From an uncultured Opitutia bacterium (GTDB taxonomy: Bacteria > Verrucomicrobiota > Verrucomicrobiia > Opitutales > Opitutaceae), in NCBI GenBank assembly GCA_903827245.1, contig CAIKHO010000044.1:1-44216 (forward strand): DNA of 44,216 nt, in the 5' to 3' direction. The position numbers and the translations under genes were made by a program. The first letter of the stretch is position 1. Each line of letters opens with the position of its first letter. Shown here in pieces: positions 1 to 44,216 of this stretch. Under the pieces are notes generated by a model, which was given only the letters and a program-made list of their open reading frames with translations, made no database searches and had not been told where the DNA came from.

Positions 1-130
1 TGCAGGGACACATGACGGGGACTTCTTTCTCGCCTGCCGTCCTGTGGCTTCGTCTGCCCTTCCAAGCGGTCTTTATCGCCGGGGTGGTTTGGGTCGCTTT
101 CAAACGAAGCACACATCACGAAGGATTATT

Positions 131-215
131 TGGTGCCCGGGACAGGACTTGAACCTGCACGTCTTTCGACACCAGATCCTAAGTCTGGCGTGTCTGCCAA
201 TTCCACCACCCGGGC
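131..215 (-). tRNA. tRNA-Leu (anticodon UAG)
   Basis: Read on the minus strand, this 85-nt stretch folds as a class II tRNA. The acceptor stem is GCCCGGG/CCCGGGC, the discriminator is A, and CCA is encoded in the DNA. The D-loop contains TGGCAGAC, the anticodon stem is CCAGA/TCTGG around the loop CTTAGGA (anticodon TAG), there is a variable arm, and the T-loop is GTTCAAGTC. The long variable arm and the UAG anticodon identify a leucine tRNA reading CUA. It stands alone between the window edge and psd. Confidence 0.95.
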
Positions 216-278
216 GGGACATGATACCAAGGCCTGAATTTCAAATTGTGGCCCGGCCGATGCAAGCGGGGAATCAGC

Positions 279-1178
279 TCAGGGCGCCACACCCAGCCGG
301 TCGCCCATCCTTGCGTAGGTTTCGACAAACTGCGCGCTCTGGCCGGCGATGTCGGCATCGAAACGGATGCAATCCCGCATGAAAAGGGTGATGACACACG
401 AGCCACCGAAAGCGAAAAGCCCCTTCTCCTCGCCCTTCTCCTCCGCCCGGCCGGGCACGAAACTCTGCTTGATGCTGCCGACATTCGTCGCGCCAACCTC
501 GATCATGGCGACGGTGCCAAATGCCGCCGTCTCGATCAGGGTGAGCTCGCGCTTGTTCTCGACAAGATAGCCGATGTTGCGCCGCAGCGCGACCGGACTC
601 ACCGAGTAAAGCCAGCCGTTGACCAGCCGCGGCTCACCGGGCGTGCCACCAACCGGAAAGTGAAACCGGTGATAGTCGACCGGGCACAGCCGGGAGATCA
701 GCATCGCCCCTGCGGCAAATTTTTCCGCTAGCGCGGCATCACCCAGAAGTTCCGCCAGGGTGAACTTCATCCCCTTCACGTAAAAGCCCGTAGCGGTGTC
801 CACATTGGGAAACGCGAGGTGCCGGCCGTCCGCCGGAAAGACCGCCACCCGTTCACCCGGTGCAATCGGCCGGGCCGCCGGCTTCAGCGCGCGATAGAAA
901 AACTCATTGAACGTCTTGTAATCGAAGGCCGACTTCGCGAACTCGTCCACGTCGAGGCCATACTGGGAGATAAAGGGGAGGATCTGCAGCGCACTCGCGG
1001 GCCGGTTCATCTTGCGGCCATACCACTGGGAAAAAATCGCGCGCCGCGCCAGCAGCCAGACGAAGAAGCGCCCGGCGGGATTCTCGTAGGCGAATCGCAG
1101 CCACGCCTCGCCGTAGATCTGCTCCGTCTTGAGGGCCCGCGCGTAGCGGTCGTAGTAGCGGATGGGTTCGGCGGGCAT
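279..1178 (-). CDS. psd: Phosphatidylserine decarboxylase, type II
   Basis: Converts phosphatidylserine to phosphatidylethanolamine at the inner membrane, the last step of PE synthesis. The 299-residue protein has the family's charge-relay residues: Asp117 in FPADGRH and the His170/His173 block in VDYHRFHFP. The self-cleavage site FGGS is at 257-260, so Ser260 should become the pyruvoyl group of a short alpha chain of about 40 residues. The usual motif is GST; here Cys261 replaces Thr after the Ser, a mild deviation. The length and the N-terminal extension ahead of the catalytic core fit the type II (chlamydial/clostridial) branch. Start is the ATG at 1178. The gene lies downstream of clpB on the same strand but about 330 bp away, so it is probably a separate unit. 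Confidence 0.93.
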   Translation of the reverse strand: MPAEPIRYYDRYARALKTEQIYGEAWLRFAYENPAGRFFVWLLARRAIFSQWYGRKMNRPASALQILPFISQYGLDVDEFAKSAFDYKTFNEFFYRALKPAARPIAPGERVAVFPADGRHLAFPNVDTATGFYVKGMKFTLAELLGDAALAEKFAAGAMLISRLCPVDYHRFHFPVGGTPGEPRLVNGWLYSVSPVALRRNIGYLVENKRELTLIETAAFGTVAMIEVGATNVGSIKQSFVPGRAEEKGEEKGLFAFGGSCVITLFMRDCIRFDADIAGQSAQFVETYARMGDRLGVAP

Positions 1179-1509
1179 GAACCCGGACGGTCACACGCAA
1201 AGGCGCGGGGGCGCAAAGGAGAAAAAACTCCCACGCCGTGTTGCAGCCTCATCGTATCACCAGCACGAGGCACCACTGTCGGGCCTCTGCCTTGGAACAA
1301 AACCATAACCCCAGCTGCCGGGAATTTGGCCCGGATCGGCCTTGGCTTGTCTCCTGTGCGAAGGATCGGGATCGGAAATTTTACAGGAGGCAATCCGAGG
1401 GAAACCGAGAACGGAAAACAGCCAGCCCCTCACGTTGACTGCCACGCCTGATAGCATGGATCCGGCCTCGGAGCATCTTGCTGGCATGCCCGCATGACCT
1501 GATTCCGGC
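1179..1509. other. Intergenic gap between clpB and psd
   Basis: I see no gene here. The psd-proximal part (about 1194-1226) carries a single arm resembling the CGCAGAGGCGCAAAG family of the nested repeats found elsewhere in the window. Positions 1332-1401 are a copy of a dispersed 70-bp repeat, listed separately. No clear promoter or T-tract terminator is visible. Confidence 0.6.
1332..1401 (+). repeat. 70-bp dispersed repeat, copy 1
   Basis: This segment is nearly identical to the reverse complement of 39474-39544. Both contain CGGATCGGCCT, TGTCTCCTGTG, GATCGGAA and TTTACAGGAGGCAATCCGAG in the same order and spacing. The internal CTCCTGT and ACAGGAG halves can pair as a hairpin. This copy lies about 110 bp downstream of the clpB stop codon. 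Confidence 0.85.
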
Positions 1510-4092
<2,583 letters not shown>

Positions 4093-4352
4093 GATGTTAG
4101 TCTGTCGCATGCGGTGAGCCAATCCAGCCCAGAGGGGCGGCTCCGGGTCGCCCGCGCCAATCCTGGGCAATCTGACCCGCCGGGGTGCCAGTTTGGCCTT
4201 CGACCTGTCAACCCGTGACGCGCCTTGTTGCATCCATCATGGTCCGGAATCATCTCGTTTCACGCGCGGGTCGCGGTCACTTCCTTCCTTAACCGGGCTC
4301 TCTCCGGCAGACAAACGAGGCCGATGAAGGCCATGGACCGTTGCACCCCGCC
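4093..4352. promoter_or_regulatory. Divergent gap between clpB and the Hpt gene
   Basis: About 260 bp separate the clpB start (leftward) from the Hpt-domain gene (rightward), so both promoters should lie here. On the minus strand GGGTTGACAGG near 4205 could be a -35 box for clpB. No matching TATAAT-like -10 is clear, so this is only a suggestion. No other gene or repeat is seen. Confidence 0.35.
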
Positions 4353-4775
4353 ATGGAATTTAGAGCTCGAATCGGCGCCGGCAAATCGTTGGATGGCCAA
4401 GTGGATTCCCCCCTGCCCATGCTCGACGCCAGACTGGCGGATCAATGGTTCGCGGACGGGGATGCCGATGACCAGGCCATGGACCGGACGATGGTGACAG
4501 CCCTTCGCACCGATGTGGCCCCGCGCCTGGCTTCACTGCAAAACACCGTTACCACCGTCACGGCCAAGGACGCGGTCCACGAACTGCACAAATTGCGCGG
4601 TGCGGTTGCCAGTTTTGGCTTCAGTGCCAGCGCCCAGAATTTGGAGAGGCTCGAGCACAACTGGCTCCAGCTTTCATCCGAGGAACGCGTCACGGGGCTG
4701 AAAACCGCCTATGAGACATTTCTTGCCGGCCTGAACGAGCTGTTGCGCCGATTTCCCCACCTCGGGGAACCCTGA
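4353..4775 (+). CDS. Hpt (histidine phosphotransfer) domain protein
   Basis: Small, probably cytosolic phosphorelay protein of 140 residues. The C-terminal two thirds read as an alpha-helical Hpt domain with the phospho-acceptor motif HELHKLRGAVASFGF, where the second His followed by K-L-R-G matches the family HxLKG pattern. Helices follow with ERLEHNW and LNELLRRF. The first 45 or so residues are less conserved in appearance. I start at the ATG at 4353 because the frame's earlier opening (4341) is only a TTG. No histidine kinase or response regulator is in the window, so its partner is unknown. The next gene starts 27 bp downstream, so the two may be co-transcribed. Confidence 0.7.
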   Translation: MEFRARIGAGKSLDGQVDSPLPMLDARLADQWFADGDADDQAMDRTMVTALRTDVAPRLASLQNTVTTVTAKDAVHELHKLRGAVASFGFSASAQNLERLEHNWLQLSSEERVTGLKTAYETFLAGLNELLRRFPHLGEP

Positions 4776-4802
4776 GCCAGGCTGTTGCCGGGGAATCGCG
4801 TC

Positions 4803-5132
4803 ATGGAACTTGCCGAGCTCACGCGCCGCGCGCTGGCAATCCGCGCCCGCTATGCCGCGCAGGAAACCGCCCGCACCGGCCGCCCGTGGTCGCGGGCCGA
4901 GCTCGCGCAGGGCTTTGTCGGCGATGTGGGAGACTTGATGAAGCTGCTGCTGGCGAAGGATGGTCGGCGCACCGCCACCGACCTCGAAGCCAAACTCGCC
5001 CACGAACTGGCGGACTGCCTGTGGAGCATCCTCGTGCTGGCCCAGGCCTGCGACGTCGACCTCGAAAAGGCGTTCCTCCAGACCATGTCCGAGCTCGAGG
5101 CGCGGATCGCCGCGACGCCGGCGGGAAACTAA
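4803..5132 (+). CDS. MazG-like nucleotide pyrophosphohydrolase family protein
   Basis: 109-residue all-alpha protein resembling stand-alone MazG-like proteins, which cleave NTPs or modified dNTPs to monophosphates plus pyrophosphate. Visible family signs are the metal-binding-type helix carrying HELADCLWSILVLAQ (E and D spaced as in the ExxD part of the MazG metal site) and the acidic stretch GFVGDVGDLMKLLLAK. The first helix lacks an obvious EExxE pair, so catalytic competence is uncertain. Start is the ATG at 4803; a TTG at 4785 is in frame but less likely. It ends convergently with the exonuclease gene, overlapping it by 4 bp. Confidence 0.7.
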   Translation: MELAELTRRALAIRARYAAQETARTGRPWSRAELAQGFVGDVGDLMKLLLAKDGRRTATDLEAKLAHELADCLWSILVLAQACDVDLEKAFLQTMSELEARIAATPAGN

Positions 5133-5794
5133 AACAATTCGTCCTGCGTGAGGGCGGCCCGTTTTTCCGGATCGAGTGTGCTGAGCGCGAGCAATTGCAT
5201 CACGCTGAGCGACGCAAGGCTGGCATCGCGGGCCAGCGCCGCCAGCAGCACCGCACCGGCCAGCGCATCGTAGAGCGCGGCGTGGTATTGGCGGCGGTCG
5301 GCCGGGCAATGCTCCGCCGCGAGCGCATCGAGCTCGGTCTGCAAGCCGCAGGCGGTAACCAGCGCCTGAAGCTGGCCTGACGGAAACTGCGGATAGAGCT
5401 GGGCATAAAGCCGGGCCGAGTCGACCCACGGGCCCCAGTCGATCACCCGCTCGCCCGGGCGGGCGAAATCGGGCGAGCTGCGCGGATAGGGCCAGACGGA
5501 TTTCAGCAGGGCGTTCTCCACTCCGGCATAATGCGCTGCCAAGGGACCGCGCTCGCGCAGGTCCGCGAAAAAGCCCCATTCATCCGCGAACGGGGCCTGG
5601 GATGACAGGCCCGCCGCGCGCAACCCGTGCACCGCGCTGTCCCGCGCCGCCACTTCGCCCGTGGCGCGGCAGAGACGCGTCCTGGTCTCGACCACCCGGC
5701 CGCGCAGAAGCGTGACCACGCCGTACTCGAGCACACCCGAGGCCGTGCTGCCCTCGAAATCCACGAAAAAAATCGGCTGCTCGGTCCAATCCAT
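5129..5794 (-). CDS. DnaQ-like DEDDh 3'-5' exonuclease family protein
   Basis: 221-residue predicted exonuclease. The three Exo motifs are visible: FVDFEGS near the N-terminus (the DxE metal ligands), an Exo II-like HYAGVENALL segment, and Exo III YHAALYDA, which fits HxAxxD. An internal WGPWVDSARL segment matches the usual W-x-D-T/S-x-x-L strand. There is no polymerase or helicase fusion, so it is a stand-alone nuclease or RNase T-like enzyme of unknown substrate. Start is the ATG at 5794. Its upstream region is immediately occupied by the nested repeat element at 5803, leaving almost no ordinary promoter space. The last 4 bp overlap the MazG-like gene tail to tail. Confidence 0.8.
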   Translation of the reverse strand: MDWTEQPIFFVDFEGSTASGVLEYGVVTLLRGRVVETRTRLCRATGEVAARDSAVHGLRAAGLSSQAPFADEWGFFADLRERGPLAAHYAGVENALLKSVWPYPRSSPDFARPGERVIDWGPWVDSARLYAQLYPQFPSGQLQALVTACGLQTELDALAAEHCPADRRQYHAALYDALAGAVLLAALARDASLASLSVMQLLALSTLDPEKRAALTQDELF

Positions 5795-5802
5795 GAGAGA
5801 TC

Positions 5803-6112
5803 ACCACGCAATACACCAAATCCACGAAATCCAATCCTGCTTCCTTGGAATTTTTCGGTCGCGGTACAGTTTGGGACCATTCCCACCAAGCCGGTTTGGC
5901 GCAGGGGCGCAAAGCCGCGGAGTATGACAGGAGGTTGGGCTCGGAATCCGGAATTTCACACGGAGGCACAGAGGACACAGAGTATTTCGCCGATGACTGA
6001 TCTCTGCGTGCTCCGTGCCTCTGCGTGAAATTGCCTTTCTCCGCCCGGCTTTGCGTCTCCGCGCGAAATCGTGCCACGACCAATTTTTCGTGTGTTTCGT
6101 GAGTTTCGTGGT
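5803..6112 (+). repeat. Nested inverted-repeat element, copy A
   Basis: About 310 bp built of concentric arms. The outer pair is 5803-5832 and 6084-6112 (ACCACGAAA-type sequence against TTTCGTGGT). A second pair is GGTCGCGGTAC near 5858 against GTGCCACGACC near 6071. A middle pair is 5893-5920 and 6049-6070 (GCGCAGGGGCGCAAAG against CTTTGCGTCTCCGCGC). The inner pair is 5952-5982 and 6002-6032, with 26 of 31 positions complementary. Copies B (17759-17956) and C (31825-32045) share parts of the architecture. It separates the exonuclease and hisN genes and encodes no plausible protein. Confidence 0.85.
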
Positions 6113-6124
6113 TTCAAAGGGTTC

Positions 6125-6889
6125 GTGGATCTTGCTCCCTATCGCGCCTTCATGCAGGAACTCGCCGCGCAAAGCGGAGATTTCGTCCGGCCGCTGTTCG
6201 GCTCGCCCGGCCTTGCCGTCGAAACCAAGGCCGACCAGACCCCCGTGACGCTCGCCGACCGAGGGGCCGAGGAACTCATGCGGACATTGATCGCGAAAAA
6301 ATTCCCAGCCCACGGCATCATCGGGGAGGAACTCGGCGCCGAGCGCGCGGAGGCCGAGTTCGTCTGGGTCCTCGACCCCATCGATGGCACCAAGAGCTTC
6401 ATCAGCGGCGTGCCGCTCTGGGGCACGTTGATCGCCCTGCTCCATCGCGGTGAGCCGGTCCTCGGTTGCATTCACCAGCCGGTGCTCCGCCAGCTGATGC
6501 TGGGCGACGGCACCACCACGTCCCTGAACGGCCGTACCGTGCGGTGCCGCGGCACCGCCCGACTCGAGGAGGCCACGCTGTTGACCAGCGATCCGCTCAA
6601 TCCGGGAAAATACCAGAACGGGCCCGCTTACGAAGCCGTGGTCCGCCGGGCGAGGCTCGCGCGGACCTGGGGCGACTGCTACGGTTACCTCCTGCTCGCG
6701 GCCGGCTGGGCCGACGTTATGCTCGACCCGATCATGAACCCGTGGGACATCGCCGCGCTCGTGCCCATCATTCGCGGCGCGGGCGGCGTGATCACGGACT
6801 GGCAAGGGCGCGATCCCGTGAAGGGCAGCTCCATCGTGGCCGCCAACGCCGCCCTGCACTCGCAGGTGATCGCCGCGCTCAATCCCTAG
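6125..6889 (+). CDS. hisN: Inositol-monophosphatase family phosphatase, probably histidinol-phosphatase
   Basis: Mg-dependent phosphatase of the IMPase superfamily. By resemblance it is a HisN-type enzyme that dephosphorylates histidinol phosphate in histidine synthesis. Counted from GTG 6125 the protein has 254 residues, with GEE at 67-69, DPIDGTKSF at 84-92 and the late NPWDIAAL motif (W207, D208). These are the metal and phosphate ligands of the family. The frame also offers an ATG at 6071, but the 18 residues it would add are translated from repeat arm sequence (PRPIFRVFREFRGF), so I prefer GTG 6125. A short AAAGGG lies just before it. Other members of the superfamily (inositol, sulfoquinovosyl-type or CysQ-like) cannot be excluded. 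No other his genes are nearby. Confidence 0.82.
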   Translation: MDLAPYRAFMQELAAQSGDFVRPLFGSPGLAVETKADQTPVTLADRGAEELMRTLIAKKFPAHGIIGEELGAERAEAEFVWVLDPIDGTKSFISGVPLWGTLIALLHRGEPVLGCIHQPVLRQLMLGDGTTTSLNGRTVRCRGTARLEEATLLTSDPLNPGKYQNGPAYEAVVRRARLARTWGDCYGYLLLAAGWADVMLDPIMNPWDIAALVPIIRGAGGVITDWQGRDPVKGSSIVAANAALHSQVIAALNP

Positions 6890-6897
6890 TGCAGCTC

Positions 6898-6972
6898 GTA
6901 GCCGCCGGGTAGCGGCAGGCGGCGACCCTCCCTCCGCCCGAGCTACGGGGGGCAGGCCGGGAGGTCGCCGCC
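6898..6972. repeat. GTAG...CTAC palindromic region after hisN
   Basis: Begins 8 bp after the hisN stop. GTAG at 6898-6901 is followed by a GCCGCC/GGCGGC hairpin (6901-6906 with 6918-6923), and CTAC occurs at 6943-6946. A second stem pairs GGCGGCGACC-CTCCC (6918-6932) with GGGAGG-TCGCCGCC (6959-6972). It resembles the GTAG-footed doublets found elsewhere but is less regular. It lies between the convergent hisN and DUF2059 genes, so it may also act in transcription termination. Confidence 0.5.
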
Positions 6973-7021
6973 CCAGCCGACCGCAGTCACGCTGCGCCGG
7001 CCTGCGGGTTTCCGCGGAAAA

Positions 7022-7810
7022 TTACGGACTCGCCGGAGCGGCGGGAGCCGCTTGGGCCTCGGCCGCAGCCTTGTGCTTGGCGGCGATCTGCGTCGCGAAA
7101 TCGGCCATGCTCTTCTGCATGGTGGCCATCGCCGGCTGCATCCGCGGCATCATGAGCGCCTGCATCTTCGCCGACACCTCGGGGGTCTTGTCGATCAAGG
7201 CCTGCCCGGCGGGTGTTCCGTAGAAGGCGGACAGTCCGTCCAGCTGATCCTTGGTGAAAACTTCGCTGTAAGCCTGCATCATCTGGGCGCGCATGTCCGG
7301 GCCCATCAACGAGGACATCATGGTGTCAAAATTCTTCTGCTGCAGGGCGATGAACTCCTGCTGCTCGTCCGGCGTGAGCTTCATGCGCGCGGCCTGAGCG
7401 GCCATCTGCTGCTGCATCATCGGGGCCAGCGCCTTCTTTTGCTGCTCGAGCATCTTGGCCATCATCTCGTCAAACCGCATCACCTTGAAGAGGTTCTCAG
7501 CGTCGGCCAGCGTCGCCGCCGTGGGCGCCGGGGCATCCTTCACGCCGGCACCGTTGACGAGCGTGACCTTCACGCTCTTCCCGTCCTGCACCAGCTCCAG
7601 GGTGGAGGTGGCGGCATCAAAGGCCTTGATGGTGTAGCCGCCAAACGTGTCGCCGAGATTGAGCCAGCCGCTGGGCTTGCCATCGAGGCCGGCGAGGACG
7701 AAGCGGTGGTCCTTGCCCACTGTGAGCATGGCGTTGAAGAGCGGGACGGGATCGGCCGCCTGGACAGCGACAGCGGTGACCAGGGCGAGCATGAGGGCGC
7801 GGATTTTCAT
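7022..7810 (-). CDS. Exported DUF2059-like protein
   Basis: 262-residue protein with a classic Sec signal peptide (MKIRALMLALVTAVAVQAA, cleavage after AQA/A around residue 19). A small beta-rich segment (about 25-85) comes first. Its VLAGLDGKPSGWLNLGDTFG resembles the general-secretion or pilus-type short beta domains seen in Opitutaceae exported proteins. It is followed by a Met- and Gln-rich helical region, and then a DUF2059-like helical module with FTKDQLDGLSAFYGTPAGQALIDKTPEV (about 188-215), the signature part of that family. The C-terminus is an Ala/Pro-rich tail. Function is unknown. The start is well supported by the signal peptide. It lies 45 bp downstream of queF on the same strand. 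Confidence 0.8.
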   Translation of the reverse strand: MKIRALMLALVTAVAVQAADPVPLFNAMLTVGKDHRFVLAGLDGKPSGWLNLGDTFGGYTIKAFDAATSTLELVQDGKSVKVTLVNGAGVKDAPAPTAATLADAENLFKVMRFDEMMAKMLEQQKKALAPMMQQQMAAQAARMKLTPDEQQEFIALQQKNFDTMMSSLMGPDMRAQMMQAYSEVFTKDQLDGLSAFYGTPAGQALIDKTPEVSAKMQALMMPRMQPAMATMQKSMADFATQIAAKHKAAAEAQAAPAAPASP

Positions 7811-7855
7811 GGCAGGGGCAGTTGGCTGGATTGGGGTTGACGGACCGGGTCGGGT

Positions 7856-8221
7856 TTAACGCCGACGAACGGATTTTCTTTCAAAACTTGCCGTGATGCG
7901 CGAGGTGAAACCGCCGCGGGCCTTCCAGTCGGAGACGATCGTGAGGCTCCGGGGGGCCAGCGCGGCCCCGAGGTCGTCGCAGATCTTGTTGGTCACCGCC
8001 TCGAAGAAGATGCCCTCATTGCGGTAGGCGTGGAAGTAGAGCTTCAGCGACTTCAACTCGACGCACTTCTTGCCCGCCACGTACCGCACCGTGATATCGG
8101 CGAAGTCCGGGTGCCCCGTCATCGGGCAGACCGAGGTGAACTCGTGATGCGTGTGCTCGATCACGAAGTCGCGGTGCGGCGCAGGATTGGGAAAGGTCTG
8201 GAGGATTTTCGGGTCGGCCAT
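7856..8221 (-). CDS. queF: NADPH-dependent 7-cyano-7-deazaguanine reductase (preQ1 synthase)
   Basis: Reduces preQ0 to preQ1 in queuosine biosynthesis. The 121-residue protein is a short, type I (unimodular) QueF of the tunnel-fold family. The catalytic Cys32 and Asp39 are in VCPMTGHPDFAD. The QueF signature is ELKSLKLY at 55-62, and the substrate-binding Glu is in the NEGIFFEAV segment. The C-terminus is a basic RKSVRRR tail. Start is the ATG at 8221. No preQ1 riboswitch could be recognised in the 95 bp upstream; that gap has a palindromic GCCACGTAGGTGGC-type sequence belonging to the 3' end of the RNase Y gene. Confidence 0.95.
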   Translation of the reverse strand: MADPKILQTFPNPAPHRDFVIEHTHHEFTSVCPMTGHPDFADITVRYVAGKKCVELKSLKLYFHAYRNEGIFFEAVTNKICDDLGAALAPRSLTIVSDWKARGGFTSRITASFERKSVRRR

Positions 8222-8316
8222 GGGGATAGTGAAATGTGACGTGTGGCAGGTGACCAGTTAAGAAATCTATCAGGCCGGCTGCGCCACGGCGGTCTCGCCA
8301 CATGCCACTCCGCCAC

Positions 8317-9921
8317 CTACGTGGCGGTCTCGGTGAACCGGCTCTCGCGGATCACGGTGATCTTGATCGTGCTGGGGTACTGCAGTTCCTCCTCGATGCG
8401 CCGGCGAAGTTCCTTGGCGATCTCCCGGGCGCGGTCGTCGGTGACCTGCGACGGCGAAACCACCACGCGGATCTCGCGGCCGGCCTGAATCGCGAAGGCC
8501 TGCTGCACCCCGTCCAGCGTCAGCGCGAGCTTCTCGAGCCGTTCGAGCCGCTGGAGATAGCTCGTCATCGACTCGGCCCGCGCCCCGGGGCGGACGGCGG
8601 AAACGGTGTCGGCGAGGATCACGAGGCCGGCGTAGACCGTCTCGGGTTTCACCTCCTCATGATGCGCGGCCACGGCGTTGACAACGATACCGGTCTCGCC
8701 GTGGCGCTTGATGAACTCGGCGCCGATGTGGGCGTGGCTGCCCTCGTACTCGCCCTCGATGCCCTTGCCGATGTCGTGGAGCAGGCCGGCGCGCTTGGCC
8801 AGGTTGGGGTCGAGGCCGAGCTCGCTCGCCAGCATCGACGCGAGGAAGCCCACCTCGATCGAGTGATCGAGCACGTTCTGCGTGTAGGAAAAGCGGTATT
8901 TGAGCCGGCCGAGCAATTTGATCACCTCGTGGTTCAGTCCGTTGACGCCAAGCTTCTGGACCGCCTCCTCGCCCGCCTGCTGGGTCGTGAGATCGATCTC
9001 CTCCTGCGCCCGCTTGACGAATTCCTCGATCGTGGCCGGGTGGATGCGGCCGTCCTTGACCAGGGCCTCAAGGGCGGAACGCGCGACTTCGCGGCGGACC
9101 GGATCGAAGGACGAGATGAGGACCAGCTGCGGCGATTCGTCGATCAACAACGTGACCCCCGTGGCGGCCTCGAAGGATTTGATGTTGCGGCCCTCCCGCC
9201 CGATGATGCGGCCCTTCATGTCCTCGGTCGGCAGGTGGACGATGGTGGCGGTGATGTCGTTGTTGGGTTTGCTCGAAAGTCGCTGCATCGCCGAGATGAG
9301 GATGCGCTTCGCGTCGTTCTGGATGTCCTGCTCGGAACGCTCCAGCGTCTCGTGCCGGAGCAGGCGAAGCTCGTCCTGGCACTCGAGGAGCACCTCCTCG
9401 CGCAGGGCCTTCTTGATCTCCTCGCCGTCCATGTTCGCCACGCCTTCGAGGCGCTTGCGCACACTCTTCGACAGGGCGCGGATCGCATCGCGCGCCTGTT
9501 TTACCGCGGCGTTCTCGCGCGATAGTTTTTCCTGCTTTTGCTCAAACTGGAAGTCGAGCAGCGCCAGCGATTCCTCGTGCGAGCGCATTTCCCGGAGCTT
9601 CACGTCCGCCTCGATCTCCCGGCGGTCGAACTCCCGGTTCGACTCGGCCCGCCGGGCTTGGATTTCCGCCTCGGCCTTCTGCTTGAGCTCCTCGGCGGCC
9701 ACCGCGGCCTCGCGCCGGGCCACCTCCAGTAGTTCGGCCGCCTGTTCGCGCGCCACGCGTCGGGCCTGCCGGCTGAGACCCCAGACCACCAGGAACCCGA
9801 GACTACCGCCCAAGACAAGCGCCACCGCGAGCGACCAGTCGATGGGATCGCTCTCGGCGATCAGCAAGGCGAAGTCGGCTGCGCTTCCTGACGTCAAGGG
9901 AATCGGGACCCTAGGTGTCAC
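8317..9921 (-). CDS. rny: Ribonuclease Y
   Basis: Membrane-anchored endoribonuclease that initiates mRNA decay. The 534 residues show a single N-terminal membrane helix (about 29-49) and a long charged coiled coil (about 52-205). A KH domain carries GRIIGREGRN at 237-246. The HD domain has its metal-binding His-Asp at 382-383 (LLHDIGKG) and later AAHHEEVKPE. The C-terminal conserved domain is complete. The start is uncertain: GTG 9921 is the first available, and there is no in-frame ATG before the membrane segment. The stop codon lies inside a small perfect palindrome, GCCAC-GTAG-GTGGC, and the final residues ETAT may derive from it. The window also holds an RNase E/G gene, so both decay systems coexist. 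Confidence 0.95.
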   Translation of the reverse strand: MTPRVPIPLTSGSAADFALLIAESDPIDWSLAVALVLGGSLGFLVVWGLSRQARRVAREQAAELLEVARREAAVAAEELKQKAEAEIQARRAESNREFDRREIEADVKLREMRSHEESLALLDFQFEQKQEKLSRENAAVKQARDAIRALSKSVRKRLEGVANMDGEEIKKALREEVLLECQDELRLLRHETLERSEQDIQNDAKRILISAMQRLSSKPNNDITATIVHLPTEDMKGRIIGREGRNIKSFEAATGVTLLIDESPQLVLISSFDPVRREVARSALEALVKDGRIHPATIEEFVKRAQEEIDLTTQQAGEEAVQKLGVNGLNHEVIKLLGRLKYRFSYTQNVLDHSIEVGFLASMLASELGLDPNLAKRAGLLHDIGKGIEGEYEGSHAHIGAEFIKRHGETGIVVNAVAAHHEEVKPETVYAGLVILADTVSAVRPGARAESMTSYLQRLERLEKLALTLDGVQQAFAIQAGREIRVVVSPSQVTDDRAREIAKELRRRIEEELQYPSTIKITVIRESRFTETAT

Positions 9922-10270
9922 CCGCGAAAGCTCAAGACTTCTTCACCATCGATCGCCAATCGTGCCGCCCGCACGACCCCGTCCCGCCTGAAACGATCCG
10001 CAAAGCACCACCTCCCCCGCCGTTTCCGTCCCCCTTTGTGATCTGGCGCCCGGTGCCCCGCCAATCCCACGAACCGCCCCGCCCTCGAAGCCAGTGTCAA
10101 CTAATCGCTGACACTAAGCTCGAGGGTCAAATCCGGGGCCGACGCGGGATAAGTCAGTGTCCGCCATTGGTTGGCGTCGTGCCGAGCGGTGCGACGGCGT
10201 GATGGCGCGAAAGTTAATTGGAGCCAACGCGCCGGAAGGCGCAAAGCTTGCAGGCGCGACTTCGCTCCCC
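9922..10270. other. Gap between the RNase Y and exosortase genes, with a large hairpin
   Basis: About 350 bp without a credible gene. It contains a two-step hairpin at 10082-10126. The lower stem is CCCTCGA (10082-10088) with TCGAGGG (10120-10126). The upper stem is AGTGTCA (10093-10099) with TGACACT (10109-10115), with symmetrical 4-nt internal loops. It has no T-run and could be a REP-like element or a weak terminator of the leftward exosortase operon. The RNase Y promoter must lie in the part near 9922-10080, but I cannot point to boxes. Confidence 0.6.
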
Positions 10271-12025
10271 CTACCCGTTCGGCAGGCGGGATTGAAACAC
10301 GGGTAATGTCCGGTCGAGCACCGCCTGCATCCGTGAAAGGGCGGCGGCTTCGCCGTCGCTGGCGTCGGTCTGCATCAGCACGTAGGCCCAGCGGTCGGCG
10401 CGCAGGTGCCGGAGGCGGTTCCACGCGTCGTGCACAAAACGCTCCCAATTTGTGGCCACGACGGTGTCGCTGCTCACGAACCAGTACGCGACCAGCTGCG
10501 GCACGGCGACCCGCCCGCGGGCCGTCATCACCTCGCGGCGGACATGCAGCACCGCAGCCGGAAAAGCGGACCCGGCGGCCTGCGACGGATAGGCGAAGCG
10601 ATGCTGCCTCGAGTCCTCGATGGTCCATCCCTGGCCCACCAGGCAGAGTTCGGGACGGTGGATGGAGGTCCGGTCGCGCCCGCTGAGCACGATCGAAAGA
10701 AAGACCGGCCGGGCCGGATCGGCCAGCCCGACATAGGTCTTGCGCGAAAATCCGGTGTCCGGCGGAAGGATCTCCCGCTCCACCGCACTCACCTCGGCAA
10801 CCCGTCCGATCCAGTCCGTGCCGAGAAACGCCGGAAGCTCGACCGGATCCCGTCCGGTTTTCGAGAGCACCACCCCGGTATCGCCTCCCAGCGGCTGGCG
10901 GCCCACCTGCGCAAGCACCAGCATTTCACCCACCGCCAGCAACCCGATCGCCAGTGCGATGCTCCCGCGCGCAACACGCGCGCTCCTCGCGTCGCCCGTT
11001 TCCTTTGGACTGGGGCCGGATGGGACGGATGTCCCGCCATTCCCCCCGGCAGTCGCGTCCTCAACCAGCCACGCACCGCGCACTTTCCGGCGCATGACAC
11101 CCACCACCCCCAGCACTCCGCCAAGCACAATGGCAAACACACCGTATCCCATGACCTCGTGGGCATATCCGCCCCACCGCTGGCCGCCCCAGTTCGCCGC
11201 GAAAATAATCGCCGAGATACGCGCCAGGTTGCCGACGTAGGTGAAGGGCACGCATAGCGCCAGCACCAGGGCGCGCAGCCACCAGGGGCGGAACGTGAGG
11301 TACCCCACGAGTAACGACAGGGCCGCCAGCGCCATCAGGGAGCGCACACCGGAGCAGGCCGCAGCGACGTCGTACTGGTAACGTCCGTCAGGGGCCAGGA
11401 GCTGGGTCCCGTTTTGCAGCACGCCGATCCCGGCCAGGTGCGCCAGCCCGGCGCTGGCATTGATCACGCCCATGCGCAGCCAGAACCCGACCGAATCGAG
11501 CGCGTTGAGCGGAATCGCAAAGATCATGAACGCCAGCGGAAACGCCGCGGCGCGGCCCCACCGTCGACCGCTCGATTTCCCGGCCCCTGCTCCCGATGGA
11601 CCGGCCAGCGCCAGTGCGCCCCACGCAAAGAGCAGCAGGGCGACGATGGAAACGCGGGCCTGCTGCACCGCGAAACCCACCCCGTGCAGCAGGAGTCCCC
11701 CGGTCAGGGCCGCAGCCGCCCAGCGCAGGCTTCGGATTTCAGATTTCGGATCGGCCAGCCCCCCGCCCTCTGCCACCTGCCCTCTGCCACTCGCGCGTAA
11801 ATTGCGCGCGAACAGCCAGACGCTCAGCGCGAGGATCAGCCAGCCGTGCTCCGTCTCGGAGTCGGGATTCAGCCACTGATACCCCCACCAGTAAAACAAC
11901 GAGGATGAATCGATGTAGCCATGGTTGGCATTGCCATAAAACTGGAACACGGCCGCACCCGCCACCGCGCAGGCCAGCGCCGGCCACCACGGCCGCCGGA
12001 AAATATTTTCGTTCCGGGCCGTCAT
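10271..12025 (-). CDS. Exosortase with fused C-terminal EpsI domain
   Basis: Multi-spanning inner-membrane protease/transpeptidase that would process PEP-CTERM-type sorting signals, usually linked to exopolysaccharide. The 584-residue protein has an N-terminal integral membrane exosortase domain (about 12-312). Its proposed catalytic residues are Cys223 (AAACSGVRS), Arg268 (GNLARI) and His288 (YAHEVMGY). A linker leads to a second membrane helix (about 354-371) and a soluble EpsI/DUF3485 domain with RTSIHRPELCLVGQGW at 451-466. Start is the ATG at 12025, overlapping the preceding stop as ATGA. The frame stays open further upstream, but that stretch is antisense-frame noise inside the GT gene. 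Residues 79-100 and 325-352 look inserted from repeat DNA (see findings). No PEP-CTERM substrate was found in this window. Confidence 0.92.
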   Translation of the reverse strand: MTARNENIFRRPWWPALACAVAGAAVFQFYGNANHGYIDSSSLFYWWGYQWLNPDSETEHGWLILALSVWLFARNLRASGRGQVAEGGGLADPKSEIRSLRWAAAALTGGLLLHGVGFAVQQARVSIVALLLFAWGALALAGPSGAGAGKSSGRRWGRAAAFPLAFMIFAIPLNALDSVGFWLRMGVINASAGLAHLAGIGVLQNGTQLLAPDGRYQYDVAAACSGVRSLMALAALSLLVGYLTFRPWWLRALVLALCVPFTYVGNLARISAIIFAANWGGQRWGGYAHEVMGYGVFAIVLGGVLGVVGVMRRKVRGAWLVEDATAGGNGGTSVPSGPSPKETGDARSARVARGSIALAIGLLAVGEMLVLAQVGRQPLGGDTGVVLSKTGRDPVELPAFLGTDWIGRVAEVSAVEREILPPDTGFSRKTYVGLADPARPVFLSIVLSGRDRTSIHRPELCLVGQGWTIEDSRQHRFAYPSQAAGSAFPAAVLHVRREVMTARGRVAVPQLVAYWFVSSDTVVATNWERFVHDAWNRLRHLRADRWAYVLMQTDASDGEAAALSRMQAVLDRTLPVFQSRLPNG

Positions 12026-13164
12026 GATCCCGCCCCTTCCAGTAGGGCACGGATGCGGCCGATCCGTTCGTTCGTGAGTTTTTCGTAGCTGAAATCCGCG
12101 GCGCGGCGCAGCCCCGCCGCCCGCAACCGCGCGGCCAGGGCGTCGTCGCGGCACAGGGCGGCCAGGCTCGCCGCCGCGGTCGCCGGGTCGGCAAAATCCA
12201 CCGTCAGCGCCGCTCCCGCCGCCACCTCGCCCAGCACCGGGATGGCGTTGAGCACACAGGGACAGCCGCACGCCATCGCCTCGGTCACGGTCTTGCCGAA
12301 GGTTTCCTCGGCGCTGGGCAGCACATAGGCCCGGGCCTGCCGGTACCGCGCGGCGAGCCAGCGATCGTCAACCCAGCCGATAAACCTGACGTCATCGCCC
12401 ACGCCAAGCTGGCGGGCCTCCTGCTCCGCCTGCGCCCGTCCGCCCTGCCATTCACCGCCCGACATCACGAGGGGAAACTTGGCCCGCAACGCCGGGTCCA
12501 GCCGGGCGTAGGCCGCGATCAGGCGTCCCGCCTGCTTGTAGGCGTAGAAATTCGAGATCCACAGGAGGTACTGTGGCGGAAGGCCGAGTTCGAGCTGGAG
12601 CAGCGCGCGCTCGTCCGCGGCCGCCTCCGGACGGAACTGCGCGTGCGCGAGCCCCTCGTAGCTGACCAGCAGGCGGGATTCCAGCCCCGGCGACTCCTCG
12701 CGTAGGTGTCCCGCGGTCCACTCCGAGTTCGCAATGACGAGCGCGGCGCGACGCAAGCCGGCCCGCAACGCCCGCCCGCGGTAAAATGAGCGCAGCCGGC
12801 CGACGTTGGCCGCGGCGCCACGGCGGTGGTGCAGCGTGAACACATGCATGACCACGGGCAGCGGCGCGCGGACCGGGACAAACCCCACCGTGAGCAACGC
12901 ATCAGCCCCGCGGCGACGCGCCTCCGGTCCGACCCGGAAATGATCCGCCCACAGCCGGGCCCACAGCCGGTCGTTGGCGGGAAACATGCGCACCACCTCG
13001 ACGCGCGGGTCAGCGATCTCCCAGCCTTGTTCCGGGCCGGCAAAAACCACCCAGCTCACCTCGGGGAACTGTCGCAGCGCGTGCCCCACGAATTCGTGGA
13101 AGAGCGTGGTCAGTCCCGTGCGCCGGCGCGGGTTTTCGCAGAGCATGGACAGCGCGAGCTTCAA
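12022..13164 (-). CDS. GT-B glycosyltransferase (group 1 / GT4-like)
   Basis: Cytosolic or membrane-associated sugar transferase of 380 residues, presumably adding a sugar to a lipid-linked polysaccharide. The C-terminal Rossmann half has the GT4 signature: the loop FIGWVDDRWLAARYRQARAYVLPS and the EX7E motif in EETFGKTVTEAMACGCP. The acceptor half begins with a beta strand, KLALSMLCENP. The frame opens with a TTG at 13164, six codons before an ATG. I keep the TTG because it preserves the first strand. The gene overlaps the exosortase start by 4 bp and follows another GT by about 50 bp, making a three-gene leftward operon. The donor sugar cannot be told. Confidence 0.87.
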   Translation of the reverse strand: MKLALSMLCENPRRRTGLTTLFHEFVGHALRQFPEVSWVVFAGPEQGWEIADPRVEVVRMFPANDRLWARLWADHFRVGPEARRRGADALLTVGFVPVRAPLPVVMHVFTLHHRRGAAANVGRLRSFYRGRALRAGLRRAALVIANSEWTAGHLREESPGLESRLLVSYEGLAHAQFRPEAAADERALLQLELGLPPQYLLWISNFYAYKQAGRLIAAYARLDPALRAKFPLVMSGGEWQGGRAQAEQEARQLGVGDDVRFIGWVDDRWLAARYRQARAYVLPSAEETFGKTVTEAMACGCPCVLNAIPVLGEVAAGAALTVDFADPATAAASLAALCRDDALAARLRAAGLRRAADFSYEKLTNERIGRIRALLEGAGS

Positions 13165-13215
13165 GGCCGGGCAGTTGAGCGACGTCCACCCCGGGCTGCG
13201 AAGAAAAAATGCCCC

Positions 13216-14316
13216 TCAATCCGCGCCGGCGCACCGCGCGTAGATCGACTCCCAGGTCCCCGCCACCTCCGTCGCGGAAAACCGGCGGAGTTTTTCCGGT
13301 GAAATCCGCGCACGCGCCCATGCCCCGGATTCCAGCAACGCGGCCAGCTGGCGGGCCAGGTCGCCCGCGTCGCCCGAGCGAAAGAGCCAGCCGTCTTCCG
13401 GCGGGGTCAACACGTCCCGCGGTCCGCCCGAGTCCGCGGCCAGCACCGGCACCCCGGCCGCGAGCGCCTCAATCATGGCCACGGAAAACGGCTCGTTCAC
13501 GGAGGGGATCACGAGGCAGTCCGTCTCGCGCAGCAGGGCCTCCGACGACGGTTCCTCGCCCCGCCAGGTCACGCTCTGCTCCAGCCCGAGCGCCGCGGTC
13601 CGCGGGCCGAGGGTGGCGGCGTAGCGCTGCGAGGCGGCCGAGCCGTCCGCACTGCCGATATGCGAAAAATGCAGCCGGCTCCGCACCGGCGCCGGCAGCG
13701 CGGCCAGCGCCTCGAGCACGAAATGCCAGCCCTTCCATTCCACCAGGGCCCCAATGCCTCCGAGCCGCACGACTCCATCCGCCGCAGGCTGGCGCCCCGC
13801 CCCCGGCCGGATCGGCGCGCACGAGGGCACGCATTGCGTCCATGTGCCATCGTCCGCCGCCCGATAATAATGCTTCATCGCCGGGGTGAGCCAGAACAGC
13901 CGCGGGCCCAGGCGCCGCGCCGCCCAGCGGTAAAACCAGCGCTGCCGGCCATAGCAATGCACGCTCGCCACCACGCGTCGCTCGCCCAAGGCCACCAGGC
14001 GCAGCGCCACGGCCAGCCCCGCGCGCGAATGCCCGTGAAACACCCGGTCCGGCTCCGCCCGCAGCCATGCCTGCACCTCGCGCGCCACTGTCCGTGACCG
14101 CCAGAATGTCTGCAAACCGAGCTTCTCGCCCACGACCTTCGGCAGTTCCAGCACCGGGAGCGGCGGCTGGCGCCGCTGGCGGCAGCCGGCGTTCACGCCC
14201 AGCACGCAATCGAAACGGCCGGCGCCGTCGAGCGCGCGCACCACGGAGACGATGCCACCGCGATCCTCGTCGCAGCCGACATAGTGCAGCACCGTTGAAC
14301 GCGCGGCGGTTGACAT
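13216..14316 (-). CDS. GT-B glycosyltransferase (GT4-like)
   Basis: 366-residue glycosyltransferase. The C-terminal half has the GT4 core: RLGGIGALVEWKGWHFVLEAL (sugar-nucleotide domain entry), VTWRGEEPSSEALLRETDCLVIPS, and the EX7E motif EPFSVAMIEALAAGVP. The N-terminal half begins HYVGCDEDRGGIVSVVRAL, with the glycine-rich acceptor loop of the family. I start at the ATG at 14316; another in-frame ATG at 14331 is possible. The longer open frame to 14736 runs antisense through the divergent GT9 gene and is not credible. It is first in the leftward GT-GT-exosortase operon and divergent from the GT9 gene, with about 100 bp between them. Confidence 0.85.
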   Translation of the reverse strand: MSTAARSTVLHYVGCDEDRGGIVSVVRALDGAGRFDCVLGVNAGCRQRRQPPLPVLELPKVVGEKLGLQTFWRSRTVAREVQAWLRAEPDRVFHGHSRAGLAVALRLVALGERRVVASVHCYGRQRWFYRWAARRLGPRLFWLTPAMKHYYRAADDGTWTQCVPSCAPIRPGAGRQPAADGVVRLGGIGALVEWKGWHFVLEALAALPAPVRSRLHFSHIGSADGSAASQRYAATLGPRTAALGLEQSVTWRGEEPSSEALLRETDCLVIPSVNEPFSVAMIEALAAGVPVLAADSGGPRDVLTPPEDGWLFRSGDAGDLARQLAALLESGAWARARISPEKLRRFSATEVAGTWESIYARCAGAD

Positions 14317-14419
14317 GATTCGAGGCGCCATCGGACCCGGTTCAGGCACCGCCCGCAAGCCCGGCGCGTCCGCCCCGAAAAAAAGTGCATCGCCCGGGGT
14401 TTTGTGCCGACGTGTCGCC

Positions 14420-15505
14420 ATGTTCAGCTCACCGCTCATGGCCGCGGACAAGACTTGGCTGCCCGCGGCGGTCCGGTCGTGGGTCGGGGCCCGGCTGAGC
14501 GGACCACCGCGCGGTCCGGTGGTTCGGCGGCGGCGCGCGGCCATCTTCCTCGTGGCCCGTCTCGGGGATTTTGTGCTGGGCGCTTCCGCCGTGCGGTTGT
14601 TGCTCGAGGCCTGGGGCGAGGAAAACTGCGTCCTGGTCGTGGCCGACGCCACCGCCGCGCTGGCCGCGGAGGAATTTCCCCGCACCCCGCGCATCACGCT
14701 GCCCTTGCAGGCGCCAAGCCTGACGCGCGATCTCATGGGGGCGTGGTGGCGCCATCAGCGGAAATTCCGGGGCCTCGCCGTGGTCGAAACCGTCTGCCTG
14801 AGCCACCAGAGGGATCTCTACAAGGAGGTCGCGCTCTCCTGGATCGCGATGGAGCGCCATCATCGGCTCGACCGTGCCACCTATCCGCAGGTCCCGGAGC
14901 CGCCGCTCTGCCTTGAACTCGAGGCCCACCGCCGGCTGGTGGGCGCGGCGCTGGGGCGGAACGTCAGCCCCGCGGAAATACTGCCCCGGTTCACGAGTGT
15001 GACCCCGGCGGCGGGCGATTACCTGTTGGTCTGTCCGACCACGAGCGAGGCGGTACGCTGCCTGCCCGCTCCGTTGCTGGTCGAGGCGCTGCGCCGGTGG
15101 CGCAGCCGCAGCCGGGCCCGGCTCGTCCTCAGTTCCGGCCCGGCGGAGACCACCCAATTGCAGGCTTACGCCGCGGCGATCGAGGCCGCTGGTCTCGGGC
15201 CGTGCGAACGGGTGCAACCGGCCGATCTCCCCGCCCTGCTCCGGTTGATCGCCGGCGCCGGTGCGATCCTCGCGGCCGAAAGTGCCCCGGCCCACATTGC
15301 CACCGCGCTCGACAAGCCCGTGTGCGTCGTGACCGGCGGTGGATCCTATGGGCTTTGCGGCCCGGGGAGGCGCTCGGACCGGCAGGTCGCCGTGAGCCAC
15401 CGCACCCCCTGCTATTTTTGCGGGTGGCGCTGCACGCAGCCAGAGGTGTTTTGCCTCACGCGTATTGCGCCGGACGACATCGCCGCGGCCCTGCCCGCGC
15501 TCTGA
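14420..15505 (+). CDS. Glycosyltransferase family 9 (heptosyltransferase-like)
   Basis: 361-residue protein with the GT9 layout. Near the start, AIFLVARLGDFVLGASAVRLL is the acceptor-side GD motif. Late in the protein, AESAPAHIATALDKPVCVVTGG corresponds to the GPxHxA-type ADP-heptose-binding region. An unusual cysteine cluster, CYFCGWRC plus a later Cys, follows near the C-terminus. GT9 enzymes add ADP-heptose or related sugars to LPS core or glycans at the inner face of the inner membrane. Start is the ATG at 14420; the next ATG (14438) is also possible. It is followed 7 bp later by the flippase gene, suggesting one transcript. Confidence 0.85.
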   Translation: MFSSPLMAADKTWLPAAVRSWVGARLSGPPRGPVVRRRRAAIFLVARLGDFVLGASAVRLLLEAWGEENCVLVVADATAALAAEEFPRTPRITLPLQAPSLTRDLMGAWWRHQRKFRGLAVVETVCLSHQRDLYKEVALSWIAMERHHRLDRATYPQVPEPPLCLELEAHRRLVGAALGRNVSPAEILPRFTSVTPAAGDYLLVCPTTSEAVRCLPAPLLVEALRRWRSRSRARLVLSSGPAETTQLQAYAAAIEAAGLGPCERVQPADLPALLRLIAGAGAILAAESAPAHIATALDKPVCVVTGGGSYGLCGPGRRSDRQVAVSHRTPCYFCGWRCTQPEVFCLTRIAPDDIAAALPAL

Positions 15506-15512
15506 CGCCAAG

Positions 15513-16787
15513 ATGAGCGCGATCACCGCCGCCAAGCGCAACCGCCTGCTGCCGATCGTGCTCGCGCAGGGCGTCGGCATCGCCTGCGGCATCGCGGGGG
15601 TGAAGGTGGTGTCGCATTTCGTGCCCCCCGGCCCGCTGGGCGCGTACGGCCTCTTTCTCACGTTCGCCTCGCTCGGGGTGTCGGTGGTCCATGCGGGACT
15701 CATCAAGTTTGTCGGCCGGCACTGGGCGGCGGCCAGCCGGACCCGGCTGCGGGGCGAGGTGCGTGAGGCGTGGCTGCGCAAACTGCCCTGGCTCGCGCTC
15801 GCCAGCGCCGCGGGCGCCGGTGCGCTCGGGATGCTGGCGGATGAAAATCCCGTCGCGGTCTTCCCGCCGTTGTTTGCCGCGGCGGCCTTGCTGTCTCTCA
15901 CCGCCCTGGCCCAGTCCGCACTGCAGGCGGGCCGCGCGCATTGGCGCGATTTCACGGTCGCGGGCACCGGCTCGATCCTGCGCACGTTTGCGCCGCCGAT
16001 GGCTTTCGCACTGCTCGGGTCCACCGGGCTCGCCTGGGGCTTCTGCCTTTATGCGGCGGTCACCGCCGCCGTGTCCGTCTGGGGCACGCGTCCCTCTTCG
16101 TCCGAACCCGCGCCCGCCGGTGCGGGGCGCCAGCTCACGCCGATCTACGACGGGCCGCTCTTCACCGTGCTGGCGCTCGCGGGGTGGGCCTTGGTCGGCG
16201 TCAACCGCTGGATCGTGGCGTGGCGTTTCGGCGCCACGACGGCCGGCTATTTCACCCTCGCCGGCGGCGCCGCCCTCATCCTGCCCGCGGTGCTCGGCAC
16301 GGTTTTCCTGCAATACTTCCAGCCCGGCTTTTTTGCCGACGGCGACGACTCCGCCCCGGAGGCGCGGGCCCGGCTCGCCCGGCGCGTGGATGCCGTCGCC
16401 GCGGCCTACACCGCGGCCGCCTTGATCGCGCTCGCCCTGCTGGTCGCGGTCTCGCCCCGCCTCGTCGGGCCGCTGATCAGCGAGAACTACCGCGCCGCGC
16501 TGGGCTGGTTGCTGCCCGCGGGCTGCTTCGGGCTCGCGACGGGGACCGGGCTTTTCTATCACTCGCTGCTCCTCGCCGGCCGGCGTGAACGGGCGTGCGC
16601 ACCTGCCGACCTGACGGCCGCCGTGGTGCTAGTCGCCGGTGGTATTGTCGCCGCCGGGCTGGGCGAAAACGTGTTCCGGGGCTGGCTGATCGCCACGCCG
16701 GTCGTGCCCTGGCTGGTCAACCGGCCGCTCGCGCGGCACTATTATTTCAAGCCGGCCGCAAATCCAGCGCCCGCACCGGCCCGGTGA
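15513..16787 (+). CDS. Polysaccharide flippase (Wzx/MATE-like, MOP superfamily)
   Basis: 424-residue integral membrane protein with about 12 hydrophobic segments, basic short loops and no soluble domain. The N-terminus KRNRLLPIVLAQGVGIACGIAGVKVVSHFVPPGPLGAYGLFL (residues about 9-50) and the pattern of an Arg/Trp-bearing central helix (VGVNRWIVAWRFGATTAGYFTLA) are typical of oligosaccharide-lipid flippases. The role would be to turn undecaprenyl-linked repeat units to the periplasm for the ligase or polymerase downstream. Start is the ATG at 15513, 7 bp after the GT9 stop. Its last 41 bp overlap the convergent GT2 gene. Confidence 0.82.
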   Translation: MSAITAAKRNRLLPIVLAQGVGIACGIAGVKVVSHFVPPGPLGAYGLFLTFASLGVSVVHAGLIKFVGRHWAAASRTRLRGEVREAWLRKLPWLALASAAGAGALGMLADENPVAVFPPLFAAAALLSLTALAQSALQAGRAHWRDFTVAGTGSILRTFAPPMAFALLGSTGLAWGFCLYAAVTAAVSVWGTRPSSSEPAPAGAGRQLTPIYDGPLFTVLALAGWALVGVNRWIVAWRFGATTAGYFTLAGGAALILPAVLGTVFLQYFQPGFFADGDDSAPEARARLARRVDAVAAAYTAAALIALALLVAVSPRLVGPLISENYRAALGWLLPAGCFGLATGTGLFYHSLLLAGRRERACAPADLTAAVVLVAGGIVAAGLGENVFRGWLIATPVVPWLVNRPLARHYYFKPAANPAPAPAR

Positions 16788-17712
16788 AAAACATCCGCGT
16801 GACCAGCCGCCGGTCGGTGGTGGCCGCACGCCGGGCCCGCAAAAAAATACCCAGCCCGGCCACAAGTCCCGCCGGAGACCGGCGCTCCGTCATGCCCCGG
16901 CGGGCATGATAGGCGGCCAGGACAGGAAACCCCTCAGCGATGCAACGCTCGGCACAGGCCAGCGCCACCGCTCCCGCGGATTCATTGGGTCCCCACACGG
17001 GCGGTACTCCTTCGGGACGGCCGGCACGGCGGCGGGCGGTGAGCAGTCGCACGGCACAGCGTTCAGCGGCGATCTGCGCGGCGCGTTGCACCGTCGTCTG
17101 ACCGGCATAACGGCGGTAATGCAGCAGCACCTCGGGCACCGCCGCCATTGGCCAGCGCTCCGCGGCCCGGGTCAGAAAATCGAAGTCCGCCGCCACGGCG
17201 AACTCCGGCCGGTAGGGCAGCGCCGCAAAAATCTCCCGTCGTCCGGTGTAGGCCGGCGTGACCACCGGCGCGGCAAACTGACTGTAACGCCGCTGCGCCT
17301 CGGGCCCGACCAGCGCGAACTCCCGGCCGGTGACGCGACCGGTCCCGTCGATGGTCTCGGCCAGCGAAGAGACGAGCCCCAGCGCCGGCTCGGCCCGCAG
17401 GCGCGCACACTGGCGGTCGAGGCGATCGGGCAGCATGACATCATCGTAGTCGAGGAGAGCGAGAAACTCGCCACGGGCCGCCGCCACCCCGGCATTGTGG
17501 CCGGCGGCGATGCCCTTGTTCCGCGCCAGGCGCACCCACTGCAACCGGGGATCGCGGCCCAGCGCGCCGAGTGCATCGGCCGACAGGCCCGTGCCGTTGT
17601 CCACCAGCACCAGCTCGAGATCGCGCTGCGTCTGGCCGAGCACGCTCGCGATCGCGGGTCGCAGAAACGGCGTATCGCGATGAAAGACCATGAGCACCGA
17701 GACCGCGGGCAT
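16747..17712 (-). CDS. GT-A glycosyltransferase, family 2
   Basis: 321-residue inverting glycosyltransferase. It shows the GT2 fold: VSVLMVFHRDTPFLRPAIASVLGQT at the start, an asparagine/glycine loop NKGIAAGHNAGVAAARG, and the metal-binding DxD as LLDYDDVMLP. A later ADFDFLTRAAERW stretch contains the second conserved acidic position. The upstream frame begins with a TTG at 17724, but the ATG at 17712 immediately precedes the first beta strand, so I choose it. The 3' end overlaps the flippase gene by 41 bp tail to tail. Its 5' side faces the nested repeat copy B. Sugar and acceptor are unknown. Confidence 0.87.
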   Translation of the reverse strand: MPAVSVLMVFHRDTPFLRPAIASVLGQTQRDLELVLVDNGTGLSADALGALGRDPRLQWVRLARNKGIAAGHNAGVAAARGEFLALLDYDDVMLPDRLDRQCARLRAEPALGLVSSLAETIDGTGRVTGREFALVGPEAQRRYSQFAAPVVTPAYTGRREIFAALPYRPEFAVAADFDFLTRAAERWPMAAVPEVLLHYRRYAGQTTVQRAAQIAAERCAVRLLTARRRAGRPEGVPPVWGPNESAGAVALACAERCIAEGFPVLAAYHARRGMTERRSPAGLVAGLGIFLRARRAATTDRRLVTRMFFTGPVRALDLRPA

Positions 17713-17758
17713 GCGCGCATACAACCGCCCGCGCGCGCAAGGGCAAGCGCGAGGGAGA

Positions 17759-17956
17759 GCGCAGAGACGAAGGAAAGATAATTTTCACGCAGAGGCACGG
17801 AGGACACAGAGATCAATCATCGGCGAACCACTTTGTGTCCTCCGTGCCTCTGTGTGAAATTCCTGCTTCCGAATCCAACCTCCTGCCTTACTCCGCGGCT
17901 TTGCGTCTCTGCGCGAAACCAGTCCGGAATAATTGATCTCAATCCGTGCACGACCC
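17759..17956 (-). repeat. Nested inverted-repeat element, copy B
   Basis: Same design as copy A, in the opposite orientation. Inner arms 17783-17811 and 17831-17859 are complementary at 27 of 29 positions (TTTCACGCAGAGGCACGG against its complement). Middle arms are GCGCAGAGACG at 17759-17769 and CTTTGCGTCTCTGCGCG at 17899-17915. The distal end GGGTCGTG...GATCA matches the end of copy C. The shared spacer also contains the copy A sequences CAGGAGGTTGG and TTCGCCGATGA. It lies between divergent GT2 and O-antigen ligase genes and so occupies their promoter region. Confidence 0.85.
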
Positions 17957-18036
17957 GCGGCGGGACGGTGCATCCGCTTGCCGTTTTCAAGCTCGTTTGC
18001 CGGACACGACCTTGCCAGCCTGCGCCGATAACGGCC

Positions 18037-19512
18037 ATGACACTCGCTCCGATTTGGCGCACCCGGCTCTATGCCACCGGCGGATCACTGCTGGCGGTGT
18101 GGATCGGCTTTGCGGTCGCGCAGCAGGAACTCTTCTGGCCGCTGTTGTTCCTGGCCGGGATCGGCGCGTTGCTCGTCATCCGCCTGCAATCCCTGCCCCT
18201 GGCCACCGTCCTGCTGGGCATGGCGCTCCTGGGCTACATTGTGGGCAACCGGGGATTCGCCCAGCCGTACATCGCCAACTCGCTCCCGCTGCTGCCGGCG
18301 GAACTCGCCCTGCTCGTGGGCGGCGTGATTCTCATCGTGCAATGCGCCTTCCGCCGCGAGCCGCCCTTCCGGCGCGATGCCCTGAACCTCGCCCTGCTGG
18401 CCTGGATCATCATCTGCGCCTGCCGTTTTTTCTTCGACGTGCGCCTCTACGGGTTCACGGCCATCCGCGACTTCGCCACCGTCTACTACGCCGGTTTCTT
18501 TTTCCTCGCGCAGGAGGCGATGCGGGAACCGGCGGGCCGGCGTTTTCTCACGGGCTGCCTGCTCGCCGGTTGCGCGCTCCTGCCCCTGACGGAATTTCTT
18601 TCCGAGCAGTTCCCGGGGTTTTTCCTGAACACCCTCACCCTGCGCGGCACCCCCCTGATCTATTACAAGGGGGACCTGATCGGCACGTTCATGGCCGCGG
18701 GCGCCGTGCTGTTCTTCATGCGGTTCGAGGCCCGGCGGCAATGGTGGGCGCTGGTCCTCAGCCTGGGGCTGATCGGTGCGGCCCTCGCCACCAACAATCG
18801 CGCCTCCATGCTGGGGCTCATGGTGGTCACCGCCTGGCTGGCCCTCGGCGGGCGCTGGCGCTTCGCCGCAGTGCAAGCCGTGGCGGGCACCGGCGCCGTC
18901 ATCTGCCTCCTGCTGGCGGCCTATCTTACCGGCAAATCCTGGGTGCAGACTCCGCTGAACGGAGTGTATGAGCGCGTCATTTCCCTGACCGATCCCCTCG
19001 GCCAGGGTAACTACAGCAGCGACGATGCCTTCAACAAGGGGGACAACAATCTCTTCCGCTATGTCTGGTGGCGTGCGGTCGTGGACGAAACCTGGGGACA
19101 GAATCCCTACCTGGGGCTCGGCTTCGGCCACGATCTCGCCGACCGTTTCGTGCAGGAATACCTCCCCGAGGCCGGCGAGGAATTCTCCACCCGCAGCCCG
19201 CACAACGTGCTGCTCACGCTCTTCGGGCGCACCGGCGCGGCGGGCGTCCTCTCCTTCCTGCTCGTCACCGCCGTGATGGCGCAGCGCACGTGGCGGGCCA
19301 TCCGGCGCGAGCCGCCGGAAAATGCCGGGATGTGGTGCGGCGCCTGGGTCATCCTGGTGAGCGCGTGCTTCGGCGTCGTGCTCGAGGGCCCGATGGGGGC
19401 CGTGGTCTTTTGGATCGCGCTCGGCGTGGCGAATTCCGCCTCGGTGATGGAGGAGCCGCTGGCCGAGGCGGCGCCCGCGGTTGCCCTGGCCGAACCGACC
19501 GTGGCGGCATGA
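18037..19512 (+). CDS. O-antigen ligase family protein (Wzy_C type)
   Basis: 491-residue inner-membrane protein with roughly 12 predicted helices and one larger periplasmic loop. The loop carries the Wzy_C/ligase signature in RSPHNVLLTLFGRTG (about 388-402), preceded by PYLGLGFGHDLADRF. Such enzymes join O-antigen or similar glycan from undecaprenyl carrier to lipid A core, a protein or another acceptor, or polymerise it. Start is the ATG at 18037. The frame is open to 17833, but that part is translated from repeat copy B and has no membrane character. The gene ends in ATGA, overlapping the methyltransferase, so the two are translationally coupled. Ligase and polymerase cannot be separated by sequence alone. 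Confidence 0.82.
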   Translation: MTLAPIWRTRLYATGGSLLAVWIGFAVAQQELFWPLLFLAGIGALLVIRLQSLPLATVLLGMALLGYIVGNRGFAQPYIANSLPLLPAELALLVGGVILIVQCAFRREPPFRRDALNLALLAWIIICACRFFFDVRLYGFTAIRDFATVYYAGFFFLAQEAMREPAGRRFLTGCLLAGCALLPLTEFLSEQFPGFFLNTLTLRGTPLIYYKGDLIGTFMAAGAVLFFMRFEARRQWWALVLSLGLIGAALATNNRASMLGLMVVTAWLALGGRWRFAAVQAVAGTGAVICLLLAAYLTGKSWVQTPLNGVYERVISLTDPLGQGNYSSDDAFNKGDNNLFRYVWWRAVVDETWGQNPYLGLGFGHDLADRFVQEYLPEAGEEFSTRSPHNVLLTLFGRTGAAGVLSFLLVTAVMAQRTWRAIRREPPENAGMWCGAWVILVSACFGVVLEGPMGAVVFWIALGVANSASVMEEPLAEAAPAVALAEPTVAA

Positions 19513-20144
19513 ACATCCACGATCTCTATGGCCGGGTGTCGCCCTGGTTCCGGCGGCGGCGGCTGCGCCGGCTGCAGGCATTGTTTGGAGAGATGGACAA
19601 CGTGCTGGATGTCGGCGGCTACCCGTGGTGCTGGACCGATCCGGGCCTGGCCCGGGAAAAAATCACCCTGCTCAACGTCGCCCTCTCCCCCGACGTCCGC
19701 GCGGTGGCGGCGGGCTTCGTCCTCGTGGAAGGCGACGGTTGCGCGCTGCCCTTCAGCCACGGTGAGTTTGACGTCGTTTTCTCCAACAGTGTGATCGAGC
19801 ACGTCGGCACCTGGGAGCGCCAGCAGGCCTTTGCCCGCGAAGCCCGGCGCGTCGGCCGCCGGCTCTGGATCCAGACCCCCGCGCGCGAATTTTTCATCGA
19901 GCCGCACCTCATCGCCCCCTTCATCCACTGGCTGCCGCGCGGGTGGCAGCGCCGGCTGATCCGCAATTGCACCGTGCGCGGGTGGCTCGACCGGCCGGAT
20001 CCCCGGGCCGTGGAGGCGTTCCTCGACGAGGTGCGGCTCCTGACCTTTGCCGAGATGAAACTGCTTTTCCCGGATTGCACGATCCTGCGCGAACGGTTTC
20101 TTGGCCTGACCAAGAGTTACATCGCTGTCCGTCCGCCTTCGTGA
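19509..20144 (+). CDS. Class I SAM-dependent methyltransferase
   Basis: 211-residue predicted methyltransferase. Motif I is degenerate but recognisable (VLDVGGYPWCW). The acidic end of strand 2 is lost in INLLNVALSP-like sequence. The post-motif region GDGCALPFSHGEFDVVFSNSVIEHVG is the typical methyltransferase domain 11 core. The protein is short, without extra domains. In this place it could methylate a sugar of the surface glycan, but that is inference from context. Start is the ATG at 19509, overlapping the ligase stop; its own TGA overlaps the GTG of rodA. All three genes therefore appear coupled. Confidence 0.8.
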   Translation: MNIHDLYGRVSPWFRRRRLRRLQALFGEMDNVLDVGGYPWCWTDPGLAREKITLLNVALSPDVRAVAAGFVLVEGDGCALPFSHGEFDVVFSNSVIEHVGTWERQQAFAREARRVGRRLWIQTPAREFFIEPHLIAPFIHWLPRGWQRRLIRNCTVRGWLDRPDPRAVEAFLDEVRLLTFAEMKLLFPDCTILRERFLGLTKSYIAVRPPS

Positions 20145-21376
20145 ACCTCCGCTCGCCCCTCGACTCCCTCAGCATCTTCAAGGTCACTACGCGGGAGCGG
20201 TGGGACCTGGCGACGCCGGTGGCCCTCCTCGGGCTCGGGCTAATCGGGGTGATTTTCATCTACTCCGCCCAGCTCTCGAACACCGCCCTGCACAATGTCT
20301 GGCTGATGCAGCTCATCTGGCTGTCGCTGGGCGCGGGGGTCTACGTGATGGTCTCGTTGATCGACTATCGTTTCTGGCTCAGCGTCTCGCACTGGTTTTA
20401 TGCGGCCTGCATGCTGCCGCTGGTTCTGGTGCTGATCCCCGGGCTCGGCCATGAATCCGGGGGGTCCCAACGCTGGATCAACCTGGGATTCTTTTCCTAC
20501 CAGCCCTCGGAAACCGCCAAGATCGCGGTGCTTTTGATTGTCGCCAGCATCCTGATCCGCAACCAGGTCGGCACCATGACACAGTCGTTGGGCGTGCTGG
20601 GGAAATTGGCCCTTGCGGCGGGTGTCCCGATGCTGTTGATCTTGATACAACCCGACCTAAAGTCGGCTATTGTGCTGCCTCCCATGGTCTTTTCCATGCT
20701 CTACGTTTCCAAGCTTTCCACCCGCTTTTTCGCGGGGGCCCTTGGGGCGTTCCTGCTGGTCGTGGGTTTGGTCGCCTGGGACACATGGCGCTACGTCGAT
20801 TTCATGGAAACCCACGGGTATTCCTACCGCGACACCGGCAAATACGAGGCCCACTCGTGGCTGCCGTATGTTCATGACTACCAGCGCAATCGCATCCTCA
20901 GCTTCGTCAATCCCGACAAGTATGACCCCATGGGCATCGGCTGGAATCAGCGCCAGTCGCTGATCTCCGTCGGCTCCGGCGGCCTGACGGGCAAGGGCTG
21001 GACGAAGGGCACGCAGGCCCAGCTCGGGTACCTGCCGCGCGCCGTCGCGCACAACGATTTTATCTTCTCGGTCATCGCCGAGGAAAAAGGATTTCTGGGA
21101 AGCCTCACGGTTCTCGGCCTGTTTGGTCTGGTCCTGTTCAATAGCATCCGCATCGCCGGCCTCGCAAGGGACCGGCTCGGCACGTTGCTCGCCATTGGCG
21201 TCACCGTGCTGTTCGCCGTGCATGTGTTCGTGAACATTGCCATGACCATCGGGCTCGTGCCCATCACGGGCATACCGCTTCCCTTTGTCAGCTATGGTGG
21301 CTCCTTTGTGCTCAGTTGCTGCTTGCTGCAAGGACTGGTCCAGAGCGTCTATCGCTTCAGGAAGGATTTCACATGA
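20141..21376 (+). CDS. rodA: Rod-shape SEDS glycosyltransferase RodA
   Basis: 411-residue polytopic SEDS protein that polymerises lipid II in the elongasome together with a class B PBP. Ten membrane segments are evident. Family motifs include FFSYQPSETAKIAVLL, the periplasmic block GWTKGTQAQLGYLPRAVAHNDF followed by FSVIAEEKGF, and GIPLPFVSYGGS near the C-terminus. The chosen start is GTG 20141, which overlaps the methyltransferase stop (GTGA); an ORF reaching further upstream would be in the wrong frame inside the methyltransferase. Neither mreBCD nor a PBP2 gene is in the window. The gene sits behind glycan genes instead. rng follows after 96 bp. Confidence 0.93.
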   Translation: MNLRSPLDSLSIFKVTTRERWDLATPVALLGLGLIGVIFIYSAQLSNTALHNVWLMQLIWLSLGAGVYVMVSLIDYRFWLSVSHWFYAACMLPLVLVLIPGLGHESGGSQRWINLGFFSYQPSETAKIAVLLIVASILIRNQVGTMTQSLGVLGKLALAAGVPMLLILIQPDLKSAIVLPPMVFSMLYVSKLSTRFFAGALGAFLLVVGLVAWDTWRYVDFMETHGYSYRDTGKYEAHSWLPYVHDYQRNRILSFVNPDKYDPMGIGWNQRQSLISVGSGGLTGKGWTKGTQAQLGYLPRAVAHNDFIFSVIAEEKGFLGSLTVLGLFGLVLFNSIRIAGLARDRLGTLLAIGVTVLFAVHVFVNIAMTIGLVPITGIPLPFVSYGGSFVLSCCLLQGLVQSVYRFRKDFT

Positions 21377-21472
21377 GATCCCTTCTTCGCGCTATCGACC
21401 GCCCTGCCGGAATTTCCTGCGCCGCGACCGCCGCACCAGGGGGCACCGTACCCAACCCACCCGAAACGCACC

Positions 21473-23236
<1,764 letters not shown>

Positions 23237-23277
23237 GATCTCCTACCACGCCGAAGCGCATCGCGCGAAGGCGGGTC

Positions 23278-23306
23278 AAAGGCGGCCATTCGTGGCCGCC
23301 TTTTTT
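23278..23306 (+). terminator. Rho-independent terminator of the rodA-rng unit
   Basis: AAAGGCGGCCA (23278-23288), loop TTCG, then TGGCCGCCTTTTTT (23293-23306). This is an 8-bp GC-rich stem with a UUCG tetraloop, A-tract and T-tract, 41 bp after the rng stop. The A and T tracts on both sides could make it work in both directions. Confidence 0.95.
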
Positions 23307-23336
23307 GTGCCCAAACCGAACCTGAAACTTTCATCT

Positions 23337-23409
23337 GTAGGGCCGGACCTTGGTCCGCGCCTTCCCCGGTTCCGATCCCAGAGAGGCATCGACCAAGGTC
23401 GAGCCCTAC
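23337..23409. repeat. GTAG-footed inverted hairpin doublet 1
   Basis: The left unit is 23337-23360: GTAG, then the hairpin CGGACC-TT-GGTCCG at 23344-23357. The right unit is 23386-23409 in inverse orientation, hairpin TCGACC-AA-GGTCGA at 23389-23402, ending CTAC. The two stems differ by paired, compensating changes, so pairing is kept. It lies between rng and the DUF4256 gene. Confidence 0.85.
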
Positions 23410-23464
23410 CACGCACCGAAATTATTATCTCGAATCCATACCTCACACCTCTCGCATTCCTCCC

Positions 23465-24037
23465 ATGAAAAGCACCGACCCAAAAAAATCGCTCCCGCCC
23501 AAGCAGCGCGACGACCTCCTCGCCGTGTTGAAAACCCGGTTCGAAAAAAACCTGAACCGTCACAAGGGCCTCGCCTGGGAAAAAGTCGCAGCCCGGCTGG
23601 AAGCCCGCAGCGAAAAGCTATGGTCGCTTCATGAAATGGAAAAAACCGGCGGCGAGCCGGATGTGGTCGGTCACGACAAAACGACGGGCGAATGCCTCTT
23701 TGTGGATTGCTCGGCGGAAAGCCCCGCCGGCCGCACGAGCCTCTGCTACGACCGCGCCGCGTTGGATTCGCGGAAGGAATTCAAGCCGAAGAACAGCGCG
23801 ATGGACCTGGCCGCGGCCATGGGCATCGAACTCCTGACGGAGGAGCAATATCTCGACCTGCAGCAGCTGGGAAATTTCGACACGAAATCCTCAAGCTGGG
23901 TGAAAGCGCCGGCGGAGATGAGAAAACTCGGCGGCGCCCTCTACGGCGACCGCCGCTTCGGCCGGGTCTTCATCTACCACAACGGCGCCCAGTCCTACTA
24001 CAGCGGCCGCGGCTTCCGCGGAGCACTCAGGGTCTGA
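23465..24037 (+). CDS. DUF4256 domain-containing protein
   Basis: 190-residue soluble protein covering the whole DUF4256 family length. Typical stretches are RFEKNLNRHKGLAWEKV (about 25-41), LEARSEKLWSLHEMEKTGGEPDVVG, GECLFVDCSAESPAGRTSLCYDRAAL, and the C-terminal GGALYGDRRFGRVFIYHNGAQSYY. There is no signal peptide or membrane segment. No function is established for the family as far as I know. Start is the ATG at 23465. It ends convergently with the toxin-antitoxin pair, with 31 bp between. Confidence 0.88.
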   Translation: MKSTDPKKSLPPKQRDDLLAVLKTRFEKNLNRHKGLAWEKVAARLEARSEKLWSLHEMEKTGGEPDVVGHDKTTGECLFVDCSAESPAGRTSLCYDRAALDSRKEFKPKNSAMDLAAAMGIELLTEEQYLDLQQLGNFDTKSSSWVKAPAEMRKLGGALYGDRRFGRVFIYHNGAQSYYSGRGFRGALRV

Positions 24038-24068
24038 TCTAGATCCGAAACGGTACCGGCGGCCGATC

Positions 24069-24362
24069 CTACCTCCGCTTCAAGCCGTGGCGCGGTTCAC
24101 GATGGTGGTGCCGGACAACAAGAATACGGACCGTGTCGCCGTGAATCCGATAAAGGAAATGAAAAGGAAAGCGCTCGAGGTTGGCGCGGCGGAGGTCGCC
24201 CTCAACCGGATGGAATCGTGAGGGGTTTTCCAGCGCCAAAGCTACATGGACCATGAACTCGTCGAAGAAAGCGTCGCCCAATCCGGGCCCGCCAACCTCA
24301 TCGTAATAGTCCAGAACCGCGGAGACGTCGCCCTGAACGCTCCGGTGATAAATCAGCCTCAT
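24069..24362 (-). CDS. RelE/ParE-family toxin
   Basis: 97-residue basic protein with the RelE/ParE fold pattern: MRLIYHRSVQGDVSAVLDYYDE (first strand and helix hairpin), a mid-chain ALALENPSRFHPVEGDLRRANLERFPFHFLYRIHGDTVRILVVRHHHREP giving the three-strand sheet, and a basic C-terminus. Many such toxins poison gyrase or cleave ribosome-bound mRNA; the target here cannot be told. Its ATG overlaps the antitoxin stop by 4 bp (ATGA), so the antitoxin is made first, the usual order. Confidence 0.87.
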   Translation of the reverse strand: MRLIYHRSVQGDVSAVLDYYDEVGGPGLGDAFFDEFMVHVALALENPSRFHPVEGDLRRANLERFPFHFLYRIHGDTVRILVVRHHHREPRHGLKRR

Positions 24363-24583
24363 CGTTTTCGGGCAGCGGCGATAGTGTCCCGAAATTGTGT
24401 GTCGGTGAGACCAGCAGAGGGGTTTGCGTCCAAATCGGCGTCGCGTCGCCTGGCTTCGGCGACACCACCATCGGCATCAGCCAGAACGGGAGGCAGAGTG
24501 TCGAGCAGCCGCGCGACCAAGATAGCACGTTCGCCTTCCGGCAAGTCGCCGGCCTGTTGTTCCAATTCCTGCAGGCGCGTCAT
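24359..24583 (-). CDS. Addiction-module antitoxin
   Basis: 74-residue acidic helical protein. The N-terminal half LQELEQQAGDLPEGERAILVARLLDTLPP is typical of the short addiction-module antitoxin family paired with RelE/ParE toxins (LPxxERxxLxxxLLxSL pattern). The second half RRRDADLDANPSAGLTDTQFRDTI is the toxin-wrapping acidic tail. No separate DNA-binding domain is evident. Start is the ATG at 24583; it is overlapped by the toxin gene at its end. Confidence 0.85.
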   Translation of the reverse strand: MTRLQELEQQAGDLPEGERAILVARLLDTLPPVLADADGGVAEARRRDADLDANPSAGLTDTQFRDTIAAARKR

Positions 24584-25132
24584 GCGGGGAACGTAGTCAG
24601 CACCGGACCTGAATCAATGGCCGAGTTTCGTCGGAGGTCGGCGAGACCGAGAGTGGGGGCAGCCCGACGGGGTCAGGCCGCCAGAAATATAATCCATGCG
24701 GAACAGACCGATCAGCTCGACGTTCAACGGGGTTCCCATCCTGAAATGTAATCGCACTGCTATGCGGATTACGTGGGACTAAATCTCCCGAGTTCGGGCT
24801 CAGCCAACAATTGAATGAGGGCGATTATAACTCTGGCAGCCTGACCCCGTCGGCTTGCTCCGCATACCTAAAATGAATAGCGACCGATCCGACGGGGTCG
24901 AGCCGCTAGTTCTCAATTCCGATTGAAGTCAGCGTCTTCCTTTGCCGAGCGAGAAAAATTGAGCAGTAGCGGCTCGACCCCCTTAACAGCCCCTGACGTC
25001 TTCGGCCTGACTTCGACTTGTCCCTTCGATCGGCGCGGAGTCATGGGCTGGTCAAACGGGCATTTCGGGTTCGACGCCTTCCGGGCCCGGGCTTAGCCCT
25101 GACGCCACCCCTCCGTCACAGCTCCTTTACCC
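24584..25132. repeat. Gap with two inverted-repeat pairs upstream of the GH35 gene
   Basis: About 550 bp without a credible gene. Pair one is 24661-24685 and 24832-24855, with arms containing GACGGGGTCAGGC and its complement. Pair two is 24891-24918 and 24957-24982, with arms containing GGGGTCGAGCCGCTA and its complement, ending in CTCAATT. Both pairs share a GACGGGGTC core. Immediately after, 24990-25007 reads CCCCTGACGTCTTCGGCCT, and its inverse occurs downstream of the GH35 gene at 27545-27562. The DNA between is noticeably less GC-rich than the neighbouring genes. Confidence 0.7.
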
Positions 25133-27478
25133 ATGAAAAAATTGTCGTTGCCGGGCGTGATCGCCGCGCTGGCCCTGTTGTTTCCACTGGCCATGCCGCT
25201 GTGCGCCGAGTCCGTGCCGGCCGCGCACACGTTTGGGATCGGCGAGAAGGATTTCCTGCTCGACGGGCGCCCGCTGCAGATCCGGTGCGGCGAGATCCAT
25301 TTTGCGCGCGTGCCGCGGGAGTACTGGCGGCAGCGGTTGCAGCTCTGCCGGGCGATGGGCCTGAACGCGGTCTGCGCCTACCTGTTCTGGAATTTTCACG
25401 AATGGGAGCCGGGGCATTACGACTGGGACGGCCAGGCCGACGCGGCGGAGTTCTGTCGCATCGCGCAGGAGGAAGGCCTCTGGGTCATCCTGCGCCCGGG
25501 CCCGTATGCCTGCGCCGAGTGGGAGGGCGGCGGACTGCCGTGGTGGCTGCTGAAGAACCCGGACATCAAGCTGCGGACGTCCGATCCCGCCTTCATGGGT
25601 CCCGCGACCGCCTGGCTGAAGGAAGTCGGGCGGGTTCTCGGTCCCCTGCGGGTCACGCGCGGCGGTCCAATCCTGATGGTGCAGGTGGAGAACGAATATG
25701 GCTCGTTTGGCAAGGACGCCGCCTACATGGGCGCGCTGCGGCAGACGCTGCTGGACGGCGGCTTCGACGTGCCGCTGTTCGCCTGCAACCCGCCGGGCGC
25801 CCTGCGCAACGGGTACCGCAGCGACCTCTTCCAGGTCGTGAACTTCGGCCGCGACCCACAGGCGGGTTTCAAGGCCCTGCGCGCCGTGCAGCCCGCGGGC
25901 CCGCTGATGTGCGGCGAGTTTTATCCCGGCTGGTTCGACACCTGGGGCGCGCCGCACCACCTCGGCGACACGCCGCGTTACCTCGCCGACCTCGAGTCCA
26001 TGCTCGCCCAGGGCGCGTCGTTCAGCATCTACATGGCGCACGGCGGGACGACCTTCGGGATGTGGTCGGGCACCGACCGGCCGTTCAAGCCCGACACCAG
26101 CAGCTACGATTACGACGCGCCGATCAGCGAGGCCGGCTGGACCACGGAGAAGTTCAACCAGACCCGTGCGCTCATCACGAAATACCTCCCGCCCGGCGAA
26201 ACCCTGCCCGTGCCGCCGGCCGCGTACCCAGTGGCGACCGTGCCCGCGTTCGCCCTCACGGAACGTGCGGCGCTCTTCGACAACCTCCCTGTCCCAGTCA
26301 ATGACACGGCGCCGCATAACATGGAGGCTTACGATCAGGGCCGCGGCTGCATCTTGTACCGCACCACGCTGCCTGCGGGCCCGGCGGTGATGCTGGAGAC
26401 CGGACCCGCCCGCGACTTCCTGTGGGTTCGGCTGGATGGCGTCCAGATCGGCGTCCTGGACCGCCGGCTCCGTCGCGCACAGGTGAAAATCCCGGCCCGC
26501 ACCGCGCCGGCCCGGCTCGACCTGCTGGTGGAGACCGCCGGGCACGTGAACTATGGGAACGAGATCCACGATCGCAAGGGCCTGCCGGCCGGGGTGCGCT
26601 TCACCGGCGCGCCGGAGGTGGCGGCGGGACCATGGCAGGTCTATGCACTGCGCCTCGATGCCGCCGAACTCGCCGGCCTGCGCTGGACGAAAGACGCGGT
26701 GCCGGGCCCGGCGTTCTGGCGCGGCAGCTTCACGGTGGATCACCCGGCGGACACGTTCCTTGACCTCCGCAGTTGGGGCAAGGGGGTGGTCTGGATCAAC
26801 GGCCGCTGTCTTGCGCGTTACTGGAACATCGGCCCGACGCAGACCGCCTACGTTCCGGGCGCGTGGCTGCGGGCGGGACGCAACGAGGTGGTGGTGCTCG
26901 ACCTCCTCGGCCCCACGGCGCCGGTGATGGCCGGGCTGGAGCAGCCGATCCTCGACCAGCTCCGACCCGAACTCGATTTCGCGCGGAAACCCGGCCCGAA
27001 AGGGCGCCTGATGCTCGAAGGACTCAAGCCGGTGCAGGCCGGTTCGTTCGCGCCCGGGCCCGACGCGCAGGAAGTGCGCTTCGGCGGACCGGTGAGCGGC
27101 CGGCAGTTCTGCCTCGAGGCGTTGAACGCGCAGGATGGCCAGGCGATCGCGGCCGTCGCAGAACTCGATCTGCTCGATCCGGCGGGGAATCCGATCTCCC
27201 ATTTCGACTGGCAGATCGCCTACGTTGACAGCGAGGAAATGGCGGGCGAGGACGGTTCGGCGTCGAACGCGATCGATGGCCAGACGGCCGACGCCTGGCT
27301 CACCGCTGCGGGCGTGGCGGTCCCGGGATTTCCGCACCGCCTGATCATCGACCTCGGCACCAATACGCGCATCGGCGGTTTCCGCTACACGCCGCGCGCC
27401 GGATCCAATGCGCCGGGCCGGATCAAGGATTACCGCGTGTTTGTCGGCGACAACCTGGTCGAGACCGGGGCACCCTGA
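25133..27478 (+). CDS. Secreted beta-galactosidase, GH35, with C-terminal discoidin-like domain
   Basis: 781-residue exported glycosidase that should remove terminal beta-galactose from plant or host glycans. The signal peptide is about residues 1-25 (cut near LCAES). The GH35 barrel covers about 33-350, with the acid/base Glu188 in VQVENEYGSF and the nucleophile Glu262 in CGEFYPGWFDTWG. Substrate-site stretches include YLFWNFHEWEPG and RPGPYACAEWEGGG. Beta-sandwich domains follow, including WGKGVVWINGRCLARYW and the GH35 jelly-roll motifs. The last 110 or so residues (about 670-781) look like an F5/8 type C/discoidin module, IDGQTADAWLT with a short end at VETGAP. Start is the ATG at 25133. 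The gene is flanked by related repeats. Confidence 0.92.
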   Translation: MKKLSLPGVIAALALLFPLAMPLCAESVPAAHTFGIGEKDFLLDGRPLQIRCGEIHFARVPREYWRQRLQLCRAMGLNAVCAYLFWNFHEWEPGHYDWDGQADAAEFCRIAQEEGLWVILRPGPYACAEWEGGGLPWWLLKNPDIKLRTSDPAFMGPATAWLKEVGRVLGPLRVTRGGPILMVQVENEYGSFGKDAAYMGALRQTLLDGGFDVPLFACNPPGALRNGYRSDLFQVVNFGRDPQAGFKALRAVQPAGPLMCGEFYPGWFDTWGAPHHLGDTPRYLADLESMLAQGASFSIYMAHGGTTFGMWSGTDRPFKPDTSSYDYDAPISEAGWTTEKFNQTRALITKYLPPGETLPVPPAAYPVATVPAFALTERAALFDNLPVPVNDTAPHNMEAYDQGRGCILYRTTLPAGPAVMLETGPARDFLWVRLDGVQIGVLDRRLRRAQVKIPARTAPARLDLLVETAGHVNYGNEIHDRKGLPAGVRFTGAPEVAAGPWQVYALRLDAAELAGLRWTKDAVPGPAFWRGSFTVDHPADTFLDLRSWGKGVVWINGRCLARYWNIGPTQTAYVPGAWLRAGRNEVVVLDLLGPTAPVMAGLEQPILDQLRPELDFARKPGPKGRLMLEGLKPVQAGSFAPGPDAQEVRFGGPVSGRQFCLEALNAQDGQAIAAVAELDLLDPAGNPISHFDWQIAYVDSEEMAGEDGSASNAIDGQTADAWLTAAGVAVPGFPHRLIIDLGTNTRIGGFRYTPRAGSNAPGRIKDYRVFVGDNLVETGAP

Positions 27479-27484
27479 AGGAGC

Positions 27485-27665
27485 CGCATGCAGCTAGAGG
27501 GCCTGTCGAGGGGGTCGCGTCTCTACTTCTTAATTCCAGGCGCGAGGCCGAAGACGTAAGGGCCCGACATATGATAAATCTCTCGGCGGCCTGGTCAGGT
27601 CACCATGGGACTTTGAAATAGCCTGTCCCTTACCAGAAAATCCCCTTACTCCTTATGCTACCCCC
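27485..27665. repeat. Repeat-bearing gap between the GH35 and GH51 genes
   Basis: The 187 bp hold a GTCGAGGGGGTCGCG segment (about 27504-27520) resembling the GGGGTCGAGC arms upstream of GH35, and AGGCCGAAGACGTAAGGG at 27545-27562, the near-inverse of 24990-25007. The rest (27563-27665) is plain and less GC-rich and must carry the GH51 promoter. I cannot define its boxes. Confidence 0.6.
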
Positions 27666-29738
27666 ATGAAACTGACGCCCATGTCCCCCACCTGTCTTCC
27701 CCGTCTTCTGCAAATCCTGCCGGTGTTATTGGCCGCCGCCTGTGGCGTGATGGCTGGGGAGGCCGCCGCTCCCTCGCCGACCATCACGATTCATGCCGAT
27801 CAGATCAAAGGGCCGTCCAGCCCGATGCTCTACGGCATCATGACCGAGGAGATCAATTACTCCTACGACGGCGGGCTCTATGCCGAGCTCGTGCAGAACC
27901 GCGCCTTCCTGGACAACGCCGACAGCCCCGTGCACTGGTCGCTCGTCCAGGACACCGGCGCGGCTGGCACCATCGCCCTCGATAAGACCCAGCCGCTGAA
28001 CGACGCGCTGCCGGTCAGCCTCAAGCTCGAGATCACGGCCGGCGGCGCCCAGCAGCGCGCCGGCATCGCGAACGACGGCTACTGGGGCATCGCCGTCCGT
28101 CCCGCCACGGCGTATCGCGCCTCCTTCTACGCCAAGGCCGCGCCCGGCTTCTCCGGGCCGCTCACCGTGTCGCTCGAGAACAACGACGGCTCCACCGTGT
28201 TTGCCTCGGCCAATGTCACCGGCGTCACCGGTGCTTGGAAAAAATACGAGGTGAAGCTCACCACCGGCCGCGGCTTCCAGCCTTCGGCGACCAACCGCCT
28301 CGCCATCCGCGCCAGCGCTCCCGGCACGCTGTGGTTCGGCCTCGTCTCGCTTTTCCCGCCGACGCTCAACAACCGCCCGAACGGTCTGCGTCCCGACATC
28401 ATGGCGCTCCTCGCCGAGTACAAGCCTGCGTTCCTACGCTTTCCGGGCGGCAATTATCTCGAGGGAAATGACATCAAGAATTACTTCAAATGGAAGCAGA
28501 CGCTCGGCGACCTTTCCCAGCGTCCGGGCCACATGAGCCCGTGGCGCTACCGCTCCAGCGACGGCATGGGCCTGCTGGAATATCTCGAATGGTGCGAGGA
28601 CCTGAAGATGCAGCCGCTGCTGGCGGTTTTCGCCGGGCTCCTCCTCGGCCAAGGCGGCGAGATTCTCCCGGGCGAAGCCCTCCAGCCCTACGTGCAGGAG
28701 GCCCTCGACGAAATCGAGTACGTCACCGGCGACACCAGCACCAAGTGGGGTGCTGAGCGCGCCAAGGACGGCCACCCCGCGCCCTTCAAGCTCACCTATG
28801 TCGAGGTCGGCAACGAGGACTGGCGCGGCGACTACAACGGCCGTTTCAAGCAGATCCACGACGCCATCAAGGCGAAGTATCCCAACCTGCAGCTCATCGA
28901 CTCCTCCATCCGTGGCGGCGTCGGTGCCAACGGCCGCCTCACCAGCCGCGTGACCGATCTCACCGCGGACGTGCATGATCATCACCTCTACACCAATTCC
29001 GAGCTTCAGTCGGAGTTCAGCTCGACCAGCTACGACAACTATGACCGCAAAGGCCCGAAGGTATTCGAGGGCGAATGGGCCACGCGCGTGCCCGCCAACC
29101 AGCCGACGCCGAATTTCGCCGGAGCCCTCGGCGACGCCGCCTACATGACCGGCTTCGAGCGCAATTCCGACATGGTCATCATGGCGGGCTACGCGCCGCT
29201 GTTCGTGAATATCAGCAACCCCGCCGGTCGCGGCACCCCCGGCTCGTCCATGCAGTGGCCGGTGAACCTGATCGGCTTCAACGCGCTCGGCAGCTACGGC
29301 TCGCCGTCCTTTTACGCCCAGGTCATGTTCAACAACAACCGCGGCGACCAGATCCTCACCTCGAGCGTGAGCGGCGTCGGCACCCGCACCTGGCAGGCGC
29401 CCGCCGGCCGCGATGGCGGCCAGCCCCCGCCGGCACGCGAGGTCCCGACCCTGTTCCACGCCGTCACCCGTGACAGCAAGACCGGCATCATTTACCTGAA
29501 AGTGGTCAATCCGCTGGGCACGCCGCAAGACGTGCACGTGGACATCCAGGGTGCCCGTTCCGTGGCGGCGAAGGGCGAATCCGTGATCATGAAGGCAGGC
29601 AGCCCCGAGGAGACGAACTCCATCGCCGAGCCGAAAAAGATCGTGCCCGTCACCGCCGCCGAAACCGGCTTTGGTGCCAGCTTCACCCGCACCCTCGCGC
29701 CCTACTCGATCAACATACTGAAGCTCTCGAGCAACTAG
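27666..29738 (+). CDS. Secreted alpha-L-arabinofuranosidase, GH51
   Basis: 690-residue exported enzyme releasing L-arabinofuranose from arabinan, arabinoxylan or arabinogalactan side chains. An N-terminal hydrophobic signal (about 10-32) contains AAACG, which is close to a lipobox but lacks the usual Leu at -3. An N-terminal carbohydrate-binding-like beta sandwich (about 85-230) precedes the GH51 barrel, with FRFPGGNYLEGND-like sequence FLRFPGGNYLEGND at about 257-270. The acid/base Glu384 is in YVEVGNED and the likely nucleophile Glu470 in VFEGEWAT. A C-terminal beta domain ends in FTRTLAPYSINILKL. Start is the ATG at 27666. With the preceding GH35 gene it makes a secreted side-chain-trimming pair. 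Confidence 0.92.
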   Translation: MKLTPMSPTCLPRLLQILPVLLAAACGVMAGEAAAPSPTITIHADQIKGPSSPMLYGIMTEEINYSYDGGLYAELVQNRAFLDNADSPVHWSLVQDTGAAGTIALDKTQPLNDALPVSLKLEITAGGAQQRAGIANDGYWGIAVRPATAYRASFYAKAAPGFSGPLTVSLENNDGSTVFASANVTGVTGAWKKYEVKLTTGRGFQPSATNRLAIRASAPGTLWFGLVSLFPPTLNNRPNGLRPDIMALLAEYKPAFLRFPGGNYLEGNDIKNYFKWKQTLGDLSQRPGHMSPWRYRSSDGMGLLEYLEWCEDLKMQPLLAVFAGLLLGQGGEILPGEALQPYVQEALDEIEYVTGDTSTKWGAERAKDGHPAPFKLTYVEVGNEDWRGDYNGRFKQIHDAIKAKYPNLQLIDSSIRGGVGANGRLTSRVTDLTADVHDHHLYTNSELQSEFSSTSYDNYDRKGPKVFEGEWATRVPANQPTPNFAGALGDAAYMTGFERNSDMVIMAGYAPLFVNISNPAGRGTPGSSMQWPVNLIGFNALGSYGSPSFYAQVMFNNNRGDQILTSSVSGVGTRTWQAPAGRDGGQPPPAREVPTLFHAVTRDSKTGIIYLKVVNPLGTPQDVHVDIQGARSVAAKGESVIMKAGSPEETNSIAEPKKIVPVTAAETGFGASFTRTLAPYSINILKLSSN

Positions 29739-29754
29739 GCGCGTGGTTGGCAGA

Positions 29755-29929
29755 GGATCGGAGGGCCAGAAGGTCGGAAGGTCAGAAGCTCAGAGGGTCG
29801 AGGGCTTGGTCCTAACATCCGGCCTTCTGATCATCCGGTCCTCCGACCATCCGCCAGGTGGCCGCCGACCTCCGGGCGGCGGATGGAACCACTCGCAGGT
29901 CAACCGCGCCCGGAGGTCACGGTCCACCT
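29755..29929. repeat. Two consecutive inverted repeats after the GH51 gene
   Basis: Just after the GH51 stop comes a purine-rich stretch (29755-29808) of tandem AGAAGGTCGGAAGGTC-like units. Its inverse (CTTCTGATCATCCGGTCCTCCGACC) is at about 29824-29850. A second pair follows: 29856-29878 and 29907-29929, 19 of 23 positions complementary (AGGTGG...GACCTCCGGGCG). The left unit of the second pair can fold on GCCGCC/GGCGGC. No gene is seen in 29739-29984. Confidence 0.75.
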
Positions 29930-29984
29930 CATTCCAACTGCATCACTATGGCTGAGCGTCCGAGGGAGCACGCGAGGTGCACCC

Positions 29985-31292
29985 CTACGCGGGCAAGGTC
30001 AGCCGCAGGTTGCGCTGGATCTGGTCGCGCCAAGGGTCACTCACCCGGGCCTGGGCGGCGTAGTCGGGCCACTTGGCAACCGCGGCCATGACTTCGCCCA
30101 CGATGGTCTCGGCCCGGCCGCGCTTCATCGCGGCGGCCTGCGCGCATGCACGGAAGTCCGCCATCGTGAAATCGTCGCGCTTGCCGTTCAGCGTCATCTG
30201 GTGGCTGGCGGTCCAGGCGCCGTCCGGGTTGTAGCTGTAAATCACGTCGAACGCGGGCGAGAGCGACCAGCGGCCGGCCTGGTCCATCAGGAACGCGATG
30301 TTCTTGGCGTGGTCGTCCTGGTTGCGGGCGATGATGTTGAAGGCCATCCGGCGGAACTGTTCCTCCACCGCGGCCATCGGCAGATGGAGCTGTTGCATGA
30401 CCAGCAGCACCTGCTCGTACGCATAGGCACCCGCATGGTTGAAGTCGAAATGGGCCAGGGCGCAGAGCGACTGCATGTGCAGCTTCCCGCCGCCTGGCAG
30501 GCGGTCGAAGCGCCGGGTCATGAAATGCCGCCGGCCGCCCTCCTCCAGCAGGCGGCACTCGCTCATGGTGATGCCCGCGGCCTGCGCCATCAGGTAATAG
30601 GCGTACTCGATCGTCCCGTAACCCTTGGGGTCGTTGAGCTCCTTGTCCCGGTTCGCGGTCACGCCGTCGAACTTGAGCAGCCAGTAATCGAAGCCGTCCC
30701 CGGCCACGACCTGCCCGGACCGCACCTCGTTGGTCGCCCGGTTCCAGGCGATGACGGCTTTCGCCCGCGCCCCGCCGGCCGACGTGCCGACGCGCAGGAT
30801 GTCCTTCAGCGCGGCGCCCTTGCCGGCGTCCTCGAACGAGGCCTGCAGGTCGCGGCGCTCGCTGAGCACGGCCGAGGCGAGCTCGACCAGCGCATCGATC
30901 TCGATCTTTTCCGCGCGGCGCGTCCTCGGCCCGGTGGAGGGAACGAACTCCAGCGCCCCCATGCCGCGGGCGCCCGTGTAGCACAACCGCTCCACCGCGT
31001 TGAAACTCTCCGGCGCCCGCCCCTGCGTGGCCAGCCAGGCGTCGATCAGCGCGTTGCCAAACTTGTCCGGCAGCGAATCCGCCAGCAGGCCGGGCAGGCC
31101 GTGAAAGGTGTGGCGGGGAAGATCCGGGAAAGCGTACACGCTGTCGCCGAGCGGCATGGTCAGTGGCGAGACCTCGATCCCGCTCGTCGTGAAGGCCGGG
31201 GCGTATTGAAACGCCGCCACGCCGCCGGTCTCCTCCAGCGAGACCGCCCCGATCGTCCGTCCCCAAAGCAGCACTTCCGCCAGCGTCGTCAT
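29985..31292 (-). CDS. hipA: HipA-family serine/threonine kinase toxin
   Basis: 435-residue HipA-like kinase, a growth-arrest toxin in characterised systems. The N-terminal HipA_N1 domain (AEVLLWGRTIGAVSLEE) is followed by VGTSAGGARAKAVIAW, the glycine-rich, auto-phosphorylation loop region. The kinase signature FNIIARNQDDHAKNIAFL holds the catalytic Asp and metal Asn, and SPAFDVIYSYN holds the metal-binding Asp. All parts look intact. Start is the ATG at 31292, overlapping the upstream HTH gene stop (ATGA). The earlier in-frame GTG at 31313 is unnecessary. The target kinase substrate is not predictable. Confidence 0.92.
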   Translation of the reverse strand: MTTLAEVLLWGRTIGAVSLEETGGVAAFQYAPAFTTSGIEVSPLTMPLGDSVYAFPDLPRHTFHGLPGLLADSLPDKFGNALIDAWLATQGRAPESFNAVERLCYTGARGMGALEFVPSTGPRTRRAEKIEIDALVELASAVLSERRDLQASFEDAGKGAALKDILRVGTSAGGARAKAVIAWNRATNEVRSGQVVAGDGFDYWLLKFDGVTANRDKELNDPKGYGTIEYAYYLMAQAAGITMSECRLLEEGGRRHFMTRRFDRLPGGGKLHMQSLCALAHFDFNHAGAYAYEQVLLVMQQLHLPMAAVEEQFRRMAFNIIARNQDDHAKNIAFLMDQAGRWSLSPAFDVIYSYNPDGAWTASHQMTLNGKRDDFTMADFRACAQAAAMKRGRAETIVGEVMAAVAKWPDYAAQARVSDPWRDQIQRNLRLTLPA

Positions 31293-31639
31293 GACGGCGT
31301 GCCCCAGGTCCACTTTCCCGGCGGATCTTCGGCCACCTTGAAGGCCGACGCACGACGACGCACGCGACCGCGCAGCTTCAGCTGGGCGATCGGGCTGGGC
31401 GGCGGCTCAGGAATGAACACTTCGAAATGCCCCGCAAGATCGAGGGCCCGGCAGACACGGACAAACCCCGCGAGCTGGATCGATTCGCCCGCCTCCAGGC
31501 GCTCGACGGTGCGTTTCGAAACGCCGGCTTTGTCGGCCAGCCCGGCCTGCATCAGATTCCGATCCAGCCGGATCTTCGCCAGCCGCTCGCCCAATTCCCC
31601 CAAGATCGCCTTATCGGTCATCTCATTCGTCATTTTCAT
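31289..31639 (-). CDS. hipB: HipB-like XRE-family antitoxin/repressor
   Basis: 116-residue DNA-binding protein. A single HTH_3/XRE domain (about 14-68) contains LGERLAKIRLDRNLMQAGLADKAGVSKRTVERLEAG, a textbook Cro/C1 helix-turn-helix. The C-terminal tail is rich in Pro and basic residues (KLRGRVRRR), possibly for HipA contact. Start is the ATG at 31639; a second at 31633 is possible. It is the first gene of the hipBA operon and probably represses it through the inverted sites just upstream. Confidence 0.9.
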   Translation of the reverse strand: MKMTNEMTDKAILGELGERLAKIRLDRNLMQAGLADKAGVSKRTVERLEAGESIQLAGFVRVCRALDLAGHFEVFIPEPPPSPIAQLKLRGRVRRRASAFKVAEDPPGKWTWGTPS

Positions 31640-31824
31640 TACGCGCCAAATCTGGCGAATAGAGCCCGAATATCAACATTAATCGTCTATTATGGCGATT
31701 TGAACTATTCATATAACTCGCCATTTATGACGTATTATAGCGAAAATCTCAATCAATCCGCCAGAAAAGACGAATTACGCGAAAACGTTGTCCGCAGCGC
31801 CGAGTCAGGGGCTAATTATCCGAT
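31640..31824 (-). promoter_or_regulatory. AT-rich hipBA control region with inverted operator-like sites
   Basis: This 185-bp stretch is strikingly AT-rich against its GC-rich surroundings. TTATGGCGA (31690-31698) and TCGCCATTT (31718-31726) form an inverted pair with 19 bp between. Further partial matches (GGCGAAT near 31662, TATAGCGAAA near 31736) follow. In characterised hipBA systems HipB binds such inverted sites upstream of its own gene. The assignment here is by position and symmetry. TATTAT and TATAAC sequences in the same stretch could supply -10 boxes. Confidence 0.6.
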
Positions 31825-32045
31825 ATCGGGTCGTGGTACAGTTTGCGATAGATCACTCCAATCCGGTTTCGCGCAGAGGCGCAAAGTCGCGAAGCGGGAA
31901 CATGGAGAATGGAATCAATGCTCGAAACGGAGGAATCAGGAAATCCGGCATCCGCACAGGCCCGGACCATCGCTCCTGATTCCTCGGTCTTTTTGGCTTT
32001 CTCTGCGCCCCAGCGCCTCTGCGTGAAACTATACCACTACCCGAT
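31825..32045. repeat. Nested inverted-repeat element, copy C, with terminal inverted repeats
   Basis: The 221-bp element is bounded by 20-bp ends, 31825-31844 and 32026-32045, which match at 18 of 20 positions (ATCGGGT-GTGGTA-AGTTT). The middle arms GGTTTCGCGCAGAGGCGC (31865-31882) and GCGCCTCTGCGTGAAAC (32013-32029) are the same family as in copies A and B. The inner core is different: a perfect 12-bp pair GAGGAATCAGGA (31930-31941) with TCCTGATTCCTC (31974-31985). The right end includes the stop codon of the aldehyde dehydrogenase gene. Confidence 0.88.
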
Positions 32046-33617
32046 GTCGCGCTGCGTCCACTGTCCGTCGATGAGCCGCCACATCTGGCCATTCGGGCTC
32101 TTGTCCTGCAACGCGGCCGGCAGGCGGGCGGCGCGGACGTTGTCGTAGCACTGGAGCTGGGCGAAGCGGCGGAGCGAGGCGGGAATGCCTACGGCCGTGA
32201 ACCCGGGATGGCCCGTGGAGGGGAACGGTCCACCGTGGTGCATCGCCGGGCTCACGGCGACGCCCGTGGGCATCTTGTCGTTAAGCAGGCGGCCGACGCG
32301 GGGGCGGAGCAGCGGCTCCAATTCGGCGTAGAGCGCGTCGTCGGAACCGCGGGTGTCGGAATAAAAACCGCCCGTGAGATTGCCCTCGAGATGTTCAAGC
32401 AAGGTGGCCATCTGCGCCGCGTCGCGGACAACGACAAAGAGGGCGGCGTTGCCGAAGGCCTCGGTCTGGAGTTTTTCCGGTGCGGCAAGAAACTCGTCGC
32501 CCGAGACGCGGAGCAGCGTGTTGCAGAATCGGTAACCGGGCGCGGCCACCGCCTGGCCGCCCGTGACCAGGTGCGCGCCGGCGGACTGCAGCGTCGTGAC
32601 GCTGGCGGCCAGTGCGCGGGCTACGGCGGAGGAGAGCAGCGGCGTGGGGGCTGCCGTTTCGAATTTTGCCTTCACCGCGGCGATGAACTGCTCCGTCGCC
32701 TCGCCGGCAACGAGCACCACCAGACTCGGGTTGGTGCAGAACTGGCCTGTGCCCAGCAGGCTGCTGCCGGCAAATTCCTCGGCGAGCTTCGCACCGCGTT
32801 CCGCGAGTGCACCCGGCAGGATCAGGACCGGGTTCACGCTGGAAAGCTCGAGGTAAATCGGCTTCCCGGCGGCATCGGCCGCGGCCTTGAGCTTCAGGCC
32901 GGCGGAGCGGCTGCCGGTGTAGCCGGTCGCGCCCGTGCGCGGATCGGCCACGAGGCGTTCGCCGTCGGCGTGGCCCGTACGATAGATGAGCTGCACCGTG
33001 GCGGGTGGCAGACCCGTCTCGCCCACGGCGGCGAACGCCTCCTCGGCGAGCAAGCGGGTCGTGCCCGGGTGCGAGCTGTTGGCCTTGGCGATCACGGGAT
33101 TGCCGGCGGCGATCGCCGCGACGAAGTCACCGCCCGCGACACTGTTGAAAGCGAAGGGAAAATTGTTCGGTCCGAAAACCCACACCGGGCCGAGCGGCGC
33201 GAGCAGGGAGCGGATATTCACCTTGGTGTCGATCGTGGGGAGGGCCCACGAACCCTCGAGCGCGGCCGCGGCGCCCTGCCGCAGCTGGCCCGTGGTGCGG
33301 GGCAGCTCGACCTCGGCGAGGCGGGGAGCCTTGGCCAGGCCGGATTCCGCGTGGGCCATTTCCACCAGCTCTGCCTTGCGGGCCTCGATGCGCTCGGCGA
33401 AGCGCGTGAGAAATTGCGCCAGCTTCGCCGGGCCCGCCGCGCGCAGCCGCGGCGCCGCCTCCGCCGCGGCGGTCAGCGCGGCGTCACAATCGGCCCAGGC
33501 ACTGATGGGAAACTCACCCGGCAGCGTCTCGCCGGTGGCGGGATTTTCCGAGCGGAAGGAACCGGTGGCGTGCGCGGCGCGCCACTGGCCGGCAATGAGG
33601 ACGGGATGAAGGGACAT
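32037..33617 (-). CDS. Aldehyde dehydrogenase, alpha-ketoglutarate semialdehyde (2,5-dioxovalerate) type
   Basis: 526-residue NAD(P)-dependent dehydrogenase. By family it oxidises 2,5-dioxopentanoate to 2-oxoglutarate. Catalytic residues are Asn152 (FGPNNFPFAF), Glu257 (LELSSVNPV) and Cys294 (GTGQFCTNPS). The GNPVIAKANSSHPGT block and the late AMHHGGPFPST stretch are characteristic of the KGSADH subgroup. Start is the ATG at 33617. The protein ends normally at IDGQWT, and the final residues DIG plus the TAG stop come from the end of repeat copy C. It is the last gene of the leftward operon, 12 bp after the reductase gene. Confidence 0.9.
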   Translation of the reverse strand: MSLHPVLIAGQWRAAHATGSFRSENPATGETLPGEFPISAWADCDAALTAAAEAAPRLRAAGPAKLAQFLTRFAERIEARKAELVEMAHAESGLAKAPRLAEVELPRTTGQLRQGAAAALEGSWALPTIDTKVNIRSLLAPLGPVWVFGPNNFPFAFNSVAGGDFVAAIAAGNPVIAKANSSHPGTTRLLAEEAFAAVGETGLPPATVQLIYRTGHADGERLVADPRTGATGYTGSRSAGLKLKAAADAAGKPIYLELSSVNPVLILPGALAERGAKLAEEFAGSSLLGTGQFCTNPSLVVLVAGEATEQFIAAVKAKFETAAPTPLLSSAVARALAASVTTLQSAGAHLVTGGQAVAAPGYRFCNTLLRVSGDEFLAAPEKLQTEAFGNAALFVVVRDAAQMATLLEHLEGNLTGGFYSDTRGSDDALYAELEPLLRPRVGRLLNDKMPTGVAVSPAMHHGGPFPSTGHPGFTAVGIPASLRRFAQLQCYDNVRAARLPAALQDKSPNGQMWRLIDGQWTQRDIG

Positions 33618-33629
33618 GGTAAAGTGGGA

Positions 33630-34502
33630 TCAACGATGGCGGAACTGCTCGACGACCGCGGACATATCCTGGTCGCCCTGGCCGGCGGCGATGGCCTTTT
33701 TAAAAACCTCCAGCGCCGCCGCGGCGGTCGTGAGCGGCACGGCCAGCCCCGCGCCTTCCTTCACGGCATAGCCGAGATCCTTGGCCATCAGTCGCAGCAG
33801 GAAGTTGGGCGTGAAGTCCGGCGTCGTCATGCGGGTGGAGATCGTCTTGAAGAGCGGGCTGCCAGGGGCTCCCTGCGTCAGGATCTCCAGCGCCTTGGTG
33901 CGGTCGAGCCCGCCCTGCTCGATCATGGCCAGCGCCTCGGCCAGCGAGGCGACCTGCACGCCGCAGACGAAGTTGTTTATGAGCTTGATCAACGCGCCGC
34001 TGCCGGTCGGCCCAAGATGGACGATCGAGCGGCTCATCGGGACGAGGACGGGGCGGATTTTCTCGAGCGTGGCGGCCTCGCCGCCCACGAGGAAATTGAG
34101 CTCCCCGGCCGCCGCCTGCATCTTGCTGCCGGTCACCGGCGCATCGAGGAATTCAAAACCACCGGCCGCGGCCGCCGCGGCCAGTTCCTTCACCCAGCCG
34201 ACCGTGAGCGTGCTCGACTCCACCAGGACGGTGCCGCGCGCAGCGCCGGCCAAGGCGCCCTGCTCTCCCAGCCAAAGGCCGCGCGAGGCGGCATCGTCGG
34301 CCACCATGGCAATGACGACCTTGGCTCCCGCCGCCGCTTCGCGGGGCGACGCGGCGATCCGCGCACCGGCGGCGGCCAGCGGCGCGGCCTTGTCGCAGTT
34401 GCGATTGTAGACCGTAACGGGAAAACCGGCGCCAAGGAGGCGCCGGGCCATGCCCGAGCCCATGATGCCAAGACCGAGGAATGCGATGGGAGATTTGCTC
34501 AT
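33630..34502 (-). CDS. Beta-hydroxyacid dehydrogenase (3-hydroxyisobutyrate dehydrogenase family)
   Basis: 290-residue NAD(P)-dependent oxidoreductase with the N-terminal Rossmann motif FLGLGIMGSGMARRL (8-22), the substrate-binding signature FLDAPVTGSKMQAAAGELNFLVGG (119-141) and the catalytic Lys173 in LIKLINN. Family members reduce or oxidise 3-hydroxyisobutyrate, tartronate semialdehyde, succinic semialdehyde or related beta-hydroxy acids. Its place in the sugar-acid operon suggests a side-product or short-chain semialdehyde step, but the exact substrate is not visible. Start is the ATG at 34502. Confidence 0.88.
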   Translation of the reverse strand: MSKSPIAFLGLGIMGSGMARRLLGAGFPVTVYNRNCDKAAPLAAAGARIAASPREAAAGAKVVIAMVADDAASRGLWLGEQGALAGAARGTVLVESSTLTVGWVKELAAAAAAGGFEFLDAPVTGSKMQAAAGELNFLVGGEAATLEKIRPVLVPMSRSIVHLGPTGSGALIKLINNFVCGVQVASLAEALAMIEQGGLDRTKALEILTQGAPGSPLFKTISTRMTTPDFTPNFLLRLMAKDLGYAVKEGAGLAVPLTTAAAALEVFKKAIAAGQGDQDMSAVVEQFRHR

Positions 34503-34562
34503 GGGAGAATTCTTAATGGCGCCGGGGCCAAGGGACGATGATCGGCGAAAACAGCAAGGTGG

Positions 34563-35558
34563 TCAGAGGGGTTTCACGGCAACGGGCGTCAACGCTTCGG
34601 TGGACACCGCCAGCGGATTGCGGAGCGCGCGGCCGAAGCCGTCGAACTTCACCAACATCATGTCGCCGTCGGCAAGTTGCACGCCCTCACCGAAGCTCAG
34701 GGCGCAGGCGCCGTAGTAATGGACGTGGACATCACCCGGACGCCGGTGCGTCTCGAACTTGAAGTGGTGGTGCTCGATGTTGGCGAGGCTGTGGCACATC
34801 TCGGCCTCGCCCGTGACGATTGACTTGGTCCACAGCACGCGGCCGGCGCGCTCGATCGTGACCTGCCCGGGCACGGTTCCAAACACCGGATCGACCACCA
34901 GCTCGGGCCCGAGCGAACAGGGCCGGACCTTGGAGCCGGCGAGGTTCAGGTAATTCCGTTTCTCGAACTTGTGATCGGAAAACTCGTTGCCGAGCGCCAT
35001 GCCGAGACGCCGCGGGTGGCCGGCCGGATCGACGAGATACACTCCGGCGATCTCCGCCTCCTCGCCGCCGTCCTCGGCGTAGGGCGGCACGGGCAGCGGC
35101 TCGTTGGGCGCGCGCAGAATCGTGCCGACGCCCTTGAAGAACCACTCCGGCGCGGTGCCCGCGCGGCCCGCGGGAGGCCGGCCGCCTTCCACGCCCCAGC
35201 GAAACATCTTCATGCTGTCCGTCTCGGTTTCCGAGGCGGCGTGCATGGCCTGGCGGTTTTTCGCGCTGCCGAGATGCGTGAGTCCGGTGCCCGACACGAG
35301 GCAACGCGCGGGCTCGCCCGGATAATCGATCGGCGCGAGCAACCGCCACGGCGATTTTCCCTCGTAGATCGGATCGTAGGCGAGGGTCTCACCCGTCGCT
35401 TGTTTCCGGGCCAGCGCGGCCAGCGGGGTGCCGGCCGCGAGGGCCGCGTGGGCGAGCGCGTAGACGGAATCGAAACCTTCGAGCAGTCGGACGTTCGGCT
35501 CCTCGACGAGCGCCACGCGACGGGTCGGGCCGTTTTGGATTTGTATGAGATGGGTCAT
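34563..35558 (-). CDS. Fumarylacetoacetate hydrolase-family protein (AraD1/GguC-like), probable 2-keto-3-deoxy sugar-acid dehydratase
   Basis: 331-residue FAH-family protein. The C-terminal FAH fold includes GVYLVDPAGHPRRLGMALGNEFSDHKFE, with the metal-binding Glu region in the GGEEAEIAG segment, and LGPELVVDPVF. The N-terminal half is the cap typical of the AraD1/GguC group (LIQIQNGPTRRVALVEE). FAH-family enzymes are the known dehydratases of 2-keto-3-deoxy-pentonates in Caulobacter xylose (XylX) and Sulfolobus arabinose (KdaD) pathways, producing alpha-ketoglutarate semialdehyde. The neighbouring KGSADH-type gene supports the same role. Start is the ATG at 35558. Confidence 0.85.
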   Translation of the reverse strand: MTHLIQIQNGPTRRVALVEEPNVRLLEGFDSVYALAHAALAAGTPLAALARKQATGETLAYDPIYEGKSPWRLLAPIDYPGEPARCLVSGTGLTHLGSAKNRQAMHAASETETDSMKMFRWGVEGGRPPAGRAGTAPEWFFKGVGTILRAPNEPLPVPPYAEDGGEEAEIAGVYLVDPAGHPRRLGMALGNEFSDHKFEKRNYLNLAGSKVRPCSLGPELVVDPVFGTVPGQVTIERAGRVLWTKSIVTGEAEMCHSLANIEHHHFKFETHRRPGDVHVHYYGACALSFGEGVQLADGDMMLVKFDGFGRALRNPLAVSTEALTPVAVKPL

Positions 35559-35574
35559 GGGGTATTCCGCCGAG

Positions 35575-35644
35575 GTAGGGGCGTCCCTTGCGGACGCCCG
35601 CGGCTTCGCCGCCTCCGGAGGGCGTCGTCAAGCAACGCCCCTAC
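35575..35644. repeat. GTAG-footed inverted hairpin doublet 2
   Basis: The left unit is 35575-35599: GTAG and a perfect 8-bp stem GGGCGTCC/GGACGCCC with a 5-nt loop. The right unit is 35620-35644, the inverse, with GGGCGT/ACGCCC stem and CTAC end. The arms are complementary at 21 of 25 positions. The central 20 bp hold a GCGGCTTCGCCGC hairpin. It fills the 100 bp between the sugar-acid dehydratase and FAH-family genes within the operon. Confidence 0.88.
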
Positions 35645-35658
35645 GCTGGGTTTTCGGT

Positions 35659-36837
35659 TCATTCGGTGATCTTGAATTTCTTCAGCGCCTTCTCGTCGAT
35701 CGTCAGGCCAAGGCCGGGGGTCTTCTCGTCGAGATCGATGAAACCGTCCTTCGCCATCGGCTCGCCCTTGAAGATGTACCAGAAGAGCTCGTTGCCGACC
35801 TCGACGTCGACCGGCGGGAAGAATTCCGCCATCGGCGAGTTCAGGCTGGCCATGACGATGTGATAGTTGTGCATCTGGCCGGCGTGCGGGATGACCGGGA
35901 TCGAGTGCGCCTCGGCCAGCGCGGCGATCTTGCGGGCCTGCGAGATGCCACCGACCCGGTTGGTGTCGAACTGGATGTAGTCCACCGCGCGCGCCTCGAT
36001 CAGCTCGCGGAAGCCGTAGATCGTGTGCTCGTGCTCGCCGCCGGCGATCGGCACCCGATTGGCGCGCTTCAGCTCGGCGTAGCCGTGGATGTCGTCGGGG
36101 ATCACGGCCTCCTCCAGCCAGCGCAGGTGGAACGGCTCGAGCAGCGGCAGCATCCGCTTCGCGTAGTCGAGCGTCCAGCCCATGTAGGCGTCGGCCATGA
36201 TGTCGATGCCGTCGCCGACCGTCTCGCGCACGGTGCGGACGAGCGCGACGTTGCGCTGCATGCCCTCGGCGCCGTCGACCGGGCCCCAGCCGAAGCGGAG
36301 CTTCATGGCCTTGTAGCCCTCGGCCTTGTATTTCCGGGACTCGGCCGCGAGTTCGTCGAGCGGCGTGCTGTAGAGGCGGCTGGCGTAGACCGGAATCTTC
36401 GGCTTGGTCCGTCCGCCGAGCAGACGGTAAACCGGCTGCTTCGCGGACTTGCCCAGAATATCCCAGAGGGCGATGTCCACGGCGCTGATCGCTACCAGCG
36501 CGATGCCCTTGCGGCCGAAGGCCATCGTCTTCCGGTACATGTGTTGCCAGAGAAACTCGGTGTCCCACGGGTCCGCCCCGATCAGCAGCGGCTTGAGGTA
36601 GAGGTCGATGACCTGCTTCGTGACCAGCGGCGAAAGCGCGGCGTTGCCGATGCCGACGAGGCCGTTGTCGGTGAAGATCTCCACGACGAGCCAGCCGTGA
36701 AAGGTGAAAGTTCCCATCGTCGCCGCGGTGAGCATCGGCGAGACGAGGTCCATCGGATTGGTGCAGAAGTGCGGCGGCAACGGGACGGTCTTGCCCTTCC
36801 ATTGGACGACGCGGGTGCGGATTTCGGTTATTTTCAT
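35659..36837 (-). CDS. Enolase-superfamily sugar-acid dehydratase (mandelate racemase/RhmD-like)
   Basis: 392-residue Mg-dependent dehydratase. It shows the mandelate-racemase-type ligands Asp216 (MADAYMGW), Glu242 (WLEEAVIP) and Glu268 (GGEHEH), the catalytic His318 (VIPHAGQ) with Asp291 as its likely dyad partner, and Lys179 in AMKLRFGWGP. The KxxFGWGP segment resembles the rhamnonate and lyxonate dehydratase subgroup. The product would be a 2-keto-3-deoxy aldonate that the FAH-family neighbour can dehydrate further. The exact acid (L-lyxonate, L-arabinonate, D-xylonate, L-rhamnonate) cannot be read from sequence. Start is the ATG at 36837. Confidence 0.85.
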   Translation of the reverse strand: MKITEIRTRVVQWKGKTVPLPPHFCTNPMDLVSPMLTAATMGTFTFHGWLVVEIFTDNGLVGIGNAALSPLVTKQVIDLYLKPLLIGADPWDTEFLWQHMYRKTMAFGRKGIALVAISAVDIALWDILGKSAKQPVYRLLGGRTKPKIPVYASRLYSTPLDELAAESRKYKAEGYKAMKLRFGWGPVDGAEGMQRNVALVRTVRETVGDGIDIMADAYMGWTLDYAKRMLPLLEPFHLRWLEEAVIPDDIHGYAELKRANRVPIAGGEHEHTIYGFRELIEARAVDYIQFDTNRVGGISQARKIAALAEAHSIPVIPHAGQMHNYHIVMASLNSPMAEFFPPVDVEVGNELFWYIFKGEPMAKDGFIDLDEKTPGLGLTIDEKALKKFKITE

Positions 36838-36855
36838 GGAGATGGATTGGGTAAA

Positions 36856-36937
36856 AATCTTTCTCGTTCCTCTTTCTCTTTCTCTTTCGGCAGGACGACC
36901 GGGAGAAAGATTAAGAGAAAGAGGAAAGAGAAAGATT
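36856..36937. repeat. Pyrimidine-purine inverted repeat inside the operon
   Basis: 36856-36880 (AATCTTTCTC, then TTCCTCTTTCTCTT) and 36913-36937 are complementary at 24 of 25 positions, with a 32-bp loop. One arm is almost pure pyrimidine, the other pure purine. The right arm runs into the MFS gene's TAA stop codon (36936-36938), and the element fills the gap to the dehydratase gene. Confidence 0.9.
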
Positions 36938-38279
36938 ATTCATGCGGGATAGTTGAAAGGGGAAGCGGACGGATGCGCGGGATGCCCACGCACAGGACGA
37001 TGAACGCGAGAACGTGCAGTGAGCCCGCAATGATGAGCACGGGCGTGAAGCTGGAGCCGTGGTCGCGCAGGTAGCCGACGACCTGGCCGAACGCCACGCC
37101 GCCCATGGCCCCGCCGAGACCGACGAGGCCGGCGAGCGTGCCGACGGCGCGCTTGGGAATCATGTCGGTGGGAAGGATCATCACGAGCGTGGACCACGAT
37201 TGCTGCCCGAAGAACGCCAGGCTGAAAATGAAAATCACCCAGCCGACGGAATGCAGCTGCGGCACCAGCATGACCCACGGCATGAGCGCGGCGCTCGCCG
37301 CGAGGGCGAGCTTGCGCGCCCCATTGACGGCCATCCCGCGCCGCAGCAGCCAGCTCGACAGCGCGCCTCCGCAGAGACAGCCGACGCCCGAGGCGGCATA
37401 GGGAATCCAGCCGATGCGGCCGGCGGTCTTCAGGTCGAGGTTGAAGGCTTCGAGCAGGAATTTCGGCAGCCAGAAAAGATAGAAATACCACGCGCCATCG
37501 CTGAGGAATTTGGCGAGGATCACGGCCCACGTCTCCCGAAAGCCCAGGATGGCCGAAAGCGGAATCGCGGGCGGGGCGATGCCATCCGGGGGTCGAACGC
37601 GTTCCAACTCGGAGTCCCCCTGCATCACCGGCTTCAAGTGCTCGCGCTCCGCCGCCTTCAGGCCCGGATGCTGTTCCGGCGGCTGGTAGTCGAACCACCA
37701 CCAGACCGTCCAGAGCAGGCCGAAGCCCCCGGTGAGAATAAAGACCCAGCGCCACGGGGCGAGGCCGAGCCAGTCCAGGTTCGTGAGCACGAAAACGATG
37801 AGGGGCGGCGCCACCACCCCGCCGACGGCCGTGCCGCCGTTGATGATGCCCATCGCGATGGAGCGTTCGCGGACCGGAAACCATTCCGTGACCACACGCG
37901 TGGCCGCGGGGAAGCCGCCGCCCTCCCCCATGCCCAGCAGGAGCCGGCTCGTCGCCAGCATCAACACGCCGAAGCCCAGGCCAAAGACCGACGGCATGCC
38001 GTAGTTACCCGCAAACGCATGGCTGGCGCACGCCAGCGACCAGAACACCATGATCACCGTGAACCCGCGGCGCGTGCCGAGCCAGTCGAGCAGCCGGCCG
38101 CCACCGAGGTACATGAGCCCGTAGGTGACGAGGAAGGCGGAATCGAGAAACGCCTTAACCTGGTTTGAAACCGGGATGTCCTGGCTGATCGAGCTCAACG
38201 CCCACGGCAGCGTCTGGCGGTCGAGATAGCTGATCGCGATGGCGACGCTGACCAGGATGGCGATTCTCCAGCGGAGCAT
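36936..38279 (-). CDS. MFS transporter, anion:cation symporter (hexuronate/galactonate-type)
   Basis: 447-residue major-facilitator protein with 12 membrane segments and the usual central loop (about 200-235). Family marks are the N-terminal YLDRQTLPWALSSI (first helix, D and R of the ACS family), GGRLLDWLGTRRG (helix 2-3 loop with the RGF/R motif), and GMGEGGGFPAATRVVTEWFPVRERSIAMGI, a strong ACS-family signature. Such carriers import sugar acids with protons. Its position between the sugar-acid dehydratase and the beta-propeller gene supports uptake of the operon's substrate. Start is the ATG at 38279. Confidence 0.87.
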   Translation of the reverse strand: MLRWRIAILVSVAIAISYLDRQTLPWALSSISQDIPVSNQVKAFLDSAFLVTYGLMYLGGGRLLDWLGTRRGFTVIMVFWSLACASHAFAGNYGMPSVFGLGFGVLMLATSRLLLGMGEGGGFPAATRVVTEWFPVRERSIAMGIINGGTAVGGVVAPPLIVFVLTNLDWLGLAPWRWVFILTGGFGLLWTVWWWFDYQPPEQHPGLKAAEREHLKPVMQGDSELERVRPPDGIAPPAIPLSAILGFRETWAVILAKFLSDGAWYFYLFWLPKFLLEAFNLDLKTAGRIGWIPYAASGVGCLCGGALSSWLLRRGMAVNGARKLALAASAALMPWVMLVPQLHSVGWVIFIFSLAFFGQQSWSTLVMILPTDMIPKRAVGTLAGLVGLGGAMGGVAFGQVVGYLRDHGSSFTPVLIIAGSLHVLAFIVLCVGIPRIRPLPLSTIPHE

Positions 38280-38303
38280 GGGGGAAGAGGCAAAACAGGC
38301 CGC

Positions 38304-39365
38304 CTAGCGCGTCAGCTCGCCCTTTTCCGGAACGCCGGGTTCATCGAGCAGCTGGATCGAAGAGGCCGGGCCGAGGTCGGGGTCCTTCCATTCGCTCAGG
38401 GCCCAGACCACCTTCTTTTCGGGCGTCACCTCCAGCACATGGACCGAGCCCGGCCACGTGTTTGGATCCTTCAGGTCGGACGGGCACCAGTTGCAGATCA
38501 CGGTGTTGCCGTTCGCGAGGCGGTTCACTTCCTGAAAAATGAAGCATTTGTACTCGGGCACGTCCTTCTCGGAGAACTGCCACACCACGTCGCCCTGCTG
38601 GTTCACCTCAATCACGGTGTTGTGGTAGGAGGAGATGAGGGTGTTCCCGTTCTTGAGGCGCACCGCGTCCCATGGCCCGTTGGTGGCGTAGGACCAGATT
38701 TCCTTTCCGTCCTGGTCGTACTCGACGACACGTTTGTCGTCGAGGTGCGCGGCGAGGTAGGTGCCGGCCTGCGTCAGGCGGACGCGCCGGAATTGCAGGT
38801 GCGGGCTTTTGTCGGGATGCGGCGTGGGCAGTGCGAGTTCCTTCTCGGTCCTGCCGGTGACCGTGTTGATGAGCATCAGCTTCGCCGGCTTGCCGTTCAC
38901 CACGAGGAGCACGCGGTCGAGGCCGATCGGCTGGATCGAATGGATTTCCGTGTCCTTCGGCGCGACGATGTCCCAGACGATCTTCTTGTCGGGCGTGATC
39001 TCACTGGCGCCGACCTTGCGGCAGAAGACGATGTTGCCGTTCGAAAGCATGGTGGCATCGCCCAGCTCCTGGAGCGTGCCGCTGGCGTCGTTGATCGGAA
39101 TCGAATACGACCAGGCCACCCGGCCGTTGCGCACCACGTAGAGGGTCTGGTCCTTTTTCCGGTGATCCCACTCGCCGGTGTAGAGGAAGGGGTGCTGGTC
39201 CAGACCCTTGCCGGGCAGCACGGCGGGAGCCATGGGACCGGTGGGCGCGGCCGGAACGGGAGAAGCGGGTTGATCCGCCGCAGGCAGGCTGGCCGGAACG
39301 GCCATGAGAATCAGGCCTGCGGCCACGCCGAGGCCCGGACAGGCAAGGGGGTTCTTAAGGGGCAT
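38304..39365 (-). CDS. Exported PQQ-like/arylsulfotransferase-like beta-propeller protein
   Basis: 353-residue protein with a signal sequence (KNPLACPGLGVAAGLILMAVPASLPAA, cut near 29), then a Pro-rich linker, then repeated blades. The blade motif recurs three times as a short run LxNGNxxxC/S: LSNGNIVFC, LKNGNTLIS and LANGNTVIC, each followed by a DxxGxxVW-type strand (KKIVWDI, GDVVWQF, KKVVWAL). The fold family covers periplasmic enzymes and binding proteins; no catalytic residue can be assigned. As the first structural gene after the regulator it could be a surface or periplasmic sugar-acid binding or processing protein, such as a lactonase. That role is only inference. Start is the ATG at 39365. 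Confidence 0.78.
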   Translation of the reverse strand: MPLKNPLACPGLGVAAGLILMAVPASLPAADQPASPVPAAPTGPMAPAVLPGKGLDQHPFLYTGEWDHRKKDQTLYVVRNGRVAWSYSIPINDASGTLQELGDATMLSNGNIVFCRKVGASEITPDKKIVWDIVAPKDTEIHSIQPIGLDRVLLVVNGKPAKLMLINTVTGRTEKELALPTPHPDKSPHLQFRRVRLTQAGTYLAAHLDDKRVVEYDQDGKEIWSYATNGPWDAVRLKNGNTLISSYHNTVIEVNQQGDVVWQFSEKDVPEYKCFIFQEVNRLANGNTVICNWCPSDLKDPNTWPGSVHVLEVTPEKKVVWALSEWKDPDLGPASSIQLLDEPGVPEKGELTR

Positions 39366-39473
39366 GCACCCGCAGCCTTAACGCGATCCGCGGCCAAATA
39401 AACCCGATTATTGCGCATTTGATTTCGAAAATTGCGCAGGAGCGGAATCGCGGGCCTACCCATCCTTAGCTCT

Positions 39474-39544
39474 CCCTCGGATTGCCTCCTGTAAACCTTC
39501 CGATCCGAACCGTTCCCACAGGAGACAGGCCGAGGCCGATCCGA
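39474..39544 (-). repeat. 70-bp dispersed repeat, copy 2
   Basis: Near-identical inverse of 1332-1401: CTCGGATTGCCTCCTGTAAA, CTTCCGATCC, then CACAGGAGACAGGC and GGCCGATCCG. It lies about 20 bp downstream of the AraC-type regulator's stop and upstream of the beta-propeller gene. The CTCCTGT and ACAGGAG halves can form a hairpin. Confidence 0.85.
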
Positions 39545-39565
39545 GACTGGGCATTGGCGACGGTC

Positions 39566-40807
39566 TCAGCGGCCCACGCCAAAGCGGCGCCGGTATTCGC
39601 CGGGGGGCAGGCCGGTTTCCGTCTTGAAGACGACACTGAGATATTCCGGCTCGAAGCCGGCGCGGCCGGCGATCTCCCAGACCGGCAGCTCCGTGCCGAC
39701 CAGCAGTTCCTTCACGCGGTTCAATTGCACGCGCAGGATCTCCTCGCGCGGCGTGCGACCGAGCAGCTTGCGGAAACGCGTCTCCAGCGCCCGCCGCGCC
39801 ATCGGGCAGTGGCGCAGCACCTCGCTGACCCGGATGCCTTCGCAGGCGTGCTCGCGGATGTAGCGCAGGGCGCCCGCGATCTTCGGGTCCGCCACCGCGA
39901 GGATGTCCGTGCTCTGGCGGGTCGCGACGTCCACCGGAGGAATCAGCCGGGCCGTCGGCGGGATTTTCTCCCCTTGCATCATCAGCGAGAGCAGGGCCGC
40001 AGCCTCCCACCCCGCGCGCCGCGGGTTCAGCGTCACGCTCGACAACGGCGGCGGGGACAGCACGCACAGGACCTCGTCGTTGTCCACGCCCAGCACCGCC
40101 ACCTCCTCCGGCACGGCCAGGCCCACGCGCCGGCACGCCTCCAGCACCTGCTGGCCGCGATTGTCGTAGCAGGCGAAGACGGCGGCTGGCCGCGGCAGCC
40201 CGGCCAGCCACGTCCCGATCTCATCCACCTCGGCATCGCCGTCCAGCGCCCGGCGGACGGGTTTGTAGAAATGACACCGGTGGCCCGAGCTCCGCACGAG
40301 CAGGCTGAACTGTTCGCCCCGGCGGTTGGACCAGCTGAAGCGGGGATTCCCGCAGAAGGCGAAATGCCGGAAACCGCGCTCGAGGAAATGCTGCGCGGCC
40401 ATCCGCGCGATCGCGGTGTCGTCCGCCTTCACCCAAGGCGCGCGCGGCAGCAGCCGCGACGGTGTCAGGTCGACCGCCGGCACCGACATCCGCCCCACCG
40501 CCCGGGCAATGCGGCGGTTCTCGCCGCGGACAATGATCCCCTGTCCGTCCCACGACGCCAGCCAAGGCGGCGGACGGTCCGCGATGCCGAGCTCCGCATA
40601 ATGCACCTGCCAAGGACCGTGACTGAGGATGTACTCGCCGATGCCCACGAGCAGACCCCGCGCGTAGGCATTGCTGGCCTCGAACAACAGCGCGACCTTC
40701 GGCAGCGCCGGCCGGCGCGAAACCGGCCGCGCTCCGGGGGATTTGCCGGTTTTGCGTCCGGCCGGTGTCGTCTGGGTCAAGGTGGGCAAAATGGTTTGAC
40801 GGTTCAC
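39566..40807 (-). CDS. AraC-family regulator with LacI-like sensor domain (XylR type)
   Basis: 413-residue regulator if started at GTG 40807. An N-terminal periplasmic-binding-protein-like sensor domain (about 25-285) begins PKVALLFEASNAYARGLLVGIGEY and includes ADDTAIARMAAQHFLERGFRHFAFCG. A C-terminal AraC HTH pair ends RKLLGRTPREEILRVQLNRVKELLVGTELPVWEIAGRAGFEPEYLSVVFKTETGLPPGEYRR. This is the XylR-like architecture for sensing pentoses. The ORF remains open to 41134 and an ATG exists at 40906, but that would leave only 15 bp to the divergent vapB start. GTG 40807 is a compromise and uncertain. It is the likely operon regulator. Confidence 0.85.
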   Translation of the reverse strand: MNRQTILPTLTQTTPAGRKTGKSPGARPVSRRPALPKVALLFEASNAYARGLLVGIGEYILSHGPWQVHYAELGIADRPPPWLASWDGQGIIVRGENRRIARAVGRMSVPAVDLTPSRLLPRAPWVKADDTAIARMAAQHFLERGFRHFAFCGNPRFSWSNRRGEQFSLLVRSSGHRCHFYKPVRRALDGDAEVDEIGTWLAGLPRPAAVFACYDNRGQQVLEACRRVGLAVPEEVAVLGVDNDEVLCVLSPPPLSSVTLNPRRAGWEAAALLSLMMQGEKIPPTARLIPPVDVATRQSTDILAVADPKIAGALRYIREHACEGIRVSEVLRHCPMARRALETRFRKLLGRTPREEILRVQLNRVKELLVGTELPVWEIAGRAGFEPEYLSVVFKTETGLPPGEYRRRFGVGR

Positions 40808-40920
40808 CCGACGCAAACGCAGGCCCGGACCGAAGGCGAGGCTTTGGCACGCGGCCGCAAACCTGCCCCACCCATTTCCACCGGCTTGACCGTGCAGATC
40901 ATTCATGCACCGTCGTCTGC

Positions 40921-41118
40921 ATGAGAACCACCCTGAACCTGGACGAAGCCCTGCTGGCCGAGGCCGGCGACTATGCCGGACTGAAGGAAAAAACGGCGCT
41001 GTTGCACGAGGGCCTGCGCGCGCTGATCCAGCGCGAGGCGTCAGCCCGCCTGGCGGCCCTCGGCGGGCGCGATCGCAAGGCCGCCGCCGCCCCGCGCCGC
41101 AAGGCGGCCCGGCCATGA
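40921..41118 (+). CDS. VapB-like antitoxin
   Basis: 65-residue antitoxin. The first strand RTTLNLDEALLAEA is the ribbon-helix-helix start typical of VapB (M-R-T-T-L-N-L-D). ALLHEGLRALIQRE is the second helix, and a basic Ala/Arg-rich tail follows. The ATG at 40921 is directly supported by this motif. It overlaps vapC by 4 bp (ATGA), so the two are coupled. Confidence 0.88.
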   Translation: MRTTLNLDEALLAEAGDYAGLKEKTALLHEGLRALIQREASARLAALGGRDRKAAAAPRRKAARP

Positions 41119-41489
41119 AGGTGCTGGTCGACACCTCGGTGTGGATCGACCATTTCCATCGCGCGGATCCGCAGCTTCAGGCGCTGCTGCTGGGAGGACA
41201 GGCGTGGACGCATACCGTCGTCATCGGCGAGCTTGCCGCCGGCCGGCTCCGGCAGCGCAACGAGATCCTGCTCCATCTGCAAAAACTTCCGCGCGGGGAC
41301 GAGATCGACCTCGGCGAGGGGCTGCACCTGGTGGCGGAGCACGAATTGTGGGGACGCGGGCTGTCGTGGTCCGACATCCAGTTGCTCGCCGCCGCCAGCA
41401 TCGACCGGCTCACCGTCTGGACCCGTGACCGGGCGCTGGCCCGTGCGGCCACGGAGCTGGGCTTGGCCCACGTGGCAAATGCGGTGTAA
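41115..41489 (+). CDS. VapC-family PIN-domain toxin
   Basis: 124-residue PIN-domain ribonuclease. The four acidic positions are visible: Asp6 (LVDTSVWID), Glu39 (VIGELAAG), Asp87 (WSDIQLL) and Asp105 (TRDRAL). VapC toxins cleave tRNA or rRNA, and VapB blocks them. Length and spacing are normal. Start is the ATG at 41115, overlapping the vapB stop. Confidence 0.92.
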   Translation: MKVLVDTSVWIDHFHRADPQLQALLLGGQAWTHTVVIGELAAGRLRQRNEILLHLQKLPRGDEIDLGEGLHLVAEHELWGRGLSWSDIQLLAAASIDRLTVWTRDRALARAATELGLAHVANAV

Positions 41490-41553
41490 TCCTCCCGGCT
41501 GGCCGCCGGAGAGGCGCTCCATGCCGCGATGATTAAGCGGGGGCATTTATCTC

Positions 41554-41606
41554 GTAGGCCGCCTGCTTGCAGGCGCTCTGAGAGCGCAAGCAAGCTCGCA
41601 GCCCAC
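41554..41606. repeat. GTAG/GTGG-footed inverted hairpin doublet 3
   Basis: The left unit is 41554-41579: GTAG, then a perfect 7-bp stem CGCCTGC-TT-GCAGGCG. The right unit is 41581-41606, the inverse, stem GCAAGC with GCTCGC (one G-T pair), ending CCAC, so its foot reads GTGG. It lies between vapC and the esterase gene. The rest of 41490-41759 shows only an AGGAG ribosome-binding site ahead of the esterase start. Confidence 0.85.
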
Positions 41607-41759
41607 CAAGATTCCTCGAGCTGACCCACTACCGAGCAGGCGGTCGATGCCATCGCAGAGCCGAAAGGCCGTTCCTCCGTTTTCAAACCGCTGCCGGCCC
41701 CGGTGCTTGTGCCGGAGCCCGGGCGGGTTCTACAATTCCGTCCCAGCAGGAGCTTTCTT

Positions 41760-43571
41760 ATGGAAAAATCACCCGACCCCCGGCCGAGCAATCCCTCCAG
41801 TCACCCCGCCCCAACCTCGATCGAACGGCGTACCTTTGTTAAGGGCATCGCAACCTTGGGGGCCGGCCTGGCCACGGCCGCCGTTCTGCCAAGAAGCACG
41901 CAGGCCCAGGCGGCCGGGCCGCAGCCGTCCGCCGGCGCCGCAGCCCCGGCGGCTCCCGCGACTTCCGGCCGCCAGCAAGGCGTCGCCGCCTCTGACGCCA
42001 CCACCGTGGTCGAGACCACGGCCGGTAAAATCCGCGGCTTCCGGCGCGACGGCGTCTACAGTTTCAAGGGTGTTCCCTATGGCGCCTCCACGGCCGGCCC
42101 GGCCCGGTTCATGCCGCCGGGCAGGCCCGAGCCCTGGGCGGGAATCCGCAATGCCCTGCACTACGGGCGGGTCTGCCCGATGTACGACGCCTCGCGCGCG
42201 AACACCGACGGACACAACCGGGCGGACAAGGACGAGGACTCGTTTCTGCTTTACCGCGGCTACTCCGAGCAGGTGCCCGGCGAGGACTGCCTGCGCGCGA
42301 ACATCTGGACGCCCGAGATCAACGGCACGCGCAAGCGCCCCGTGATGGTTTACATGCACGGCGGCGGATTCACCATCGGCTGCAGCAACGACCTGCTCTC
42401 GTACGACGGCGAGAATCTCGCCCGCAATCACGACGTGGTGGTGGTGACGCACAACCACCGCCTGAATGCGTTCGGCTACCTGAATCTCGCCGAATTGGGC
42501 GGACCCGAGTACGCGAGCTCCGCGAACGCCGGCATGCTCGATATCGTGGCCGTGCTCGAATGGGTCCGGGACAACATCGCGCGCTTCGGCGGCGACCCGG
42601 ACAATGTGCTCGTCTTCGGCCAGTCCGGCGGGGGCGGAAAGGTCGCCACGCTGCTGGCCATGCCCGCCGCCCAGGGGCTGTTCCATCGCGCGGCCATCCA
42701 GAGCGGCACGTATCTGAAAATGAGCACACCGGAGGAGTCGGGCCAGCTGACGGCGGCGGTGCTGGCGGAACTCGGCCTGTCAAAATCGCAGCTCGCCGAA
42801 CTGCACACCCTCCCGGTCGACCGCCTCGTGGCGGCGGTCGGCGCGGCGTCGCGGAAATTCGCGCGCCCCGGAAGATCCGGGCCGCTCCGCCGGGATTTCG
42901 GCGACATCGCCTTCCGGCCGACGGTGGACGGCAAGATCCTGCCAAGCCATCCGTTCGATCCCGTGGCCCCGGCCATCTCCGCGCACGTGCCGCTCCTGAC
43001 CGGGACCTGCGTGCACGAGTCGGTGAACGGCATCGGCAATGCCGAGGTGGACACAATGACCGAGGAGGAGATGGGCCGGCGGATGCGCACAGCCTACGGG
43101 GACAAAGCCCAGGCGATCATCGACGCCTACCGCCGCGAATATTCAAGAGGCAAACCCTTCGACATTTACGCCGCGATCGCCGCGGCGCCAGCCAGGCAGG
43201 TGGTGTTCACGCAAGCCGCCCGGAAAGCGGCGCTGGGCGGGGCACCGGCCTACGAGTATTTATTCGCATGGCGGACGCCGATGCTCGATGGGCGGCCCGG
43301 CACGTATCACAGCTGCGAGATCCCGTTCGTCTTCGACAATGCCGAGCTTTGCGACCACTATACCGGCCGCACGCCGGAGGCGCTCGCGCTCGCGAAACAG
43401 GTCAGCGGAGCCTGGGTCAATTTCGCGCGGACCGGGAATCCCAATCACGCCGGGCTGCCGCACTGGCCGGCCTTCACGCCGGAAAAATGCGAGACGATGA
43501 TCTTCGACACCGTCTGCACCGCGCGAAATGACCCCGAGGGTGAGGGCCGGCGGCTCGCGGCGGCGGTTTGA
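41760..43571 (+). CDS. Type B carboxylesterase, Tat-exported
   Basis: 603-residue alpha/beta-hydrolase of the carboxylesterase B family. The N-terminus has a twin-arginine signal ([21 protein letters not shown], about 21-42), so export as a folded enzyme is likely. Catalytic elements are the nucleophile elbow [10 protein letters not shown], the oxyanion HGGGF in [10 protein letters not shown], the acidic member in [11 protein letters not shown] and the His in [10 protein letters not shown]. The substrate is an ester of unknown type; decorated plant polysaccharides would fit the neighbouring glycosidases. Start is the ATG at 41760, with the ribosome-binding site AGGAG 8-12 nt ahead. The frame is open to 41703 but without such a site. 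Confidence 0.92.
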
Positions 43572-43592
43572 AACGGTTGGGCAGTATAAAAA

Positions 43593-43680
43593 TTGTTGTA
43601 GCCGAGGTCGCTGACCCCGGTTTTGCCATTCTTCAGTCGTGATCTCCCGGCACCGGGGTCGGCGACCCCGGCTACAACAA
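43593..43680. repeat. GTAG-footed inverted hairpin doublet 4
   Basis: Arms 43593-43620 (TTGTTGTAG, then CCGAGGTC-GCT-GACCCCGG) and 43653-43680 (CCGGGGTC-GGC-GACCCCGG, then CTACAACAA) are complementary at 26 of 28 positions. Each arm also folds on itself, the right one with a perfect 8-bp stem. It lies 22 bp after the esterase stop, between convergent genes. Confidence 0.9.
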
Positions 43681-43715
43681 AACGTGCCACCGCCCGGCAA
43701 TGGCGGTTTCCCCGC

Positions 43716-44006
43716 TCAGCCTGACGGCAGGCTCACCAGGTCATCCGGGTGGGTTTGCTCGCGCTCGCTCTCGAGGTATTTCTGGTCCTTGCGCGTCTTC
43801 ACCACGATCTTCACCGTGGCGGCGCCGGTTCCGACAAAAAATTCGTCGGTGCCGGCTTCAATGAGCGCGATGGCGGCAACCTGGGAAAGCGACCAACGCG
43901 TCTTGTCGGAATTGATCCCCCCGATCATTTCAATGCGGTCATGCGGATCGAGGCTGTAGACGCGGTTGACAAAGGTGATTGCGCGGCGGCGGTAGGCACG
44001 GGCCAT
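43716..44006 (-). CDS. DUF3892-like small protein
   Basis: 96-residue soluble protein. DPHDRIEMIGGIN, the helix SLSQVAAIALIEAGTDEFFV and the strand VKIVVKTRKDQKYLESEREQTHPDDLVSLP match the DUF3892 pattern (a conserved D/N-L and x-LP end). The first 15 residues are basic (ARAYRRR). No function is known for the family as far as I can say. Start is the ATG at 44004-44006. It is convergent with the esterase gene, with doublet 4 between them. Confidence 0.82.
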   Translation of the reverse strand: MARAYRRRAITFVNRVYSLDPHDRIEMIGGINSDKTRWSLSQVAAIALIEAGTDEFFVGTGAATVKIVVKTRKDQKYLESEREQTHPDDLVSLPSG

Positions 44007-44169
44007 GGTAATTGTGATTGAGTGTTTCTTCGGCGCCCTTGCGCGCTAAGTGAGAACCAAGCCTATTGTGCATCGCCGACATTAGCGAATGAATCAGAGC
44101 GATGGCCAGTTCGGCCCCTGCGCATCTTCGAGGTTCAACCCCCCGGGAAATTTTCACAAACGGGGCACC

Positions 44170-44188
44170 AAAAAACCGGGGAGCCCGG
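44170..44188 (-). terminator. Possible terminator of a leftward gene beyond the window
   Basis: On the minus strand CCGGG-CTC-CCCGG is followed by TTTTTT. The 5-bp stem is short but the T-tract is clean. The last 210 bp of the window (44007-44216) otherwise show no gene. The CDS it would serve must lie to the right. Confidence 0.4.
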
Positions 44189-44216
44189 CAACGCTGCCTG
44201 CCACCCGGCAAAAAAA

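What the first reader, a model, noticed from the sequence alone, without database searches (positions are those of the whole stretch)
23337..43680. Four REPIN-like hairpin doublets that share GTAG feet but carry different palindromes
Four intergenic elements (23337-23409, 35575-35644, 41554-41606, 43593-43680) have one layout: GTAG (GTGG in one arm), a short perfect hairpin, a spacer, then the same unit inverted, ending CTAC or CCAC. The palindromes differ entirely between elements (CGGACC-TT-GGTCCG; GGGCGTCC; CGCCTGC-TT-GCAGGCG; CCGGGGTC-GACCCCGG). In doublet 1 the two stems differ by compensating base changes, a sign that pairing matters. Established knowledge: REP elements mobilised by RAYT (IS200-like TnpA_REP) transposases carry a GTAG or GGAG foot beside a hairpin and often occur as inverted pairs (BIME/REPIN). 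Inference: this genome may hold several coexisting REPIN families. No RAYT gene is in the window.
Basis: partly seen in the sequence, partly recalled or inferred. Interest (0 to 1): 0.75.

Follow-up and report, generated by a model that had tools for sequence, protein, structure and literature searches.

The report
REPIN hairpin doublets in an Opitutae genome
The four elements look like ordinary bacterial REPINs, tiny hairpin pairs thought to be copied by a known transposase family; mildly odd is that no such transposase could be found in this genome, which still carries several REPIN families.

Summary
E4 is a second type with another loop. The own genome has 20 strict CTTG doublets, reversed control 0; 67 of 150 genomes drawn from the family have them, controls 0. 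E4-type doublets occur in 22 of 150, controls 0. Foot and loop are fixed while stems change with compensation. In relatives, RAYT (TnpA_REP) genes carry the same kinds of unit: 30 of 44 frames have matching units on both sides, against 0 of 300 random stretches of the own genome, and CTTG/CTCG units go with one RAYT clade. The REPIN reading is supported. GTAG REP families with unlike partners, complementary stem changes and RAYTs are published, O. terrae included (PMC3733652), so this is a new member of a known kind. Against the simplest version: no RAYT was found in the own genome (97.4% complete), and E1's subfamily has one strict doublet and the E4 type two places there.

The parts
23337..23409 (.). 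E1: REPIN with two unlike arms, CTTG-loop type; arms 23337-23361 (+) and 23385-23409 (-), 23-nt spacer; between an RNase E/G-family gene and a DUF4256 gene
   Evidence: same arm pair in three listed doublets of congener G017
35575..35644 (.). E2: REPIN, CTTG-loop type, subfamily GTAGGGGCG; arms 35575-35599 (+) and 35620-35644 (-), 20-nt spacer
   Evidence: at the matching place congener G017 has a different inverted repeat (by eye)
41554..41606 (.). E3: REPIN, CTTG-loop type, subfamily GTAGGCCGC; right arm has a GTGG foot and a decayed stem; 3-nt spacer
   Evidence: two more strict doublets of the subfamily in the own genome, on C30 and C52
43598..43675 (.). E4: REPIN of a second type, GTAG-CCGGGGTC-GCY-GACCCCGG; left arm has one mismatch
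   Evidence: homologous element (84% over 89 nt) beside the same downstream gene in congener G017, where the upstream side differs; the same arm, apart from its loop, flanks a RAYT gene in G135 (L150)
29858..29930 (.).

Best explanation
The elements are REPINs: pairs of REP units in inverted orientation that spread as non-autonomous elements through a RAYT (TnpA_REP, an HUH/Y1 transposase related to IS200/IS605). Each unit is a GTAG foot, a stem of about 8 bp and a short loop. For E1-E3 the constant parts are the foot and a CTTG loop, and the stem may change as long as it pairs. I infer that the RAYT clade flanked by such units reads foot plus loop and needs only a paired stem. E4 goes with a different RAYT clade and another loop. 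RAYTs with such units are present in relatives but not detectable in this genome, so the copies here are most likely leftovers of past activity. Shown: anatomy, copy number, foot and loop conservation, compensated stems, RAYT flanking and clade association in relatives, and an apparent empty site in a congener for one GTGG-type REPIN. Inferred: recognition mode, mobilisation by RAYT, and loss of the RAYT.
For: Doublets: own 20 strict against 0; 67 of 150 family genomes, control 0 in all 150; E4 type 22 of 150, control 0. Foot: 22 of 30 CTTG hairpins preceded by GTAG/GTGG, against 1 of 115 for other loop orders. Compensation: 117 distinct arms from 99 locally held doublets pair at 7.09 of 8 positions on average, against 5.11 after re-dealing the 3' halves, highest of 1000 shuffles 5.40. 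RAYT link: 30 of 44 RAYT frames have matching foot-hairpin units on both sides, 27 of them inverted, against 0 of 300 random stretches of the own genome. In a tree of 41 RAYTs, 15 of 17 members of one supported clade have units with a CTTG or CTCG loop and no such loop was seen at the other 24; with the labels (14 of 36) the tree needs 2 changes, against a mean of 11.3 and a minimum of 5 in 300 shuffles. Doublets are commoner where a strong RAYT match exists: 60 of 105 against 7 of 45 genomes, p = 2e-6. Proteins: NF047646, REP-associated tyrosine transposase, above cut-off for 4 of 6 tested; best solved structure 4er8, TnpA_REP.
Against: No RAYT in the own genome: 0 matches to PF01797 and 0 to a 16-member RAYT profile, with 24 of 63 first-look candidates scored; of 16 genomes without a profile match only this one (19 doublets) and G100 (1) have CTTG doublets. 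Several arms do not fold well alone. 14 of 44 RAYT frames had no matching pair of units by the criterion. The 44 come from 18 genomes that I chose mostly for having doublets, and the random control comes from the own genome, not from theirs. Units at RAYTs resemble but do not always equal the dispersed ones: the RAYT of congener G061 (L102) has CTCG loops on both sides. L129, outside the clade, has the letters CTTG displaced across loop and stem. Spacers differ strongly between copies with near-identical arms, which simple recent copying of a whole doublet would not predict.
Confidence: 0.9

Rival explanations
1. The elements are kept as RNA structures (terminators, mRNA 3'-end stabilisers), and selection on the RNA fold, not transposition, explains the compensated stems.
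For: The four lie between ORFs. By eye, E1 follows a terminator-like hairpin with a T run after the RNase E/G-family gene. E4 has a counterpart beside the same gene in a congener.
Against: It does not explain GTAG on the 5' side of the arms, a fixed loop, or the same kinds of unit around RAYT genes. Presence at matching sites varies between congeners.
Confidence: 0.07
2. The RAYT is present in the living organism and merely missing from this assembly of 91 contigs, so the population is not orphaned. (This competes with the loss step only, not with the REPIN reading.)
For: Completeness is 97.4%, not 100. Congener G061 has three profile matches, one of them flanked by units close to the E2 subfamily.
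Against: No match in 3.55 Mb. Congener G017 (98% complete) has only one, with a stop codon inside the profile match and units of another REP type.
Confidence: 0.35
3. Chance hairpins in a GC-rich genome.
For: The window is 66% GC, which favours inverted repeats.
Against: 0 doublets for the reversed pattern in all 150 genomes; 0 of 100 shuffles reach the window count.
Confidence: 0.001

Closest known systems
GTAG REP superfamily, including families GTAG-17, -19 and -20 of 'O. terrae' (PMC3733652; passages read; I expand the name to Opitutus terrae from memory)
   Same: GTAG foot, GTGG in one family; stems mostly 6-9 bp; complementary stem changes; dimers of like or unlike units; [quoted passage not shown] RAYT genes flanked by the repeats
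   Different: Another organism. The consensus sequences are in a figure that is not held, so whether the CTTG frame equals one of those families could not be checked
REPINs of Pseudomonas fluorescens SBW25 (PMC3116915; passages read)
   Same: Inverted REP doublets that fold as one hairpin; spacer less conserved than arms; linked RAYTs
   Different: Here fewer strict doublets, more diverse stems, and no RAYT found in the genome
Group 3 TnpA_REP, REPtrons Sm and Mb (PMC8266576; passages read)
   Same: Short REP with intact stem; loop bases are crucial and GTAG matters for cleavage, while most stem letters matter less
   Different: Not shown here that the RAYT clade belongs to group 3; no biochemistry done
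E. coli BIME with REPs y, z1, z2 (as described in PMC8266576)
   Same: Unlike REPs combined, as in E1
   Different: E. coli REPs are longer and have a conserved mismatch bulge

Membership tests
REPIN (REP doublet forming a hairpin) | GTAG or GTGG foot directly 5' of a hairpin | tested here: met
   22 of 30 CTTG hairpins against 1 of 115 controls
REPIN (REP doublet forming a hairpin) | Two units in inverted orientation at short spacing, repeated in the genome | tested here: met
   20 CTTG doublets, control 0; E4 type only 2 places in the own genome, 22 of 150 genomes
REPIN (REP doublet forming a hairpin) | Extragenic location | tested here: inconclusive
   The window elements lie between ORFs; the 331-aa neighbour of E2 and the 191-aa neighbour of E3 have no Pfam match; not tested genome-wide
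REPIN (REP doublet forming a hairpin) | Same kind of units flank a RAYT gene in the lineage | tested here: met
   30 of 44 RAYT frames of relatives; congener G061, L102, with GTAGGGGCGTTCCTCG units
REPIN (REP doublet forming a hairpin) | RAYT in the same genome | tested here: not met
   0 matches; 97.4% complete, so loss and gap cannot be told apart. Not strictly defining: genomes with REPs but no tnpA_REP gene are reported as suspected gene loss (PMC6006769, passages)
REPIN (REP doublet forming a hairpin) | Moves as one unit | tested here: inconclusive
   One apparent empty site in G017, for a GTGG-type doublet, with immediate flanks that align poorly; none resolved for the CTTG type
RAYT (TnpA_REP), for the flanked genes of relatives | HUH motif, tyrosine region, match to the REP-associated tyrosine transposase model | tested here: met
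   Invariant H-x-H, Y at 90% or more and invariant N-P after it in 16 sequences; NF047646 above cut-off for 4 of 6, below for L143 and the 330-aa L113; 4er8 best structure match

The most novel reading that the evidence does not exclude
In this family the REP stem is a nearly free variable: one RAYT clade reads only the GTAG foot and a CTYG loop, so one lineage carries dozens of stem sequences that pair but are otherwise unlike, and a stem-diverse REPIN population can outlast the loss of every RAYT. The genus would then be a natural experiment on REPIN decay: one congener with RAYT and matching units (G061), one with a single RAYT match that holds a stop codon (G017), one without any (own genome).
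Probability: 0.4. Interest if true: 0.45.

Novelty: new member of a known kind. Interest (0 to 1): 0.27.

Why it matters
It extends a well-described mobile-repeat system to a little-studied genus with many stem types and several RAYT clades among its relatives. The pairing of RAYT clade with loop motif gives testable predictions about what TnpA_REP reads, and the genus offers a with/without-RAYT comparison for asking how long REPINs last without their transposase.

Tried and rejected
Led nowhere: a first pattern with wrong spacing (2 matches, reversed control 7); Rfam on the window (only a tRNA) and on a REPIN of G017 whose spacer reminded me, from memory, of part of a cobalamin riboswitch (no such match; only two microRNA models far below their gathering scores, on the palindrome). 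A strict hairpin-doublet finder found only E2 in the window, because it allows no bulge. A search for stem, loop, 'compensat' and similar words in PMC3686654 gave no passage, so I saw only its listing.

Considered and rejected: that the spacer is target DNA caught between two separately inserted arms. Spacers do differ strongly between copies with near-identical arms, but they keep more similarity than shuffled spacers (G016 0.668 against 0.482; G061 0.652 against 0.554; own 0.599 against 0.506), some G016 copies share whole spacers, and the one apparent empty site lacks arms and spacer alike. Spacers of like length and unlike sequence are described (PMC3733652; PMC3116915).

Selections and dropped rows. 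RAYT loci come from 18 of 150 genomes, chosen mostly for having doublets, and 40 of the listed places were fetched beside those returned by searches. Left out of the tree: L131, L118, L115 (broken or fused frames), 41 of 44 kept; L104 was cut to its last 190 residues. In one search counts were typed by hand; 'strong' means a best E-value of about 1e-20 or lower, a cut chosen after seeing the list, with G133 (1.1e-20, 5 doublets) counted as strong. In one search L125 was labelled not CTYG, although one search then showed a CTTG unit beside it. In one search spacers were taken from 20 of 37 doublets of G061, 20 of 40 of G016 and all 20 of the own genome. Part of the 244 kb was chosen because one search had found repeats there. 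Not done: genome-wide test of position, structure prediction, placement of the RAYTs in published groups.
Full report
What was checked. The four elements were read from the window. E1-E3 are exact as described; E4 proper is 43598-43675. GTRGG-N7-CTTG occurs seven times in the window, 0.51 expected, 0 of 100 shuffles with as many. As single-stranded DNA the four elements fold with z-scores of -4.1, -4.8, -2.7 and -9.8 (0, 0, 1 and 0 of 200 shuffles fold as well). Of the arms folded alone, those of E1 (z -2.3 and -3.0) have one bulged base each, E3 left has z -1.4, E3 right hardly folds (z -0.01), E4 left has a mismatch (z -1.7) and E4 right is perfect (z -3.2).

The organism. For an esterase of the window the best named match is a MAG called uncultured Opitutae bacterium Kiruna_bin-10528 (80%), and an Opitutaceae MAG is among the 24 hits, but most of the others are Acidobacteria. 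The Kiruna contig has the same length (109,872) and the same sequence matches as contig C13 of G017, a genome of the window's genus (for lengths of loci and contigs, 36, 42). I therefore infer an Opitutae genome, perhaps Opitutaceae.

Genome-wide. GTRGG-N7-CTTG occurs 184 times in the own genome against 97 for the reversed pattern. The strict inverted doublet occurs 20 times with GTRG feet, reversed control 0 (19 with GTAG feet); by eye 16 belong with E2, 3 with E3 and 1 is E1. In 150 genomes drawn evenly from the family (own included), 67 have strict doublets and the control is 0 in all. E4-type doublets occur in 22 of 150, control 0, with two places in the own genome and one in congener G017. 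A fifth element of the window, 29858-29930, has GTGG feet and 16 listed matching pieces elsewhere in the own genome (capped list).

Foot, loop and stem. To test the foot without requiring it, I collected all hairpins with an 8-bp stem (at most one non-pair) around CTTG in 244 kb of own sequence (window plus ten 20-kb stretches): 22 of 30 are preceded by GTAG or GTGG, against 1 of 115 hairpins for the other eleven orders of the loop letters. To test the stem without requiring it, I took 117 distinct arms from the 99 doublets held locally: they pair at 7.09 of 8 positions on average and 50 pair at all 8; with 3' halves dealt out anew the mean is 5.11, the highest of 1000 shuffles 5.40, and at most 11 arms pair fully. 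With a single fixed 5-nt loop the contrast is weaker, 68% of positions against 54%, because loops of 4 and 5 nt both occur. Related arms count apart, so these are not independent changes.

The enzyme. PF01797 (Y1 transposase) has 0 matches in the own genome and matches in 135 of 150 family genomes. A profile of 16 RAYTs (A1) has 0 in the own genome (24 of 63 first-look candidates scored) and matches in 134 of 150. The aligned proteins have invariant H-x-H and N-P with a nearly invariant tyrosine before it; 4 of 6 tested pass the cut-off of NF047646, REP-associated tyrosine transposase; the best solved structure is 4er8, TnpA_REP. Of 44 RAYT frames, 30 have foot-hairpin units of at least 75% identity on both sides, 27 of these inverted; of 300 random 530-nt stretches of the own genome none has. 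Congener G061 has a RAYT flanked by GTAGGGGCGTTCCTCG units, close to the E2 subfamily but with CTCG loops (L102). G135 has one flanked by the E4 arm apart from its loop (L150). G024 has a RAYT reading frame with a stop inside between two unlike CTTG arms (L131); it and L104 are not among the 30.

RAYT clades. In a tree of 41 RAYTs, 15 of the 17 members of one clade (support 100/98) have units with a CTTG or CTCG loop: nine, five more, and L125; L132 and L135 show none. At the other 24 no unit with such a loop was seen, though L129 has the letters CTTG displaced across loop and stem. With the labels used then (14 CTYG of 36 labelled rows) the tree needs 2 changes, against a mean of 11.3 and a minimum of 5 in 300 shuffles. 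Loop type follows RAYT clade, while stems differ within it.

RAYT and REPINs across genomes. CTTG doublets occur in 65 of 134 genomes with a RAYT-profile match and in 2 of 16 without (p = 0.007); with a stricter, after-the-fact cut, in 60 of 105 against 7 of 45 (p = 2e-6). Genomes are related, so the p values are rough. The own genome is the outlier: no RAYT, 19 doublets. G017 (98% complete) has one profile match, with a stop codon inside (the shorter Pfam match has none), between units of a different REP type (L104).

Age and movement. E4 has a counterpart in G017 beside the same downstream gene (84% over 89 nt; arms and spacer alike by eye), while the upstream neighbour differs, so it probably predates the split of the two species. 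At the places of E2 and E3, G017 has other inverted repeats, for E3 a GTGG-type one (by eye). A GTGG-type REPIN at L240:15776-15868 has an apparent empty counterpart in G017, with immediate flanks that align poorly. Spacers vary far more than arms: in pairs of doublets with arms at least 90% alike, mean arm identity is 0.96, 0.96 and 0.92 and mean spacer identity 0.65, 0.67 and 0.60 in G061, G016 and the own genome, shuffled spacers 0.55, 0.48 and 0.51.

Comparison with what is known. PMC3733652 (passages) describes GTAG-tagged REP families, several in O. terrae, with GTGG feet in one, stems of mostly 6-9 bp, complementary changes, like and unlike dimers, some spacers alike in length but not in sequence, RAYTs flanked by the repeats, and also many intragenic copies in O. 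terrae. PMC3116915 (passages) defines REPINs. PMC8266576 (passages) shows for two group 3 enzymes that loop bases and an intact stem are needed and that stem letters matter less. PMC6006769 (passages) reports subclass-specific REP types and REP genomes without a tnpA_REP gene. PMC8049555 (passages) models REPIN persistence and leaves RAYT loss to an appendix. Most of what is seen here therefore has a precedent. Searches for REP or palindromic repeats with Verrucomicrobia, Opitutaceae or Opitutus terrae listed no paper on this genus that I could recognise; the library lacks most subscription journals.

Verdict. The mildly new parts are the shared CTTG frame with freely varying stems, its link to one RAYT clade, and a multi-family REPIN population in a genome without a detectable RAYT.

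Noticed in passing
   Followed up: partly
window 36853-36940, 39441-39545, 1332-1402, 31820-32040: Further intergenic inverted or dispersed repeats (by eye: AAAGAGAAAGATT type; CTCGGATTGCCTCCTGT type, two copies in the window; GCGCAGAGGCGC type), each with matches elsewhere in the own genome or in congeners. I saw no GTAG foot on them.
   Followed up: partly
window 35559-35658, 36841-36952, 41546-41703; L240 around 7754 and 19189: At these matching intergenic places congener G017 carries a different palindromic repeat from the own genome (by eye), as if the same gaps were filled by different repeat families in related species; at E4 and L240 around 3171 both have the same repeat.
   Followed up: partly
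L292-L311 (G061): Several doublets seem to lie inside a larger inverted repeat (CGGAGA ... TCTCCG on the two sides), as if inserted into the middle of other palindromes (by eye).
   Followed up: no
L272-L283 (G016): A REPIN family in which arms and, by eye, outer flanks are conserved while the 9-10-nt spacer keeps its length but varies in sequence.
   Followed up: partly
L104 (G017:C11): The only RAYT-profile match of congener G017 holds an in-frame stop and lies between GTAGGGCGCGGACTCCG units.
   Followed up: no
L060-L062, L093-L101, L107-L113: A second class of Y1 proteins, mostly about 310-345 aa, is common in the family; the one tested scores below the RAYT cut-off (L113), and 15 of these 19 loci showed no foot-hairpin unit.
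   Followed up: no
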